A DNA stretch of 64,000 nucleotides from NCBI RefSeq assembly GCF_028368855.1, contig NZ_JAQNCY010000002.1, forward strand, positions 62,001 through 126,000, in the 5' to 3' direction. This document shows, piece by piece, positions 1-64,000 of the stretch. The notes under the pieces are model-generated. The model had not been told where the DNA came from, made no database searches, and saw nothing but the letters and a program-made list of their open reading frames with translations. The stretch comes from Leisingera sp. SS27. Lineage in GTDB: Bacteria > Pseudomonadota > Alphaproteobacteria > Rhodobacterales > Rhodobacteraceae. Position 1 is the first letter of the stretch, and every line of letters starts with the position of its first letter. The translations under genes were made by a program, and so were the position numbers.

Positions 1-371
1 GCCCGCAGAGTGTGCGAAAGCCGGGTGCGGAGCAGATCAAAGGATTTGGCAGCAGGCGCAGAGCGAAAGCGGCTGACAAGCGGCAACCGCAGCTTTTGTT
101 CCGCAGTGTTCAGGAATGGAACTTGCCGGATTCGCTCCCAGGGTTCCGGCAAAGTGGCAGGCAGTTGAGCGGTACCAGCCGAAACGGGCGCTTCCAAGGG
201 GCGCTGCCGCGGCTCACCGGAAGCCGCGGGTGCAGCTTCCGCCGGGGCACGGCGGCGGCGGAACCTCTTGAACCCTTGCTCGCTCATGCCGTTCTCGTCA
301 TCCTTCTCCAACTTCCGGGTGCCACGCACCGGACTGGCGGTGATGGCCCCTGACACAGCAAAATGCTTCAT
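1..371 (-). CDS. Exopolysaccharide tyrosine kinase (CpsD/CapB-like), N-terminal part, cut by window edge
   Basis: The minus strand reads an open frame from an ATG at 371 through the left edge, giving about 123 residues and no stop. An AGGGAG ribosome site lies about 8 nt before the ATG. The first 80 residues are Arg-, Pro- and Ala-rich (KRFRRRRAPAEAAPAASG) and look disordered. They are followed by AAKSFDLLRTRLSHTLRA, which resembles the segment just before the P-loop in the CpsD/CapB/Wzc kinase family. These kinases, with a Wzz-like partner, control polysaccharide chain length and export. The ATP-binding half lies outside the window, so the call rests on one motif and on the sugar transferase gene 74 nt upstream in the same direction. 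Confidence 0.6.
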   Translation of the reverse strand, partial: MKHFAVSGAITASPVRGTRKLEKDDENGMSEQGFKRFRRRRAPAEAAPAASGEPRQRPLEAPVSAGTAQLPATLPEPWERIRQVPFLNTAEQKLRLPLVSRFRSAPAAKSFDLLRTRLSHTLR

Positions 372-445
372 AACCGTGCTCCCTGCAATGGCCGGACAGT
401 CTGATGCCAGCAGGCGGGACGCCGACACAGCATACCAGAAAGGTG

Positions 446-1240
446 TTAATACCCCGTCCCCTTCAGCACCACTCCGGCTGTTCGCCAGATCAGCACCAGA
501 TCCCCGGCAAGCGACAGGCCGCGCCGGTAATCTGCATCCGCCCGGGCACGGCTTGCGAAACTGCCTTCGTTGCGCACGGACACCTGCCAGACGCCCGTAA
601 TTCCCGGCCGCAGGTCAAAATAGGCACGCGCATCACCATAAAGCGGAAGCTGGTCTGGCATCATTGGGCGCGGGCCGACCAGGCTCATGTCACCCTTCGC
701 GACGTTCCACAGCTGCGGCAGTTCGTCCAGCGACGTTGCGCGCAGAAAACGGCCGACACGGGTGATCCGCGGATCGTTCTTAAGCTTTTGGGTCTCGTCC
801 CATTCCTGGCGCAGCGCCGGATCCGTGTCGAGGTAGTGCTGCAGCAGCTGATCGGCATCGCGCACCATGGTGCGCAGCTTCAAGATGCAGAACCTCTGTC
901 CGCCGCGGCCAAGCCGGGCCTGAGTGTAAAACGGTCTCCCGCCCTCAAGCCAAAGCGCCGCTGCACACACGGCAATAAGCGGAAGGACTACCGGCAGGCT
1001 CAACAGCACCATCAATAGGTCAAGGACCCGCTTGCCGCTTGCTGTGTAGGCCCCGCCTGTGCGCCCCTCTGCGCTCCAGCCGGCCTGACCCGCCGGCGCA
1101 AAACTGTTCAAGGCAGAATTCACATTTGCCGGCTGCATGTGCAGCGGACGGAGGAAAGCGACGGCCTTCGACGCCAGCCTTCCCTCGACCTCAACCCGCA
1201 CAAAGGACAGCCCCGCCCCTCCGGAAGCCGCATCTCTCAT
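446..1240 (-). CDS. Undecaprenyl-phosphate sugar phosphotransferase (ExoY/WcaJ-like)
   Basis: Bacterial sugar transferase, which should load the first hexose-1-phosphate onto undecaprenyl phosphate to begin an exopolysaccharide repeat unit. One hydrophobic segment ([20 protein letters not shown]) precedes the cytosolic catalytic domain. Family signatures are visible in order: [56 protein letters not shown] and [15 protein letters not shown]. The ATG at 1240 was chosen because GAGGGGA lies 7 nt before it. An ATG at 1138 would give 230 aa, the usual ExoY length, but has no ribosome site, and a GTG at 1312 also lacks one. The extra 30 N-terminal residues are therefore uncertain. It is probably co-transcribed with the kinase-like gene 74 nt downstream. 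Confidence 0.88.
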
Positions 1241-1935
1241 TCCACATCCCCTCACTCCAGCCAGTCCCCACGGCCGGGCCGCCGCTTGAAACGGCGGGCT
1301 TGCACAATTCACCCAGACAGTCCGCGAACCTGAAGCCGCGGATTGCCGTTACTGATTTTCAGGTTCGAAACGGGGCGCGCCCCCACGCGCCCGCGCCTTT
1401 TTCTTTCGGCAGCCTCAAATAAACGGCTGCGGTGCAATCCTGCACTCCGCCTTAATTAGGACATATTTAGACAATTGCGCGCAAAATTTTCATTTCACCG
1501 CAAAATGTACCGGAAACACGTGTTCCGCCGGGAAAACGAGGAAACGATTGCTGAAAAATATGCGGATTGTTTCCCCGGCAAGGGAAGTCTTTCGGGAATC
1601 AAAGCACTGCCTCACGCAAGCTTTCTTTACGCAACAGCACCGGAATGCCTGTTAAATGGCAAGGCTTTGCAAAGACAGGTCCGAAGAATGGACTTTCCAT
1701 TTCATAGACAATTGCCCGTGCAGCCCGCAATTCCCTAGAAATGGGGACACGGCGTTCGTGCGTTCCTCACCTTAGTTTCAGCATTTCGCGTGACCGCGGG
1801 CATTTGGGTTCACGGGCAGCCCGCGCGCCTTTACATCTCTGCCCCCTGCCTCTGCCTCTGCCTGGCGGCGCACTTGCCCGATTCCGGTTTCGCGGCCATA
1901 AGCTTTGGCACAGGGGTAATAGAGGACGTAGGGTG
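1241..1935. other. Divergent intergenic region, about 695 bp, no credible gene
   Basis: Lies between the leftward sugar transferase and the rightward DgoK-like gene. Positions 1440-1740 are clearly more AT-rich than the surroundings, as expected of a promoter region. Short open frames here have no family resemblance or coding character and are not called. An inverted repeat lies at 1325-1367. The 10 bp perfect palindrome AACACGTGTT lies at 1515-1524 inside CGGAA...TTCCG flanks. No tRNA or RNA element was recognised. Confidence 0.6.
1325..1367. promoter_or_regulatory. 10 bp inverted repeat upstream of exopolysaccharide gene
   Basis: CGAACCTGAA at 1325-1334 is repeated as its exact reverse complement at 1358-1367, with a 23 bp spacer. 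It lies 85 bp or more upstream of the chosen sugar transferase start. No T-run follows either arm, so a terminator is unlikely. An operator, or a pair of half-sites two turns apart, is the more likely reading. The regulator is unknown. Confidence 0.4.
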
Positions 1936-2787
1936 ATGATTCAGCCTGCCGGCAAGGGCGCCAAGTGGCTGGCCGCCAATCTGGACGGAACAGCACTGAC
2001 CGCTTGGCATGTAACCGGTGGGACCGCAGGTCCGGCGCAGGTCCATGAACTGCCGGACAGCAGCCCTGCGGCACTCGCTGCCGGATTGCGGCGGTTAAGG
2101 TCAGGCGAAGCGCACCCCGTGGTTCTCGGCGGCAGTTCCGTGGTGCCGCCGCTGAACGTGCCGGCCGCACCTGCCGGAGCGCGTTTGGCCGCAATGGAGC
2201 TGGAAGAGCTGACCGTCCATGCCCTGCCGGGGCTGAGCCAGCCTGCGCCATGCGGGCTGATCCAGGGGGCCGCAGCCCGGCTGCACGGATTTGTGCAGCT
2301 CAACCCGGATTGGGATGGGGTGGTCTGCCTGCCCGGCAGCGCTGTCACCCATTGGGTTCAGGTCAGTGCCAGGGAGGCGGTGAGCTTCCAAAGCGCGCTG
2401 ACCGGACAGCTCGCAGCTGCGGTGACGCAGCCGATGGCTTTGGACGCTGATACCGGTTGCAGCGGGGCCGCGCTCACCACAGCGGCAGCGGATGGAATCG
2501 CCAAGCCGGAACTGCTGGCGGCACGGCTGGCAGCCCTCCAGGCAGAGGCCAGGCTGGGGCGTCTGCCGGCAGAGGATATATGCGGCAGGCTCTGGGGGGT
2601 GCTGCTTGGAGCGGAGCTGGCAGCCTCGCGGCCTTATTGGCTGGGTCAGAATGTGGCTCTGCTTGCCGATGCGCCGCTTCAGGCGGTCTATTCCGCCGCG
2701 CTGAAAGCCCAGGGACTGCCCGTTACAGTGGCAGACCCGCAGCGCATGACGCTGGAAGGGCTGACCAGGGCCTGGGCCGCGGCGTAA
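1936..2787 (+). CDS. DgoK-like 2-dehydro-3-deoxygalactonokinase family protein, divergent
   Basis: 283 aa, close to the usual 290 of DgoK sugar-acid kinases, which phosphorylate 2-keto-3-deoxygalactonate. Family-like blocks are ALPGLSQPAPCGLIQGAAARL, VVCLPGSAVTHWVQV (DgoK proteins normally read LPGTHSKWV), FQSALTGQLAAAV and LWGVLLGAELA. The N-terminal phosphate-binding motif, normally DWGTSSLRAW, has decayed to NLDGTALTAW. The substrate or activity may therefore differ. The ATG at 1936 follows AGAGGAC by 8 nt. No other galactonate genes are nearby, so the pathway is unsupported by context. Downstream lies a palindromic repeat and then a convergent gene. Confidence 0.65.
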   Translation: MIQPAGKGAKWLAANLDGTALTAWHVTGGTAGPAQVHELPDSSPAALAAGLRRLRSGEAHPVVLGGSSVVPPLNVPAAPAGARLAAMELEELTVHALPGLSQPAPCGLIQGAAARLHGFVQLNPDWDGVVCLPGSAVTHWVQVSAREAVSFQSALTGQLAAAVTQPMALDADTGCSGAALTTAAADGIAKPELLAARLAALQAEARLGRLPAEDICGRLWGVLLGAELAASRPYWLGQNVALLADAPLQAVYSAALKAQGLPVTVADPQRMTLEGLTRAWAAA

Positions 2788-2845
2788 GCCATGCCCAACT
2801 CTCCCGTTGCTGCAGCACATCGTTATCGGGAGGCTCAGCGGCGCA

Positions 2846-2974
2846 CTCCCGCGCCTGCAGGCCCACCGGCTGCGCCGGGCGGCCTTGGCAGCCTTGGGCG
2901 CCGCGCCGCGCAAGGCGCGGCGCCACGCCCAACGGGCTGAAGCCTTCCGCCAGGAAGGGGAAGCCGGGCGGGAG
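2846..2974 (-). repeat. Three-hairpin intergenic repeat, copy A (inverted orientation)
   Basis: 129 bp element starting CTCCCGCGCC and ending GGGCGGGAG, the reverse orientation of the copies at 39109 and 43783. The central hairpin has 18 nt arms starting TTGGGCG and ending CGCCCAA, around a 3 nt loop, with two mismatched pairs. Flanking small hairpins are CCGGCtgcGCCGG and CTTCCgccaGGAAG. It lies between the convergent dgoK-like and DinB-like genes. Confidence 0.75.
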
Positions 2975-2998
2975 ACCCCTGCCTGCGGGACCGCTGCC

Positions 2999-3817
2999 TC
3001 ATCCGGCCTGTGGCGTTGCCTGCCCGGCCCTGTACCGTGTTCCCTTCAACGGCGGGTTCTCTGCCGGGCCGGCAAAGCACTGGGCGATTTGCATCCAGCA
3101 TTCGGCAGCAGTGCCGGAGACCTGCAAACCGGTATCAGCAAAGCCGCGCACTTGGGTGACAACCTGGGCAAACTCCACCGCTGAGCCTTTGACATAATCC
3201 TCATCCTGCGGAGCATTCCATTCCCAAACCGCCCCCGACGGCCCGGTGAGCTGCACAAAGGGCGCAGGCTCCGGCACGTCCAGACCGCGGTTGTGGAAGC
3301 TCCAGCCATAGGTGGCCACCCCCAGATGCGCGATGTTGCGGATGCGATCCTGCTCCTGCCGCTCATGCCCCAGGAGGTCGAATACCTCCTGCCCGTGCGC
3401 CCAAGTCTCCATCTGCCGGGCGGTGACCGAGCTGAGCGCGCTCATGTCCGGTCCGATCCATTTCAGCCGCGCCTTGGGGTCCGCTGCGGCAAAAGCATCG
3501 GCACAGCGTTCCGCACCGCCCTGCCAGGCCGCAAACAGCGCCCGGCCGCTGAGGCCATCCAGCCAGGGAAACTGGCATTCGAGGATGGAGCGGCCCGCCT
3601 GCATGTCCCGCAGGACCGGCGCGATGAAGGCGGCAAAGGCGGCCTCCCCCTGCAAAGACGCTTCTGCCGCTGCGTTGAACAGATGCAGGTGCCCCAGCAC
3701 ATGATCAATGGTCCAGCCCTTGAACTGGGTTTCGCTGTGAAACTCTGCTTCTGGCAGGTCCTCAAGGATGGCTGCCAGGGCGCGGCTCTCTGAACGGAAA
3801 TCTTCGGCCTGCTGCAT
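2999..3817 (-). CDS. DinB-like metal-binding protein (TIGR03084 family)
   Basis: 272 aa protein of the DinB / maleylpyruvate-isomerase-like superfamily, matching the TIGR03084 pattern. It has an N-terminal four-helix bundle with metal-ligand histidines in GWTIDHVLGHLHLFN (about residues 35-50) and METWAHGQEVFDLLG (about 135-150). FNAPQDEDYVKGSAVEFAQ-type C-terminal sequence follows (here NAPQDEDYVKGSAVEF). Such proteins bind a divalent metal and some use a low-molecular-weight thiol; the reaction here is unknown. The start at 3817 follows AAAAGGGGAGAGCC. It lies 100 bp downstream of the RNA methyltransferase on the same strand and may be transcribed with it. Confidence 0.75.
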   Translation of the reverse strand: MQQAEDFRSESRALAAILEDLPEAEFHSETQFKGWTIDHVLGHLHLFNAAAEASLQGEAAFAAFIAPVLRDMQAGRSILECQFPWLDGLSGRALFAAWQGGAERCADAFAAADPKARLKWIGPDMSALSSVTARQMETWAHGQEVFDLLGHERQEQDRIRNIAHLGVATYGWSFHNRGLDVPEPAPFVQLTGPSGAVWEWNAPQDEDYVKGSAVEFAQVVTQVRGFADTGLQVSGTAAECWMQIAQCFAGPAENPPLKGTRYRAGQATPQAG

Positions 3818-3917
3818 GGCTCTCCCCTTTTGTTCCGCCCGGCAGCATAGCCGGGCCGGAAGCAGGCCGGAAACAGAGACCACACGTCACAAAATGAGCC
3901 GCCGTGGCGGCCGCGCG

Positions 3918-5036
3918 TCAGGGCAGCGGACCTGTCTTGAACAGGCGTATTTTCAGGCCGCCGTGTGCAACGGGTGCGCCGGACGGCAGGAACGGCAGAT
4001 TGGTTGCCTTGGCCAGGCTGGTTTCCGACGTGACGATACCCACGCGCCAGCCCGAAAACCGCTCCGTCAGCACCTGCCCCAGCGCGCCGTAAAGGGCATA
4101 GAGCAGTTTCTTGTTGCCGATCCGGGCGCCATAGGGCGGGTTGACGATGATCAGGCCCGGCGGGCCATCCGGGCGTTGCAGGTCGCTGACCGCAGCCTGG
4201 GCAAAACGGGTGCAATCGGCCACGCCCGCCCGCTCCGCATTGGCAGCGGCCATCTCCACGGCGCCCGCATTGCGGTCGGAGCCATGGAACAGCAGGTCCG
4301 TTTCCCGCGTCTCGCCTTGTTTTTTCATTTCGGCCCAGGCGTCCACGTCAAAAGTTGCCAGCTGCTCAAAGGCAAAGCTGCGGCTGCGGCCGGGCTGCAG
4401 GCCCTTGGCGATCTCGGCGGCCTCGATCACGAAGGTGCCGGAACCGCACATCGGGTCCACCACCGGCTCAGTGCCGTCGTAACCGCATTCGCGCAGGAAC
4501 ATGGCGGCAAGGTTTTCCCGCATCGGCGCCTTGCCGACCGCGGATTTGTGGCCGCGCTTGTGCAGCCCCTCGCCCGAGGTGTCGACGCTGAAGACGCAGA
4601 GGTTGTCCTCGATGCGCAGCTTCACAGTCAGATCGGCGTCTTTGCTGACAGGGGCGCCGAGGGTTTCGGCAATTGCCTTTTCCACCCGCTGGGCAGCGGC
4701 GCCGGCGTGGTAGATCTTGGACTTCTTGTTGGTGGAAACCTCCACCTTCACCGGCACATCCGGACGCAGCACCTCGCCCCAAGGAAACTTGCGCGACCGT
4801 TTGTCGAGCTGGGCCAGGTGGAAGGCACGGAATTCGCCGATCCGCGCCAGCACCCGCGCCGCGCCGCGCACCGACAGGTTGGCGCGCCGGACCTCCGCCC
4901 AGTTGCCCTGCACCGTGACCCCGCCCGGCACGGCCTTGGGCACGGCAAAGCCCAGCTCCATGGCCTCGGCCAGCAGCGCCTGTTCCAGCCCCGGCGGTGC
5001 GGTCAGGAAGATCTCGAATGTGGTGTCTTGCGTCAT
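3918..5036 (-). CDS. THUMP-domain class I SAM-dependent RNA guanine-N2 methyltransferase (RlmL-type)
   Basis: 372 aa. The N-terminal ferredoxin-like/THUMP region (about residues 1-165) is followed by a Rossmann methyltransferase domain. APMRENLAAMFL and VVDPMCGSGTFVIEAAEIA are the usual substrate and SAM-binding motifs, and IVNPPYGARIG is the catalytic N-P-P-Y loop of N2-guanine methyltransferases. The family (RlmL N-terminal half, YcbY-like, TrmN/Trm14) methylates guanine N2 in 23S rRNA or tRNA. Exact target nucleotide is not deducible. The start at 5036 has a strong AAGGAGGGCAGC ribosome site. It is divergent from the glycerol transporter operon. Confidence 0.85.
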   Translation of the reverse strand: MTQDTTFEIFLTAPPGLEQALLAEAMELGFAVPKAVPGGVTVQGNWAEVRRANLSVRGAARVLARIGEFRAFHLAQLDKRSRKFPWGEVLRPDVPVKVEVSTNKKSKIYHAGAAAQRVEKAIAETLGAPVSKDADLTVKLRIEDNLCVFSVDTSGEGLHKRGHKSAVGKAPMRENLAAMFLRECGYDGTEPVVDPMCGSGTFVIEAAEIAKGLQPGRSRSFAFEQLATFDVDAWAEMKKQGETRETDLLFHGSDRNAGAVEMAAANAERAGVADCTRFAQAAVSDLQRPDGPPGLIIVNPPYGARIGNKKLLYALYGALGQVLTERFSGWRVGIVTSETSLAKATNLPFLPSGAPVAHGGLKIRLFKTGPLP

Positions 5037-5199
5037 GCTGCCCTCCTTAGACGCAAAGCCCAGCCGCGGCGACTGTTTTTTCAAATCCCGCCTTTGGAGA
5101 AACTGCCGTTGCGTTACAACCGGAAATGCTGCAATGCGGCATCGCCGCTGCACTCAACTGAAGCCTCAAATAACAAGCAAATTCAATAAGCTACGCATT

Positions 5200-5219
5200 A
5201 CTAAAAAATTAGTTTGACA
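5200..5219 (+). promoter_or_regulatory. Possible operator and -35 region of the glycerol transporter operon
   Basis: ACTAA-AAAA-TTAGT (5200-5213) is a small perfect inverted repeat directly abutting TTGACA (5214-5219), about 85 bp before glpV. The TTGACA is a consensus -35, but no good -10 lies 17 bp downstream. An overlapping repressor site (for example for a DeoR-type GlpR) is inference. Confidence 0.35.
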
Positions 5220-5303
5220 ACATAATCCAACCTATGAAAGCTCTATGCCAGTCAGGTGCAGCCAACGTGCAGCTGGCCTCAAGAGACTTTCAGGGAGGAA
5301 GAG

Positions 5304-7037
5304 ATGCGTAAGTATCTTCTCTCCGCAGCAGCCGTTTGTGCGGTGGTTGCGGGATCAATTGGCTATGCCGACGAAATGGCGGCCAAAAAATGGATTGATG
5401 AAGAGTTCCAGCCGTCGGCTTTGACCAAGGATGAACAGCTGTCGGAGATGCAGTGGTTCATCAAGGCCGCTGAACCTTACAAAGGCATGGAGATCAACGT
5501 GCTGTCGGAAGGCATTCCGACGCATAGCTATGAATCCGAAGTGCTGACCAAAGCGTTTGAAGAAATCACCGGCATCAAGGTGAACCACCAGATCCTGGGT
5601 GAAGGCGAGGTCGTTCAGGCCGTGCAGACCCAGATGCAGACCAAGCGGAACCTCTATGACGGCTACGTCAATGACTCCGACCTGATCGGCACCCACTCGC
5701 GCCTGCAGCTGGCGTACAACCTGACCGACATGATGGCAGGCGAGTTCAAGGACGTGACCAACCCCGGCCTCGATCTGGATGACTTCATGGGCACCCAGTT
5801 CACCACCGGCCCGGACGGCGACCTGTACCAGTTGCCCGACCAGCAGTTCGCGAACCTCTACTGGTTCCGCAAGGACTGGTTCGACCGCGAAGACCTGCAG
5901 GCCGCGTTCAAGGAAAAATACGGCTATGACCTGGGCGTTCCGGTCAACTGGTCCGCATATGAGGACATCGCCGAGTTCTTCAGCGAACAGGTCAAGGAAA
6001 TCGACGGCACGGCGATCTATGGCCACATGGATTACGGCAAGCGCGCGCCGGACCTCGGCTGGCGGATGACCGATGCCTGGCTGTCGATGGCCGGTGCCGG
6101 CTCCAAGGGTGAGCCGAACGGCGTGCCGATCGACGAATGGGGCATCCGCATGGAAGAAGGCTCCTGCAACCCGGCTGGTGCCAGCGTGACCCGCGGCGGC
6201 GCGGCAAACGGCCCGGCAGCGGTCTATGCGATCCGCAAGTGGGACGAATGGCTGCGCAAATACGCGCCTCCGGGCGCAGCGTCCTATGACTTCTACCAGT
6301 CGCTGCCGGCACTGGCCCAGGGCAATGTGGCACAGCAGATTTTCTGGTACACCGCCTTTACCGCCGACATGGTGAAACCCCAGTCCGAAGGCAACAACAC
6401 CGTCGACGCCGAGGGCAACCCGCTGTGGCGGATGGCGCCCAGCCCGCACGGCCCCTACTGGGAAGAAGGCCAGAAGGTCGGTTATCAGGACGTGGGTTCC
6501 TGGACCTTCCTCAAGTCCACCCCGCTGGACCGCGCACAGGCTGCCTGGCTTTATGCCCAATTCGTGGTGTCCAAGACCGTGGACGTGAAAAAATCGCACG
6601 TTGGCCTGACCTTCATCCGCGACTCTTCCGTCAACCACGAGAGCTTCACCGAGCGCGCACCCAAGCTGGGCGGCCTGGTCGAGTTCTACCGCTCACCTGA
6701 CCGCGTGGCATGGTCGCCGACCGGCATCAACGTTCCGGATTACCCGAAGCTGGCCCAGATCTGGTGGCAGCAGATCGGTGACGTGAACTCCGGCGCCTTC
6801 ACGCCGCAGGAAGCGATGGACCGTCTGGCCGAGGAAATGGACATCACCATGGGCCGTATGCAGCGTGCAGACGAGCAGGCGAATGTCTATGGCGGCTGCG
6901 GCCCGCGCCTGAACGAAGAGAAAGACGCGGAGTGGTGGTACGCCAATGGCGGCGCCAAAGCCCCGCTGGAGAACGAGAAGCCGCAGGGCCAGACCGTCAA
7001 CTATGACGAGCTGGTGGCCCGCTGGGCAACCAACTAA
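5304..7037 (+). CDS. glpV: Glycerol ABC transporter substrate-binding protein
   Basis: 577 aa periplasmic binding protein. It has a signal peptide (MRKYLLSAAAVCAVVAGSIGYADE, cleavage near residue 22) and a mature part with PYKGMEINVLSEGIPTHSYE and GTQFTTGPDGDLYQLPDQQFANLYWFRKDWFDR, typical of the large binding protein of the GlpSTPQUV glycerol system first seen in rhizobia. It should capture glycerol and pass it to GlpP/GlpQ. The assignment depends strongly on the whole operon (two ATPases, two permeases, a DUF2160 protein), whose order V-S-T-P-Q-U is complete. The ATG at 5304 follows GGGAGGAAGAG. No glpD, glpK or glpR is in the window, so metabolism of the imported glycerol is encoded elsewhere. 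Confidence 0.87.
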   Translation: MRKYLLSAAAVCAVVAGSIGYADEMAAKKWIDEEFQPSALTKDEQLSEMQWFIKAAEPYKGMEINVLSEGIPTHSYESEVLTKAFEEITGIKVNHQILGEGEVVQAVQTQMQTKRNLYDGYVNDSDLIGTHSRLQLAYNLTDMMAGEFKDVTNPGLDLDDFMGTQFTTGPDGDLYQLPDQQFANLYWFRKDWFDREDLQAAFKEKYGYDLGVPVNWSAYEDIAEFFSEQVKEIDGTAIYGHMDYGKRAPDLGWRMTDAWLSMAGAGSKGEPNGVPIDEWGIRMEEGSCNPAGASVTRGGAANGPAAVYAIRKWDEWLRKYAPPGAASYDFYQSLPALAQGNVAQQIFWYTAFTADMVKPQSEGNNTVDAEGNPLWRMAPSPHGPYWEEGQKVGYQDVGSWTFLKSTPLDRAQAAWLYAQFVVSKTVDVKKSHVGLTFIRDSSVNHESFTERAPKLGGLVEFYRSPDRVAWSPTGINVPDYPKLAQIWWQQIGDVNSGAFTPQEAMDRLAEEMDITMGRMQRADEQANVYGGCGPRLNEEKDAEWWYANGGAKAPLENEKPQGQTVNYDELVARWATN

Positions 7038-7089
7038 GGCCTCCTCCCGGTCCGGCCAGCGATCCCCATCATCTGGCCGGGCTGCATCA

Positions 7090-7127
7090 GGCCCCGGAGA
7101 CTCTTTCCCGTCATCCGGGGCCTTTTT
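7090..7127 (+). terminator. Intra-operon terminator/attenuator between glpV and glpS
   Basis: GGCCCCGGA (7090-7098) pairs with TCCGGGGCC (7114-7122), 15 nt loop, followed at once by TTTTT. It sits inside the 156 bp gap after the binding-protein gene. Partial termination here would give more binding protein than membrane complex, the usual stoichiometry for ABC importers. Confidence 0.75.
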
Positions 7128-7193
7128 CCCCAAGACCCCAGCGCGCCCCTGCCCCGGGCGCAAACAGGCCGCCTGCCGGAAAGTCAAAGCAAG

Positions 7194-8258
<1,065 letters not shown>

Positions 8259-8265
8259 GGCATCA

Positions 8266-9365
<1,100 letters not shown>

Positions 9366-9366
<1 letters not shown>

Positions 9367-10229
9367 TGAAAACCGAAAACCAGAAAGCCTGGTTCTTTGT
9401 CCTGCCGGTGCTGGCGCTGGTCGCCTTCAACGCGCTCATTCCGATGATGACGGTGGTCAACTACTCAGTGCAGGAGACCTTTGGCGACAATGTGTTCTTC
9501 TGGCAGGGGCTGGACTGGTTCCAGCAGATCCTGCGCTCTGACCGGTTCCACGCGGCGCTTGGCCGCCAGTTCATGTTCACCTTCCTGATCCTGATCATCG
9601 AGGTGCCGCTGGGCATCGCCATCGCGCTGTCAATGCCGCGCAAGGGGTTCTGGGTGCCGGTGTGCCTGGTGCTTATGGCGCTGCCGATGCTGATCCCGTG
9701 GAACGTGGTCGGCGCGATGTGGAACATCTTCACCCTGCCTGACATCGGTCTGCTGGGCTACTTCCTGAACCATGTGCTGGGCATCTCTTATGACATGACG
9801 CAGGATCCGGTGGCGGCCTGGGTGACCATTGTCACCATGGACGTCTGGCACTGGACCTCGCTGGTGGTGCTGCTTGCCTATGCCGGGCTGGTGTCGATCC
9901 CCGACGCCTATTACCAGGCGGCCAAGATCGACGGCGCCTCCAACTGGGCGGTGTTCCGGTTTATCCAGCTGCCGAAGATGAAGACGGTGCTGACCATCGC
10001 CATCCTGTTGCGCTTCATGGACAGCTTCAACATCTACACCGAGCCGTTCGTGCTGACCGGGGGCGGTCCCGGCAACTCCACCACGCTGTTGTCGATCGAC
10101 CTGGTGAAAATCGCGCTTGGCCAGTTCGACCTCGGCCCCGCCGCTGCCATGTCGCTCATCTATTTTGCAATCACGCTCCTGGTCTCCTGGCTGTTCTACA
10201 CGCTGATGACCAAGGACGATCTGAACTAA
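9366..10229 (+). CDS. glpP: Glycerol ABC transporter permease GlpP
   Basis: 287 aa inner-membrane subunit with about six transmembrane helices (WFFVLPVLALVAFNALIP at the N-terminus, SLIYFAITLLVSWLFYTLM at the C-terminus). The cytoplasmic EAA loop that docks on the ATPase reads YYQAAKIDGASNWAVFRFIQLPKM. A periplasmic-side EPFVLTGGGPGNSTT motif is typical of carbohydrate/polyol MalF-type permeases. The ATG overlaps the glpT stop by one base, indicating translational coupling. It forms the channel with GlpQ. Confidence 0.87.
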
Positions 10230-10242
10230 GGGAGGGATCCAG

Positions 10243-11040
10243 ATGCAGAAACGATCCATCGTCCCCATCGTCTATATCCTGTTCCTGATGCTGCCGATCT
10301 ACTGGCTGGTGGCGATGAGCTTCAAGACGACCAATGAAATCCTGTCGGGCTTCTCGCTGTTCCCGCAGACCTTCACGCTGGACAACTACAAGACCATCTT
10401 CACCGATCCCAGCTGGTACTGGGGCTACATCAACTCGATCCTTTACGTGTCGATCAACACGGTGATCTCCATCGCGGTGGCGCTGCCGGCGGCCTACGCC
10501 TTCAGCCGCTACCGGTTCCTGGGCGACAAGCAGCTGTTCTTCTGGCTCTTGACCAACCGGATGGCGCCTGCCGCGGTGTTCGCGCTGCCGTTCTTCCAGC
10601 TTTATTCCGCCGTCGAGCTGTTCGATACCCACCTGGCTGTGGCCCTGGCGCACTGCCTGTTCAACATTCCGCTGGCGGTCTGGATCCTCGAGGGCTTCAT
10701 GGGCGGCGTGCCCAAAGAGCTGGACGAAACCGCATTCGTTGACGGTTATTCTTTCCCGCGCTTCTTTGCGACGATCTTTGTGCCGTCGATCAAGGCGGGC
10801 GTGGGTGTGGCGGCCTTCTTCTGCTTCATGTTCTCCTGGGTGGAACTGCTGCTGGCCAAGACCCTGACCGCGGTTGCAGCCAAGCCGATTGCCGCAACCA
10901 TGACCAAGACCGCGTCCAGCGCGGGTTATGAACTGGGGCTGCTGGCGGCGGCCGGCACATTGACAATCATTCCGGGCGCCATCGTGATCTGGTTTGTCCG
11001 CAACTACATCGCGAAGGGTTTCGCGATGGGGAGGGTGTAA
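10243..11040 (+). CDS. glpQ: Glycerol ABC transporter permease GlpQ
   Basis: 265 aa MalG-type permease with about six membrane helices. The EAA loop is ELDETAFVDGYSFPRFFATIFVP. The start follows AGGGAGGGATCCAG, 13 nt after glpP. The stop codon overlaps the glpU start codon by one base (TAATG). The name glpQ is that used for the rhizobial transporter and should not be confused with the enterobacterial phosphodiesterase GlpQ. Confidence 0.87.
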   Translation: MQKRSIVPIVYILFLMLPIYWLVAMSFKTTNEILSGFSLFPQTFTLDNYKTIFTDPSWYWGYINSILYVSINTVISIAVALPAAYAFSRYRFLGDKQLFFWLLTNRMAPAAVFALPFFQLYSAVELFDTHLAVALAHCLFNIPLAVWILEGFMGGVPKELDETAFVDGYSFPRFFATIFVPSIKAGVGVAAFFCFMFSWVELLLAKTLTAVAAKPIAATMTKTASSAGYELGLLAAAGTLTIIPGAIVIWFVRNYIAKGFAMGRV

Positions 11041-11318
11041 TGCTTTCATGGATGGCCTGGACCTGGCCCACTGCCCTGTTGTTCATCGGCATCTTCAGCG
11101 CCATCGGCGTGCTGATCATCGCCGAAATCCGCCACCCCGGCGGCGCGGCCCGCAAGGGCGTGCTTGGCCTCACCACCACCCGCGGCGACCGGCTGTTCAT
11201 CAGCCTATTGGGCACCTCCTACATCTTCCTGGCCTGGCTGGGACTGGTGGGGATGCCGCTGTGGTGGCCGCTAGGGCTGTCGATTGCATGGGGCATCTTC
11301 TGCTTCTGGAAGGTCTGA
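11040..11318 (+). CDS. glpU: DUF2160 small membrane protein, GlpU-like
   Basis: 92 aa with three hydrophobic segments: WTWPTALLFIGIFSAIGVLIIA, ISLLGTSYIFLAWLGLVGM and WWPLGLSIAWGIFCFW. DUF2160 proteins occur almost always at the end of this transporter operon; their role is not known. The start shares a base with the glpQ stop. In the family the gene is conserved beside the two permeases, so an accessory or assembly subunit of the complex is the most reasonable inference. Confidence 0.85.
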   Translation: MLSWMAWTWPTALLFIGIFSAIGVLIIAEIRHPGGAARKGVLGLTTTRGDRLFISLLGTSYIFLAWLGLVGMPLWWPLGLSIAWGIFCFWKV

Positions 11319-11332
11319 CGCCCGCGGATCGG

Positions 11333-11439
11333 GTCAAGGGGGCCGCAGGCCCCGCCAAAGGCGGCTTGCCCTTGACGCGTAAGACCAAAACACCATTGAG
11401 ACAGGCCTTGAAGGCAAACCTGCCCTTCAAGGCCGTCTC
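11333..11439. repeat. Two stable hairpins in the gap after glpU
   Basis: The 303 bp gap to the BlaI-like gene holds two nested structures. In the first, GTCAAGGG (11333-11340) pairs with CCCTTGAC (11369-11376), with GGGGCC/GGCCCC and a GCC/GGC helix inside. In the second, GAGAC plus GGCCTTGAAGG (11398-11414) pairs with CCTTCAAGGCC plus GTCTC (11424-11439), with one bulged A. Neither is followed by a T-run. Transcription may still end here. The rest of the gap is AT-rich promoter sequence for the next operon. Confidence 0.5.
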
Positions 11440-11621
11440 AGCCAAAACCCAAAACCGGTGCGCCAGTCACTACCGATAAGACTGGGTCATCACCCCGCAA
11501 CTTGCTGAGAAGACTCGCGCGGCAGCGCACATTTTGACAACAAATGCCCTGCCACCGCGCATCTTCTAAAAAAATAGTTTTCACGGAAGCCTGCTTCCCC
11601 TAGCATGACTGGAACGATCAC

Positions 11622-12038
11622 ATGAGCCGGACTGCCGAGGCGATGCGCAAGAAACACGACACTTACCTGCTGACCGAGGTTGAGCTGGAATTCATGACCG
11701 TGGTCTGGGACATGGGCGGCGGCACCGTGCGCGATATCCTGGCAGAGCTTAACAAGATGCAGGAACGCGCCTACACCTCGGTGGCCACGGTTCTCAAGAT
11801 CATGGAGCAGAAGGGCTTCCTGACCAGCGAGCGCAAGGACCGATCGCTGGTGTACCGCCCCGCCGTTCCCAAGGCAGAGTATCAGAAAACATCTCTGAAA
11901 AACCTTTCGAGCAAGCTTTTCAACGGCGCGCCCGCCGCATTGGTGGCGCGGCTGGTCGATGATGAGGATGTGACCGACGAGATGCTCGAGGAGATGCGGG
12001 CGCTCTTGGAGGAAAGGCTGGGGGATAATGAACGCTGA
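11622..12038 (+). CDS. BlaI/MecI/CopY family transcriptional repressor
   Basis: 138 aa. A winged helix (about residues 15-85; LTEVELEFMTVVWDMGGGTVRDILAELN, YTSVATVLKIMEQKGFLTSERKDRSLVYRPAV) is followed by a helical dimerisation tail. In the BlaI-BlaR1 and MecI-MecR1 systems a membrane metalloprotease triggers loss of the repressor; the protease-like gene here overlaps by 11 nt, so the pair is translationally coupled. No beta-lactamase gene is nearby. Targets unknown; the operon itself and possibly the EF-hand gene downstream are candidates. Confidence 0.9.
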   Translation: MSRTAEAMRKKHDTYLLTEVELEFMTVVWDMGGGTVRDILAELNKMQERAYTSVATVLKIMEQKGFLTSERKDRSLVYRPAVPKAEYQKTSLKNLSSKLFNGAPAALVARLVDDEDVTDEMLEEMRALLEERLGDNER

Positions 12039-13170
12039 TGTTCTGCTGAATGCCTATATTGATCTGAATATTCTGCTGCTGGCGGGCACCCTCTTGTGGT
12101 TCGCCGCCCGCAAGGCGCTGGCGCGCAGCTCTCTGGGGCGCGCCTACCGGCCGCAGCTGCGGCTGTTGAACGGCATGACGGTGCTGCTGGCGGCCTCACC
12201 GCTGCTGATCCTGGCCTTTACGCGCTTTGTCATCGCCCATCCGCCGAATTTCTCCGACATGCTGGTTTCCCAGTATCTGCAGGGCAATGTCAGCATGAGC
12301 GCCGGAACTTTTGAGGCCACCCTCGGCCTGCGCGAAGATGCGGTGCGCGGCCTCACCAGCCTGCAGCCGCTGTGGGCACAGGCCCTTGCAGCGGCGTTTG
12401 CCGCCGGGGCGCTGATCTGCCTGGCGCATGTTGCCGTTTCCGTCTTCCGGCTGCGCCAGAATCTGGCGGGTGCCTTTATCTGGAAACGCATTGGCCGGGT
12501 GCAGCTGATGGTGTCTGATGACATCCGCGTCGCCTATTCCACCCGCGGGCCGTTTTGCCGCTATGTGGTCCTGCCCACGCAACTGCTGAATGACCCGCGC
12601 GACCTGCGTCTGACCATTGCGCACGAATTGCAGCATTTCCGCCAGCGCGACATCGAATGCGAGTTCCTGCTGGAAATGCTGCGCCCGCTGCTGTTCTGGA
12701 ACCCCGCCTTCTACCTGTGGCGCCGCGAGGTGCGGCTGCTGCGTGAGTTCGCCTGCGATCAGGCGCTGATGGCGCGGCCCTCTTTCGATGTGCGCTCCTA
12801 TTGCGAATGCCTGATCCGTGCCTGCGCCCATGCAGCACGCAGCCCGGCGCTGTTCATGCGCCGCAGCCCCGCAGTGGCCCTGGTAGACCGCCGCGAAACC
12901 CGCCGCGGCGCGTCTCTGCAACGGCGTATCATCGCAGTGACGGCCGTTCAACCGCAGGGGCCGAACTCGCTCGGCTGGGGCGCCGTCTCTTTGGCGATGA
13001 CCGGGGTTGTGCTTGCGACCGCGATGCTGCTGCAACGCCCCAGCGACTGGAGCCACGACCGCATCATGCTGTCGACCATCGTCAATCTGGAGCGCATGGC
13101 AACCCGCAACAATGCCCCGGAGCTGGCTGTCAGCGCCTTGAACGGCGGCTTTGCGGTCCCCTCGCAATAG
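12028..13170 (+). CDS. M56 family membrane metallopeptidase (BlaR1-like, no sensor domain)
   Basis: 380 aa. It has N-terminal membrane helices (about residues 10-35, 50-75, 120-140) and an M56 zinc protease core with TIAHELQHFRQRD (HExxH) and the downstream LLREFACDQALM glutamate motif. One more hydrophobic helix lies near residues 310-330. BlaR1/MecR1 carry a penicillin-binding domain of about 240 residues after the last helix. Here only about 50 residues follow, so the signal cannot be beta-lactam binding by that route. It probably releases the BlaI-like repressor in response to an unknown membrane or periplasmic cue. Confidence 0.85.
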   Translation: MNADVLLNAYIDLNILLLAGTLLWFAARKALARSSLGRAYRPQLRLLNGMTVLLAASPLLILAFTRFVIAHPPNFSDMLVSQYLQGNVSMSAGTFEATLGLREDAVRGLTSLQPLWAQALAAAFAAGALICLAHVAVSVFRLRQNLAGAFIWKRIGRVQLMVSDDIRVAYSTRGPFCRYVVLPTQLLNDPRDLRLTIAHELQHFRQRDIECEFLLEMLRPLLFWNPAFYLWRREVRLLREFACDQALMARPSFDVRSYCECLIRACAHAARSPALFMRRSPAVALVDRRETRRGASLQRRIIAVTAVQPQGPNSLGWGAVSLAMTGVVLATAMLLQRPSDWSHDRIMLSTIVNLERMATRNNAPELAVSALNGGFAVPSQ

Positions 13171-13590
13171 GTCCTGATCCGGCAGCTGACTTCCGGTCTT
13201 ACCCCCTTGCCAGGCAAAGCTGCCCGCGGCGCCCGTTCTCCGCGGCAGCAGTAAAACTTGCCTTGTCTCTGCGACTCACCGGGCCCCCTCTGCATCTGGC
13301 CTCTGCTGATTTCGGCAAAAGCCGCAATGACGGCTTCTTTTGCAGAACTCCCGGCTGAACGGGCGAAAACCTGCAGGGCGGGCTCAGCAGCATAAGCGGA
13401 GAAAGGACCAGCAGGAATTCAGAGCGGCAATGCGCCGGGCAGAACAGACCTTTCCGGCAGCCTGGTGCCTGAAACTCTCTGCCTGCGGCAAGAGCGTGGA
13501 AGCCTGCACCGGCCCGGCCTAGCACTAGGCCACGGCACGCGGAACACCGCGGCCGCTGGAAGACCCGAACCTATGATTGGAGTGTCTCAC
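13171..13590. other. Intergenic region, 420 bp, terminator and palindrome but no gene seen
   Basis: AAGCCG (13319-13324) pairs with CGGCTT (13331-13336), followed by CTTTT, a modest rho-independent terminator for the blaI-M56 operon. A palindrome at 13516-13531 is listed separately. Short open frames have no family resemblance. Confidence 0.5.
13516..13531. promoter_or_regulatory. Palindrome upstream of the EF-hand gene
   Basis: GGCCTAG-CA-CTAGGCC, 7 bp perfect arms with a 2 bp centre, 60 bp before the EF-hand ATG. It is placed like an operator. Whether the neighbouring BlaI-like protein binds it is unknown; BlaI/MecI sites classically contain TACA/TGTA half-sites, which this lacks. Confidence 0.35.
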
Positions 13591-13839
13591 ATGAAAACCT
13601 TCGCACTGACCGCTGCCGCCTTTGCTGCTTTGACCGCATCACCGCTGGCGGCGATGGAATCCATCACCGAGGCCGATACCGACGGCAATGGCACCTATTC
13701 GCTGGAAGAGCTGCAGGCGGCGTTTCCCGACCTGACAGAGGAAACCTTTGCAACCATCGACGCCAACGCTGACGGCGAGGCGGATCTGGCTGAGGTGAAG
13801 GCAGCGGAGGAAGCCGGCCTGCTGCCAACAGCCGGCTGA
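13591..13839 (+). CDS. Secreted EF-hand calcium-binding protein
   Basis: 82 aa. Signal peptide MKTFALTAAAFAALTASPLAA (cleavage near residue 21), then two EF-hand loops: DTDGNGTYSLEEL (about residues 29-41) and DANADGEADLAEV (about 57-69), both with Asp at 1, 3 or Asn, Gly at 6 and Glu or equivalent near 12. The second loop lacks a bulky residue at position 8. It should bind calcium in the periplasm, probably as a pair of hands. The start at 13591 follows GGAGTGTCTCAC. It lies 420 bp after the M56 gene in the same direction and is followed by a strong terminator. Confidence 0.85.
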   Translation: MKTFALTAAAFAALTASPLAAMESITEADTDGNGTYSLEELQAAFPDLTEETFATIDANADGEADLAEVKAAEEAGLLPTAG

Positions 13840-13845
13840 ACCCGC

Positions 13846-13883
13846 GGCAAGGCGGCTCCCCCCTCAAAACCAGCCGCCTTGCC
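13846..13883. terminator. Strong hairpin between convergent EF-hand gene and nor operon end
   Basis: GGCAAGGCGGCT (13846-13857) pairs perfectly with AGCCGCCTTGCC (13872-13883), 14 nt loop. It begins 7 nt after the EF-hand stop. It lacks a long T-run but is well placed to stop transcription from both sides. Confidence 0.65.
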
Positions 13884-13957
13884 ACTTGTGTCTCCCTTTG
13901 ATGTTAAACGGTGCCAGGCCTTGCTCTGCAGGGCCATTTTTACATGCCGGGAGGCGT

Positions 13958-14182
13958 TCAGCCGCCGTTCGCCTGCTGTTTCAGGCGTTCGATGTGACGG
14001 GCGAAGACAAACGTCAGGGGCAGGCCCAGCAGCAGCCCCCAGGCCACCGATTCATAAGGGCTCAGCACCCGCCAGCCGATCCAGCTGGCAATCAGCGAGG
14101 CAAAGAAGATATTGACCGCCGCGGCCCCCGCCCCGAACGGGTAAAGCGCTGCCAGCAGCCGCCAGGAAGGCTGCGGTGTCAT
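13958..14182 (-). CDS. Small membrane protein at the end of the nor operon (NorF-sized)
   Basis: 74 aa with two hydrophobic helices: LLAALYPFGAGAAAVNIFFASLIASWIG (about residues 9-36) and SVAWGLLLGLPLTFVFA (about 45-61), followed by a basic tail. The ATG overlaps the stop of the upstream 57-codon gene (ATGA), so it is clearly a member of norCBQD. In Paracoccus the operon ends with norE and norF, the latter a small membrane protein of similar size. Homology to NorF is not proven here. A role in assembly or stability of the NO reductase is inference from position. Confidence 0.7.
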   Translation of the reverse strand: MTPQPSWRLLAALYPFGAGAAAVNIFFASLIASWIGWRVLSPYESVAWGLLLGLPLTFVFARHIERLKQQANGG

Positions 14183-14352
14183 CGCCGGCTCACCAGATAT
14201 TGAACGAATCCCAGACTGATAATCAGCGCGATGGACCCTACCAGGAACCAGAACTCTGCGGTTTCAGTCTGCGGCTGCGGGATCGGGCGCTCAAACGTGG
14301 CGGCAAAAGCGCTGGAGGGGGCCAGCAGGGCCAGAGAAAAAATGCGTTTCAT
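14179..14352 (-). CDS. 57-residue membrane microprotein between norD and the last nor gene
   Basis: A very short gene on the minus strand starting with ATG at 14352, two bases after the norD stop, and ending in a TGA overlapping the next ATG. The product begins MKRIFSLALLAPSSAFAA, a credible signal peptide. It then has a short periplasmic stretch ERPIPQPQTETAE and a C-terminal membrane helix WFLVGSIALIISLGFVQYLV ending in SRR. Tight coupling on both sides argues strongly for translation. It resembles small single-helix subunits of membrane oxidoreductases. No family is recognised. Confidence 0.75.
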   Translation of the reverse strand: MKRIFSLALLAPSSAFAATFERPIPQPQTETAEFWFLVGSIALIISLGFVQYLVSRR

Positions 14353-14353
14353 C

Positions 14354-16234
14354 TCAGTGCTCCATGGTCAGGGATTGATAGATTTCCGGCAGCGCGCGCG
14401 GCAGCCGGTCAGGGTCAGGCAGCAGGGTGAACCCCGCGCGTCCGAAGATGCGGGCAAACCAGTCCTGCCCGTCGGCGTCGATCACCACGCCATGCACCGA
14501 CTGCCCCAGGGCGCGGGCCTCGCGCACCGCCATGCGGCTGTCCTCGATGCCATGCACGCCCTCATAGTGATCCAGATCGTTTGGCTTGCCATCGGTCAGC
14601 ACCAACAGCAGGCGGCGTTCAGCACCTTCTTCTGCAAGCTGGGCAGAGGCATGGCGGATCGCGGCGCCAAGGCGGGTGTAGTGGCCGGGCTTGAAGCCGC
14701 CGATGCGGGCGGTGACCGCTTCTGACATCGGGTCCTCGAACCCTTTGGCGCGGGTCACGAACACCCGGTCCCGGCGCAGGGAGGAGAAACTCCAGATGCC
14801 CAGACGGTCGCCCGCAGTGGCAATGCCGCCTGCGAGAGCCGCAAGGGATTCGCGTGCGGTCTCGATCACCGGGCGGTCGCCGACCGTGGCCTCGGTCGAG
14901 CGGGAGCAGTCCATCAGCACCGCCACGCTCAGGTCGCGGGCCATCGGGCGGCTGGCCTGCCAGACCCGGTCGCTGCCCTGCTGGCCGCAGGCCAGATCGA
15001 CATGGGATTTCACCACTGCTTCCAGATCCAGCTCGTCGCCGTCCAGCTGCCGCGGCAGCATTACCCGGCGCGGGTGCAGCGGCGCAAACTGGCGGCGCAC
15101 GCGGGTAACGAGCCGCGGGTCGGGCTGGAAGCTGTCCGCCGGTTTGCCCTCAGCCTCCAGCACGCAAGTATGGGCGGGCATGTGCTTGCCCAGCCGGTGG
15201 TTCCATTCGGGATAGGTGAACTGCCCGGCCAGCCGCTCATGCTCAGCATCCTGGGGCGACAGGTCCAGCGAGATCCGCAGCCGCGAGGCCGCGCGTTTCA
15301 TGTGCTGCGAGAGGGTGAGGTTGTCCTGGTCCTCCGCCGCCTTCTGGGCGTTCTCGTTGTCGTCGTCGTCGACCATGCGGTTGATGTTCAGGCTTTCGGC
15401 CCAGGACAGGATAGACTCGAACCGGTGGACGATGAAGCTGTCCTTGCGGGTGGTCTGATCCTGGTCCTGCCGCTTTGCCGTCTTGCGGGTAGTAACGGCC
15501 AGGCCAGGGGTTTTCATTTCTTCGTCCGCTGCGGGGGCTGCCCCCCTGCCCGCTTGCGGGACGGCCAAGCGCAGCCAGAACGGCACCGGCTGATAAGTCC
15601 GGTAGCCGCGCGGCGCGGTGCAGGTGCAGGGCTCGGCAATGCGGCAGTCGGTGCCGATCTGATCCAGCACCATGCGCTCGATCCGCGCTTCGGAACGCGG
15701 CAGGCCGTTGCGTTTGCGGGTCTCGGCGGTATGGGCACAGAACGCGCCATAGGCAGAGCGCAGCCCAGGACAGGCGGCAAACACTTTGTCCGCAGCACGG
15801 GCATTGGCAGCGATCTCCAGCTGATCGGCCTGATAGCGGTCCTCGTTGCGTTCCGGCAATTCGATCGAGGCAGCCATTGCGGCCAGCCACAAGTAGGCCT
15901 TGCGGTTCAGCTCCGGGCTGGGAAAGACTGACATTTCCGGCGGCAAGCGCAGGCGCTCGCCGTCGAAACTGGCGGTATATACCATTTCCCGAGGGGTGCC
16001 GATGCGGCGCAGCCGGTCCGGACGATGGTCCGACAGCACCGCAGGCGCTACTTGGATCTCAACGCCCCCGGCCCCGCCCAGCGCCCGGAACAAGGCCGCC
16101 ACGCTGGCGCGCATGTCCTCGAACCGGACGGTGTGCTCGGCCCCATCCTCTGCGGCACCGATCCGTGTCGCCATGCCATGCCACAGGTTGCCAACCGTTT
16201 CTTCGGGTTCCAGAAGGTCGAGAGCGTGGATCAT
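14354..16234 (-). CDS. norD: Nitric oxide reductase activation protein NorD
   Basis: 626 aa. The C-terminal von Willebrand A domain (about residues 430-620) contains a MIDAS metal site (VLMDCSRSTE, DxSxS) and LVLTDGKPNDLDHYEG. A long, less conserved N-terminal part holds Cys and acidic stretches such as MVDDDDNENAQKAAEDQD. NorD works with the AAA+ ATPase NorQ to insert or activate the non-haem iron of NO reductase. The start at 16234 lies 4 nt after the norQ stop. It is the fourth gene of norCBQD. Confidence 0.92.
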   Translation of the reverse strand: MIHALDLLEPEETVGNLWHGMATRIGAAEDGAEHTVRFEDMRASVAALFRALGGAGGVEIQVAPAVLSDHRPDRLRRIGTPREMVYTASFDGERLRLPPEMSVFPSPELNRKAYLWLAAMAASIELPERNEDRYQADQLEIAANARAADKVFAACPGLRSAYGAFCAHTAETRKRNGLPRSEARIERMVLDQIGTDCRIAEPCTCTAPRGYRTYQPVPFWLRLAVPQAGRGAAPAADEEMKTPGLAVTTRKTAKRQDQDQTTRKDSFIVHRFESILSWAESLNINRMVDDDDNENAQKAAEDQDNLTLSQHMKRAASRLRISLDLSPQDAEHERLAGQFTYPEWNHRLGKHMPAHTCVLEAEGKPADSFQPDPRLVTRVRRQFAPLHPRRVMLPRQLDGDELDLEAVVKSHVDLACGQQGSDRVWQASRPMARDLSVAVLMDCSRSTEATVGDRPVIETARESLAALAGGIATAGDRLGIWSFSSLRRDRVFVTRAKGFEDPMSEAVTARIGGFKPGHYTRLGAAIRHASAQLAEEGAERRLLLVLTDGKPNDLDHYEGVHGIEDSRMAVREARALGQSVHGVVIDADGQDWFARIFGRAGFTLLPDPDRLPRALPEIYQSLTMEH

Positions 16235-16238
16235 GGCA

Positions 16239-17033
16239 TCACCCGTAGACGCTTGCGGCAAGGTCGCGCAGCGCCTGCTGCACATCAGCCTCGTCGCTGA
16301 GGGGTTCGATGACGGCGGCCTCTACCGCGCGCTCTACGCCCATGCCCTTTGCAATCAGCGTGGCGGCATAGATCAGCAGCCGGGTAGAGACACCTTCCTC
16401 CAGGTCCATGCCAGAGAGTTTGCGGATATGGCCCGCCAGGCGCACCAGCGCGGCGGAGCGGCCCTCGTCCAGCCCGCTTTCAGAGGCAACCACCGCGGTC
16501 TCGGCAGAGGCTTCCGGGAAGTCGAAGCCGATCGACAGGAAGCGCTGCCGGGTCGAGGGCTTCAGCTTCTTCAGAATGTTCTGGTAGCCGGGGTTGTAGC
16601 TCGCGACCAGCATGAATGGCTTGGGCGCGGCCAGTTCCTCGCCGGTGCGGTCGATGACCAGACGGCGGCGGTCGTCGGTCAGCGGGTGCAAGACCACGGC
16701 CACGTCCTTGCGGGCTTCGACCACCTCATCGAGGTAGCAGATGCCGCCCTCGCGCACCGCGCGGGTCAGCGGACCATCGACCCAGACGGTTTCCCCGCCC
16801 TTCAGCAAGTAGCGCCCGATCAGGTCGGCAGCCGACAGGTCGTCGTGGCAGGCAACGGTGTGGAGGGGCAGCCCGAGCCGGGCTGCCATATGTTCCACGA
16901 ACCGCGTCTTGCCGCAGCCGGTGGGCCCCTTCAGAAGAAGGGGCAGACCGTTGGCTTGGGCCATCTCGAAGACGGTGCATTCATCGCCTGCGGGACGGTA
17001 GAAGGGCACGGAAGGCATGTTCATTGCGTTCAT
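16239..17033 (-). CDS. norQ: MoxR-type AAA+ ATPase NorQ
   Basis: 264 aa. Walker A LLLKGPTGCGKTRF (about residues 31-44), Walker B GGICYLDEVVEAR, sensor-1 MLVASYNPGYQ and an arginine-finger region PSTRQRFLSIGFDFP mark a MoxR/CbbQ/NorQ ATPase. It forms the chaperone pair with NorD's VWA domain to mature the NorBC complex. It follows norB by 3 nt and precedes norD by 4 nt. An internal ATG at 17024 is an alternative start with little effect on the protein. Confidence 0.93.
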   Translation of the reverse strand: MNAMNMPSVPFYRPAGDECTVFEMAQANGLPLLLKGPTGCGKTRFVEHMAARLGLPLHTVACHDDLSAADLIGRYLLKGGETVWVDGPLTRAVREGGICYLDEVVEARKDVAVVLHPLTDDRRRLVIDRTGEELAAPKPFMLVASYNPGYQNILKKLKPSTRQRFLSIGFDFPEASAETAVVASESGLDEGRSAALVRLAGHIRKLSGMDLEEGVSTRLLIYAATLIAKGMGVERAVEAAVIEPLSDEADVQQALRDLAASVYG

Positions 17034-17036
17034 GGC

Positions 17037-18380
17037 TTACTCTCCCGGTACGGCCGCGGGGCCGGGTTTGATGACTTCGCGGCGGACCACGACGGTTGCG
17101 TAGATGAACAGGAGCGCACCCAGGACCACCACCACGCCAGAGCCGAGACGCATCAGGTAGAAGATGCCGAGCTGGTCCTGCACATCCATATAGTAGTCGC
17201 CGATGACGCGTTGCAGGTGGGTCTGGATGGTGCCGGCAAAGGTCAGCACAAAGGTCATGAAGGCCATGCCGCCGGTCATCAGCCAGAAGGAGGCCATGTT
17301 CAGCACCTGGTTATAGGGGTCGCGGTTGCGCAATTGCGGCATCGCATAGGTGAACATCGCCAGGTTCATCGCCACATAGGCGCCGTAGAAGGCCAGGTGC
17401 CCGTGAGCGGCAGTGATCTGGGTGCCGTGGGTATAGTAGTTCACCCCGTGCAGCGTGTGCAGGAAACCCCAGACGCCGGCGCCGAAGAAGGCAACGGTGG
17501 AGGCGCCCAGCGACCACAGCAGAGCCGCCTTGTTCGGGTGGTTCTTGCGGCCTTTCCACACCATGACGAAGGCAAAGCTCATCATCGCAAAGAACGGGAT
17601 CACTTCCAGGGTCGAGAAGATCGAGCCGATCCACTGCCAGTACCCGGGGGTGCCGATCCAGAAGAAGTGGTGGCCAGTGCCGAGGATGCCGGAAAACAGT
17701 GCCAGCGCCACGATGACATAGAGCCATTTCTCCACCACCTCGCGGTCAACACCGGTCAGCTTCAGCATCAGGTAGCCTAGGATCGCAGCCATCACCAGTT
17801 CCCAGGTGGCTTCCACCCACAGGTGGACAACGAACCACCAGTACATCTTGTCGAGCGACAGGTTGTCCGGGTTGATGAATGCAAAGATCCACAGGAGCGA
17901 CAGCAGCCACAGGCCCATCAGCAGGATGTTTGTGATCGCGGTCTTGCGGCCCGCCAGCACGGTCAGCGAGATGTTCACGAGGAAGATCACCGCCGCGACC
18001 AAAATACCAAACTTGACCCACAGGGGCTGTTCCAAGAACTCGCGCCCGCCATGGATGCCGACAAGGTAGGACCCCACCGCCCCGAGCGTCCCGACAACCA
18101 GGATTGCCAGCTGGATATAGGCGAGTTTCACCGAGAACAGTTCACGCTCGCTTTCCTCGGGGATCAGGTAGTAAGCGGCCCCAAAGAAGCCCAGCAAGAG
18201 CCAGACCACCAGTGCGTTGGTGTGCAGCATCCGAACGATGTTGAACGGCAGAAGCTCGCTCAGCGTGTTTGGCCAGACATAGATCCAGCCGGCCAGCAGA
18301 CCGCCCAGAACCTGAATGGCAAACAGGCCCATTGCTACCATGAAGTAGGCATAGGCCACTTTTTGAGATTGATATTTCAT
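17037..18380 (-). CDS. norB: Nitric oxide reductase large subunit NorB
   Basis: 447 aa integral membrane protein of the haem-copper oxidase superfamily with about 12 helices. Ligand histidines are visible in RMLHTNALVVWLLLGFFGAAYY (low-spin haem), HLWVEATWE, GTGHHFFWIGTPGYWQ (FeB site) and AHGHLAFYGAYVAMNLA. It reduces two NO to N2O with electrons from NorC. The start at 18380 follows GGGGAGAAAAACA, 13 nt after norC; earlier in-frame codons would overlap norC. This is the short, NorC-dependent cNOR type, not the quinol-oxidising qNOR. Confidence 0.95.
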   Translation of the reverse strand: MKYQSQKVAYAYFMVAMGLFAIQVLGGLLAGWIYVWPNTLSELLPFNIVRMLHTNALVVWLLLGFFGAAYYLIPEESERELFSVKLAYIQLAILVVGTLGAVGSYLVGIHGGREFLEQPLWVKFGILVAAVIFLVNISLTVLAGRKTAITNILLMGLWLLSLLWIFAFINPDNLSLDKMYWWFVVHLWVEATWELVMAAILGYLMLKLTGVDREVVEKWLYVIVALALFSGILGTGHHFFWIGTPGYWQWIGSIFSTLEVIPFFAMMSFAFVMVWKGRKNHPNKAALLWSLGASTVAFFGAGVWGFLHTLHGVNYYTHGTQITAAHGHLAFYGAYVAMNLAMFTYAMPQLRNRDPYNQVLNMASFWLMTGGMAFMTFVLTFAGTIQTHLQRVIGDYYMDVQDQLGIFYLMRLGSGVVVVLGALLFIYATVVVRREVIKPGPAAVPGE

Positions 18381-18393
18381 TGTTTTTCTCCCC

Positions 18394-18846
18394 TCAGCCC
18401 GCGTCGTTCGGCGGCCAGTTCTGGGTGTCGGTCTGATCCGCCCAGCGCAGGAATTCGGACAAGGCCTTGGTCTCTTCATCCGTCAGCTCGAAGAACGGCA
18501 TCTGGCGGCGGCCCTCTACGCCGGAAGGCTGCGACTTCATCCAGCCGTCCAGCATTTCATAGGCGCCTTCCGGGTCGTCCAGCACACCCCAGCGGGTCAT
18601 GACATTGCCCACTTCGGGTGCGAAATAGGCGCCCTCGCCGTGCAGCGTGTGGCAGTTGATGCATGAGTGGCGCTCCCACACATGCTTGCCCTGGCGCACC
18701 TCGTCGGTCAGCTCCATGCCAGCGGTTGATGTTTGGGTGATATAGCGGTGGCTGTGCGCGGTCATGGCCACGAACACGACGACGAAGAACAAGGAGCCCC
18801 CGTAGAACACGTTCCTGGCCCGCGACTTGGTAAGTATCTCTGACAT
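18394..18846 (-). CDS. norC: Nitric oxide reductase cytochrome c subunit NorC
   Basis: 150 aa. One N-terminal membrane anchor (FYGGSLFFVVVFVAMTAHSH, about residues 14-33) and a periplasmic haem c domain with CINCH at 62-66 and a later Met ligand in RRQMPFFELTDEE. It delivers electrons from soluble cytochrome or pseudoazurin to NorB. First gene of norCBQD. A TTG-N8-CAA box 62-75 bp upstream is placed for activation by an NnrR-type regulator. Confidence 0.95.
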   Translation of the reverse strand: MSEILTKSRARNVFYGGSLFFVVVFVAMTAHSHRYITQTSTAGMELTDEVRQGKHVWERHSCINCHTLHGEGAYFAPEVGNVMTRWGVLDDPEGAYEMLDGWMKSQPSGVEGRRQMPFFELTDEETKALSEFLRWADQTDTQNWPPNDAG

Positions 18847-18907
18847 ATCGCGGTCCTGAGTACAGTTGCGGATAGGAACTGCCTAAACCCGCGCACCGCC
18901 ATGGATA

Positions 18908-18921
18908 TTGTCGAAGCGCAA
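18908..18921. promoter_or_regulatory. Candidate NnrR/Dnr box between norC and DUF1858 gene
   Basis: TTGTC-GAAG-CGCAA, a Crp/Fnr-type palindrome with TTG/CAA outer triplets and GC-rich inner positions, as in NnrR/Dnr sites rather than the FNR TTGAT form. Its centre is about 68 bp from the norC ATG and 56 bp from the DUF1858 ATG. A -41.5 position would give short leaders of about 27 and 15 nt, so one box could drive both genes. A second small palindrome, TTGCT-GCA-AGCAA, is at 18934-18946. Confidence 0.65.
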
Positions 18922-18970
18922 AGACCGCGCGCATTGCTGCAAGCAAAATGCAGGAAAAGGAGGACACGCC

Positions 18971-19180
18971 ATGCGCCGCCCCGATTTCGACGATCCCGAC
19001 CTGCCGCTTTCGGAACTGTTCCATCATTGGCCCGCCTGCGCGGGCGAGTTCATGAACCGCCAAATGCTTTGCCCTGGCTGCCCGATCGCACCCTTTCACA
19101 CGGTAATTGATGCCTGCGAAGAATACGGACTGGAGGAAATGGCGTTCCGGGAAAACTTGAGGGGAGCCGCTATGGCTTGA
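18971..19180 (+). CDS. DUF1858 redox-disulfide protein, divergent from norC
   Basis: 69 aa small cytosolic protein. DLPLSELFHHWPACAGEFMNRQMLCPGCPIAPFHTVIDACEEYG matches the DUF1858 / TIGR03980 pattern (hybrid-cluster-protein-associated redox disulfide domain), whose CxGC motif (here CPGCP, about residues 36-40) may form a disulfide or bind a cofactor. Family members are often beside nitrosative-stress genes such as the hybrid cluster protein. The start at 18971 follows AAGGAGGACACGCC. Sharing a control box with norC suggests induction by NO or nitrite. The molecular function is unknown. Confidence 0.8.
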   Translation: MRRPDFDDPDLPLSELFHHWPACAGEFMNRQMLCPGCPIAPFHTVIDACEEYGLEEMAFRENLRGAAMA

Positions 19181-19406
19181 AGCAGTCCTGACCGGGGTGC
19201 CGGCTGCAAGACTTACCAGTGCCTCGGACCGCATCTGCACATTGAGGCACTCGGCCAGTGCTTGGTGCTTGCTGCGGGCCCTCTTCTGGAAGAGCCAATC
19301 TTTTTTTCTCGGACGGTGCTGAGGCGTATTAACTATTTTATTCTGTTTTTGCGATATGAAACTTAACCCACAGGACTGAGACCCAGCAATCCTTGGAGTA
19401 AAACTA

Positions 19407-20819
19407 GTGTTTTTTATCAGAAAAAAGCCGGGTACGGCTAAGCAAGACGACACCACTGCAATCATCGCCGGAATGGTTGACCGCACTCAGGCAACCATTC
19501 AGTTCCACCCGGACGGCACCATCATCACTGCGAACCAGAACTTTCTGGGCGCGTTGGGATATGCCCTGGAGGAGATCCAGGGAAAACACCATTCCATGTT
19601 TGTCGCACCGGATCTGGTCGCATCCAATGACTACAAGACTTTCTGGTCGGATCTGGCCAGCGGCAAAGTGTTTACGGACCAGTTTCCGCGCGTAACAAAG
19701 TCCGGTGAAACAATCTGGATCCAAGCGACCTATGCGCCGGTCGAAGGGGAAAACGGCGAGGTAGTGAGGGTTGTGAAAGTGGCCTCTGACATCACCGCGC
19801 GCCGCCGCGCCCTGGATGAAATCGGAGAAGGCCTTCATGAACTCAGCGGCGGCAATCTGACCCACCGGGTCACAGTGTCCGATCTTCCGGATGTCGGCGC
19901 CCTTGGAAAGACATTCAATCACTCGCTTGAACAGCTCGGATCTTCTGTGAGGACGGTCAAGCAAGTATCCTCCGCGGTCGGCCGCACCGCGCAGGAAATC
20001 TCGCAAGCTGCCGGGGATCTCTCCCAGCGAACCGAAAGCCAAGCTGCCACCCTGGAGGAAACTGCCGCGGCGATTGAACAGCTATCGGCAACAGTGAAAG
20101 CTTCCGCCGAAGGCGCCCAGAAAGTTGAAGGCATCGTCTCAGAAGCCAAAACATCGGCTGAACGCAGCGGCGAGGTCGTGAGCAACGCAATCGACGCCAT
20201 GGCGCAGATCGAAAGTTCATCTGAGCAAATCTCGAAAATCATTGGTGTCATCGACGACATTGCATTCCAGACAAATCTTCTGGCTCTGAATGCCGGCGTT
20301 GAGGCCGCCCGAGCCGGAGAGGCTGGCCGCGGATTTGCGGTTGTTGCCTCTGAGGTGCGCGCGCTGGCCCAGCGCTCTGCGGACGCCGCGGGTGAAATCA
20401 AGCAGCTGATCGGTGAAAGCAACCGGCAGGTCGCCACAGGCGTCGATCTTGTTGGCAAGTCCGGCGAAGAACTGCAGCAGATCATCAAGAGTGTCGCCAC
20501 AATCTCAGATCACATCCAGGATATCGCAACCGGCGCGTCCGAGCAGTCAACCGCGCTGACAGAGATCAATCAGGGTGTGTCGCAGCTTGATCAGGTTACC
20601 CAGCAGAACGCAGCCATGGTCGAACAGACCTCTGCCGCAAGCCAGATGCTGTCCAATGACGCGGGCCACCTCACCCAGGAGGTTTCCAAGTTCAAAGACG
20701 GCAGCGAAGGCGCCGAACCGGCGGCCGTGGCAAGAATGCCTGCGCAGTCTGCATCGCAGCCCGATACGGCCTATGCAGAAGACGATCTGCCGATGGCTCA
20801 GGGGTGGGATAACTTCTGA
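19407..20819 (+). CDS. Soluble PAS-domain methyl-accepting chemotaxis protein
   Basis: 470 aa with no membrane segment. A PAS domain (about residues 20-130; [37 protein letters not shown] ending [12 protein letters not shown]) leads into a short HAMP-like stretch. The signalling domain follows, with the hairpin tip [54 protein letters not shown]. It should sense an intracellular redox, oxygen or metabolic state and control CheA. The start is GTG at 19407 after TTGGAGTAAAACTA. It lies in the NO gene block but is not clearly co-regulated. The acidic C-terminus [12 protein letters not shown] could dock CheR/CheB, an inference. Confidence 0.9.
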
Positions 20820-20852
20820 CCGCAGCACACGCCGCTGCCGCGTCGCAAAGTG

Positions 20853-21548
20853 CTACCCTTGCGCCCCGCTCAGAAGCACCAGCCTGTGCGGGGCCGTGAC
20901 CACAATGTGTTTGCGGGTGGAATGCACGATGCCGTCCTTTTCCCAGGCCGATAACAGCCGGCTGACGGTGTGCAGCGTTGTGCCGGTCATCTCCGAGATA
21001 TTGCGGCGGGTCACCGGGAAGGCGATTTCGATCCCCTCCTCCACCTTGCGGCCCGACTGGGTCACCATCCGCAGAAGCGCCGCCGCCACCCGCTGTTCCA
21101 CCGCCTGTGTGGCCAGCTCGGTAATCCGGGTCTGCATCTCCCCCAGCCGCTGGCCCAGGGTGCTGTAGCTCTCGGTGGCAAAACCTGGGTACTTGGTTGT
21201 GAAATCCCCCCACAACCGCACAGGCCAGGACAGCGCCAGCGATTCCGAAGCTGCAATGGCTGTTGCCGGATAGGTGTCGCGGTTCAGCGCAGGCGCAATG
21301 CCGAACAGCTGCCCGGGCGAGATATGCAATGCAATAATCTGCTCGCCCCCTTCTGTAGTCTTCACCACCCGGATGTAGCCATCCAGCAGCAAGTGGAAGC
21401 GCTCGGCGTCATGGCCCTCGTGAAAGATCTCCGCCCCCTCGTCATAACGCTTGGGCAGCGCATGATCGAGGATTTCGCGGATCTGGCTGCGCTCCAGGAG
21501 GCTGAAGGGCGGCAACCCGGTCAAAAGGCTTTCGTCGAGCTTGGACAA
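20853..21548 (-). CDS. nnrR: Crp/Fnr family regulator, probable nitric oxide sensor (NnrR/Dnr type)
   Basis: 231 aa. A cyclic-nucleotide-like sensor fold (PKRYDEGAEIFHEGHDAERFHLLLDGYIRVV), dimer helix and HTH with recognition helix TTLHTVSRLLSAWEKDGIV. It has no N-terminal cysteine cluster, unlike FnrL at 41.6 kb, so it is not an iron-sulfur oxygen sensor. Dnr/NnrR proteins bind haem and respond to NO. Its neighbour is nnrS and the nor operon is 2 kb away. The start appears to be a TTG at 21548, since no ATG or GTG lies in frame nearby and the sequence MSKLDESLLTGLPPFSLL fits the family N-terminus. A box at 21564-21577 suggests autoregulation. Confidence 0.78.
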   Translation of the reverse strand: MSKLDESLLTGLPPFSLLERSQIREILDHALPKRYDEGAEIFHEGHDAERFHLLLDGYIRVVKTTEGGEQIIALHISPGQLFGIAPALNRDTYPATAIAASESLALSWPVRLWGDFTTKYPGFATESYSTLGQRLGEMQTRITELATQAVEQRVAAALLRMVTQSGRKVEEGIEIAFPVTRRNISEMTGTTLHTVSRLLSAWEKDGIVHSTRKHIVVTAPHRLVLLSGAQG

Positions 21549-21563
21549 GAATGCACCGCAAGT

Positions 21564-21590
21564 TTGCTGAAGGACAAAGTGGTCCTTCAG
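21564..21590. promoter_or_regulatory. Overlapping NnrR-like box and 9 bp inverted repeat at the nnrR start
   Basis: TTGCT-GAAG-GACAA (21564-21577) reads on the minus strand as TTGTC-N4-AGCAA, close to the box before norC. Overlapping it, CTGAAGGAC (21567-21575) and GTCCTTCAG (21582-21590) form a perfect inverted repeat with a 6 bp spacer. Both end about 16-40 nt before the TTG start of the regulator. The second could act as operator or as a 5' UTR hairpin. Confidence 0.5.
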
Positions 21591-21729
21591 CCGTTATCGC
21601 ATAGTGACGCCAGAGGAAACAACCGTGCGGGAAAAAACGGGAATCCGGTTTCGGGGAACCTCCCTCTCCCCTGCCCGCCGGTGCTGATCCACGGGGTCCG
21701 GCAAAAGATTGCGTCCCTTGCGCCGGACC

Positions 21730-21760
21730 GGCGGGCGGCACCTGACCAGTGCCGCCCGCC
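21730..21760. repeat. 12 bp perfect hairpin upstream of nnrS
   Basis: GGCGGGCGGCAC (21730-21741) pairs with GTGCCGCCCGCC (21749-21760), 7 nt loop, followed by TTTCATTT. It ends 30 nt before the nnrS ATG. In the plus direction it would behave as a leader terminator or attenuator just before nnrS. Confidence 0.55.
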
Positions 21761-21790
21761 TTTCATTTGCCCGGACGCATGGAGGCCGTC

Positions 21791-22999
21791 ATGGCTGCGC
21801 GAACCGACTACACTGGACCTGTTCTCTTTTCCTTCGGCTTCCGGCCGTTCTTTCTGGGAGCCTGCCTGTTTGCCCTGCTGGCAATCCCTGCCTGGCTGCT
21901 GGTCTGGCGCGGTGACCTGGAATACTCCGGCCCGCTCCTTGCAACCGACTGGCACATACACGAGATGATCTTCGGCTACGGGGCTGCTGTCGTGGCAGGT
22001 TTCCTGTTCACCGCGGTGCCGAACTGGACAGGGCGGATGCCTGCGCGCGGGCTGCCGCTGGCGCTGCTGTCCGGGTTGTGGCTGCTGGGGCGGCTGGCGA
22101 TGGCTGGCTGGCTGAAGCTGCCTGCGCTGGGGGTGATGGTCCTGGACTGCGCCTTCCTGGCGGCGGTGGTTGCCATGATCGCACGCGAGATCATCACCGG
22201 TGAGAACTGGCGCAATCTCAAGGTGCTGGTGCCGGTCACCCTGCTGGGCGTGGCCAACGCTTGTTTCCACATCGAGGCGATGACCGAAGGTGCGGCAGAC
22301 GTCTCGCGCCGTCTGGGCATTGCGGTGCTTATCTTCCTGATCATGCTGATCGGCGGCCGGATCATTCCCAGCTTCACCCGCAACTGGCTGGCCAAGCGCG
22401 GTGCAACGAAGATGCCAGTGACCTTCAGCAAGTTCGACGCCGTTACGCTGGTCTTCGGCGCCGCGGCGCTGGCGGCTTGGACCGCGGCACCCTGGGCCGC
22501 CCTTTCCGGTGCCCTGCTGCTGGCAGCCGGCCTGCTGCACGCGGTGCGGCTGACACGCTGGCGCAGCCTGGCGACCCTGCCCGACCCGCTCTTGCTGATG
22601 CTGCACCTGGCCTATGCACTGGTGCCTGCCGGGCTGATCGCCGCAGGCGGCGTTCCCTTCGGCCTGCTGGAACCGGCTGTTGCGGCACATATTCTGGGCA
22701 TTGGTGCCATCGGCAGCATGACCTTGGCAGTAATGATGCGCGCCACCATGGGACATAGCGGCCGGCCGCTGGCCGCCGGCGCAGCACTGACAATAGCCTT
22801 CATGCTGTTGCTGGGTGCTGCTGCAGCCCGCGTTGCCGGCAGTACCGAACTGACTGCTGGCCTGGATGGGATCACGCTCTCGGCCATTATGTGGACCGCC
22901 GGTTTTGCGCTGATGGTGCTGAAAACTGGCCCCTGGCTTGTTACCCGGCGGCTTGGGCCCAAAAAGATCTCCGGCACGCCCCGCGCGGCTGCGTCATAG
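21791..22999 (+). CDS. nnrS: NnrS family haem-copper membrane protein
   Basis: 402 aa with about 12 transmembrane helices. NnrS motifs: GFRPFFLGACLFALLAIPAWLL, ATDWHIHEMIFGYGAAVVAGFLFTAVPNWTG and GGRIIPSFTRNWL. NnrS proteins bind haem and copper, are regulated with denitrification genes, and relieve nitrosative stress by a mechanism still not defined. The start at 21791 has GGAGGCCGTC directly ahead. It is divergent from the NnrR-like gene and 99 bp upstream of a di-haem peroxidase in the same direction. Confidence 0.92.
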   Translation: MAARTDYTGPVLFSFGFRPFFLGACLFALLAIPAWLLVWRGDLEYSGPLLATDWHIHEMIFGYGAAVVAGFLFTAVPNWTGRMPARGLPLALLSGLWLLGRLAMAGWLKLPALGVMVLDCAFLAAVVAMIAREIITGENWRNLKVLVPVTLLGVANACFHIEAMTEGAADVSRRLGIAVLIFLIMLIGGRIIPSFTRNWLAKRGATKMPVTFSKFDAVTLVFGAAALAAWTAAPWAALSGALLLAAGLLHAVRLTRWRSLATLPDPLLLMLHLAYALVPAGLIAAGGVPFGLLEPAVAAHILGIGAIGSMTLAVMMRATMGHSGRPLAAGAALTIAFMLLLGAAAARVAGSTELTAGLDGITLSAIMWTAGFALMVLKTGPWLVTRRLGPKKISGTPRAAAS

Positions 23000-23098
23000 C
23001 CATCAGCGGACAAGACCAAGCTCACGATATCTTAACGGCCTTCTCAGATGATGGCTTTCCGGTTAACAAGGTTACGGGAAACGAGGAGGAGGTCCTGC

Positions 23099-24094
23099 AT
23101 GCGGTGGAAAGCTGCCGTCCTGGCGCCGCTGCTTTTGTGGACTTTCCAAAGCCTGGCCCAGGCGGCCGGGCTTGAGGCGTTCGAGCGCCCGCAAACGGTG
23201 CCATTTCCCGAAGACGCGCCCTATAACCGCGAGATCGCCACCCTGGGCAAGATGCTGTTCTTTGACCCGCGCCTGTCCGGCGGGCAGAACATCAGCTGCT
23301 CCAGTTGCCACAACCCTTCCTTCGGCTGGGAAGTGCCGGTACCCAAGCCAATTGGCGCCGCCAACACGCCCGTGCGGCGCCATGCGCCGACACTGCTCAA
23401 CGCTGCCTGGATCTCACCGCTGCTTTGGGACGGGAGCTCGCGCAGCCTGGAGGAGCAGGCCATCGGACCGATCACCAACCCGGCAAAAATGAATGCAACC
23501 TTCGACGGTATCACTCAACGGCTGTCGTCCGTGGAAGACTACAGAATCTGGTTCGACCACCTGTTCCCGGGCCAGGGTATCCGCAAGGAAACCGTCCTGG
23601 CAGCACTCGCCATGTACCAGAGAACCATCGTCGGCGGTGTCGCCAGTTTCGACCGCTGGGTGGAAGGTGATGAGACGGCCGTATCCGACGCCGCCAAGCG
23701 CGGCTTTGCGCTGTTCACCGGAAAGGCGAACTGTGCGTCATGCCACACCGGCTGGATGTTCACCAACAACCAGATGTATGACATCGGCCTGCCAACCAGT
23801 GATCTTGGCGGCGGCGGCCTGGTTCCGCCGGATCCTGACCTGAACTTCCGCTTCAAGACCCCGGGCCTGCGCAATATCGTGCTGCGGGCGCCCTATATGC
23901 ACGATGGCACTCTGGTTTCCCTGGAAGAGGTGATCCGCCATTATGCCGCTGGCGGCAGCACAGCCATTGCCAGAACGTCAGACATAGAGGGTTTCCTCCT
24001 GGGAGAGGGTGACACCGAGGATCTCATCGCTTTCCTGGCAACGCTGACGGACACCGGAACCAATGTGCCAACCCCAATCCTGCCGGCCAATTGA
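23099..24094 (+). CDS. Di-haem cytochrome c peroxidase family protein
   Basis: 331 aa. Signal peptide MRWKAAVLAPLLLWTFQSLAQA, two haem c motifs CSSCH (67-71) and CASCH (212-216), and the PYMHDGTLVSLEEVIRHY motif providing the Met ligand of classical CCP. It should reduce hydrogen peroxide in the periplasm using electrons from a small cytochrome. The start at 23099 follows GAGGAGGAGGTCC. It lies between nnrS and the hybrid kinase, 25 bp from the kinase gene, so the peroxidase and kinase are likely co-transcribed. MauG-type enzymes look similar but usually have Tyr at the distal ligand; here Met is present. Confidence 0.85.
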   Translation: MRWKAAVLAPLLLWTFQSLAQAAGLEAFERPQTVPFPEDAPYNREIATLGKMLFFDPRLSGGQNISCSSCHNPSFGWEVPVPKPIGAANTPVRRHAPTLLNAAWISPLLWDGSSRSLEEQAIGPITNPAKMNATFDGITQRLSSVEDYRIWFDHLFPGQGIRKETVLAALAMYQRTIVGGVASFDRWVEGDETAVSDAAKRGFALFTGKANCASCHTGWMFTNNQMYDIGLPTSDLGGGGLVPPDPDLNFRFKTPGLRNIVLRAPYMHDGTLVSLEEVIRHYAAGGSTAIARTSDIEGFLLGEGDTEDLIAFLATLTDTGTNVPTPILPAN

Positions 24095-24119
24095 TGCGCA
24101 CCGCTGAGGGACATCACGT

Positions 24120-26483
24120 ATGAACATCAAAAGGTCCATCGTGCTGCCGGTACTGGTCATCGCAGGGGCGGCCCTGTTCGCGGCGCTTCTGGTCGGCGGC
24201 ATGGCCGTCTTTGCCTCCGCCCGCAAAGACGCCGCACTGGAGGCATCGCTGGAAGTCACCCGGCGCATCAGCAGCGTCACAGCGGGCATTACCGGCGCCG
24301 AAGATTATGCTCAGGATGTGCTGGCAATGACCCGGCTGATCCCGCAAGAGGAAGTGGCCCGGCAGTTTCAAAGCTACCTGACTGCAATCAACAAGGAACT
24401 CGCCGCGCTGACAAAACTGCCGCTATCCGCACCGCTGCGGGCGGAAGTCCGGGCGCTGGACACGGCCCTGTCGGAATGGTGCGTCAAGGCTGTTGTTCTC
24501 CTGGGCATCAAACCCGAACAGGAAATCCCCACACTCAGTGCACTGGTCATGAGCAGCGAGGCCGTAACCCGTCAGGCCGCAATCGTCACCTCAATGGCCG
24601 CACAGCATGCGGAACAGGCCGTCGCAGAGACCAACCAGGCACTGACCCGCATCCTGGTTCTGGGGTTGACCGGAACCGCCCTGCTGATGGCCGCGGCCCT
24701 GAAGTTTTCCATGCGCAGGGCACGCAGTTTTTCGGCAGCGGTCCAGCTGGCGGCCCAGAAACTGCGGCGGCTCGCCAGCCGTGAACATCCCGTGGCACCG
24801 GCCGGCGAGAACGAGATTGCCGCCATGTTCACCGCACTCGACACACTTGAAATCAGCCTTTTGGAGAAGAAACGGATCGCCGACAGGCTGATGCAGGAGA
24901 AAGCCCGGGCTGAAGCTGCCACTGAGACCAAGTCCCGCTTTCTGGCCACCATGAGCCATGAAATCCGCACCCCGATCAACGGCGTGCTCGGCATGGCCGA
25001 AGTGCTCAGCGAGACCAGCCTGACATCTGAGCAGCAATCCTGTGCCAACACCATTCTGACTTCCTCAGAGGCTCTGCTACGCATTGTCAACGACATCCTC
25101 GATTTCTCCAAGCTAGAGGCCGGCAAGACACAGATGCTCGAGCAGCCCTTTAACATGCGCGACGTGATCTATGATGTGGCCGCGCTTATGTCTCCCAGCG
25201 CCACTGCCAAGGGCGTGGAGATCTGCATCGACATCCCCGAAGGCACCCCGGCTGTGTTTTGCGGCGATAGCGGCCGGGTGCGGCAGATCCTGATGAATCT
25301 CGTTGGCAACGCCATCAAGTTCACCATGCGCGGTTTCATCAGCATCACCCTCAATTACGATGCAAGCCACAAGATTCCCTTGTGTATTGATGTCCGCGAT
25401 ACCGGGGTTGGCATCCCTCAAGACAGCCTGGGCCAGATCTTTCATGCCTTCGAACAGGTCGAAAGCACAAACGCCCGGCGGTTCGAAGGCACCGGGCTTG
25501 GGCTGGCAATTTCCTCGCGGCTGACACAGGCAATGGGTGGCCGGATTGATGTCGTCTCGGAAGTCGGCAAAGGGTCCTGTTTCACCGTCTGCCTGACCCT
25601 GCCTGTCGCAGTCCCTGCGGCACCTCGAACGCAACCGCTCGCAGGAACCCGCGTGGCGGTGATTGCGGATCTGCCCTTCTCCCGCGAAGTGCGGTTGCGC
25701 CAGCTTGACTATTGGGGCGCGGAAACATTTGCCCCCTCCAGCCTGCAAGACCTGCTGTCTCAAGTCACGGCGGTAACTGCGGAGCAGCGACGGCCGGATC
25801 TGGTGCTGGTGGAAACCAGCCTGCCGCTGGAGCAGGCCAGAGCTTTCTGCCAGGAACTGCACGCGCTGCCAGGCTGCCGGGAACTGCCCATTGTGTACTG
25901 CACGGGCGGCCAGTTGCTGGCCGACTACCAGGTGCTCAAGAGCTGCAAGACCGTGCACGTTCTCCTGAAGCCCGCCCGCGGCAGGCTTCTGCTGCGCACA
26001 TTGCTGGATGCGTTGAACAGCCCGCTCCTTCCTGCCGCAGATCAACCGGCCAGCGCCGAACAACCCGGCGACGGTTTTGGCCATCTGCGGATCCTTGCGG
26101 CGGAGGACAATCGCACCAATCAGCTGGTCCTGCAGAAAATGCTGGCGCCGACCGGCATCAGCCTGACGATATGCAGCAACGGTCAGGAGGCGCTCAGCAC
26201 CTTTGCCGCGCAAAGCTTCGACCTTGTGCTGATGGATATGTCGATGCCGGTTATGGATGGGCTGGAAGCGACCAGGCGCCTGCGTATCTGGGAGCTGGAA
26301 AACGGCCGACCGCATTGCCCGATCCTCGCGCTCACGGCAAATGTGCTCAGCACCGACGAAGCGGCCTGCCGCGCCGCCGGAATGTCGGCTTTCCTATCCA
26401 AACCTGTACGCAAACAGGAACTGCTGGAGCAGATCGCCCGCTGGACAGAGAACACAGCGGAACTGCCGGCCAAACAAGCCTGA
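24120..26483 (+). CDS. Hybrid sensor histidine kinase / response regulator
   Basis: 787 aa. First helix VLPVLVIAGAALFAALLVGGMAVFA (about 7-31), periplasmic helical sensor (about 32-180), second helix ILVLGLTGTALLMAAALKF. Next come a HAMP-like region and the dimerisation domain with FLATMSHEIRTPINGVLGMAE (phospho-His at 280). The ATPase domain shows NLVGNAIKFT, VRDTGVGIP and FEGTGLGLAI. A degenerate receiver (about 500-620, VAVIADLPFSREVRL, no clear phospho-Asp) precedes a true receiver with Asp706 in LVLMDMSMPVMDG. There is no HPt domain or output, so a separate phosphotransfer partner is expected. The sensor probably reports to the nnrS-peroxidase neighbourhood. Confidence 0.9.
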   Translation: MNIKRSIVLPVLVIAGAALFAALLVGGMAVFASARKDAALEASLEVTRRISSVTAGITGAEDYAQDVLAMTRLIPQEEVARQFQSYLTAINKELAALTKLPLSAPLRAEVRALDTALSEWCVKAVVLLGIKPEQEIPTLSALVMSSEAVTRQAAIVTSMAAQHAEQAVAETNQALTRILVLGLTGTALLMAAALKFSMRRARSFSAAVQLAAQKLRRLASREHPVAPAGENEIAAMFTALDTLEISLLEKKRIADRLMQEKARAEAATETKSRFLATMSHEIRTPINGVLGMAEVLSETSLTSEQQSCANTILTSSEALLRIVNDILDFSKLEAGKTQMLEQPFNMRDVIYDVAALMSPSATAKGVEICIDIPEGTPAVFCGDSGRVRQILMNLVGNAIKFTMRGFISITLNYDASHKIPLCIDVRDTGVGIPQDSLGQIFHAFEQVESTNARRFEGTGLGLAISSRLTQAMGGRIDVVSEVGKGSCFTVCLTLPVAVPAAPRTQPLAGTRVAVIADLPFSREVRLRQLDYWGAETFAPSSLQDLLSQVTAVTAEQRRPDLVLVETSLPLEQARAFCQELHALPGCRELPIVYCTGGQLLADYQVLKSCKTVHVLLKPARGRLLLRTLLDALNSPLLPAADQPASAEQPGDGFGHLRILAAEDNRTNQLVLQKMLAPTGISLTICSNGQEALSTFAAQSFDLVLMDMSMPVMDGLEATRRLRIWELENGRPHCPILALTANVLSTDEAACRAAGMSAFLSKPVRKQELLEQIARWTENTAELPAKQA

Positions 26484-26881
26484 AGGTTCCGCTGCCTCGG
26501 GCTGCGTTCCAAAAATGCCTTCAACAGTGTTGCGGCTTCACACCGGCGCAAGGCACGGGCACCAGGCCCGCAATCCGGCCCGCAAGCAGCTTTTCCGCCC
26601 CTGAACACGGGTCCTTCAAGGTCTCTAACTGGCACCGGCGCAAGCCTTTTTCCGCCTTTTTCCGCCGGCCGCGGTATACAGGCAGCCTCTGCTTGGAAAA
26701 CACTGCCGCCGATCGGAAACTTCGGCGCTGCACCGCCCGGCGCAATGTCGTAACTCCCCTGTCCGCTGACGCAATCAAAGGACAGCGCCGCCACGGTGCC
26801 CGCCTACCATGCCTGACCAGATTTCCGTGCGGCTGCTAAGCCGCCGCAAGGTGAAAACCGCGTCGGGGAGGAAGCGCCGCC
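26484..26881. other. Intergenic region, 398 bp, no gene recognised
   Basis: Between the hybrid kinase and the CoA-transferase. It contains a 10 bp tandem duplication GCCTTTTTCC at 26644-26653 and 26654-26663. No terminator with a T-run and no RNA gene was recognised. Short frames on both strands lack family resemblance. Confidence 0.5.
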
Positions 26882-28816
26882 ATGAAAGACAAGACAACCA
26901 CCACCGAACAGGCAATGGCGCTGATCCGTGACGGCGATGTCGTGACCACCACCGGCTTTGTCCAAAGCTGTATCCCGGAAATGCTGCACGCCGCGCTGGA
27001 GAAGCGGTTTCTGGCAGAAGGCGCGCCCCGCGACTTGACGCTGATCATGTGTGCTGGTGCGGGCGACAGCAAGGGGCTGGGCACCGGGCGGCTGCATCAC
27101 GACGGCCTGTTGCGCCGGGTGATTGCCGGCAACTTCGGCCGCATGCCCAAGGTTGCCCAGGCCGCGCAGGAAAACAAGATCTGCGGCTACAACCTGCCTC
27201 AGGGCGTGATCTCGCAGCTTTATCGCGCCTGCGCCGCCGGCCAGCCCGGCTTGTTCTCCAAGGTCGGCCTGCACACCTATGTCGACCCGCGCCACGGCGG
27301 CGGCAAGGTCAACAAGGTGACCGAGGAGGACATCGTCCGCTACCACGAGGTCGATGGCGAGGAATGGCTGTTCTACAAGGCCACCAAGATCGACGTCGCC
27401 TTCATCCGCGGCACCAGCGCCGACCGCTCCGGCAATATCAGCATGGAGCGCGAGGCGCTGACGCTGGACTGCCTGGCCCAGGCAATGGCCGCCCACAATA
27501 ACGGCGGCATCGTCATCGCCCAGGTGGAACGCATCGTCGAGGACGGCTCAATCAAACCCAAGGACGTGAAGATCCCTGGCCTTCTGGTGGACTGTGTCTG
27601 TGTTGCCGATGATCCGGAGATGCACCGGATGAACTATGGCGTGCAGCACAATCCGGCGCTCTCCGGCGAAATCCGGGTCCCGGTCGAAGGCATCGCCAAA
27701 ATGCCGCTGGACCAGCGCAAGATCATCGCCCGCCGCGCCGCCTTTGAACTGCCGCCCAACGGCGCCGTGAACCTCGGTGTCGGCGCGCCCGATGGTGTCG
27801 CGGCTGTGGCCAATGAGGAAAAGGCAACCCCCTACATCACCCTCACCACCGAGGCCGGCGCCGTCGGCGGTGTGCTGGCGGGCGGCTCCAGCTTCGGCTC
27901 CTCCGCCAATGCCGATGCCATCATCGACCAGAACCAGATGTTCGATTTCTACGACGGCGGCGGGCTGGACCTCACCTGCCTCGGCATGGCCGAATGCGAC
28001 GCAGAGGGCAGCGTCAACGCTTCCCGCTTCGGCGGCCGCCTGAACGGCTGCGGCGGCTTCATCAACATTTCCCAGAACTCCCGCGCGGTGGTCTTTGCCG
28101 GCACTTTCACCGCAGGCGGGCTGAAGGTTGCCGTGGAAAACGGCGAACTGCGCATCGTCCAGGAGGGCCGCAACAAGAAATTCGTGCGCCTGATCGAACA
28201 GATCACCTTCTCCGGGCCCTACGCTTCCAAGCGCTCGCAGCCGGTGCTCTACGTGACCGAACGCTGCGTGCTCCAGCTGACCCCGAAGGGGCTGGAGCTG
28301 ATCGAGATCGCCCCTGGCATCGACCTGCAGCGCGACATCCTCGACCAGATGGAGTTCAAACCGGTCATCGAAAACGTGGCCCAGATGGACGCGCGCATCT
28401 TCCGGGACGAACCCATGGGGCTGATGAACGACCTGTTGAACCTCAACCTCTCCGAACGTGTCACCTATGACGCCGCCCGACACACCATGTTCCTCAACCT
28501 CGAAGGCTGGAGCGTCCGCAAAAGGCAGGATGTCGAGGATCTGGACCGCGTGCTGCAGGACGCCTTTGCCAGAAGCGGCCGGGACGTCAGTATCGTGATG
28601 AACCAGAACGGCTTCCGCATCGCCGAGGATCTGCAAGACAATTACGCAGCCTCAGTCGGCCAGACGCTGGAGACCCATTCGGCCTCGATCGCCCACTACA
28701 CCACCAGCGCCTTCATGCGCCTGAAGATGCAGGGTGAGCTCGCCAGCCGCGGCGTCCAGCCGCATATCTTCGAAAGCGGCGAAGAGGCGCATCAGCAGGC
28801 AATCTGGGGTTCCTGA
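26882..28816 (+). CDS. Acyl-CoA:acetate / 3-ketoacid CoA-transferase (YdiF/Pct-like) with C-terminal extension
   Basis: 644 aa family I CoA-transferase in which alpha and beta halves are fused. Alpha: MALIRDGDVVTTTGFVQSCIPEM, LTLIMCAGAGDSKGLGTGRL. Beta: GAVNLGVGAPDGVAAVANEE and ITLTTEAGAVGGVLAGGSSFGSS, whose Glu forms the covalent acyl-CoA intermediate. Propionate CoA-transferases of this type are about 520 aa; the last 120 residues (from about DLLNLNLSERVTYDAARHTM to HIFESGEEAHQQ) form an added domain found in some proteobacterial homologues. Substrates are probably short-chain acyl-CoAs. The ATG follows GGGGAGGAAGCGCCGCC. It stands alone. Confidence 0.85.
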   Translation: MKDKTTTTEQAMALIRDGDVVTTTGFVQSCIPEMLHAALEKRFLAEGAPRDLTLIMCAGAGDSKGLGTGRLHHDGLLRRVIAGNFGRMPKVAQAAQENKICGYNLPQGVISQLYRACAAGQPGLFSKVGLHTYVDPRHGGGKVNKVTEEDIVRYHEVDGEEWLFYKATKIDVAFIRGTSADRSGNISMEREALTLDCLAQAMAAHNNGGIVIAQVERIVEDGSIKPKDVKIPGLLVDCVCVADDPEMHRMNYGVQHNPALSGEIRVPVEGIAKMPLDQRKIIARRAAFELPPNGAVNLGVGAPDGVAAVANEEKATPYITLTTEAGAVGGVLAGGSSFGSSANADAIIDQNQMFDFYDGGGLDLTCLGMAECDAEGSVNASRFGGRLNGCGGFINISQNSRAVVFAGTFTAGGLKVAVENGELRIVQEGRNKKFVRLIEQITFSGPYASKRSQPVLYVTERCVLQLTPKGLELIEIAPGIDLQRDILDQMEFKPVIENVAQMDARIFRDEPMGLMNDLLNLNLSERVTYDAARHTMFLNLEGWSVRKRQDVEDLDRVLQDAFARSGRDVSIVMNQNGFRIAEDLQDNYAASVGQTLETHSASIAHYTTSAFMRLKMQGELASRGVQPHIFESGEEAHQQAIWGS

Positions 28817-28855
28817 CCCTGGCTGCAGCAAGGGATCCGAGCTCTGCCTGACCAA

Positions 28856-28879
28856 GGCCAGCCCCCTTCGGGGCCGGCC
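28856..28879 (+). terminator. Hairpin after the CoA-transferase gene
   Basis: GGCC-A-GCCCC pairs with GGGGC-C-GGCC across a CTTC loop, with one A/C mismatch. It starts 40 nt after the stop codon. The following sequence has no T-run, so termination is plausible only. Confidence 0.4.
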
Positions 28880-29136
28880 TCTCCAACGGCAGGATGCTGC
28901 AGTCTGAAACCGCCAAATCAGGACCGTTCCTGATCAGCTCGACAGGCTTCATCAAGCGCGTAAATCTCTCTTAGTATGCTGAAAATCCTGAATATTGCCC
29001 GGCAGCATTCGGACCTGCCGGTGGCACCTGATAACATCTCTTCAGCATTTCCCCGATGGCGGAAAAAAGAACTGCACTTTTTTTCAAAAACCCTCTTGCA
29101 CCCCCCTGCAACAAACTTTAGACAGCGCCTCACCGA

Positions 29137-29211
29137 TGGGGTGTAGCCAAGTGGTAAGGCAGCGGTTTTTGGTACCGTGTACCGTAGGTTCGAATCCTAC
29201 CACCCCAGCCA
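29137..29211 (+). tRNA. tRNA-Gln (anticodon TTG)
   Basis: A 75 nt cloverleaf with encoded CCA. The acceptor stem TGGGGTG pairs with CACCCCA, with discriminator G and CCA at 29209-29211. The D-arm contains AGCCAAGTGGTAAGGC. The anticodon stem GCGGT/ACCGT encloses loop TTTTGGT, giving TTG. The T-arm GTAGGTTCGAATCCTAC is perfect. An IS fragment lies about 160 bp downstream. Confidence 0.97.
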
Positions 29212-29372
29212 TCGGCCTCTCACACAACAATCTAAGACAGTTGATTGCCCTCAGACAGGCAAAATACCCCTAGGAATGCCCCTGTGCCTAACTGGTTAGT
29301 TTCGGGCTTGTAGGGGGCTCACTGAAGCCATCTGCCCCCTTGCTGAACCACTCCTAGGAGAAGGCCGCTTCG

Positions 29373-29654
29373 GGGGAGAAGGTACCCTATGTCGCCGATT
29401 GGTTCCGCGACACTTTGAAAGACAAAGGGGTACACGCCGGCATCCCTGGCCGGAAACAGCGGAAGAAACCAGTGAAGCACGACGAACACCGCTACCAACG
29501 GCGCAGCCGGATCGAGATCATGTTCGGCAGGCTGAAGGATTGGCGGCGTGTGGCAACCCTCTACGATATCGGCCCGAAAGTCTTCCTATCAGCCATTGCT
29601 CCCGCCGCACTCGTAATTTGCTGGCTATGTGTCCTGACCCTAGCCGCAACAGCT
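29373..29654 (+). pseudogene. IS5-family (IS427-like) transposase, C-terminal remnant
   Basis: One frame reads YVADWFRDTLKDKGVHAGIPG, then KQRKKPVKHDEHRYQRRSRIEIMFGRLKDWRRVATLYDIGP and VFLSAIAPAALVICWL. This is the standard C-terminal third of IS5-group DDE transposases, including the R-I-E-x-M-F-G-R-L-K-D-W block around the catalytic Glu. No start codon, N-terminal DDE portion or left end is present: the frame begins abruptly in unrelated sequence near 29373. No matching inverted repeats were identified. The frame runs on past the usual stop into the neighbouring LysR gene on the opposite strand. The element is dead. Confidence 0.85.
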
Positions 29655-30527
29655 TCAGGCCTCCGCCTGACGGCTGAGCCAAGCAGCGAATTTGCGGGCC
29701 TCCGGGCGGATCATGCCTGAGCGGGTGACGACATGATACCCCCGGTCCTCGCCCTCGGTGAACAAGGCGCACAAGCGGCCGGCTTGCAGGTCATCTTCAA
29801 CGAACGCCTGGACACTGACCGCGACCCCCTGCCCTGCGCGCACCGCCTGCATCAGCAGGTTGCCGGGCAACCGGGTCCGGGAACCGCGCAATCTGTCCGT
29901 GACACCCCGCGATTCCAGCCAGCGCGAGGCCTCCGTCGTGCCCAGCTCCTCCAGCCAGGGCAGGTCCAGCAAGTCCTCCGGCGCCGCCACCTTACGGCCT
30001 CTCAGCAGACTGCCGGCGGCAATCACTACCATGGGTGACTGCAGCAGCATCCGGGTGTCCATCCCCGCCCAGTTGCCGTCGCCGTAGCGGATGGCCAGGT
30101 CGATTCCGCCCGGCTTCAGCTCCACAATCTCTCCTCGCGGATCCAGCACCAGGTCGATCTCCGGGTGGCTGGCCTGGAACTCCGCCAGCCGCGGCATCAG
30201 CCAATGGGCGGCAAACATCGGCGTACAGGTGACATGCAGCGGCCGGGCCGCGCCAGCTGCCGAAATCTCCTGCACAGCGGCCTCGATGGCGCCGAACCCC
30301 AGCTGCAGCGCCCGGGCCAGATGGACCCCATCCGCTGTCAGTGCCAGCGCCCGGCCGCTGCGGTCCAGCAGCGCCGCGCCCAGATGCGCCTCCAGTGCCC
30401 GCAGCTGCTGGCTTATGGCAGCGTGACTGACATTCAGTGCCACACCCGCTTGCACCACGTTTCCGGTCTCAGCAAAGGCAGTAAAAGCCCTGAGTGCCGC
30501 AAGAGGTGGCATGTGCAGCCAATCCAT
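29655..30527 (-). CDS. LysR family regulator (GcvA-like)
   Basis: 290 aa. The HTH (residues 1-65) reads PPLAALRAFTAFAETGNVVQAGVALNVSHAAISQQLRALEAHLGAALLDRSGRALALT, and an effector domain starts ARPLHVTCTPMFAAHWLMPRLAEF. This belongs to the GcvA-like branch. It is divergent from a 66-aa gene, with a T-N11-A palindrome (30529-30545) immediately at its own start, so it probably represses itself and controls the neighbour. Its 3' end abuts the IS5 remnant, but the coding sequence is intact and has normal length. Effector unknown. Confidence 0.9.
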   Translation of the reverse strand: MDWLHMPPLAALRAFTAFAETGNVVQAGVALNVSHAAISQQLRALEAHLGAALLDRSGRALALTADGVHLARALQLGFGAIEAAVQEISAAGAARPLHVTCTPMFAAHWLMPRLAEFQASHPEIDLVLDPRGEIVELKPGGIDLAIRYGDGNWAGMDTRMLLQSPMVVIAAGSLLRGRKVAAPEDLLDLPWLEELGTTEASRWLESRGVTDRLRGSRTRLPGNLLMQAVRAGQGVAVSVQAFVEDDLQAGRLCALFTEGEDRGYHVVTRSGMIRPEARKFAAWLSRQAEA

Positions 30528-30528
30528 A

Positions 30529-30545
30529 TGTAATTACTCCTTACA
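30529..30545. promoter_or_regulatory. LysR-type operator (T-N11-A)
   Basis: TGTAA-N7-TTACA, a perfect 5 bp dyad in a T-N11-A arrangement, 1 bp upstream of the LysR start codon and 81 bp before the divergent small gene. Confidence 0.55.
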
Positions 30546-30625
30546 CAATGGCATTCTTCTTAACTCGCAGGAATCGCACATTCAGGCAAGAGTCGAGGCC
30601 ACACGCCAAAACAGGAGGCCGTGAC

Positions 30626-30826
30626 ATGCTGACCGATATCTATGCCCGCTCGATGATGACTGCCGCCCGCCAGGACTGCGTGCGGCTGCGCGATCTGCCG
30701 CCCGCCAAACCTTTGCCGCGCGCCTATCAGACACCGCCGCGCGCGCCGGGCCTGCTGGCCAAACTCACCGCATGGCTGCGTGGGCGGCCACGGCAGGTCC
30801 GCTGCATCAATCCGCAGAAGATTTGA
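30626..30826 (+). CDS. Small basic protein, divergent from LysR regulator
   Basis: 66 aa, MLTDIYARSMMTAARQDCV then RLRDLPPAKPLPRAYQTPPRAPG and LLAKLTAWLRGRPRQVRC. It is strongly basic, Pro-rich in the middle, with a C-terminal amphipathic helix LLAKLTAWLRGRPRQ vaguely reminiscent of DUF1127 proteins; family membership is not established. A very good ribosome site (AGGAGGCCGTGAC) precedes the ATG. It is the likely target of the adjacent LysR protein. Function unknown. Confidence 0.6.
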   Translation: MLTDIYARSMMTAARQDCVRLRDLPPAKPLPRAYQTPPRAPGLLAKLTAWLRGRPRQVRCINPQKI

Positions 30827-30836
30827 GAAGAAAAAA

Positions 30837-30882
30837 GCGCCGGTTTTCCAGGAAACGCGCGAACAGATCGGAAAACCGGCGC
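30837..30882 (-). terminator. 13 bp hairpin with T-run on the minus strand
   Basis: GCGCCGGTTTTCC (30837-30849) pairs perfectly with GGAAAACCGGCGC (30870-30882). Read on the minus strand it is followed by CTTTTTTCTTC, a textbook rho-independent terminator. Read on the plus strand it has no T-run, though it lies 10 nt after the small gene's stop and may still act. No minus-strand gene was found upstream of it. Confidence 0.65.
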
Positions 30883-30998
30883 ATGGCCCGTTTGGCCTGC
30901 ACGTCGGCCTCGCGGGATTTCTTGCTGCCCAGGAGGGGTATTGGCCAAGCAGCAAACTCTTTCACCTGCGGTTTTACCCCGGCTGTCAGCTGCGATGT

Positions 30999-31012
30999 TT
31001 GATACGGATCAA
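30999..31012 (+). promoter_or_regulatory. Perfect FNR box before the DUF2270 gene
   Basis: TTGAT-ACGG-ATCAA, a perfect FnrL consensus dyad centred about 57 bp before the ATG at 31063. A class II position would give a leader of about 15 nt. Confidence 0.85.
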
Positions 31013-31062
31013 ACTGGAGCAAATAATTTGCCCGTCCGCGCCAAAAAACTTACCCTCGTGGC

Positions 31063-31755
31063 ATGGACACGTCACAGCGCGAACAGACGGCAGCGGATGC
31101 CCGCGCACCGCTGTCACCGGATGAAGTCGGCGCACTTGCGCATCTCTACCGCGGCGAAATCTACCGCAGTACGGTCTGGCGCACCCGGCTCGACACCACC
31201 ACCAACTGGTCGGTGGTAACTCTGGGCGTGGCGCTGTCGATCTCTTACTCCTCCCCCGAGGCCTCGCCGCTGCCGCTGATCCTCGTGGGCGTTCTGATCA
31301 TCTTCTTCCTGATGCTGGAGGCCCGCCGTTACCGCTATTTCAACGTGTTCCGCGCCCGCGCCCGCTGGCTGGAGACGCATTTCTACACCCCGATGCTGAT
31401 CGAGGGCGATCTGCACCTGGAGGAGCACTGGCAGGACGTGCTGGCCGCCGATTACCTGCGGCCCGAGTACCACGTCGGCGTGATGACCGCGATCGGGCGG
31501 CGGATCCGGCGCAATTACTTCTGGATTCTGCTGATCCAGTCACTGGCCTATGCGGGCAAGCTGGCGGTGCACCCCACCGGCGTGACCTCCTGGCAGCAAG
31601 CGCTGGACCGCGCCGACATCGGCCCCTTCCCCGGTGAGCTGGTGCTGGGCACCGGCCTCTTCTACGTGGTGCTTTGGGGCAGCATCGCCTGGTGGAGCGC
31701 CCGCACCGACGCCGCCCGTGCCAGCAAGCGCAAATCGATGACGTCTATGGGATAA
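31063..31755 (+). CDS. DUF2270 membrane protein, FNR-controlled
   Basis: 230 aa. The N-terminal cytosolic region has LSPDEVGALAHLYRGEIYRSTVWRTRLDTTTNWSVV, then two helices (WSVVTLGVALSISYSS, PLPLILVGVLIIFFLMLEARRYRYF), a loop with LETHFYTPMLIEGDLHLEEHWQD, and two more (NYFWILLIQSLAYAGKLAV, VLGTGLFYVVLWGSIAWW). This layout is that of DUF2270, a widespread alphaproteobacterial family without assigned function. The perfect FNR box suggests use under low oxygen. The segment sits between two IS5 remnants. Confidence 0.8.
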   Translation: MDTSQREQTAADARAPLSPDEVGALAHLYRGEIYRSTVWRTRLDTTTNWSVVTLGVALSISYSSPEASPLPLILVGVLIIFFLMLEARRYRYFNVFRARARWLETHFYTPMLIEGDLHLEEHWQDVLAADYLRPEYHVGVMTAIGRRIRRNYFWILLIQSLAYAGKLAVHPTGVTSWQQALDRADIGPFPGELVLGTGLFYVVLWGSIAWWSARTDAARASKRKSMTSMG

Positions 31756-32086
31756 GACCCGCGCAAAATGAACCCGCCCCATCCGCTGCCGCAGTAACTG
31801 ACCGCACCCCGACGGGAAGATTTGCGCCACCGAAAGCCCCGCTGCCAGCCCGTTTTGCAGGATGCCACGCCCTGTTAGAAGGGCTGCCTTGGTAGAAACG
31901 TCGGTTCATTGAAGACGGCAGGGTCCGCCAATCCTGGCGGAAAGGCAACGGTTATCCGGTCAGGCCGCTTGGGGTAACCTCGGAAGCCGTGCGGTCATGA
32001 ACTTGTTTGCTGGTTTCAATGTAATCGGTGAGATTGGCCAGCATTTGCATCAAAGATGGTTGGGAAAAGGTTGTGAGGGCCAGGTT
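31756..32086. other. Gene-free stretch downstream of DUF2270
   Basis: About 330 bp of lower-GC sequence. On the minus strand a short frame encodes MQMLANLTDYIETSKQVHDR then TASEVTPSGLTG and a stop, possibly a fragment of a lost gene, without recognised family. A small TCCGCC/GGCGGA hairpin lies near 31927. Probably flank of the decayed insertion element. Confidence 0.4.
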
Positions 32087-32540
32087 TCATAACCAGTAAA
32101 TGACGGCTGCGGCTGAGGCGATTGCTGACAGGAAAGCCTGGAGGCATCAATGTAATGAGAGGGGTGGTTGCGCCGTTTTTGTAGCTTTTCGTATTTATCC
32201 AGGGACTTGCGATGCTTTCTACCGGGAATACAGGCGCGTATGCCTTTGTCTTGCAATGCGTTCCCGAACCAACCGATGTCGCAAACACGGTCCCCAAGCT
32301 ATCAGCCGGCAATGGGCAAACTTCTCAGCAATGCGCAGGCACCAATGCAATCACTGTCCTCCACGGCGGTGGCAAACAGATTGAGGAGGCGTCCATGGCT
32401 GCCGCAGATGGCATTGAGTTTGATGTTCGCCCCCTCGTCCGGCCGATCTGGCGTCCACGCCCCCCTTTTTCACCCCCAGACTGGTCTCCGCTCCGTTTCC
32501 GGAGCGTTGAGCCGAGCAGCGCGTTGCAAATCAATGCATC
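32087..32540 (-). pseudogene. IS5-family transposase, frameshifted and internally deleted
   Basis: Minus-strand fragments in three frames follow transposase order: GGEKGGRGRQIGRTRG, then GANIKLNAICGSHGRLLNLFATAVEDSDCIGACALLRSLPIAG and a stop, then LQDKGIRACIPGRKHRKSLDKYEKLQKRRN, then AFLSAIASAAAVIYWL and the normal stop at 32087. The segment between KRRN and FLSAIA, which carries the catalytic Glu and the FGRLKDW block, is missing. At least two frameshifts and one in-frame stop are present. It is related to, but more decayed than, the remnant at 29373, and lies in the opposite orientation. Confidence 0.85.
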
Positions 32541-32608
32541 CTGACCCGAGACCAAGCAGAGAAAACCCCGCACCGTTTGTGGCGGGGTCATTTTAGCTTC
32601 CGCTCAAG

Positions 32609-32929
32609 CTACACTTCCGAACCGATCGGAGCGTTGTTGATCCTGCTCAGATCTTCCATGATGTCGAAGACATGGTCGGTGATGTCGATCACGCCGAACG
32701 CCTCCAGACGTTTCATGTGCATGGCCTTGTAGCTCTCCAAAGACTCGAGATCTTTAAAGAGATATGTCGAACCGAACCGGTCCGAGCCGTGTTCATAGGT
32801 CCAAATCTTCCAAATGACGCCAGGCTCTTGCGCAATGCTTTCTGCGAGTTGCTTCATGCCGGCGGCAGCTTCTTCGTCCAGCGGGCCAGGAACCCGCATA
32901 TGCAGGTCCCAGATTTTTTGAGTACTCAT
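32609..32929 (-). CDS. YdhR family putative mono-oxygenase / dimeric alpha-beta barrel protein
   Basis: 106 aa. WDLHMRVPGPLDEEAAAGMKQLAESIAQEPGVIWKIWTYEHGSDRFGSTYLFKDLESLESYKAMHMKRLEAFGVIDITDHVFDIMEDLSRIN matches the YdhR fold (ferredoxin-like dimeric barrel), whose members are proposed mono-oxygenases or small-molecule handlers. The start at 32929 follows AGGAAGACGCC; an upstream ATG at 32998 lacks a ribosome site. It is divergent from a LysR gene 144 bp away, the likely regulator. Confidence 0.8.
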   Translation of the reverse strand: MSTQKIWDLHMRVPGPLDEEAAAGMKQLAESIAQEPGVIWKIWTYEHGSDRFGSTYLFKDLESLESYKAMHMKRLEAFGVIDITDHVFDIMEDLSRINNAPIGSEV

Positions 32930-33073
32930 GGCGTCTTCCTTTCGTGGTTTCGACCCAGCATCTGCGCCTTGCAGGCGGAGGGATTTCCTGTGGGTCATTG
33001 AGAATAGATTTAGGGAAGCGCACCTGTTAGAAAAATACCATCTTTCAGATCACTTTGTCAGGAAAGTTGAACA

Positions 33074-33982
33074 ATGGCCCACGGCAAGCTGAATGATTTG
33101 ACAGTCTTCGTCGAAGTCGTTCGTGCAAATGGATTTAGAGCGGCGGCAAAAAACCTGAAATTGGGAGCTGGCTCTGTCAGCGAGGCCGTTCAACGATTTG
33201 AAGACCGGCTTGGCGTTCGGCTCATCGAACGCACAACGCGTGCAATTGCCCTGACACGCGCCGGTGAGGCCCTTTATCGAAGAAGCCTGCCAGCATTGAC
33301 GGAACTGGACGCGGCTCTGGAGGATGTCCTTGAAATTGGGGAAGGGCTTGGCGGAACGCTTCGCCTCACCGCGCCAGTTGGAACTGGCAAGCTGTTCCTT
33401 GACGCACTGATTGCTGACTTCGCGGTGATGCACCCTGCTTTGACCATCGAAGTGATCTATGACGAGAGAAAAGTTGATCTTGTTTCCAGTGGCGCCGATG
33501 CTGCTATCCGCGCCGAGACATTGCTTGATCCTGATACCTACGCCATCGCAATTGGGCCGCAGCATGACATGGTCATCGTCGCCAAGCCGTCCTACCTTGA
33601 GGGTGCGAAACCTCTGAGCGCTCCGCAGGACGTGACGCTTCATGACGGGATTTGTTTTGCATTCGGAGACTCCGGCAATCTGGCTCCATGGTCATTCCGG
33701 ACCAGCTCAGGCCCCCTCACCGTCATGCCCAATCCGCGTGTTGTCTCCAACAACGTAAATTCAATACTCAGATACGCGGAACAAGGTTTGGGTCTTGCCT
33801 ATTTGTTTGCAGCAACGGCAGAACCTGCACTTCGAAGCGGAACACTGATCGAAGTTCTTTCAGGCTCTGCAGAGAAGCTTCCCTGCTTTTCTCTCAACTA
33901 TCTGTCGAAGCGAAATGTTCCGGCGCGCCTTCAGGCATTCATCGAGTTTGTCAAAGCAAGAAAACCGACTGGCTCCACCTGA
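33074..33982 (+). CDS. LysR family regulator, divergent from the YdhR-like gene
   Basis: 302 aa. HTH: LNDLTVFVEVVRANGFRAAAKNLKLGAGSVSEAVQRFEDRLGVRLIERTTRAIALTRAGEAL. Effector domain: GGTLRLTAPVGTGKLFLDALIADFAVMHPALTIEV. It belongs to the DsdC/CrgA-like group with short PAPVGTG motif common in proteobacteria. GC content is visibly lower than in its neighbours, as in the YdhR-like gene, which may mean that the pair arrived together. The intergenic dyad CTTTC...GAAAG near 33044-33067 is a weak operator candidate. Confidence 0.9.
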   Translation: MAHGKLNDLTVFVEVVRANGFRAAAKNLKLGAGSVSEAVQRFEDRLGVRLIERTTRAIALTRAGEALYRRSLPALTELDAALEDVLEIGEGLGGTLRLTAPVGTGKLFLDALIADFAVMHPALTIEVIYDERKVDLVSSGADAAIRAETLLDPDTYAIAIGPQHDMVIVAKPSYLEGAKPLSAPQDVTLHDGICFAFGDSGNLAPWSFRTSSGPLTVMPNPRVVSNNVNSILRYAEQGLGLAYLFAATAEPALRSGTLIEVLSGSAEKLPCFSLNYLSKRNVPARLQAFIEFVKARKPTGST

Positions 33983-34156
33983 AATGATGCCGCGTGGCTT
34001 ACGTTGCAGACTTCAGGCAGCACGCAGACTGTCACAGGTGTGTCCAGCGCCCCCTGCATTGCTACCGATGACGCCTTCGCACTGTCCCGGTCGTGTGCTT
34101 GCTTTCACCCATCGGCCGCATCCTTTCCGTGACTTGGCGCTGCATCAAAACGGGAA

Positions 34157-34179
34157 AGGGCCGCCCGATGGGCAGCCCT
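34157..34179. terminator. Terminator between LysR gene and ccoP
   Basis: AGGGCCGCCC-GAT-GGGCAGCCCT, 10 bp arms with one G/T-type mismatch, followed on the plus strand by CATTTTG and on the minus strand by TTCCCGTTTTG. It can serve both convergent operons. Confidence 0.7.
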
Positions 34180-34207
34180 CATTTTGTTTCTGAAAACCGG
34201 TCCCGGC

Positions 34208-35077
34208 TTATTCGCCGCCGCCCAGCTGGTGGACGTAGGACGAAACCGCGCGGATTTCTGCCTCGGTCAGGCGGGTGTTCCAGGCCGGCATCACGCCATA
34301 GCGCGAGTTGCTGACAGTCTCGGTCAGCGTCTCGTAATCGCCGCCATAAAGCCAGATCGCATCCGCCAGGTTCGGCGCGCCCTGCGCGCGGTCGCCGGTG
34401 CCGTCTTCCATGTGGCAGGAGGCGCAGTTGTCGGCAAAGACAACCGATCCGGCCTCGACCTTGGACGCATCCTGCGGCTCAGCCGACAGCGACATCACGT
34501 AGTTGACCACCTGAGAGATCTCTTCCTTCTCAAGCAGTTCGTCGCGGCCGAAGGCAGGCATCTCGGAATAGCGTGCTTCGTCGCTGTCCTCATTGCGGAT
34601 GCCGTGGGTGATGGTTGCGTGGATGTCCTCCACCGAGCCGCCCCAGAGCCAGTCGTCGTCCAGAAGGTTCGGATAGCCCTTGGCGCCAGCCGCACCGGAG
34701 CCGTGGCACTGGGCGCACCAGGTCTTGAACACGGCGGAACCGGCGGACACTGCGTAGGAGCCCAGTTCCGGGTCTTCCGCGATGGCGTTCAGCTCAGCCG
34801 CTTCCAGCTTGGCGTTGACCGGCGCGTTGGCTTCTTCCACCGCGGTGATCTCCGCCGCCACGTCGGCGCGGGTCGACCAGCCCAGCACGCCCGCGGTTGC
34901 GCCGTTGATCAGCGGCCACGCCGGATAGGCGACGGTGTACAGAACACCCCAGATGATGGTGGCGTAGAAGGTCCACAGCCACCAGCGCGGCATCGGATTG
35001 TCGAATTCCTCGATCCCGTCCCACTCGTGGCCGGTGGTGTTCGGATCGCCTTCGAATTTCTGCGATTTCTTGCTCAT
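34208..35077 (-). CDS. ccoP: cbb3 oxidase di-haem subunit CcoP
   Basis: 289 aa. Cytosolic N-terminus, one membrane helix ([21 protein letters not shown], about residues 32-52) and two periplasmic haem c domains with CAQCH and [19 protein letters not shown] just before the helix is diagnostic. It carries electrons from cytochrome c to CcoO/CcoN. The ATG overlaps the ccoQ stop (ATGA). Last gene of the operon, followed by a terminator. Confidence 0.95.
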
Positions 35078-35280
35078 GCCCTCGCCTCCTTATTCGCGGC
35101 GGGTTGGCCCTCACTGGGCGCGGGTGCGTCATCGTGCCGGAACGGGATGTTTGCAGTGTCCTTGTAGGCCTTGGTGCTGCCCGGGCGGAACGCCCAGACA
35201 ATCACACCGATGAAGAAGGTGAACAGGAACAGCAGCATCCAGCTGTCGGCGAACTGCCTGAGAAGTGTGTAGAGTTCCAT
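35074..35280 (-). CDS. ccoQ: cbb3 oxidase small subunit CcoQ
   Basis: 68 aa. One membrane helix [22 protein letters not shown] followed by the conserved [15 protein letters not shown] tail. CcoQ/FixQ stabilises the oxidase complex. The start at 35280 was preferred over one nine codons upstream because it matches the family N-terminus ([14 protein letters not shown]). It lies 13 bp after ccoO and overlaps ccoP. Confidence 0.92.
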
Positions 35281-35293
35281 CTCTGCTCCTTCC

Positions 35294-36022
35294 TCAGCGG
35301 CTCGCATCCGGGGTGAAGGTCGAGAAGTCGACCAGCGTGCCCAGCATCTGCAGGTAGGCGATCAGCGCATCGGCCTCGGAAACCCCCGGCTGGCCATCAA
35401 AGTTGCGCACATTGATGTCCTCGCCATAGCGCTCCAGCAGCCCGTCATAGTCGCTGTCCGGATCGGCCTGAGCGCGGAAGTCTGCCTGCGCGGCTTCGAT
35501 CATCTCATCCGTGTAGGGCGTGCCCAAGAGCGCGTTGGTGGCCATGATGTCGCCAATGTATTTGCCGTCGATCTTCTTCTCTTCGAGGAAGCCGTATTTC
35601 GGCATCACCGATTCCGGCACCACCGACTGCGGGTCGCGCAGGTGGTCTGCGTGCCACTCATCCGAGTAGCGGCCGCCAACGCGGGCCAGGTCCGGCCCGG
35701 TCCGCTTGGAACCCCACTGGAACGGACGGTCGTACATCGACTCCGCCGCCAGCGAGTAATGGCCGTAACGTTCGACCTCGTCGCGCATCGGACGAATCAT
35801 CTGGCTGTGGCAGACATAGCAGCCCTCCCGGATATAGACCTCGCGGCCCGCCATTTCGAGCGGGGTGTAAGGACGCATGCCCTCCACCTTCTCGATGGTG
35901 TTTTCCAGGTAGAACAGCGGTGCGATCTGCACCAGGCCGCCGATGGTCACGACCAGGAAGCTGAAGATCAGCAGCAGGGTCGCGTTGGTCTCGAGGATCT
36001 TATGTTTGTCGAGAATAGACAT
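35294..36022 (-). CDS. ccoO: cbb3 oxidase mono-haem subunit CcoO
   Basis: 242 aa. N-terminal anchor [24 protein letters not shown], then [46 protein letters not shown] with the single CYVCH haem site, and [19 protein letters not shown]. It forms the core electron input with CcoP. It begins 14 bp after ccoN in the same operon. Confidence 0.96.
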
Positions 36023-36036
36023 TGCTTCCTGGCTCC

Positions 36037-37647
36037 TTATTCAGCCGGAACCGGGACCGTCAGGCTGGCCTCTTTGGCCGGCGCCTTACGGACCGTCATC
36101 CACAGGTTGTAGCACATGATGACCGCCCCAGCGAGGAACATCACCCCGCCCAGGCCCCGCACCACATACATCGGGAACTTCGCAGCCACGGTGTCGGCAA
36201 AGGAGTTCACCAGGAAGCCGTTGGCGTCCACTTCACGCCACATCAGGCCTTCCATGATCCCGGTCACCCACATCGACGCGGCATAGAGAATGATGCCGAT
36301 GGTGGCGAGCCAGAAGTGCCAGGAAACCAGACGCAGGCTGTAAAGGCTCTCGCGTTTCCACAGTGCCGGCACCAGATAGTAGAGCGCACCAAAGGTGATC
36401 ATGCCGTTCCAGCCCAGCGCGCCGGAGTGCACGTGGCCAATGGTCCAGTCAGTGTAGTGCGACAGCGAGTTCACCGCACGGATCGACATCATCGGGCCTT
36501 CAAAGGTGGACATGCCGTAAAAGCCCAGCGAGATCACCATCATCCGGATCACCGGGTCGGTGCGCAGCTTGTCCCAGGCGCCCGACAGGGTCATCAGGCC
36601 GTTGATCATGCCGCCCCAGGAAGGCATCCACAGGATCACCGACATCACCATGCCCAGGGTCGAGGCCCAGTCAGGCAGCGCGGTGTAGTGCAGGTGGTGC
36701 GGACCGGCCCAGATATAAAGGAAGATCAGCGCCCAGAAGTGGATGATCGACAGCTTGTAGGAGAACACCGGACGCTCGGCCTGCTTGGGGATGAAGTAAT
36801 ACATCATGCCCAGGAAGCCCGCGGTCAGGAAGAAGCCCACAGCATTGTGGCCGTACCACCACTGGATCATCGCGTCCTGCACGCCCGGCCACACGATGAC
36901 CGACTTGGAGCCCCAGATCGAGACCGGGATGGTCATGTTGTTGATCAGATGCAGCATCGCCACGGTGACGATGAACGACAGGTAGAACCAGTTCGCCACA
37001 TAGATATGCGGCTCCTTGCGCTTGATGATGGTGCCCAGGAACACCGCCAGATAGGCAACCCAGACGATGGTCAGCCACAGGTCGACGTACCATTCGGGTT
37101 CGGCGTATTCCTTGGACTGGGTGCCGCCCAGCAGATAGCCGGTTGCCGCCAGCACGATGAACAGCTGGTAGCCCCAGAACACGAACCACGCCAGATTGCC
37201 GCCCCACAGCCGCGCCGCGGAGGTCCGCTGCACGACGTAAAAGGAGGTTGCGATCAGCGCGTTGCCGCCAAAGGCAAAGATCACCGCGGAGGTGTGCAGC
37301 GGGCGCAGGCGGCCAAAGTTGGCCAGACCGTCGGCCCATTCAAAGTTCAGCGCCGGAAATGCCAGCTGAAACGCGATGAAGGTCCCCGCCAGGAACCCGA
37401 CCACACCCCAGAAGGCGGTTGCAATCGTGCCAGCGCGGATCACGCTGTCGAAATACTCATTTTCCAGACCGGCGGCGGCCACTTTCGGCTCGTCGGTTCT
37501 GCGCAAAGTGTAGAGAAACAGGCCGCCAGCCACGATCATCACAATGATCGCGTGCACCTGGTAAGCCAGATCCCGCGCGTAATTGGTGCCGATCATCGCA
37601 AACAGCGTGACCAGACCAAGCGCTATCAGCTTGATATAATTAGACAT
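36037..37647 (-). CDS. ccoN: cbb3 oxidase catalytic subunit CcoN
   Basis: 536 aa, about 12 helices, C-family haem-copper oxidase reducing oxygen with high affinity. Ligand histidines: [17 protein letters not shown] (low-spin haem), [23 protein letters not shown] (CuB), [14 protein letters not shown] (CuB pair) and [16 protein letters not shown] (haem b3 and low-spin). The start [13 protein letters not shown] at 37647 fits the family better than an ATG six codons upstream. A perfect FNR box lies about 99 bp upstream, shared with a divergent universal stress gene. The assembly genes ccoGHIS are not in the window. Confidence 0.96.
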
Positions 37648-37739
37648 CTTGCGTCCCTTTGCCATGCCCCCGCGAATCCTGCGGATACGGGAACGTTATT
37701 AGACCGCGCCCTTCATGCAAAACGCGCCTTCCTGCTGCC

Positions 37740-37753
37740 TTGATCTGCATCAA
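37740..37753. promoter_or_regulatory. Perfect FNR box between ccoN and the universal stress gene
   Basis: TTGAT-CTGC-ATCAA, centred about 100 bp from both divergent start codons. It is positioned to serve ccoNOQP, the universal stress gene or both. Confidence 0.88.
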
Positions 37754-37852
37754 GACAAATCCGGGCAACATGTGACACTTCTTCCCGAGCAGTGAAACTC
37801 CACGCACCAGCACCCGTCAGGATTGCGGTGCACTTTTCGCCGAGAGGTGTCA

Positions 37853-38692
37853 ATGTCCTACAAGTCCTTACTTACCGTTCTGACAGCTGCGGACACCGCA
37901 GCGGCGCCATTGGCGCAAATTGCGGCCCTTGCTGAGGAATTCGGCGCCCATGCCGATGCGCTCTGCCTTGGTGTCGACCGCACCCAGACAGGATACTACT
38001 ATGCCGGCGCCAATGCGATGGTGCTGCAGGAAACCTTGGCCCGCGCTCAGGAAGAGGCCGAAGAGGTCCAGTCTCAGGCAGACGCGGCCCTGAAGCAGGC
38101 AGGCGTTGCCTATGGCACCGACAGCGGTGTTGCCCAGATCGCCGACATCGGCCGCCATGTGGCGCGGCAGGCACGGTTCTCCGACCTGGTGGTGCTGGGC
38201 CAGCCCTATGGATCCGGCAAACGTGCCGAGGCAGAACCGATCGTCGAAGCCGCCCTGTTCGAGGGCCGCGCGCCGGTGCTGGTGGTGCCGGACAAGGGCG
38301 CGCCGCTGAAGGCACCGAAAACGGTTCTGGTGGCCTGGAACGAAAGTATTGAGGCGATGACCTCGATCCGCCGTGCGATGCCCTTCCTGCAGGGTGCTGA
38401 ACTGGTCCGCATCGCGGTGATCGACCCGCCGCAGCATGGTCCCGAACGCTCCGATCCCGGCGGCATGCTGGCGCAGATGCTGGCCCGTCACGGTGTAAAA
38501 TGCGAGATCGACGTGCTCAGCAAGACGCTGACCCGGGTGTCGGACGTTCTGAACCGCCACGCCGCCGACACCGCCGCCGACTTGATCGTGATGGGCGCCT
38601 ACGGCCACTCCCGCTTCCGCGAGGCGATCCTGGGCGGCGCCACCCGCAACATGCTGGAGCAGGCCGCGGTGCCGGTTCTGATGGCGCACTAA
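37853..38692 (+). CDS. Universal stress protein, tandem UspA domains
   Basis: 279 aa with two UspA folds (about 1-145 and 155-279). The second holds the ATP-binding signature LIVMGAYGHSRFREAILGGATRNML; the first has a degenerate LVVLGQPYGSGKRAEAEPIVEAAL. Double-domain Usp proteins beside ccoN are common in Rhodobacterales. The perfect FNR box upstream predicts induction at low oxygen. The start at 37853 follows GAGAGGTGTCA. A strong terminator lies 24 bp downstream. Confidence 0.9.
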   Translation: MSYKSLLTVLTAADTAAAPLAQIAALAEEFGAHADALCLGVDRTQTGYYYAGANAMVLQETLARAQEEAEEVQSQADAALKQAGVAYGTDSGVAQIADIGRHVARQARFSDLVVLGQPYGSGKRAEAEPIVEAALFEGRAPVLVVPDKGAPLKAPKTVLVAWNESIEAMTSIRRAMPFLQGAELVRIAVIDPPQHGPERSDPGGMLAQMLARHGVKCEIDVLSKTLTRVSDVLNRHAADTAADLIVMGAYGHSRFREAILGGATRNMLEQAAVPVLMAH

Positions 38693-38715
38693 AGCCTTCC
38701 CGGATTACAATCATA

Positions 38716-38741
38716 AAGGCGCCCCGCAGGGCGCCTTTTTC
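38716..38741 (+). terminator. Rho-independent terminator of the universal stress gene
   Basis: AAGGCGCCC (38716-38724) pairs with GGGCGCCTT (38729-38737), loop CGCA, followed by TTTCTTTC. Confidence 0.88.
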
Positions 38742-38762
38742 TTTCGTGCCAGCGGGCAGGTC

Positions 38763-39020
38763 CTAGCCTGCCTTGCGGATCAGACCGATCAGGAACAGCA
38801 GGATCACCGCGCCGATGGTGGCGTGGATCAGCGACCAGAAAAAGCCGCCGCCCGCGGCAAACCCCAGTGCCGGAAAGATGGTGCCCGCGAGGAAAGCGCC
38901 CACCACGCCGACGATGATGTTGCCAAGGATGCCAAAGCCGCGCCCTTGCATGATCTTGCCGGACAGCCAGCCCGCCAGCGCTCCGATGACCAGCATCCCG
39001 ATCAGACTTCCAAACTGCAT
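38763..39020 (-). CDS. GlsB/YeaQ/YmgE family stress-response membrane protein
   Basis: 85 aa with three membrane helices: SLIGMLVIGALAGWLSG, GILGNIIVGVVGAFLAGTIFPALG and LIHATIGAVILLFLIGLIRK. The G-ILGNIIVGVVGA-LG pattern is that of the transglycosylase-associated/GlsB family, small membrane proteins linked to envelope stress. The start MQFGSLIG at 39020 has GGAGGC at the right distance; an ATG four codons upstream is less likely. Convergent with the universal stress gene. Confidence 0.85.
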   Translation of the reverse strand: MQFGSLIGMLVIGALAGWLSGKIMQGRGFGILGNIIVGVVGAFLAGTIFPALGFAAGGGFFWSLIHATIGAVILLFLIGLIRKAG

Positions 39021-39108
39021 TGCCGCCTCCATGTTGTGTTACCGCAATAGTAGAACACAACAGAACCGCCGGGTCACCCGCTGCCGTCAGGTCCGTAAAT
39101 CCAAGCTT

Positions 39109-39236
39109 CTCCCGCCCGTCGTCCGCCTTTCCTGCGAAAGGCGCCCTCCCGTTGGGCCAGGCTCGGCGCGATGCGCCGAGCCTGGCCCAAGGCCGCCAGC
39201 GGGTCCGGCATTGCCGGGCACGTGCGGGCGCGGGAG
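39109..39236 (+). repeat. Three-hairpin intergenic repeat, copy B
   Basis: 128 bp, bounded by CTCCCGCCCG and CGGGCGCGGGAG. Central hairpin: an 18 nt arm at 39152-39169 (starting TTGGGCCAGG) exactly complementary to 39173-39190, loop GAT. Side hairpins are GCCTTTC/GAAAGGC and CCGGC/GCCGG. It lies in the gap before the convergently read end of the SHMT-like gene. Confidence 0.85.
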
Positions 39237-39267
39237 AGCCCCGTTTCAGCGTCCCGCCTGTCTGGCC

Positions 39268-40587
39268 TCAGCGCACGTAGTGCATGCCCTGGAAGGCGGC
39301 GCGGAATTCGGCGACCTCTGCCGCCATGGCTGCCGGGTCCTCCGTCCGCAAGGCCCGGGTGATCAGCTCCGCCAGCTGGGGCGCATGCTCCACGGTGACG
39401 CCGCGGCGCACCAGTTCCGGCGTGCCGATGCGCAGCCCGTTCATGTCACCCGGCACCTCCGCGATGGGCAGGCCGATGCCGCAGGCCAGGAAGCCCGTAT
39501 TGCGCAAATGCTTCGATGCTGCCTGGCCGCCACCGAACTCCGCCGCCTCCAGTGCAAACTGATGCGACTGCGTCATACCCCGCGCGGCGGCAAAGACCGG
39601 CAGCCCCTGCCCTTCCAGCGCCTCGGCCAGGGCCAGCGACAGATCGGCCATTGCCTTGGCATAGCCTGCGCCATGCTCCACCCAATCGAGCAGGCTCATC
39701 GCCAGCGCCGCCGACTTTGCTGCATCAAAGTTTGCAGTCATGCCGGGAAAGGCGATGGCATCCAGACGCTCGGCGATCTCTGCGTCATTGCTGACGATCA
39801 GCCCGCCAGCCGGTCCGCCCAGGCTCTTGTAGGTGCTCATCGTCATCATATGCGCACCCTGCTCCAGCGGGTTGGCCCAATGGCCGCCGGCAATCATGCC
39901 GCATTGGTGGGCCGCGTCGAACAATACCTTGGCGCCCACCGCATCGGCAATCGCCCGCACCTCTGCCACCGGATGCGGGAACAGGTTGAGACTGCCGCCA
40001 ATTGTGATCAGCTTGGGCCGCACCTTGAGCGCCAGATCGCGCAGCGCATCCAGATCGACAGTATAGCCATCCGCATCCACCGGCGCCGGATGGGTCTTCA
40101 GCCCGTAAAGGCCCGCGCAGCCGCCCGCGTGATGGGTGACATGGCCGCCCACCGCGGCAGGCGGCGCGATGATGGCATCGCCGGGTTTGGTCAGCGCCAT
40201 GAAGCCATAGAGGTTCGCCAGCGCACCCGAGCCCACGCGGATCTCCGCGTAACGCGCGTTGAAAACCTGTGCCGCAACCTCAGCGGCGATCACCTCGATC
40301 TCCTCGATGGCCTCCAGCCCCATTTCGTATTTGTCGCCGGGATATCCCAGCGATGGACGGCTGCCGAGACCGGTTGCCAAGAGCGCCTCTGCCGCCGGGT
40401 TCATCACATTGGTGGCCGGGTTCAGGTTGAAGCAGTCGCAGTCGTGGATCTGCGTATTGAGATCCGCCAGCGCGGTCAGCCGCGCAGCGGTCTCCGCGCT
40501 GGTGGCGGCAGCAGTATTGGCGGCCACGGTCTGCACGTAGTCCTCGCAGGCGGCGGGCACCCAGTTGCGGCGGGCAAGCTCTGTCAT
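39268..40587 (-). CDS. Serine hydroxymethyltransferase-like PLP enzyme
   Basis: 439 aa fold-type I PLP enzyme of the SHMT family. SRPSLGYPGDKYEMGLEAIEEIE, VGSGALANLYGFMALTKPGD, LFDAAHQCGMIAGG (Asp and His binding PLP) and MMTMSTYKSLGGPAGGLIV with the Schiff-base Lys. In true GlyA the last motif reads THKTLRGPRGG; here Tyr replaces His and Ala replaces Arg, and GlyA's usual N-terminus is altered. A specialised aldolase, such as an alpha-methylserine or related hydroxymethyltransferase, is plausible. A divergent LysR gene is probably its regulator. The start has AAGGAGACAGACC upstream. Confidence 0.8.
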   Translation of the reverse strand: MTELARRNWVPAACEDYVQTVAANTAAATSAETAARLTALADLNTQIHDCDCFNLNPATNVMNPAAEALLATGLGSRPSLGYPGDKYEMGLEAIEEIEVIAAEVAAQVFNARYAEIRVGSGALANLYGFMALTKPGDAIIAPPAAVGGHVTHHAGGCAGLYGLKTHPAPVDADGYTVDLDALRDLALKVRPKLITIGGSLNLFPHPVAEVRAIADAVGAKVLFDAAHQCGMIAGGHWANPLEQGAHMMTMSTYKSLGGPAGGLIVSNDAEIAERLDAIAFPGMTANFDAAKSAALAMSLLDWVEHGAGYAKAMADLSLALAEALEGQGLPVFAAARGMTQSHQFALEAAEFGGGQAASKHLRNTGFLACGIGLPIAEVPGDMNGLRIGTPELVRRGVTVEHAPQLAELITRALRTEDPAAMAAEVAEFRAAFQGMHYVR

Positions 40588-40662
40588 GGTCTGTCTCCTT
40601 CACGCGGTGGCGGATTTCTCTCTGCCTCCATCAAAGCGCTGATGCCCCCTTGCCTGCAAATC

Positions 40663-40678
40663 AGTTTTCCGAAAAACT
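40663..40678. promoter_or_regulatory. Putative LysR operator
   Basis: AGTTTT-CCGA-AAAACT, 6 bp arms, between the divergent SHMT-like and LysR genes, 27 bp before the LysR start. Confidence 0.45.
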
Positions 40679-40704
40679 AGGGCTAGAAAAATTGAGGCTC
40701 ATGT

Positions 40705-41577
40705 ATGGCTGTTTCCCCGCCCCCTGCCCAATCGCTGCCGCTGACCGCCCTGCGTGCGTTTGAGGCCGCCGCGCGGCTGGGCGGTTTCTCTGCCGCCGCG
40801 CAGGAGCTGGGGGTGACGCCCGGTGCGGTCTCAGCCCAGATCAAATCGCTGGAAGACGCGCTGCAAGCACAGCTTTTCATCCGGCGCCCGAAACAGGTCA
40901 CGCTGACGGCGCTAGGCGCGCGGGTGCTGCCGGAACTCTCCGCCGCGTTCGACCAATTGAACGCCGCCTCAAGGCTGATGCGCGAAGAAGCCCAGCCCAG
41001 CACCGTGCATATCGCCACCCTGCCAGCGATTGCCCAGTTCTGGCTGTCGCCGCGCCTGCCCGCTCTCAGGGCCGCGATGCCGGAGATGGCGGTTTCGGTC
41101 ACTGCCGCCGAGGAGCCGCCGAACCTCAAGCGCACGCCCTATGACCTGTGCCTGTTCTTTGGCGGCGATCAGGGCGAGGTGATTGAACAGGACGTGATTT
41201 TTCCGGTCTGCGCGCCCGCGCTGGCAGAGCAGCTGCGCACGCCAGCGGATCTGCAGGATGTGCCTTGCCTGTCAGACGCTGTCTGGGCGCAGGACTGGGA
41301 GCACTGGCTGCAGGCCGCCTGCCCGGGCGAAGTTCTGCATCTGAGGGGCCCGGAGTATTCGCTCTACTCGCTGGCGGTGGAGGAGGCCGTCAATGGCGCA
41401 GGGGTTCTGATCGGTCATCAGGCCCTGGTGGCGCCGCTGTTGGACAGCGGCCGGCTGGTGGCACCTTTTGCAGTCAGAGCCGAGCTGCCGCGCGCGCTGC
41501 GGCTGTGGAGCCTGCGCCCCTCCGGCCCGCGCAGTCCCGGTGCTCGGGTGGCGCGCTGGCTGACGGAAAACAGTTAG
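40705..41577 (+). CDS. LysR family regulator (GcvA-like)
   Basis: 290 aa. HTH: LPLTALRAFEAAARLGGFSAAAQELGVTPGAVSAQIKSLEDALQAQLFIRRPKQVTLTALG. Effector domain: VHIATLPAIAQFWLSPRLPALRAAMPEM. GcvA-like regulators commonly control glycine or serine metabolism and often face their target gene. Here the divergent partner is SHMT-like, which fits. It ends 22 bp before the convergent fnrL stop. Confidence 0.9.
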   Translation: MAVSPPPAQSLPLTALRAFEAAARLGGFSAAAQELGVTPGAVSAQIKSLEDALQAQLFIRRPKQVTLTALGARVLPELSAAFDQLNAASRLMREEAQPSTVHIATLPAIAQFWLSPRLPALRAAMPEMAVSVTAAEEPPNLKRTPYDLCLFFGGDQGEVIEQDVIFPVCAPALAEQLRTPADLQDVPCLSDAVWAQDWEHWLQAACPGEVLHLRGPEYSLYSLAVEEAVNGAGVLIGHQALVAPLLDSGRLVAPFAVRAELPRALRLWSLRPSGPRSPGARVARWLTENS

Positions 41578-41599
41578 GAGCTGCAGGGATAAGGCGGCC

Positions 41600-42340
41600 T
41601 CAGCCCAGGAAGCCGCCGTCGCTGTCGTCGCCCGCCTCTTCCATCAGGCGGCGCATGTCAGGCACGGTCACATGCCGCTTGCCTTCCAGCTCGATGATGC
41701 CGTCGCGTTTCAGCGCCGAGATCTGGCGGCTCACGGTTTCCAGCGTCAGGCCCAGGTAGTCGGCCATTGCCTCCCGCGTCAGCGGCAGGTCGAACACCAT
41801 CCGGTTGGTGGCTCCGCCCGGCGTCAGCGTGGCATCACGCCGCGCGATGATGGCCAAAAGGCTGGCGATCTTCTCGCGCGCGGTCTTGCGGCCCAGCACC
41901 AGCATCCACTCGCGCGCGGCGTCGAGTTCGTCCAGGGTCATCTCCAGCAGCCGGTGGGCGATATGGGGCGTGCGCTCCATCAGCTCCTCGAACGGCTTCT
42001 TGCGGAAACAGCACATCACCACATCGGTGGTTGCCGCCACATCATAGGCCGCGCCTTCGCGGCCCGGGCGGCCGACAAAATCGCTGGGCAGCAAGAGGCC
42101 CACCATCTGGGTGCGCCCGTCCTCCATCGTCTGGGTCAAAGATGCGATGCCGGAGACAACAGACCCCACGAAGTTCATCACGTCGCCGGACCAGATGATC
42201 GGCTGGCCGGCCTCATAGGTGCGGTAGTATTTGATCGCATCCAGCTCCTCCAGCTCGTCCGCGTTGCAGCGCGCGCAAACGGCACGGTGGCGGATCGGGC
42301 AGTCACCGCATCTGGAATGGGAAAGGACTGGAGCGTTCAT
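41600..42340 (-). CDS. fnrL: Oxygen-sensing Crp/Fnr regulator FnrL
   Basis: 246 aa. N-terminal cysteines C11, C14, C22 and C25 (CGDCPIRHRAVCARC) plus a later cysteine pair at 110-111 can ligate a 4Fe-4S cluster lost in oxygen. The HTH recognition helix TLETVSRQISALKRDGII carries the E..SR residues that read TTGAT. It should activate the boxes at 30999, 37740 and 42354. The last of these lies 14-27 bp before its own start, where binding would more likely repress. The start at 42340 has only a weak ribosome site. An upstream TTG would place the FNR box inside the coding region and is rejected. Confidence 0.92.
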   Translation of the reverse strand: MNAPVLSHSRCGDCPIRHRAVCARCNADELEELDAIKYYRTYEAGQPIIWSGDVMNFVGSVVSGIASLTQTMEDGRTQMVGLLLPSDFVGRPGREGAAYDVAATTDVVMCCFRKKPFEELMERTPHIAHRLLEMTLDELDAAREWMLVLGRKTAREKIASLLAIIARRDATLTPGGATNRMVFDLPLTREAMADYLGLTLETVSRQISALKRDGIIELEGKRHVTVPDMRRLMEEAGDDSDGGFLG

Positions 42341-42353
42341 ACGTTGGTCCGGT

Positions 42354-42367
42354 TTGATCTGGGTCAA
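42354..42367. promoter_or_regulatory. FNR box between fnrL and hemN
   Basis: TTGAT-CTGG-GTCAA, one mismatch to the perfect dyad. Centre is 42 bp before the hemN ATG and 20 bp before the fnrL ATG. Confidence 0.85.
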
Positions 42368-42402
42368 GGCTCAGGTTCGCGCGTTCCCATAACGGTAATT
42401 GA

Positions 42403-43758
42403 ATGGAACAGAAAGCTCAATTGGCCGAACTGGGTTTGTTTGACGCCAAAGTACCGCGCTATACCAGTTACCCGACTGCGCCGCACTTTGGGAAAGAGAC
42501 TGATTCCGTGCAGTTTTCCAGATGGGTTTCAAAGATTTTGCCCGGCAGCAGCATCTCGCTTTATATGCATGTGCCGTTCTGCCGCAGATTGTGCTGGTTC
42601 TGCGCCTGCCGCACGCAGGGCACCCACTCCGACGCCCCGGTGGAGGCGTACGCCGAGGTTTTGAAGGCGGAAGTTGCCCTGCTCAAAGCGCAGCTGCCCG
42701 AAGGCGTCACCCTGTCGCGCCTGCATTGGGGCGGCGGCACGCCGACCTTGCTGAGTGCGGATCTGATCCGTGATCTGGCGGAGGCAATTACTGAGGCCAT
42801 TCCACTGGCGCCACGGGCCGAATTCTCGGTCGAGATCGATCCGAATGAGATCGGGGACCGGCGGCTGGATGCGCTGGCGGAGGCCGGAATGAACCGCGCC
42901 TCTGTAGGCGTGCAGGATTTTGACAGCACGATCCAGCAAGCGATAGGCCGCATCCAGAGCTTCGAGACCACACGCGCCGCCATCGAGCAGCTGCGCGCGC
43001 ATGGGATCAGCAGTCTCAATGCCGATATCCTCTATGGCCTGCCACATCAGACGCCCGCAATCATGACCGAAAGCGTGCAGAAGCTGCTGTCGCTGACGCC
43101 GGACAGGGTGGCGGTCTACGGCTATGCCCACGTGCCCTGGATGGCCAGCCGGCAAACCATGATCCGCTCTGACGCACTGCCGACGCCGGAGGCGCGGCTG
43201 GAGCTGTTCGAAACCGCCCGCCAGCTGTTTCAGTGGGACGGTTACCGGGAGATCGGCATCGACCATTTCGCCCGGCCCCACGATGGCCTCTCAGTGGCAC
43301 AGCAAACCGGGCGGCTGCGGCGCAACTTCCAGGGCTATACCGACGATCCGGCAGAAGTTCTGATCGGCATCGGCGCCTCGGCAATCTCACGCTTTCCGCA
43401 AGGATATGCGCAGAACGCGCCGGCCACCTCGGCCTATGTCCGCGCAATAAGGGACGGGCAATTCGCCACCGCCCGCGGCCATGCCTTTGGCGGCGAGGAC
43501 CTGCTCAGGGCGCGGCTGATTGAGGCGCTGATGTGCGATTTCCGCATCTGCCGCGAAGAGATCCTGTCACGCTTTGCAGTGACCGGCGCCCGGCTGGAAC
43601 GGATGCTGAAGCAAGCCAGTGCAGCCTTTCCGGAGATGCTGACTGTATCGGCAAAGGGTCTGGCCATCCGCGAAGAGGCGCGCCCGCTGACCCGGATGAT
43701 CGCCCGCAGCTTTGACGCCTATGATCTGAGCCAGGCAGGCCACAGCACCGCCATCTGA
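42403..43758 (+). CDS. hemN: Oxygen-independent coproporphyrinogen III oxidase HemN
   Basis: 451 aa radical SAM enzyme that oxidatively decarboxylates coproporphyrinogen III without oxygen, giving haem at low oxygen. VPRYTSYPTAPHF is the family N-terminus. HVPFCRRLCWFCAC holds the CxxxCxxC cluster motif with the extra HemN cysteine, and HWGGGTPTLL, FSVEIDPNE and NRASVGVQDF follow. The ATG at 42403 has no evident ribosome site. With the FNR box centred at 42360.5, class II activation would place transcription start at about 42402, implying a leaderless or nearly leaderless message. Confidence 0.95.
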   Translation: MEQKAQLAELGLFDAKVPRYTSYPTAPHFGKETDSVQFSRWVSKILPGSSISLYMHVPFCRRLCWFCACRTQGTHSDAPVEAYAEVLKAEVALLKAQLPEGVTLSRLHWGGGTPTLLSADLIRDLAEAITEAIPLAPRAEFSVEIDPNEIGDRRLDALAEAGMNRASVGVQDFDSTIQQAIGRIQSFETTRAAIEQLRAHGISSLNADILYGLPHQTPAIMTESVQKLLSLTPDRVAVYGYAHVPWMASRQTMIRSDALPTPEARLELFETARQLFQWDGYREIGIDHFARPHDGLSVAQQTGRLRRNFQGYTDDPAEVLIGIGASAISRFPQGYAQNAPATSAYVRAIRDGQFATARGHAFGGEDLLRARLIEALMCDFRICREEILSRFAVTGARLERMLKQASAAFPEMLTVSAKGLAIREEARPLTRMIARSFDAYDLSQAGHSTAI

Positions 43759-43782
43759 TCCCCTTTGTTCAAAGGCAAGGTT

Positions 43783-43912
43783 CTCCCGCCCGTCGCCGCC
43801 GCGCCTATGGCGCAGCGCTCCCGTTGGGCGAGGCTCAGCGCCCTCGGCGCTGAGCCTCGCCCAAGGCCGCCAAGGGGGTCCGGCGCAGCCGGGGCACCTG
43901 CGGGCGCGGGAG
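43783..43912 (+). repeat. Three-hairpin intergenic repeat, copy C
   Basis: 130 bp, same orientation as copy B. Bounded by CTCCCGCCCG and CGGGCGCGGGAG. The central 19 nt arm at 43824-43842 (starting TTGGGCGAGG) is exactly complementary to 43846-43864, loop CTC. Side hairpins are GCGCC/GGCGC-like and CCGGC/GCCGG. It follows hemN. Confidence 0.85.
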
Positions 43913-43961
43913 CATTCTGCCGGGTTTCCGGCCAACGCGAATAGGTCAGCAATGCTGCCTG

Positions 43962-43983
43962 AATGTTTCGCGCGCGAAACATT
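43962..43983. other. 22 bp perfect palindrome in a convergent gap
   Basis: The half-site AATGTTTCGCG is followed directly by its exact reverse complement. It lies 204 bp after hemN and 94 bp before the end of yejF, so no promoter should be here. There is no T-run after it. The outer TGTTTC/GAAACA resembles ParB parS half-sites, but the centre differs from the parS consensus by two extra bases. Confidence 0.7.
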
Positions 43984-44076
43984 TGGTCAACCGCACTGCC
44001 GCAACTTATGCGCGTTGCCTAAGGTGCGAACGCATAGATGCTGCAAAGCCTGCCAGAGAGTTAACCTGGGAACGGT

Positions 44077-45666
<1,590 letters not shown>

Positions 45667-45835
45667 TTGAACGTCCGCAAGTCTGGAAGACAGTAATGAA
45701 AAAGCACCCGAGGCGCGCAGCGGCTCGGATCGCCCCCGACCCGCCCCCCGTCAAACCAAAGGTTTGCCTCCGGCAAAACGCGGGGACGGTTTGCCCCCAC
45801 CCTCGGGCCGGGGGCAATCCTGATGTTCCGCACAT
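45667..45835. repeat. Hairpin-rich spacer inside the yej operon
   Basis: 169 bp between yejE and yejF. CAAACC (45752-45757) pairs with GGTTTG (45761-45766), and GGCAAA-A-CG pairs with CG-G-TTTGCC at about 45772-45795, with GC-rich flanks. It resembles an inserted repetitive palindrome rather than an operon junction. It could lower yejF expression relative to yejABE. Confidence 0.5.
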
Positions 45836-46942
45836 TCATGAAAACGTCTTCCGCGGGTCAAAGGCATCGCGCACGCCCTCGAAGATGAAGATCAAGAGCG
45901 ACAGCATGATGGCAAAGGTGAAAAAGGCCGTGAAGGCAAGCCAGGGCGCCTCCAGGTTCTGTTTGGCCTGCAGCGTCAGCTCGCCCAAAGACGGCGCCGA
46001 GGACGGCAGGCCGAAGCCGAGGAAGTCGAGACCCGCCAGCAGGCCGATGGTGCCGGTGATGATGAAGGGCAGCATGGTCAGCGTCGCCACCATCGCGTTG
46101 GGCAGCATGTGGCGGAACATGATGGTCAGGTTGCCGACCCCCAGCGCCTTGGCGGCGCGCACGTATTCCAGGTTGCGGGCGCGCAGGAACTCGGCCCGGA
46201 CCACGCCGACCAGCGCGGTCCAGCCAAACAGCACCATCAGGAACACCAGCAGCCAGAAACTGCGGCCCAGGATCGCAAACATGATGATGATGACATAGAG
46301 CGAATTCACCGAGCCCCAGACCTCAATCACCCGCTGGAACACCAGGTCCGTCAACCCGCCGAAATAGCCCTGCACCGCGCCGGCCAGAATGCCGATGAGG
46401 CTGGCAGCACCGGTCACCATCAGGGTGAACAGGATCGACAGGCGGAAGCCGTAGATCACCCGCGCCAGCACATCGCGCTTGGTATCATCGGTACCCAGGA
46501 GGTTCAGCCCGCCGGGCGGCAGCGGCGCGGCGCCGGGGCGGTCGACGGTGGTGTTGAAGCTGTAGGGGATCGGCGGCCACAGGGTCCAGCCTTCGTGGAA
46601 ATCATCTGCCGCATAGGTGCCAGCGGCGATGTCTTCCAGGATGGTGTCGGGCTCATCAAAGCAGTCCTCCACCCCGCCGGAACGGATCAGGCATTCGACC
46701 TCCGGGTCGGAATAGACCGCCTCTGTCTGGAAGTCGCCGCCGAACTTGGTCTCCGGGTAGAACTTGAACACCGGCGCGAAGACCTCGCCGCGGTAGTTCA
46801 CGAGGATCGGCTTGTCGTTGGCGATGAACTCGGCAAACAGCGACAGGCCGAACAGCACCGCGAAGATCCACAGAGACCAATAGGCGCGGCGGTTGCGGCA
46901 GAAGTTGCGCCAGCGGCGCTGGTTCAGGGGGGAGAGCGCCAT
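45836..46942 (-). CDS. yejE: Peptide ABC transporter permease YejE
   Basis: 368 aa. First helix YWSLWIFAVLFGLSLFAEFIA, then the long extracytoplasmic insertion typical of YejE (NYRGEVFAPVFKFYPETKFGGDFQTEA to WTLWPPIPYSFNTT, about residues 50-130). Five further helices follow, with the EAA-type loop YVRAAKALGVGNLTIMFRHMLPNAM. It pairs with YejB. Begins 4 nt after yejB. Confidence 0.9.
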   Translation of the reverse strand: MALSPLNQRRWRNFCRNRRAYWSLWIFAVLFGLSLFAEFIANDKPILVNYRGEVFAPVFKFYPETKFGGDFQTEAVYSDPEVECLIRSGGVEDCFDEPDTILEDIAAGTYAADDFHEGWTLWPPIPYSFNTTVDRPGAAPLPPGGLNLLGTDDTKRDVLARVIYGFRLSILFTLMVTGAASLIGILAGAVQGYFGGLTDLVFQRVIEVWGSVNSLYVIIIMFAILGRSFWLLVFLMVLFGWTALVGVVRAEFLRARNLEYVRAAKALGVGNLTIMFRHMLPNAMVATLTMLPFIITGTIGLLAGLDFLGFGLPSSAPSLGELTLQAKQNLEAPWLAFTAFFTFAIMLSLLIFIFEGVRDAFDPRKTFS

Positions 46943-46945
46943 GGA

Positions 46946-48031
46946 TCAGCCCTCCCGCTTTTCAAAGTCGATGCGCGGGTCGACCACCACATACATCAGG
47001 TCGGAGATGATGCCGACCACCAGCCCCATCAGGCCGAAGATATACATGGTGCCGAACATCACCGGGTAATCGCGCGCCACTGCGGCCTCGAACCCCAGGC
47101 GGCCGAGGCCATCGAGCGAGAAGATCGTCTCGATGATCAGGGAGCCGGCAAAGAACACGCCGATGAACACCGCCGGGAAGCCCGCGATCACGATAAGCAT
47201 CGCGTTGCGGAACACGTGGCCGTAAAGGACCCGGTTCTCGCTGAGGCCCTTGGCGCGGGCGGTCATGACGTATTGCTTCTTGATCTCGTCGAGGAAGGAA
47301 TTCTTGGTCAGCAGCGTCAGCGTCGCAAAGGCCGCAATGGTGGAGGCGGTGACCGGCAGGGCGATGTGCCAGAAATAGTCCATGACCTTGCCAAACAGGC
47401 TGAGGCTTTCCCATTTGTCGGACGTCAGGCCGCGCAGGGGGAAGATCTGCCAGTAGGAGCCGCCGGCAAAGAGCACCAGCAGCATGATGGCAAACAGGAA
47501 GCCGGGGATCGCATAGGCCGCAATGATCACGCCGCTGGTCCAGGTGTCGAACGGCGAGCCGTCGCGCATCGCCTTGCGGATGCCCATCGGGATCGAGATC
47601 AGATAGGCAATCAGCGTTGACCACAGGCCGAGCGAGATCGAGACCGGCATTTTCTCCAGCACCAGGTCGGTGACATCGATCTTGCGGAAATAGCTCTCGC
47701 CGAAGTCAAAGCGCGCATAGTTGCCGAGCATGGTCAGAAAGCGTTCCAAGGGCGGCTTGTCGAGGCCGAACTGTTCTTCCAGCTCCTTGATCAGCTCCGG
47801 CGGCAGGCCTTGGCGGCCGGCGTAATTCTCGTTAGCGCTGATTGCCTCGGTGCCGGCATCGCCGCCGCCGCCTGCAAAACCCTCGAACACGTCGCCGCCG
47901 CCTTCAAGCTGGGCGATGATCTGCTCGACGGGACCACCTGGCACGAATTGCACCAGGGCGAAGTTCACCACCAGAATGCCAAACAGGGTCGGGATCACCA
48001 GCAGCAGGCGCCGGAGGATATAGGCTGCCAT
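46946..48031 (-). CDS. yejB: Peptide ABC transporter permease YejB
   Basis: 361 aa. N-terminal helix [37 protein letters not shown], a Gly-rich extracytoplasmic insertion ([20 protein letters not shown], about residues 42-61), then [27 protein letters not shown] and the EAA loop [25 protein letters not shown]. Both insertion and motifs fit YejB. The start at 48031 lies 10 bp after the yejA stop. Confidence 0.9.
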
Positions 48032-48041
48032 CTCAGGTCCC

Positions 48042-49955
48042 TTACCGCAGCGCGCCGGCGGATTTGAGCTCCGCCTCACGCGCTGCATCAATCCACCACA
48101 GGTCCAGAAGGCCGGTGTCATAGGGCGGCAGGTTTTCCGGCTGGCGGTACATGTCCCAATAGGCAATCCAGTTCACGTCCAGGTACCAGGTCGGCACCAC
48201 AAAGCGCTTGGCCCGCAGCACCCGGTCCAGCGCCCGGGCGTTGGCGCGCAGCTCTTCCTGGGTCTTGGCATCGACGATGTTGCCGATCAGCGCATCCACC
48301 GCCGGGTCGGCCAGGCCTGCCGGGTTGAACACCGAATACTCATGCGCCTCGGAGCCGAAATACTGGTAGAGGCCGGTCGAGGGCTCCAGCGACATCGGAT
48401 AGGCGGAGGAAATCATGTCGAACTCCTTCTCCCGGCGGCGGCTGGTGTACTGGGCATAGTCCACCCGGTTCAGCACCGCATCCACGCCCATGGTGCGCAG
48501 GTTGGCGACATAGGGCTGCACGATGCGTTCAATGGTCGGGCTGTCGGCCAGGAATTCGACTTTCAGCGGCTCGCCTTGCGCGTTGCGGCGCATACCGTCA
48601 TCGCCGACGGCCCAGCCGGCCTCATCCAAGAGCTTCATCGCCCGGCGCAGGTTCTTGCGGTCGCCGGGGCGCGACGCCTTGGAGGCATGGGCCATCACCG
48701 GCTGCTCAGTCAGGATGGACGGGCTGATCTGGTCGCCCAGCGCTTCCAGCACCTCCTTTTCGCGGCCTTCTGGCAGGCCTTCGGCCGCCAGCGGCGAATC
48801 CTGCCAGAAGGAGGAGCGGTGGCGGAACAGCCCGTATTGCAGGCTTTCATTGGTCCATTCGAAATTGAACGCCAGCTGCATCGCCTCGCGCACGCGGATG
48901 TCCTGGAACTTGGGTTTCAGCAGGTTCATCACAAATCCGCTGGCGGCCGGCACATTGCCGTCCGGAAACTCACCCTTGATCACATGCCCCAAGCCGACTG
49001 CGGCAAATTCATAATTGGTGGCCCAGTTCTTGGAGTTGTTTTCGGGGCGAAGTGTATAGACGCCGGCCTTAAAGCCCTCCATCGCAGCCACATCATCGCC
49101 GAAATACTCGACCCGGATGCGGTCATAGTTGTGGCGGCCCTGGTTCACGTTCAGGTCCTTGCCCCAGTAGTCGGGGTTGCGCCTGTAGACGATGCGCTGG
49201 TTCACATCGGCGCTTTCCAGCACATAAGGCCCGGAGCCGATGCCAGGATCCAGGCGCGGCTGGTCGATGCGGCGGTTTTCCGGGTCGGCCTCGAACCAGG
49301 CCTTGGAAAACACCGAGGTGCCGCCCACCTGGGTGATCATTGCGCGGCGCGGGAAATCCGGGGAGAAGTGGAACTTCACCCGGTGCGGCCCCAGCGCCTC
49401 TGCCTTGGGAATGCGTTTGCGCACCGCTTCGGCGTAGGATTTCAGTCCCTGCTCCAGCAGGATGTTGTGGGAGAACACCACATCATCCGCGGTGACCGGG
49501 CTGCCGTCAGAAAACTTTGCCTCGGGGCGCAGGTTGAAGATCACCCAATCCTGGCTTTCGGGGTATTCCAGGCTTTCGGCGATCAGGCCATAGTAGGACC
49601 CGGGCTCGTCATAGGAGTCCACCAGAAGGCTTTCAAACTGGGCCGAGGACAAGGCCCCTGCCCGGCCCTTGCGGGTATAGGGGTTCATGCTGTCGAAGGT
49701 GCCGACGGCAGAAATCGACAATTCGCCGCCTTTGGGCGCCTCAGGATTCACGTAATCGAAATGGTCAAAGCCTTGCGGGTATTTCAGCTCTCCGAACTCG
49801 GCAAATCCATGCGCCTTGATGAGGGCCTCTTCCGCCCGCACCTGCGTGGCGGCGGCCAGTGCCAGGATCAAGCCGAACGCAAGCGCGGCGGCCGCCTGCA
49901 ACGGGTTCACTCTATCCTTCGCGCGCACGCGCGCTGCAGCTTTGGCGGTGTTCAT
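48042..49955 (-). CDS. yejA: Peptide ABC transporter substrate-binding protein YejA
   Basis: 637 aa. A twin-basic N-terminal region and signal peptide ([23 protein letters not shown], cleavage near residue 41) precede an SBP family 5 domain: [75 protein letters not shown] and [15 protein letters not shown]. The HGFA-x-FG-LKYP start is characteristic of YejA. First gene of yejABEF. Upstream 49956-50171 is promoter sequence without recognised boxes. Confidence 0.92.
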
Positions 49956-50171
49956 CTGCCATGACCTCCTGTGCCCGGAACTTTGGTCCGGGTTTTCGCA
50001 CCCAAGCTAATGTCCGGGGGCGGTAACATTCAAGTTGAGATTGGGTGATCAAACGCCTGATCTGGGCATAAAGCAGCCTAAACAAGGGCCTGCGCGCGGC
50101 GGCGCTTGCCCGAAATATAATTGCCTGCCAGCCTCACATCACGATTGCGTTATGAAACGAGGGAGTTTGCG

Positions 50172-50408
50172 ATGCTGAAGTCAATGAGATTTGCCGCCCT
50201 TGCGGTTGCCGGGGCCGCTGCACTGAGCGCCTGCGCCCAGCAGGAAGAGGAAGTCGTCTACACCAGTCCGGAAGAGGCATACTGCGTGCAGACCGGCGGC
50301 ACATATGTGCTGCGCAGCGGCAAGGCGGGCACTATCGGCGTCTGCATCCTGCCCGACGGCACAGAGCGCGACGCGCTGGCCTACTACCGTGAGAACAACC
50401 CGGCCTGA
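50172..50408 (+). CDS. DUF333 lipoprotein
   Basis: 78 aa. Lipoprotein signal MLKSMRFAALAVAGAAALSACAQQ with lipobox LSAC (Cys about residue 21). The body EEAYCVQTGGTYVLRSGKAGTIGVCILPDGTERDALAYYREN matches DUF333, a short domain with two cysteines that probably form a disulfide, found in small outer-membrane lipoproteins. Role unknown. Start follows GAGGGAGTTTGCG. A bidirectional terminator separates it from the convergent cytochrome gene. Confidence 0.82.
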   Translation: MLKSMRFAALAVAGAAALSACAQQEEEVVYTSPEEAYCVQTGGTYVLRSGKAGTIGVCILPDGTERDALAYYRENNPA

Positions 50409-50446
50409 TCAGGCCACCCGCGGCACACCACTCACGCGAACATCAA

Positions 50447-50477
50447 AAAAAGCCGCTGCAAACCGCAGCGGCTTTTT
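50447..50477. terminator. Bidirectional terminator
   Basis: AAAAAGCCGCTGC (50447-50459) and GCAGCGGCTTTTT (50465-50477), loop of 5 nt. A-run and T-run give termination on both strands between the DUF333 and cytochrome genes. Confidence 0.92.
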
Positions 50478-50506
50478 CACTTGGATAGCTGGGACAGCGG
50501 TCCGGC

Positions 50507-51016
50507 TTAGCCGTCCAGGCTGTCCAGATAGGCGATGAGGTTCACCCGGTCGGTCTGCTTTTTCAGGCCGGAGAACGACATGGTGGTGCCGGAGGCATAG
50601 GCCGACGGCTTGGCCAGGAAGGCGTCCAGCTCTTCCGGGGTCCAGGCCTTGTCGGCCAGGCCGGTCAGCGCGCCGGAGTAACCGAAGCCCGCAGCGGAAG
50701 CGATGTCGCGGCCAACCACACCGTACAGATACGGGCCGGTTGCATTGGCGCCGTCTTCCAGCTTGTGGCAGGCGGAGCACTTCTTGAATACCTTGGCGCC
50801 TTTGGCGGCGTCGGCGGAGGCCATCAGCTCTTCGAAGCTGACTTCCGGCTCGTCGCTGCCGGCGTCTTCGGCCGCGGCGACTTCGATCACATAGGAAGCC
50901 TCACCGTGGCTGTCCATGTGATACAGTACTTCTGCGCCCCATTTGCCCAGAAGGAATACCAGGAACGCGCCGCAGATGCCTGCGGTCGCTTTGGTGAGGG
51001 TCATCGTGTCAAACAT
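50507..51016 (-). CDS. Membrane-anchored cytochrome c (CycM / cytochrome cy-like)
   Basis: 169 aa. An uncleaved N-terminal anchor (ATAGICGAFLVFLLGKWGAEVLY, about residues 10-32), an acidic linker EAASYVIEVAAAEDAGSDEPE-like (here VAAAEDAGSDEPEVSFEE), then a class I cytochrome c. CSACH is at about 81-85, NATGPYLYGVVGRDIASAAGFGYS follows, and the Met ligand lies in GTTMSFSGLK. Such cytochromes shuttle electrons from bc1 to aa3 or cbb3 oxidases while tethered to the membrane. Start chosen at 51016; upstream in-frame codons would run into the divergent pheA control region. Confidence 0.88.
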   Translation of the reverse strand: MFDTMTLTKATAGICGAFLVFLLGKWGAEVLYHMDSHGEASYVIEVAAAEDAGSDEPEVSFEELMASADAAKGAKVFKKCSACHKLEDGANATGPYLYGVVGRDIASAAGFGYSGALTGLADKAWTPEELDAFLAKPSAYASGTTMSFSGLKKQTDRVNLIAYLDSLDG

Positions 51017-51134
51017 GATCGCGAGTCCATTTAGCTGTCTGCAGGGGTGTCTAAGGCTTCCCCTTGCAAGTGGCAAGGTATAGACAGCGCGACGAAACGC
51101 CCAATTCTTGAAGTTTTGCACGGGGAACACACCC

Positions 51135-51968
51135 ATGAGCCGCAAAATCGCCATTCAGGGGGAGCTTGGCTCCTACAGCCACGAGGCCTGCCGCATCGCC
51201 CGCCCCGGCATGGAGGTGCTGCCCTGCCGCACGTTCGAGGAGATTCTGGAGGCGGTGCGCAGCGGCGAGGCGGAGCAGGCGATGCTGCCGGTGGAGAACT
51301 CCACCTACGGCCGCGTGGCCGACAGCCACCGGCTGCTGCCCCACAGCGGGCTGCATATCATCGACGAGGCTTTTGTGCGGGTGCATATCAACCTGCTGGC
51401 GGTGCCGGGCGCGAAGCTGGAGGATATCCGCGAGGCGCATTCGCATCTGGTGCTGCTGCCGCAATGCGGAACCTTCCTGCGCGAGCACGGCATCCGCGGC
51501 CGCGTCAGCCCCGATAACGCCCGCGCCGCGCGTGACGTGGCTGAGGCCGGAGACATCCACTCTGCCGCGCTGGCCAGCGAGCTGGCGGGCGAGATCTACG
51601 GGCTGGACGTGCTGGCCCGCCATATCGAGGACAACGGCGACAACACCACCCGCTTCCTGATCATGGCCAAAGATATCGACTACACCCGCCGCGGCGCCCA
51701 CAATATGATCACCAGCTTCGTCTTTCAGGTGCGCAACATCCCGGCGGCGCTGTATAAGGCGATGGGCGGCTTTGCCACCAATGGCATCAACATGACCAAG
51801 CTGGAAAGCTATATGGTGGACGGCTCCTTTACCGCCACTCAGTTCTATGCCGATATCGAAGGCCACCCGGATGATGCCAATGTGCAGCTGGCAATGGATG
51901 AGCTGAGCTATTTCACCACCAATGTGGAAATCCTCGGCGTCTACCCGGCGGACAACGGCCGGTTCTGA
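51135..51968 (+). CDS. pheA: Prephenate dehydratase
   Basis: 277 aa monofunctional enzyme converting prephenate to phenylpyruvate. Catalytic domain: IAIQGELGSYSHEACRI, MLPVENSTYGRV, and DNGDNTTRFLIMA with the TTRF motif. ACT domain: SFVFQVRNIPAALYKAMGGFATNGINMTKLESYMVDGSF. The Phe-binding ESRP motif of many homologues reads ESYM here, as in related alphaproteobacteria, so feedback control may differ. The start at 51135 is nine codons after an earlier ATG and fits the family N-terminus. Divergent from the cytochrome gene. Confidence 0.93.
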   Translation: MSRKIAIQGELGSYSHEACRIARPGMEVLPCRTFEEILEAVRSGEAEQAMLPVENSTYGRVADSHRLLPHSGLHIIDEAFVRVHINLLAVPGAKLEDIREAHSHLVLLPQCGTFLREHGIRGRVSPDNARAARDVAEAGDIHSAALASELAGEIYGLDVLARHIEDNGDNTTRFLIMAKDIDYTRRGAHNMITSFVFQVRNIPAALYKAMGGFATNGINMTKLESYMVDGSFTATQFYADIEGHPDDANVQLAMDELSYFTTNVEILGVYPADNGRF

Positions 51969-52060
51969 CCCGGAAGAAGGCAGGCAGGGGCTTTGCCCCT
52001 CTTGGCCTCACGGCCAATTCACCCCAGGATATTTTCCAGCCAGATGAAGCGGCGGACCCC

Positions 52061-52130
52061 GCCACGCGCCAGCGTGGCGCACGGCCCAACGGCGCGGTGC
52101 AATCTTTGATTGCTCCACAGCGGGCGGGAG
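52061..52130 (-). repeat. Half copy (D) of the three-hairpin repeat
   Basis: Inverted orientation. GCCACGC-GCCA-GCGTGGC, then CCCAACGG and a small GCAAT/ATTGC hairpin, ending GCGGGCGGGAG. The CCCAACGG ... GGGCGGGAG spacing and the CCCTG-like sequence just beyond match the 3' half of copy A at 2846-2974. The central long arm is missing. Confidence 0.5.
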
Positions 52131-52172
52131 ATCCCCTGTTCAAGGTCTGCGCAGTTCAATCGGGGGAGTTAA

Positions 52173-52270
52173 GTGAGAGGCTGGACATCGACCCAAGCGG
52201 GGCTCGTTGTGGCTGCTTCCTTCCGGACCTGACCAGGTTGGCGAGGCGCCTGCCCGCGCCAACCTCTCGA
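52173..52270 (-). ncRNA. ffs: Signal recognition particle RNA, small bacterial type
   Basis: The minus strand reads GGTCAGGTCCGGAAGGAAGC followed by AGCC, the universally conserved SRP apical loop that binds Ffh. Flanking helix strands are present (GGTTGGCG and CGCCAACC), and the ends pair through GAGAGG and CCTCTC at 52263-52268 and 52175-52180. Length about 95 nt fits the short 4.5S form. Exact ends are uncertain by several bases. Confidence 0.93.
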
Positions 52271-52322
52271 ATCCCGATATAAGGACCGCCGCCGGGAATG
52301 GCAAGGACCGCATTCGCGATGT

Positions 52323-54176
52323 TCAAAGCTGCAGGTCCAGTTCCCAGAAACCATTGCCGTTGAAGCCGCGCGGGACAGCCAGACCGGCAGGCAGCTCTGC
52401 CAGGTGCGCCACCGCGCCAGGGCCCGTCACCGCCACCGCGCGGGTGCTCGGGACTGGCGCCAGCTGCCAGGGATAAGGCGCGTCTGCCAGGGGCTCCGGT
52501 GGCAGCCGCCCGGCAATATAGTCCCGGATCGCCTGGCGGATGCGCAAGGGCGGCAGCGGCAGCTCCCGGGCGTCCTCCAGCATCCGGAACCGGCCGCCGC
52601 CGCTGACCCGGTAGCTGTTGACCGCAACCGCAAAGTGCTGGCCGGCGTCCACAGGCCGGCCCTGCCAGCAAAGATCCGTGATCCGTTGTGCTGCCGGGCT
52701 GAGCAGGTCTCCGGATGCGGAAAACCGCGGCGGCTGGGTGACATCAATCTGGTAGCTGAGCCCGAAGATCACATCGAAATTATGCCCTGCCCGCTGCGGA
52801 TCGCTCAGCCGCTGGCCGGAGCTGCCCGGCTCAATCCGGTTGAACAGCCCGGCGGACATTTCCAGCCAGTCCTGCAGCTGCGCGCCGGTGACCTGAACCA
52901 CCCGCAGCTCGTTCGGGAAGACCTGCAGATCGGCAATGTTTCTGGCGCAAAGATCCCCGGCCGCGATATCGGTATAGGACTGCGGTCCGGAGCGGCCGCC
53001 GAATTTCCCCGGTGCCGCGGCCGACAACAGCGGCAGGTTTTCACCAGCAGAGCCGCGCAGCAGCACCCGCGCCGCAGCCGCCTGGGCGCTGGCAGTCAGG
53101 GACAGGCCGCGGTCCGGTGCGAAAAAGGTAAAGAAGGAATGCATCGCCACCGGGCTGTGGCCTGCCGGCTCCTGCATCCTTGCGAGCGTGCGGGAATGAT
53201 CCCCAGCCAGCGCCTGCACAAGGGCAGGATCCTCGTCCGCCAGCGGCGTTGCGGTGCCGGTTGCGCCCGGATGCGAGACCGGCTGCAAAGCGGCAGAGCC
53301 GCCGGCCATCTGCCAGCCGCCGGGGGCATGCTCCAGCTCCAGCCGGATCACCCCGAGGTGCGAGCCATGCGCCCCCGGCATCACCACCGGCTTGGAAAAG
53401 GGGTAATCCGGGTGCGGCAATGTCAGGTGTGTGTGGCCGCCAACCAGGGCATCGATGTCCGGAAGCCCGGCCAGTTCGTCCAGGGCGTTTTCGCTGCGGT
53501 CGCCGCCTGCTGGCGCCAGGCCGGTGTGCGCCAGCGCCAGCACCAGATCGCAGCCCTGCGCCTTCAGCTGCCCGGCCTGCTCTGCCGCGGCTTCCACGAT
53601 GCCGGACGCCTGCAGCTGTCCCTGCAGCGCCTGCCGGCACCATGAGAGCGTCTGCGGCGGCAGCACCGACAGCAGCCCGATCCGCACCGGCGGCAGATCC
53701 GAACAGCCCGGCACCTGCCGCTCCAGCACCGCTGAGGGTGCAAACGGCAGCACCAGGCCGGGCTGCACCGCCCGCAGATTGGAGCACAGCAACGGACAGG
53801 GCATGTCCGCACTCACCGCTGCCAGCGCGTCCAGCCCGATGTCGAAATCGTGGTTGCCTAGCCCCGCCGCGTCATACTGCAGCACCTGGAACGCCCGCAC
53901 CAGCGGATGCGGCCCTTCCGCCTGCGGCAGGACATCGCCCAGCGGCGCGCCCTGGAAACCATCGCCGTTGTCGACAAGAATGCATGCCGCACCCCGGGCC
54001 GCTGCTTGCGCACGCGCCTTGGCGATCAGGGCTGCTACCCGCGAAAGCCCGATGGCAGGATCAGGCCGGTTAGCATAGTAATCATGGCTCAGCAGATTAC
54101 AGTGCAGGTCCGTGGTGGCCAGCACATGCAATTCCCCGGCACCGCGGGCCTTGGAGGCAGCCGCCCCGCCTGTCAT
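52323..54176 (-). CDS. CpdB-like 2',3'-cyclic-nucleotide phosphodiesterase / 3'-nucleotidase
   Basis: 617 aa if started at 54176. N-terminal calcineurin-like metallophosphatase: LHVLATTDLHCNLLSHDYY, ILVDNGDGFQGAPLGDVL, DAAGLGNHDFDIGLDALA, LALAHTGL and LVGGHTHLTLP supply the two-metal ligands. The C-terminal 5'-nucleotidase domain is at about 340-600 (NELRVVQVTGAQLQDWLEMSAG, FAVAVNSYRVSGGGRF). CpdB is normally periplasmic, but no signal peptide is visible from any available start (54176, 54224, 54311). The start is therefore uncertain or the enzyme is cytosolic. Ends 52 bp before the SRP RNA. Confidence 0.83.
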   Translation of the reverse strand: MTGGAAASKARGAGELHVLATTDLHCNLLSHDYYANRPDPAIGLSRVAALIAKARAQAAARGAACILVDNGDGFQGAPLGDVLPQAEGPHPLVRAFQVLQYDAAGLGNHDFDIGLDALAAVSADMPCPLLCSNLRAVQPGLVLPFAPSAVLERQVPGCSDLPPVRIGLLSVLPPQTLSWCRQALQGQLQASGIVEAAAEQAGQLKAQGCDLVLALAHTGLAPAGGDRSENALDELAGLPDIDALVGGHTHLTLPHPDYPFSKPVVMPGAHGSHLGVIRLELEHAPGGWQMAGGSAALQPVSHPGATGTATPLADEDPALVQALAGDHSRTLARMQEPAGHSPVAMHSFFTFFAPDRGLSLTASAQAAAARVLLRGSAGENLPLLSAAAPGKFGGRSGPQSYTDIAAGDLCARNIADLQVFPNELRVVQVTGAQLQDWLEMSAGLFNRIEPGSSGQRLSDPQRAGHNFDVIFGLSYQIDVTQPPRFSASGDLLSPAAQRITDLCWQGRPVDAGQHFAVAVNSYRVSGGGRFRMLEDARELPLPPLRIRQAIRDYIAGRLPPEPLADAPYPWQLAPVPSTRAVAVTGPGAVAHLAELPAGLAVPRGFNGNGFWELDLQL

Positions 54177-54510
54177 GTCCGAATTACTGCTGACACCGCC
54201 TGCCCGCTGCTCCTTTTGCACCATTCGGCGCCATTTATTGTTTCGCGTTATTTGAATCAGCGTTTCCGCGATTTGCAAAGCTTCCTTTGCAGCGCGCGTT
54301 AACTTTTTCACAGGCGTCTTACGCTGTCACCTTTTTGCGCCCTGCTCTGCTGCGAAATCACCCGGCATCAGCCGTGCCGGGTGTGGCCGCATGGCGACAG
54401 GCAAGCGCAGATCTCCCCTGAATGCTGGCAACGGCTGCGTCACACTGTCATGGATTGCCGCATTTCCCGTTGAGCGCGGCCCGAACCCCGCCAGTCATAG
54501 GAGAATTGCC

Positions 54511-55497
54511 ATGAAACGCGCGGAACAGGTGACCTTCGGCGGCGGCGGCGGGCTGGAGCGCGCTGCGCATTTGCGCACTGATGCAGCGGCGCTGGAGGCT
54601 GCATGGAACAGCTCTGAGGCACAGGTTCTGCTGATGTGGCGGGGCAAGCCGCTTACATGGCGCGATGCGGCGGCGGATCTGCCCTGCGGCCTGGCCTGGA
54701 CCGCGCCGGAACATCCGCTGGCCGCCGCGCGCAAGCCGGACTCGCTGTTCCTGGGGCTGGCCCCTGGCGGCACGCCCTGCTTTGCCTGCGACATCAGCGA
54801 TTGGCAGCCCCGGGATCTGGACCAGGACGCATTGAACAGCTTTGCCGATGCCAGCGAACAGCAGCATCCGGAGCTGCCGGACACGCATGTGTTTGCGGAA
54901 CTGCGCCGGATCATGACGCGCCTCACGCCGCTGGAGGCGGAGCTGGCGGCCACCGCCAAGGCGCTGCTGGCATGGCACCGCAGCCACCGGTTCTGCGCCT
55001 GCTGCGGTTCCCCCAGCGATCCGGCGCAGGCGGGCTGGCAGCGGGTGTGCCCGGCCTGCAAAGCCCCGCATTTCCCCCGTACCGACCCGGTGGTGATCAT
55101 GCTGATCACCCATGGCGACAGCGTCCTGATGGGCCGCTCCCCCGGCTGGCCGGAGGGGATGTATTCGCTCCTTGCGGGCTTTGTCGAACCGGGCGAGACG
55201 CTGGAGGCTGCCGTGCGCCGCGAAGTGCTGGAGGAGACCGGCGTGCAGGTCGGCGCTGTCAGCTATCTGTCCAGTCAGCCCTGGGCCTTTCCGATGTCGC
55301 TGATGTTCGGCTGCGCGGGTGAGGCGCTGAGCCGGGAGATCACCATCGACCCGGAAGAAATAGAGGATGCGCTCTGGATCAGCCGCCAGGAGATGATGAC
55401 TGTTTATGCGGGCGAACACCCGGTTCTGAAACCCGCGCGCAAAGGGGCGATTGCGCAGTTTTTGATCAAGAACTGGCTTGCGGACACGCTGGACTAA
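54511..55497 (+). CDS. nudC: NAD+ diphosphatase NudC
   Basis: 328 aa. Order: an N-terminal NUDIX-like domain, a zinc ribbon with CACCGSPSDPAQAGWQRVCPAC (about residues 163-184), then the Nudix domain. GFVEPGETLEAAVRREVLEETGVQV is the full Nudix box, and SQPWAFPMSLM is the NudC-specific NAD(H) motif. It hydrolyses NADH/NAD+ to NMN and AMP and removes NAD caps from RNA. The start at 54511 follows AGGAGAATTGCC. The SRPBCC gene begins 56 bp later in the same direction. Confidence 0.93.
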   Translation: MKRAEQVTFGGGGGLERAAHLRTDAAALEAAWNSSEAQVLLMWRGKPLTWRDAAADLPCGLAWTAPEHPLAAARKPDSLFLGLAPGGTPCFACDISDWQPRDLDQDALNSFADASEQQHPELPDTHVFAELRRIMTRLTPLEAELAATAKALLAWHRSHRFCACCGSPSDPAQAGWQRVCPACKAPHFPRTDPVVIMLITHGDSVLMGRSPGWPEGMYSLLAGFVEPGETLEAAVRREVLEETGVQVGAVSYLSSQPWAFPMSLMFGCAGEALSREITIDPEEIEDALWISRQEMMTVYAGEHPVLKPARKGAIAQFLIKNWLADTLD

Positions 55498-55553
55498 AGC
55501 GCATATTTGCCGGAAACGGCGCAGATCCCAAGCCGCAAACGAGGCAGGCGAAC

Positions 55554-56021
55554 ATGGAATTTCACAGCAAAGAAGACATCGATGCCCCGATTGCCGAGGT
55601 GTTCGGTGCGATCTCGGATTTCGCCATGCTGGAGCGGTCTGCTCTTCGGCGCGGCATTGAGCTTCAGCGCAGCGGCGATCTGGCCCGCCCGGAAGACGGG
55701 CTGGCCTGGGACCTGGCCTTCCGCTTCCGCGGCAAGCCGCGTGAGATCAGGCTGGCAATGGCTTCATACACGCCGCCGTCGGGCATGGTGCTGGAGGGCA
55801 GCGGCAGCGGTATTGACGGGCGGACGGAGGTTGAGCTGCTGGCGCTGTCGCCGCAGCGGACCCGGATGTCGGTGCGGCTCAAGCTGTCGCCAACCTCGCT
55901 GACCGGACGCCTGCTGGTGCAATCGCTGAAACTGGCGCGCAGCAATCTGAACCGCCGTTTCAAGCTGCGGCTGGCGGATTACGCCCGCATCACCGAAGAG
56001 CGTCTGAGCCGGTCCGCCTGA
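55554..56021 (+). CDS. SRPBCC family protein
   Basis: 155 aa. MEFHSKEDIDAPIAEVFGAISDFAMLERSALRRGIELQR opens a START/Bet v1-like cavity fold used for lipids or cofactors. The middle LAWDLAFRFRGKPREIRLAMASY and a C-terminal long helix LLVQSLKLARSNLNRRFKLRLADYA complete it. The ligand is unknown. Probably co-transcribed with nudC; convergent with the hydrolase, 22 bp apart. Confidence 0.8.
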   Translation: MEFHSKEDIDAPIAEVFGAISDFAMLERSALRRGIELQRSGDLARPEDGLAWDLAFRFRGKPREIRLAMASYTPPSGMVLEGSGSGIDGRTEVELLALSPQRTRMSVRLKLSPTSLTGRLLVQSLKLARSNLNRRFKLRLADYARITEERLSRSA

Positions 56022-56043
56022 GTCGGCCTGCCTGACGGAACCC

Positions 56044-56925
56044 TTACTCGTCCCGCGGCACCAGTCGCGGCCACAGCGCCGCATTGGCGCGGGCAAAGGC
56101 GCCAAGGTGGCCGATTTTCTGCACCCCGCTTTCCTGCGGATCCAGCACAATCCGGCGCTGCGGCACAGTCCCAAAGGCATCGCCCAGCCGCCAGACCGCC
56201 GCAGGCGGCACCACATCGTCATCTGCCATTGCAAACAAATCCACAGGGATGCCGGTTTCCGCCCAGTGCGGCTGCGGCAGGCCCCGCCCGGCTTCCGGCA
56301 GGTAACTGCCCGGCGTGGTGCACCAGCGCCGCCACTGCCAGTAGACCCCCGCCGGCAAATCGGCCCCGAACCCCACCGCGCGCCCGGGCAGATAGCCCAA
56401 GGCACGGACCAGCGGCGGCACATGGCCGAACCAGAAGGCCAGTGCCAGCGCACGGTAGGGCCAGGGATGATCGTGGTGATGCACCAAGCCGCCCGCAACC
56501 ACGATCATGCGGGCGACGTCCGTCAGGCCATCCTGCAGGGGCATCAGCATCGCCCCCAGCGAATGGCCAATCACCAGCATCGGCACGCCCGCATAGTGCC
56601 GCTGCATTTCCTGGCGGGCGGCCGGCTGATCCGCCAGCGCCCAGTCCGCCATGGTGGCCCGGGACCGGCGCGGGTGCATGCGCGCCGAGGCCCCGAAATC
56701 CCGGTAGTCATAAGTGAGGCAGGCCATCTGCCGTTCTGCCGCCAGCCAGCGTGCGAAATGCCGGTAATACCCCTGCGGCACCCCGGTTGCGCCATTCAGC
56801 ACCACCGCTGCCTTGATCGGTGCCGCCGGATGATAGAGCCGCCCGGCCAATTCTGCCTCACCGGCGGCAAAGCGCACGTCCTCCACCCGGACTTCCGCGG
56901 CGTGTTCTGCGTGGCTGTCGAGCAT
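56044..56925 (-). CDS. Alpha/beta hydrolase under TetR control
   Basis: 293 aa. Nucleophile elbow GHSLGAML (Ser about 124), acid candidate in LFAMADDDVVPP and base in VQKIGHLGAF. The N-terminal strand AAVVLNGATGVPQGYYRHFARWL has the oxyanion-type turn, and LTYDYRDFGASA follows. Together this resembles serine-aminopeptidase-like hydrolases of unknown substrate. The start follows AGGAGGGTGCC. A perfect TetR-type palindrome lies 11 bp before the ATG, so the gene is probably repressed by the divergent TetR protein. Confidence 0.85.
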   Translation of the reverse strand: MLDSHAEHAAEVRVEDVRFAAGEAELAGRLYHPAAPIKAAVVLNGATGVPQGYYRHFARWLAAERQMACLTYDYRDFGASARMHPRRSRATMADWALADQPAARQEMQRHYAGVPMLVIGHSLGAMLMPLQDGLTDVARMIVVAGGLVHHHDHPWPYRALALAFWFGHVPPLVRALGYLPGRAVGFGADLPAGVYWQWRRWCTTPGSYLPEAGRGLPQPHWAETGIPVDLFAMADDDVVPPAAVWRLGDAFGTVPQRRIVLDPQESGVQKIGHLGAFARANAALWPRLVPRDE

Positions 56926-56935
56926 GGCACCCTCC

Positions 56936-56976
56936 TAGACCAATTGGTCTATTCCACCTCTGGACCAATCGGTCTA
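56936..56976. promoter_or_regulatory. Two tandem TetR operators
   Basis: TAGACCAATTGGTCTA (56936-56951) is a perfect 16 bp palindrome. TGGACCAATCGGTCTA (56961-56976) is the same sequence with two changes. Centres are 25 bp apart. They fill most of the 70 bp between the divergent hydrolase and TetR start codons, so both promoters must overlap them. Confidence 0.88.
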
Positions 56977-56995
56977 ATGCTGTCAACCTGCCGAC

Positions 56996-57604
56996 ATGAC
57001 TGACGTGACGACACCCCAGCCCGGCCCGGACAGCCCCATCCCGACCCGCGAGCGGCTGCTGCGGGCGGCTGCCGGGCTGTTCCGGAACAAGGGCTACAGC
57101 GGCACCGGCCTGGCCGAACTGCTGGCCGCGGCGGAGGCGCCCAAAGGCTCGCTCTATCACCATTTCCCGAACGGTAAATCCGATCTGGCGCTGGCTGCGG
57201 CGGATTGGGCGTCGGAGCAGATGCGGCAAGTGATTGCCGTGTCTTTTGACCCCGCCCCCAGTTTTCAGGAAGGTGCCAAAACCGTCTGCTACAAACTGGC
57301 CAAGCTGTTCGACCTGCAAGGGAAATGGAGCGGCTGCCCGGTCTCGGCCACGCTGTTCGAAGGGCCGGAGAACGAGGCCTTTCACCAGCACGCCGCCAAG
57401 CTTTTCGAGGGCTGGATCACGGAGACCGCACAGCACGCCGAGCGCCTGGGGCTGCCCAGGGATGAGGCCCGTGCAGCGGCGGAAAATTTCTATATCCTGC
57501 TGCAGGGTGGCTGGCAGCTGGCGCGGGTGCGGCGGGACTCGGACGTGATCCGCGGACTGCACCTGCAGCTGCGCGCATCTGTGCAGACGCAGAAAAACAT
57601 TTGA
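56996..57604 (+). CDS. TetR family repressor (YxaF/LmrA-like)
   Basis: 202 aa. N-terminal HTH: TRERLLRAAAGLFRNKGYSGTGLAELLAAAEAPKGSLYHHFPNGKSDLALAAADWA. The ligand domain contains WSGCPVSATLFEGPENEAFHQHAAKLFEGW, typical of the YxaF/LmrA subgroup, whose members often regulate a divergent neighbour and respond to aromatic or antibiotic compounds. Two matching operators lie directly upstream, so it should control itself and the hydrolase. Confidence 0.9.
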   Translation: MTDVTTPQPGPDSPIPTRERLLRAAAGLFRNKGYSGTGLAELLAAAEAPKGSLYHHFPNGKSDLALAAADWASEQMRQVIAVSFDPAPSFQEGAKTVCYKLAKLFDLQGKWSGCPVSATLFEGPENEAFHQHAAKLFEGWITETAQHAERLGLPRDEARAAAENFYILLQGGWQLARVRRDSDVIRGLHLQLRASVQTQKNI

Positions 57605-57635
57605 CGACTCGAGGCGGAAGCCGCTACCGCTTGTG

Positions 57636-57826
57636 TTGATGGTTCCCGTGCCACAGAATCTTGTGTCCGGGATGAAAAGGGAACACGGTGCGGCCCCGCC
57701 CAGCGCAAGGCCAATTCCGCGACTGCCCCCGCAACTGTAAGCGGCGAGCGAACCCGATAGAGCCACTGGCCCGAATAGGCCGGGAAGGATCGGGAAAGCT
57801 GCGACCCGCAAGTCAGGAGACCTGCC
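57636..57826 (+). ncRNA. Cobalamin riboswitch
   Basis: Core elements in order: GATGAAAAGGGAACACGGTG (conserved junction), then CCGCGACTGCCCCCGCAACT followed by GTAAGCGG (B12 box region). After that come GAGCCACTGG, GCCGGGAAGGATCGGGAA and GACCCGCAAGTCAGGAGACC. These match the class I adenosylcobalamin aptamer well. It lies between the TetR gene and the Cys-rich orphan gene at 57952. Ends are approximate. Adenosylcobalamin should switch off expression, by a mechanism not visible (no clear terminator). Confidence 0.95.
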
Positions 57827-57951
57827 ATCGGATATGAAACTCGAACCCGGGCGGGGTGTCCGGACAGGGTCTGATGGCACCGCGGGCTTTCCGCTTTCTC
57901 ATCCGGTCTCTTGTCCCCAAGACCCCCGCACCACGCGCGGAGGGCGCAAAC

Positions 57952-58356
57952 ATGATGTGGACGGACAAGACGCATTTCTATGCGGCAACGGATTGCAAAT
58001 ACCTCGGGAAACCTTGCCCGGCAGCAGAGCGGATGATCGCCAAGCTGGCTGAGGCGATGACCAAGGCCAAGCCGCTGACCCAGGAGGATTTCGAAATCAC
58101 CGGCACCAGCAAGCTGGACGGCTGCCCGCGCAACTGCCCGGCCCAATTCGTGGCCAGCCATGACCGGATCCGGCTGTTCTGCGGTGTCGGGGAAGAGGCC
58201 CCGCGCGAGGGGCTGGACCGCTTTGCCGATGCGATTCTCAGCCGCGACGGCACCGGCTTTGCGGCCTCCAAACTGGACGCCCGCCCCTGCGCGCTGATGG
58301 AGGCGCTGCCGAAAACGGCAGAGGCGCGTCAGGCGGAGCAGATGCTGGCGTTGTGA
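57952..58356 (+). CDS. Cys-rich protein controlled by the B12 riboswitch (DUF1636-like, uncertain)
   Basis: 134 aa. MMWTDKTHFYAATDCKYLGKPCPAAERM, then SKLDGCPRNCPAQFVASHDRIRLFCGVGEEAP. Five cysteines in a C-x5-C ... C-x3-C ... C layout suggest an iron-sulfur or thioredoxin-like metal-binding fold, broadly like DUF1636 proteins found with B12 biosynthesis genes. Membership is not certain. The start at 57952 follows GGAGGGCGCAAAC. The riboswitch ends about 125 bp upstream, so the gene is repressed when B12 is abundant. That suggests a role in cobalt or cobalamin acquisition, or a substitute function. Confidence 0.6.
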   Translation: MMWTDKTHFYAATDCKYLGKPCPAAERMIAKLAEAMTKAKPLTQEDFEITGTSKLDGCPRNCPAQFVASHDRIRLFCGVGEEAPREGLDRFADAILSRDGTGFAASKLDARPCALMEALPKTAEARQAEQMLAL

Positions 58357-58511
58357 CATGACGCGGCCCGGTGCGCCACCCGTTCGGGTTGCGCATTCAG
58401 GCAACCAATCACTACACAGTGCAATTCCGGACAGCGAACCGAATAGATGGCTTGCGAAAGACGAAGTGCTCAATAGCTTCAATTTTGAACAGTATAAGTT
58501 ATGCTCAGCGG

Positions 58512-58907
58512 ATGATTGAACCACCTCTCCGGCATCACACTGCGGCAGCAAGAGAATTCATTTCAACGCGGCTTGGGTTGAGAGACGATCCCGGTATGCA
58601 GGATTGGGAGTTCGAAGTTGCCGAGGTCTCCGGCTTACCCGAATACCTGGCTCTGTTTGAGAAGGTTACCGGTCAAAAGGACGTGCGCTTCACCCTAGCG
58701 GACATGATTATCCAAGCATTCGAGGATACAGGCACAGACCTAGCATCAGATCCGCAATGGGCAGCGTTTCTCGGCAGTCTCGCCGACGATATCGAAATTC
58801 ATGGTTCACAAATATGGTCCTGGGCAAGCTGGGATGTCCCGCTCAACGAGGCCTGGAATGTAGCGCCCTTTATGCGGACGTTATGCAAGGTTCATTTTGC
58901 CGGTTAA
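58512..58907 (+). CDS. Hypothetical protein of lower GC, unknown function
   Basis: 131 aa, acidic and Trp-rich: MIEPPLRHHTAAAREFISTRL, DWEFEVAEVSGLPEYLALFEKVTGQKDVRFTLADMIIQAFEDTG, and SQIWSWASWDVPLNEAWNVAPFMRTL. No signal peptide, membrane helix or family recognised. The composition is noticeably less GC-rich than the neighbours. Small acidic proteins with such character include immunity-like proteins, but no toxin gene is adjacent. The start is the first ATG with family-free support only; an upstream in-frame start at 58371 exists. Confidence 0.5.
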   Translation: MIEPPLRHHTAAAREFISTRLGLRDDPGMQDWEFEVAEVSGLPEYLALFEKVTGQKDVRFTLADMIIQAFEDTGTDLASDPQWAAFLGSLADDIEIHGSQIWSWASWDVPLNEAWNVAPFMRTLCKVHFAG

Positions 58908-58950
58908 AGGCAGCATTGACCACGCGCGCAAAAAGCGGGATGCCGCCGCC

Positions 58951-59505
58951 CTATTGCGGCCGCAGCCCTGCCGGGCGCCCGGCATAGGCCCATTCCAGCT
59001 GCGCCTGCGTCTCTACCGCGCAGGGGCGCACGGCCCGCAGCCGGGCCAGCGCCTGCGCAGGGTCCTCGCCGCTTTCGATCATCAGCCGCAGCACCGCCAT
59101 GCCGGAGCGGCCGCAGCCGCCCTTGCAATGGACCAGCACCCGGCCGCCGCCCTCCAGCGCCATCCGCGCCGAGGCGCTGGCCTTGGGCCATTTCGCCGCC
59201 ACCTGCCGCGATGGCACGTCGAAATCCGGCACCGGCAGATGGATCCAGCGGCTGGCCATGCTCTGGATATCGCAGCCGAGCCGGTGGCTGCCGGCCGCCG
59301 CGTGTTCGTCTGCCGTGGTCATGGAGATCACCAGTCCGGGCTTCCAGGCGTTGATCCGGCCCATGTCGCCAGCATAGTCGCCGCCCTTACCCGGCAAGGG
59401 GCACAGCGCCAATAGCCCGCCCGCGACGGGCACTTCGTATATGGAAATATTCACTGCCACAGGCATCTCCTGCGCCGCAGTCCCAGAGACTTCGTCAGAT
59501 CGCAT
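58951..59505 (-). CDS. Protein tyrosine / dual-specificity phosphatase-like protein
   Basis: 184 aa. The P-loop VLVHCKGGCGRSGMAVLRLM is the CX5R active-site motif. The upstream FDVPSRQVAAKWP and IHLPVPDFDVPS place a general-acid Asp in the DxxxP loop. Closest to the small bacterial cyclin-dependent-kinase-inhibitor-3-like or PTP families. The substrate is unknown. The start at 59505 follows CGAGGAGGCGGC. The open frame extends much further upstream in the antisense of dnaX, which is not real coding. Confidence 0.82.
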   Translation of the reverse strand: MRSDEVSGTAAQEMPVAVNISIYEVPVAGGLLALCPLPGKGGDYAGDMGRINAWKPGLVISMTTADEHAAAGSHRLGCDIQSMASRWIHLPVPDFDVPSRQVAAKWPKASASARMALEGGGRVLVHCKGGCGRSGMAVLRLMIESGEDPAQALARLRAVRPCAVETQAQLEWAYAGRPAGLRPQ

Positions 59506-59703
59506 GCCGCCTCCTCGCGTTGCGTTCCAATTCCCACTCCCGCCCAGGGTCTTGCAAGGTGATTCTAACCGCCAAAGCCGCCAAATCCAAAACCTTTTCT
59601 TGGCCGGCTGACACCTGCCCATCAGCGGTGGACGAACCGGCTGCGCTTCAATACCCTGCGCGGAACGCGGGCCACCCGCACATCGAATCCGGCACGAGAC
59701 AAA

Positions 59704-61503
59704 ATGAACGACACCTCCACTGGCAGCAGCCCCTCCAAGTATCAGGTTCTGGCCCGCAAATACCGGCCTGAGACCTTTGCCGATCTGGTGGGTCAGGACG
59801 CCATGGTGCGGACGCTGAAAAACGCCTTTGCCGCCGACCGGATTGCCCAGGCCTTCATCATGACGGGCATCCGCGGCACCGGTAAGACCACCACCGCGCG
59901 GATCATCGCCAAAGGCATGAACTGCGTCGGCGAAGACGGTCAAGGCGGCCCCACCACCGACCCTTGCGGCAAATGCGAGCATTGCACCGCGATCATGGAA
60001 GGCCGCCATGTGGATGTGATGGAGATGGACGCGGCCAGCCGCACCGGTGTCAACGACATCCGCGAGATCATCGACAGCGTGCAGTACCGCGCCGCCTCGG
60101 CCCGCTACAAGATCTACATCATCGATGAAGTCCACATGCTGTCGACCAGTGCGTTCAACGCACTGCTGAAGACGCTGGAGGAACCGCCCGCGCATGTGAA
60201 ATTCATCTTCGCCACCACCGAGATCCGCAAGGTGCCGGTGACGGTGCTGTCGCGCTGCCAGCGCTTCGACCTGCGCCGGATCGAGCCGGAGGTGATGATT
60301 GCGCTGTTGCGCAAGATCGCCACAGCCGAAGGCGCCGAGATAGCCGAGGACGCGCTGGCCCTCATCACCCGCGCCGCCGAAGGCTCCGCCCGCGATGCGA
60401 CCTCGCTCTTGGATCAGGCGATTTCCCATGGCGCAGGCGAAACCACCGCCGATCAGGTCCGCGCTATGCTGGGCCTTGCCGACCGCGGCCGTGTCCTGGA
60501 CCTGATGGACATGATCCTGCGCGGCGATGCGGCGGCGGCGCTGACAGAACTCAGCGGCCAGTATGCCGAGGGCGCCGACCCGCTGGCGGTGCTGCGCGAT
60601 CTGGCCGAGATCACCCATTGGGTCTCGGTTGTGAAGATCACGCCCGATGCCGCCGAGGACCCCACCGTCAGCCCGGACGAGCGCGCCCGCGGCAAGGCGA
60701 TGGCGGATGCGCTGGCGATGCGCGTCCTGACCCGCATGTGGCAGATGCTGCTGAAGGCGCTGGAGGAAGTGGCCGCCGCACCAAACGCGATGATGGCCGC
60801 GGAAATGGCAGTGATCCGCCTCACCCATGTGGCCGACCTGCCCTCCCCTGAGGAGCTGATCCGCAAGCTGCAGGACACCCCGCCGCCCCCGCCCCCCGGG
60901 CCGGGCGGCCCCGGTGGCGGCGTAGCCATGCAGGGCATGGGCGCTCCGGCGCTTGGCGGCGCTGCGCCGCAAGGCGGCGCGGCAGGCGGTGCATCCGGCG
61001 GCGCACCTGTGGCCCACGGCGGCGGCGGCACGGTGACGGCGCTGGCGCCGCAGGTCAGCTCCGCCCTCGCCCGCTATCCGTCTTTTGAACACGTGGTGGA
61101 ACTGATCCGCACCAACCGCGACGTCAAGCTGCTGGTCGAGGTCGAAACCGGCGTGCGTCTGGTCTCCTACCAGCCGGGCCGGATCGAGTTCACCCCCTCG
61201 GCCCAGGCGCCGCGCGACCTGGCCGCCCGGCTTGGCTCAGCGCTGCAGAACTGGACCGGCGCCCGCTGGGTGGTCTCCATCGCGCCGGACGGCGATGCCG
61301 CAACCATTGCCGAGATCCGTGATGCGGCTGAGAACGCCCTGCGTGAAGAGGCGACTGCGCATCCGCTGGTGCAAGCCGTTTTAGAGAACTTCCCCAAGGC
61401 TAAAATCACCCGCATACGCACACCGGAGGAACTGGCCGCCGAAGTTGCCGCCGAAGCCCTGCCCGAGGTGGAGGACGAATGGGATCCCTTCGAGGACGGC
61501 TGA
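59704..61503 (+). CDS. dnaX: DNA polymerase III subunits tau/gamma
   Basis: 599 aa clamp-loader ATPase. Walker A GIRGTGKTTTARIIA, zinc module CGKCEHC, Walker B YIIDEVHML, sensor FATTEIRKVPVTVLSRCQRFDLRR, lid and collar (about 180-370). A Pro/Gly-rich linker (about 395-450, PPPPPPGPGGPGGG) precedes the C-terminal tau domain. No A-rich slippery sequence as in E. coli was seen, so only tau may be made. It heads a dnaX - membrane protein - ybaB group with recR close by, a common replication/repair cluster. Confidence 0.97.
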   Translation: MNDTSTGSSPSKYQVLARKYRPETFADLVGQDAMVRTLKNAFAADRIAQAFIMTGIRGTGKTTTARIIAKGMNCVGEDGQGGPTTDPCGKCEHCTAIMEGRHVDVMEMDAASRTGVNDIREIIDSVQYRAASARYKIYIIDEVHMLSTSAFNALLKTLEEPPAHVKFIFATTEIRKVPVTVLSRCQRFDLRRIEPEVMIALLRKIATAEGAEIAEDALALITRAAEGSARDATSLLDQAISHGAGETTADQVRAMLGLADRGRVLDLMDMILRGDAAAALTELSGQYAEGADPLAVLRDLAEITHWVSVVKITPDAAEDPTVSPDERARGKAMADALAMRVLTRMWQMLLKALEEVAAAPNAMMAAEMAVIRLTHVADLPSPEELIRKLQDTPPPPPPGPGGPGGGVAMQGMGAPALGGAAPQGGAAGGASGGAPVAHGGGGTVTALAPQVSSALARYPSFEHVVELIRTNRDVKLLVEVETGVRLVSYQPGRIEFTPSAQAPRDLAARLGSALQNWTGARWVVSIAPDGDAATIAEIRDAAENALREEATAHPLVQAVLENFPKAKITRIRTPEELAAEVAAEALPEVEDEWDPFEDG

Positions 61504-61877
61504 CGGTGGGCCTGACGGCCCTCTTGTTCATAATGCCGGCCACCGCCTTTGCCACCACTTGCTTCGACGCAGGGGAAGCACAAGACAGCTCATGGGATGT
61601 CCTTGTGCGGCTCTCGTCCAAACCTGTTGCATTGGCCCTCTTTGCCCTTGCCGGATTCGCATTCTATAGCGGAAAGCGACTGCCGTTTTCACTCGCGGGC
61701 GCGCTGTGGGGCCTTCTGGCCTTCGTTATAGCCGTAGATAACCACGAGCTTTTCTTCGATGATAAGAAAGCCTTGGGCATAATCGAAGACTGCACCGCCT
61801 CCCCCCACTTGTTCATCGCGCTTGCAATTGCGATATGTGCGGGGATGACTTACGGCGCCCTGCGCCCCCGCACTTAG
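61479..61877 (+). CDS. Small membrane protein between dnaX and ybaB
   Basis: 132 aa. Signal-like N-terminus LTVGLTALLFIMPATAFA, then helices KPVALALFALAGFAFYSG, FSLAGALWGLLAFVIAV and LFIALAIAICAGMTYGAL. The start ATG at 61479 overlaps dnaX by 25 nt; a GTG nine codons later would avoid it. Inserted between dnaX and ybaB, which are usually adjacent. Codon use appears slightly less GC-biased than the flanks. No family recognised. Confidence 0.6.
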   Translation: MGSLRGRLTVGLTALLFIMPATAFATTCFDAGEAQDSSWDVLVRLSSKPVALALFALAGFAFYSGKRLPFSLAGALWGLLAFVIAVDNHELFFDDKKALGIIEDCTASPHLFIALAIAICAGMTYGALRPRT

Positions 61878-61887
61878 GAGAAGACAG

Positions 61888-62232
61888 ATGCTCAAAGGCC
61901 TCGGCGGTCTTGGCGACATGGCCAAGATGATGAAATCGGCACAGGAACTGCAGACCAAGATGGCGCAGATGCAGGAAGACCTGCACAACGTCATGGTGAC
62001 CGGCGAGGCCGGCGCCGGCCTGGTCAAGGCCACGGCCTCTGCCAAGGGCGACCTCAAGGCGCTGGACATCGACCCCTCGATCTTCAACGGCGACGACAAG
62101 GAAGTGGTCGAGGACCTGATCCTGGCCGCCATCAAAGACGCCCAGGCAAAGGCCGCGGAAAAAGCGCAGGACGAAATGGCCAAGCTGACCGAAAGCATGG
62201 GCCTGCCCAAGGACATCAAGCTGCCGTTCTAA
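61888..62232 (+). CDS. ybaB: YbaB/EbfC nucleoid-associated protein
   Basis: 114 aa. MLKGLGGLGDMAKMMKSAQELQTKMAQMQEDLHNVMVTGEAGAGLVKATASAKGDLKALDIDP is the family pattern. Forms a tweezer-like dimer binding DNA, commonly between dnaX and recR. The next genes are a terminator, an opposite GNAT gene and then recR, so the usual ybaB-recR coupling is broken. Confidence 0.95.
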   Translation: MLKGLGGLGDMAKMMKSAQELQTKMAQMQEDLHNVMVTGEAGAGLVKATASAKGDLKALDIDPSIFNGDDKEVVEDLILAAIKDAQAKAAEKAQDEMAKLTESMGLPKDIKLPF

Positions 62233-62254
62233 GAACCGGCAAGCTGAATGCAAA

Positions 62255-62281
62255 AAAGGCGGCCCGTCTGGTGCCGCCTTT
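62255..62281. terminator. Terminator after ybaB
   Basis: AAAGGCGGC (62255-62263) pairs with GCCGCCTTT (62273-62281), with further A-run and T-run on either side, so it can act in both directions. Confidence 0.92.
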
Positions 62282-62294
62282 TTCTTTGCCCGCC

Positions 62295-62798
62295 TCATCC
62301 AGTCTCCAGCCGGAACTTCAAGAAACGCTGCCCCTCGTATTGCACCTCCCCGGTCTGCACCGCCCCCAGCCGCATCAGCGGCCGCAGGTGCCGCCGCGTC
62401 GGCGGCAGCAGGAAGGTGACAAAGGGAATGCGCGGATCCTGGCGGGCAAACGCCAATGCCTTGCGCGCGATGGCGGGGCCAAGGCCAAAGCAGTCAGCCC
62501 GCAGCACCAGCCCGAAATCCCACTCCGCGCCTTCTTTCTGGAACCCGCCCCAGCCAAGGTAATCTTCCCCGCGCAAGAAAGCCCAATGGCCCAGCCCGTC
62601 GCGCTGCCAGCAGGCCTCCTTGGCGGCCACGAATTCCCTGGCAGCGGCCTCATCCCATGCCCCTGCCAGCAACGGCATATGCTCCGCCATCCGCGGGTCT
62701 GACATGTGGCGGGCAATCTCCTGCGGCGGCACCCCTGTCAGCCGGGCAAAACGCAACCGTGGAGATTTTCCTGCTTCCCGCCATGTGCCGCCTGCCAT
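62295..62798 (-). CDS. GNAT family N-acetyltransferase (RimJ/RimL-like)
   Basis: 167 aa. RLRFARLTGVPPQEIARHMSDPRMAEHMPLLAGAW opens the fold, HWAFLRGEDYLGWGGFQKEGAEWDFGLVLRADCFGLGPAIARKALAFA covers beta-4 and the acetyl-CoA pyrophosphate loop, whose normal R/Q-x-x-G-x-G/A reads FGLGPA. A degenerate loop implies weak or altered CoA binding. The start has GGAGGGTTCGGG. It is inserted between ybaB and recR on the opposite strand. Confidence 0.78.
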   Translation of the reverse strand: MAGGTWREAGKSPRLRFARLTGVPPQEIARHMSDPRMAEHMPLLAGAWDEAAAREFVAAKEACWQRDGLGHWAFLRGEDYLGWGGFQKEGAEWDFGLVLRADCFGLGPAIARKALAFARQDPRIPFVTFLLPPTRRHLRPLMRLGAVQTGEVQYEGQRFLKFRLETG

Positions 62799-62933
62799 CC
62801 CGAACCCTCCGCCGTTTCAGGCTAGGCATACCCCCGGCGCGCAGCAAAACAAACCCCGAACATTTTACTGCCCTGCCCTTGCACTTCCCTGTCCCGATCA
62901 GCCTATATGGCTGGGAAGCAAAGGGCCCAAGGC

Positions 62934-63533
62934 ATGATCAAGAACTCCACCAGCGATATTGAAGACCTGATTGCCCTGATGGCCAAGCTGCCGGGGCTGG
63001 GGCCGCGCTCGGCGCGCCGCGCGGTGCTGCATCTGATCCGCAAGCGGGCGCTGCTGCTGACGCCGCTGGCGGATGTGATGAGCGAGGTGGCCGCAACCGC
63101 CCGCGAATGCCTCAACTGCGGCAATGCCGGCACCAGCGAGATCTGCCCGATCTGCACCGATGAGGTGCGCGGCAACGGCGAGCTGTGCGTGGTCGAGGAT
63201 GTGGCCGACCTCTGGGCGATGGAGCGCTCCGGCGTGTTCAAGGGCCGCTATCATGTGCTGGGCGGCACGCTCTCCGCGCTGGACGCGGTTGGGCCGGAGG
63301 ATCTGCGCATCCCGCGGCTGATCGACCGGGTCGCCACCGAAGGCATCAGTGAAGTGATCCTGGCGCTGAATGCCACCATCGACGGCCAGACCACGGCGCA
63401 TTACATCGCCGATCAGCTGCAGGGACAGGTGAAGCTGACCTCATTGGCGCAGGGCGTGCCGATCGGCGGCGAGCTGGATTACCTTGATGACGGCACCATC
63501 TCCGCCGCGATGCAGGCGCGCAAGGAAATCTGA
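62934..63533 (+). CDS. recR: Recombination mediator RecR
   Basis: 199 aa, the usual RecR length. Helix-hairpin-helix [23 protein letters not shown], zinc finger [19 protein letters not shown], and Toprim [41 protein letters not shown]. It helps load RecA with RecF/RecO. The start at 62934 gives a normal length; an ATG nine codons upstream (62907) is also possible. Confidence 0.96.
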
Positions 63534-63548
63534 CGCCGCGGCCGGGCG

Positions 63549-63594
63549 CAAAATTCTTCGAAGAATTTTGGCCGGAAAATTCGAAATTTTCCGG
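63549..63594. terminator. Two AT-rich hairpins between convergent recR and threonine aldolase
   Basis: First, a 22 bp perfect palindrome at 63549-63570 (half-site CAAAATTCTTC). Second, CCGGAAAAT (63572-63580) and ATTTTCCGG (63586-63594) around TCGAA. Both are much more AT-rich than the genome and lie in a convergent gap. Confidence 0.7.
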
Positions 63595-63604
63595 CTCTCC
63601 TCAG

Positions 63605-64000
63605 TCAGCCGTAGAAGCGTTGCAGCCCCTGTACCGCCCGGGACAGTGAACCATCGTCCGCATCCTTGTGCAGCACCAGGCGGATCGCGCCGGAACTGCC
63701 GCCGCCGATCACCACACCCTCGGCTGCCAGATGCGCCCGCAGATCATCATTGCGCCCGTCAGCGGGCGTGAAGAACACCATGTTGGTGGCCTGAGACACG
63801 TCACCCGCTCCCAGCCCCCGCAGCAATCCGGCCAGGTCCGCTGCCCGTGCGTGATCCTCTGCCAGCCGGTCCGCGTTGTGCTCCAGCGCATAGAGCCCTG
63901 CCGCCGCCAGCACGCCTGCCTGCCGCATGCCGCCGCCCAGCATCTTGCGCCAGCGCCGCGCCCTGGCGATCAGATCCGCTGGCCCGACCAGCACAGATCC
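63605..64000 (-). CDS. Low-specificity L-threonine aldolase, C-terminal part, cut by window edge
   Basis: The last 131 residues of a PLP-dependent aldolase on the minus strand, open through the right edge. SVLVGPADLIARARRWRKMLGGGMRQAG is the conserved stretch after the PLP lysine in L-allo-threonine/low-specificity threonine aldolases. The rest, AAAGLYALEHNADRLAEDHARAADLA and TNMVFFTP, fits the C-terminal domain. It cleaves threonine to glycine and acetaldehyde. The PLP lysine lies outside the window. Confidence 0.85.
   Translation of the reverse strand, partial: GSVLVGPADLIARARRWRKMLGGGMRQAGVLAAAGLYALEHNADRLAEDHARAADLAGLLRGLGAGDVSQATNMVFFTPADGRNDDLRAHLAAEGVVIGGGSSGAIRLVLHKDADDGSLSRAVQGLQRFYG

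What the first reader, a model, noticed from the sequence alone, without database searches (positions are those of the whole stretch)
2846..43912. A dispersed, ~130 bp three-hairpin repeat family
At least three full copies (2846-2974 inverted, 39109-39236, 43783-43912) and one half copy (52061-52130) share the same ends (CTCCCGCCCG / CGGGCGCGGGAG), about the same length and three hairpins in order. The central stem is 18-19 bp with a 3 nt loop beginning TTGGGC. Sequences of stems differ, but base pairing is kept (exact pairing in copies B and C despite different bases), so structure is under selection or the copies arose by gene conversion of palindromes. All are in gaps after gene ends. They have no coding capacity. 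This looks like a REP/BIME or non-autonomous RNA-type element of this lineage; no transposase partner is in the window.
Basis: partly seen in the sequence, partly recalled or inferred. Interest (0 to 1): 0.7.

Follow-up and report, generated by a model that had tools for sequence, protein, structure and literature searches.

The report
Family of paired-hairpin gene-end repeats
The marine bacterium's genome carries some 80-90 copies of a small DNA element that folds into hairpins and sits just behind the ends of genes, where related species have kept it too, perhaps because it helps to end or protect the gene's RNA message.

Summary
The repeats are real. The unit is CTCCCGCC - hairpin 1 - GTTGGGC - hairpin 2 (~75-85 bp).

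Copies occur in 21 of 21 genus genomes searched (39-120 each) and patchily in the rest of the family (52 of 293 genomes). 76 of 79 lie in gaps bordering a gene's 3' end; the 61 with a codirectional gene upstream start a median 23 nt after its stop. Stems differ between sites but keep pairing, with compensatory changes between species at one site. At four measured sites the element is 81-91% identical, the spacer before it 38-51%.

No target duplication and no Y1/RAYT gene were found in this genome. Best reading: a REP/BIME-like family kept as a transcript 3'-end element (termination aid and/or 3' hairpin protection). Function is inferred; there were no RNA data, and a DNA-level role stays open.

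The parts
2846..2974 (-). Copy A, long form (two units head to head), between convergent genes ending at 2787 (+) and 2999 (-)
39109..39236 (+). Copy B, long form; 31 nt behind the stop of the minus-strand gene 39268-40587
43783..43912 (+). Copy C, long form; 24 nt behind the stop of gene 42403-43758 (+), convergent with 44077-45666 (-)
52056..52131 (-). Copy D, short form (hairpin 1 + hairpin 2); starts about 40 nt downstream of the SRP RNA gene (52171-52269 -) and faces gene 51135-51968 (+)
39109..39115 (+). CTCCCGC end, pairs with 39230-39236 (GCGGGAG) in the long form; near-invariant over copies
39152..39190 (+). Central stem of copy B: 18 bp, 3-nt loop
43824..43864 (+). Central stem of copy C: 19 bp, 3-nt loop; fully paired in 9 species with double changes at two pairs
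39176..39237 (-). Second, diverged unit of copy B in inverted orientation, weakly recognised by the unit model
   Evidence: E=0.037

Best explanation
It is a dispersed palindromic element of Rhodobacteraceae that marks transcript ends. The unit CTCCCGCC - hairpin 1 - GTTGGGC - hairpin 2 starts about 20 nt behind a stop codon, so it would be transcribed as the 3' end of the mRNA (or, at copy D, behind SRP RNA). There the strong hairpins would act as a U-tract-free end signal: they would stall or help to release RNA polymerase (perhaps with Rho acting on the C-rich CTCCCGCC stretch) and stop 3'-to-5' exonucleases, fixing the mature 3' end. Between convergent genes one element could serve both transcripts, since the reverse complement also folds. 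SHOWN: position, predicted structure, compensatory change, retention at the same site between species. INFERRED: transcription of the element, any effect on termination or stability, any protein partner. It probably spread in the past like a REP or MITE and was later kept for this use.
For: Position: of 79 own copies 48 lie in convergent, 28 in tandem, 3 in divergent gaps, 0 in called genes; expected by intergenic bases 12.8 convergent and 26.7 divergent. Per gene end (88 convergent, 72 tandem in the control sample) convergent and tandem ends are used about equally. 61 copies have a codirectional gene upstream, median 23 nt from its stop; of the 15 antisense copies in tandem gaps 9 lie within 40 nt of the upstream stop with their other end, one more has a misplaced end. 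Annotated plasmids show the element between convergent caspase-family and DUF4384 genes in Leisingera and Parasedimentitalea (3 of 14 hits opened). Selection: at site C30:68028 (10 species) element 91% identical, stop-to-element spacer 47% (shuffled 29%) with length 19-23 nt, last 120 nt of the gene 90%; sites C (8 of 9 sequences), B (5 of 9) and C25:50361 (7) similar. Pairing: 15 long forms, 92.3% of cells paired, 16 of 38 pairs with double change, covariation 0.254 against 0.090 shuffled and 0.041-0.106 slid; orthologs at sites C and B have 2 and 5 pairs with double changes. Substitution: 20 of 118 element-bearing gene ends, 4 of these by eye inside the element itself, have a canonical intrinsic terminator against 38 of 160 controls. 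At site D four species (G006, G007, G010, G012) carry another hairpin array in the same place.
Against: No RNA evidence. The terminator deficit is not significant (p 0.18), and about ten element-bearing gene ends carry a canonical terminator between stop and element, where the element would be redundant. Tandem copies show no strand preference (13 sense, 15 antisense) although the unit carries strand-specific near-invariant motifs: this fits a DNA-level role or insertion as well. The central stem holds G-U in 2 of 266 cells, few for RNA-level selection. At site C the other spacer, between element and the convergent gene, is 78% identical, so not every spacer there is scrambled. The number of pairs with double change does not exceed the shuffles clearly in the ortholog sets (46, 179 and 189 of 500 shuffles reach it), only cell counts and covariation do; hairpin 1 pairs in just 62.5% of cells over the long forms. 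Relatives have lost copies. A source on REPs says that they are not specific terminators (PMC1525189, passage).
Confidence: 0.47

Rival explanations
1. REPIN-like selfish repeat: inverted doublets spread by a Y1/RAYT-type or other transposase that is lost or unrecognised; gene ends are merely where insertions do least harm.
For: Inverted doublets (29 of 79), 39-120 copies per genus genome, patchy family distribution; Y1_Tnp in 10 of 35 element-bearing against 0 of 20 element-poor genomes (p 0.009, genomes not independent); no strand preference in tandem gaps; at C25:97144 (G011, G014), C25:110563 (G011) and C26:195332 (G001) the element is missing without a visible remnant, so an empty ancestral site is not excluded.
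Against: No Y1_Tnp in this genome; 25 of 35 element-bearing genomes have none; no element in the 4 Y1 loci held, the one read looking IS200-like by recall. No target duplication (1 of 29, chance 1.8). Other absences leave remnants or partial deletions: site B in G001, G006, G012, C25:110563 in G014, C26:195332 in G018, and where no remnant is seen the gap runs past the element's ends. Elements outlive the spacer before them.
Confidence: 0.27
2. DNA-level element: a nucleoid or topology site (gyrase, IHF or another protein, as proposed for BIMEs) placed where transcription pushes positive supercoils, hence at gene ends in either orientation.
For: No strand preference in tandem gaps, many copies between convergent genes, few G-U pairs in the central stem, near-invariant linear motifs. 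REP sites for gyrase, Pol I and IHF and their convergent position are described in PMC1525189 (passages seen).
Against: Per gene end there is no clear excess in convergent gaps. Stem sequence is free while pairing is kept, and the distance to the stop is short and stable, which fits transcripts better.
Confidence: 0.19
3. Neutral palindromes: pairing is restored by template switching during replication, and the copies are relics without function.
For: The central stem at site B changes as a block between species with pairing kept, and G-U steps are rare.
Against: Does not explain 81-91% identity of elements beside 38-51% for the spacer before them, nor the kept linear motifs.
Confidence: 0.07

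Closest known systems
REP / BIME / REPIN
   Same: Tens to hundreds of intergenic palindromic copies per genome, inverted doublets, position after gene ends and between convergent genes, compensated palindromes (PMC2817692, PMC3116915, PMC1525189: passages seen)
   Different: Unit of ~80 bp with two hairpins, no GT(A/G)G head, no Y1/RAYT gene in this genome, copies at shared sites between species
RIME (Rhizobium-specific intergenic mosaic elements)
   Same: Class, intergenic position and ~100-130 bp size with large palindromes (size recalled; one search shows only the citation)
   Different: Other lineage; sequences were not compared here
Bidirectional intrinsic transcription terminators
   Same: Place just behind the stop, shared by convergent genes, compensatory stem evolution (PMC5381666, passages seen)
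   Different: No U-tract as a rule, two or more hairpins, shared linear motifs, repeat-family ancestry
STAXI motif (PMC2864571, passage seen)
   Same: Dispersed structured motif for which an RNA or single-stranded DNA role was discussed
   Different: Other lineage; the element matches no Rfam family

Membership tests
REP/REPIN-RAYT system | High-copy intergenic palindromic repeat | tested here: met
   79 copies at E<=0.01, 0 in called genes
REP/REPIN-RAYT system | Inverted doublet as the unit, singlets decaying | tested here: inconclusive
   29 of 79 are doublets; singlets rank slightly but not significantly lower in model score (median rank 45.5 against 34, p 0.18); a singlet site is 91% identical over 10 species
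REP/REPIN-RAYT system | RAYT (PF01797) gene flanked by the repeat | tested here: not met
   0 in own genome; no element in the 4 Y1 loci held out of 26 matches in 10 genomes
REP/REPIN-RAYT system | GT(A/G)G head next to the palindrome | tested here: not met
   Ends are CTCCCGCC in 76 of 79; head from PMC2817692 (passages)
MITE | Terminal inverted repeats with target-site duplication | tested here: not met
   Inverted ends yes (29 long copies), but flanking direct repeats in 1 of 29, chance 1.8
Intrinsic terminator | GC-rich hairpin followed by a U-tract after a gene end | tested here: not met
   Hairpins and position met; hairpin plus U-tract inside the element at 4 of 118 gene ends, by eye
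Known Rfam RNA family | Score over the gathering threshold | tested here: not met
   No match on the elements (window; three loci)
RIME | Sequence homology to Rhizobium RIME | not tested
   RIME sequence was not at hand
3'-end protecting mRNA hairpin | Transcribed, maps to RNA 3' ends, stabilises mRNA | not testable with these tools
   Needs RNA data

The most novel reading that the evidence does not exclude
The unit is a sequence-specific, U-tract-free, bidirectional 3'-end signal of Rhodobacteraceae: a still unknown factor (or Rho) reads CTCCCGCC and GTTGGGC around interchangeable hairpins, and repeat amplification has supplied ready-made transcript ends to some 4% of the genome's gene ends (118 of about 2,900, extrapolated from the sample).
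Probability: 0.2. Interest if true: 0.75.

Novelty: new variant of a known kind. Interest (0 to 1): 0.5.

Why it matters
REP-like repeats are often treated as selfish or as loosely defined chromosome-organising sites. This family has copies at the same gene ends in different species, with each site's hairpin 1 evolving on its own but still paired while the spacer before it scrambles. That makes the question of what palindromic repeats do at gene ends testable in culturable marine bacteria.

Tried and rejected
RAYT/Y1 partner: searched in own genome and 54 others, four loci examined; rejected as a present driver here, though the weak co-occurrence (10 of 35 against 0 of 20) stands. Target-site duplication: the first script misplaced some right ends, corrected; none beyond chance. 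Clean empty sites: sites B, C and D were fetched in 12 genomes each (G004 and G011 were left out of the displayed site-C alignment, and the long-form search found none in them or in G008), and three more sites in 9, 7 and 9 genomes. Result mixed: remnants or partial deletions in some, no visible remnant in others, other sequence at site D; no gap ends exactly at the element's ends. Copy D is also lost or altered in G003 and G008. Homogenisation between copies: not seen for hairpin 1, not excluded for the central stem. G-U pairs over whole predicted folds are only modestly few (6.5% against 10.7% in shuffles). Rfam and phages: nothing on the element. The terminator scan at site D found none, with 0.7 expected by chance, so it says little. 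Literature: ten searches; no title listed describes such a family in Rhodobacteraceae; several lists were capped and the library lacks most subscription journals. Alignment A3 mixed strands and was redone. Odds were lowered slightly for the best reading (0.50 to 0.47) on rechecking, because some absences leave no remnant.

Full report
Observation. Copies A, B and C fold better than all 200 dinucleotide shuffles; D does not stand out. In the window a model of the 5' unit finds these four strongly; its fifth, weak match is the inverted second half of copy B.

Anatomy. Fifteen genome copies show a unit of about 75-85 bp: CTCCCGCC, hairpin 1 with varying sequence, GTTGGGC, two free bases, a GGCGCC-type hairpin 2. 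In the compact long form hairpin 2 is fused into the central stem TTGGGC...GCCCAA, and a second, diverged unit follows in reverse (GCCCAAGG - hairpin 3 - GCGGGCGCGGGAG), so that both ends pair. Some copies are two recognisable units facing each other (C25:311583 + and C25:311678 -). By the rule, 29 of 79 copies are long and 50 short.

Copy number and spread. Own genome: 91 model matches at E<=1, 79 at E<=0.01, 150 candidates scored; the 12 weaker ones were left out of the counts below. All 21 genus genomes searched, own included, have 39-120 at E<=0.01. Of 295 family genomes 54 have at least one at E<=0.001, two of them of the genus; at most 19 candidates were scored in each, so numbers there are floors. 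Of 16 genomes outside the family 3 have one borderline match (E 0.003-0.008). The genus is Leisingera by equal contig lengths (G010 C1 and L. aquimarina, 4,250,010 bp; G001 C10 and L. daeponensis, 141,796 bp): inference. With copy C as query no phage record matches and 14 plasmid records do, 12 Leisingera and 2 Parasedimentitalea.

Position. Genes were called with a home-made codon-usage caller. Of 79 copies 48 are convergent, 28 tandem, 3 divergent, 0 inside called genes. Against 264 kb of window plus ten 20-kb stretches the convergent excess and divergent deficit are strong, but a convergent gap has two gene ends; per gene end the density is about equal. 61 copies have a codirectional stop upstream, at a median of 23 nt. 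In tandem gaps 13 copies are sense and 15 antisense; 9 of the 15 lie within 40 nt of the upstream stop with their other end. Among 32 short convergent copies the CTCCCGCC end is nearer to its stop in 22 (sign test p 0.05, Wilcoxon 0.004): a weak polarity. Annotation of three plasmids agrees with the placement.

Structure. Hairpin 1 in 15 paralogs: covariation 0.537 against 0.193 shuffled, 63.6% of cells paired against 43.0%; the number of pairs with double change is reached by 113 of 500 shuffles. Long forms: 15 sequences (paralogs and some orthologs), 92.3% of cells paired, 16 of 38 pairs with double change, covariation 0.254 against 0.090 shuffled; the structure came from one of them, so the slid controls (0.041-0.106) are the fairer yardstick. 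Hairpin 1 is the weakest part (62.5% of cells), the central stem the strongest after the invariant outer helix (99.6%, 2 of 266 cells G-U). Orthologs: site C, 2 pairs with double changes, central stem fully paired in 9 species; site B, 5 such pairs; site C30:68028, 1. In these three sets the count of such pairs is reached by 46, 179 and 189 of 500 shuffles; the cells with double change and the covariation score are reached by 1, 0 and 12. The outer helix CTCCCGC/GCGGGAG never varies and says nothing by itself.

Retention. C30:68028 (10 species): element 91%, spacer 47% (shuffled 29%), gene end 90%. Site C (8 sequences): element 87%, spacer 38%, gene end 79%, but the far spacer to the convergent gene 78%. 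Site B: 86, 51, 70. C25:50361 (7): 81, 51 (a 3-nt spacer), 87. Of 24 high-scoring copies in relatives 22 have a flanking gene that matches one flanking an own copy; of 138 in the other fetched loci, some of them Leisingera too, 49 do, by a looser rule that lets paralogs in (the 24 are the search's best matches, hence biased to well-kept sites). Shared sites reach Pseudophaeobacter, Falsiruegeria and a Roseobacter bin. Absences: remnants or partial deletions at site B (G001, G006, G012), C25:110563 (G014), C26:195332 (G018); no visible remnant at C25:97144 (G011, G014), C25:110563 (G011), C26:195332 (G001), with gaps that run past the element. At site D the element is replaced by other hairpins in four genomes and lost or altered in G003 and G008. 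Central-stem types recur at different sites.

Mobility. No PF01797 in the genome. In 55 genomes 10 have one: 10 of 35 with the element, 0 of 20 without (p 0.009, phylogeny not controlled); the four loci held carry no copy. No target duplication.

Mechanism. The element takes the place of a terminator just behind the stop; canonical terminators are somewhat rarer at its gene ends (20 of 118, 4 of these inside the element, against 38 of 160; p 0.18), though about ten of these ends have one between stop and element. At copy D, behind the SRP RNA gene, four relatives have another hairpin array in its place. I therefore favour a 3'-end role. [quoted passage not shown] that step is inference. The lack of strand preference in tandem gaps and the few G-U pairs keep a DNA-level role open.

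Comparison. It resembles REP/BIME elements in position and architecture (PMC1525189, PMC2817692, PMC3116915: passages) but fails the RAYT and head tests, so it is not filed as REP/REPIN. No title in ten literature searches describes this family.

Noticed in passing
window ~51980-52055; also site C25:50361 in L054, L057, L062, L065 (G009, G006, G010, G008): A second gene-end module (GGGGC..GCCCC hairpin, GGCC..GGCC hairpin, then a CCCCGGGGTATTTT..AGATGAAG-like string) sits beside the element; at C25:50361 it is present in four species and absent in own, G007 and G013. Its core string alone is not over-represented in the window.
   Followed up: partly
L265, L266, L269, L271 (site D in G006, G007, G010, G012); similar hairpins beside own copy C1:168639 (L245): Another hairpin array (CCGGAATTCG..CGAATTCCGG, CCAGGAAAAATCGATTTTTCCTGG, CCGTTTTCC..GGAAAACGG) stands in place of copy D behind the SRP RNA gene.
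   Followed up: partly
L190, L193, L201, L214, L225, L227: A third recurring motif, GCTGAGAAG-like followed by a CCCTGAAG- or CTCAAG-type hairpin, lies downstream of several short copies.
   Followed up: no
L302:430-512 and L302:3426-3499: Two further short dispersed repeats surfaced as multi-copy hits in relatives.
   Followed up: no
window 57623-57843: Cobalamin riboswitch (Rfam RF00174).
   Followed up: no
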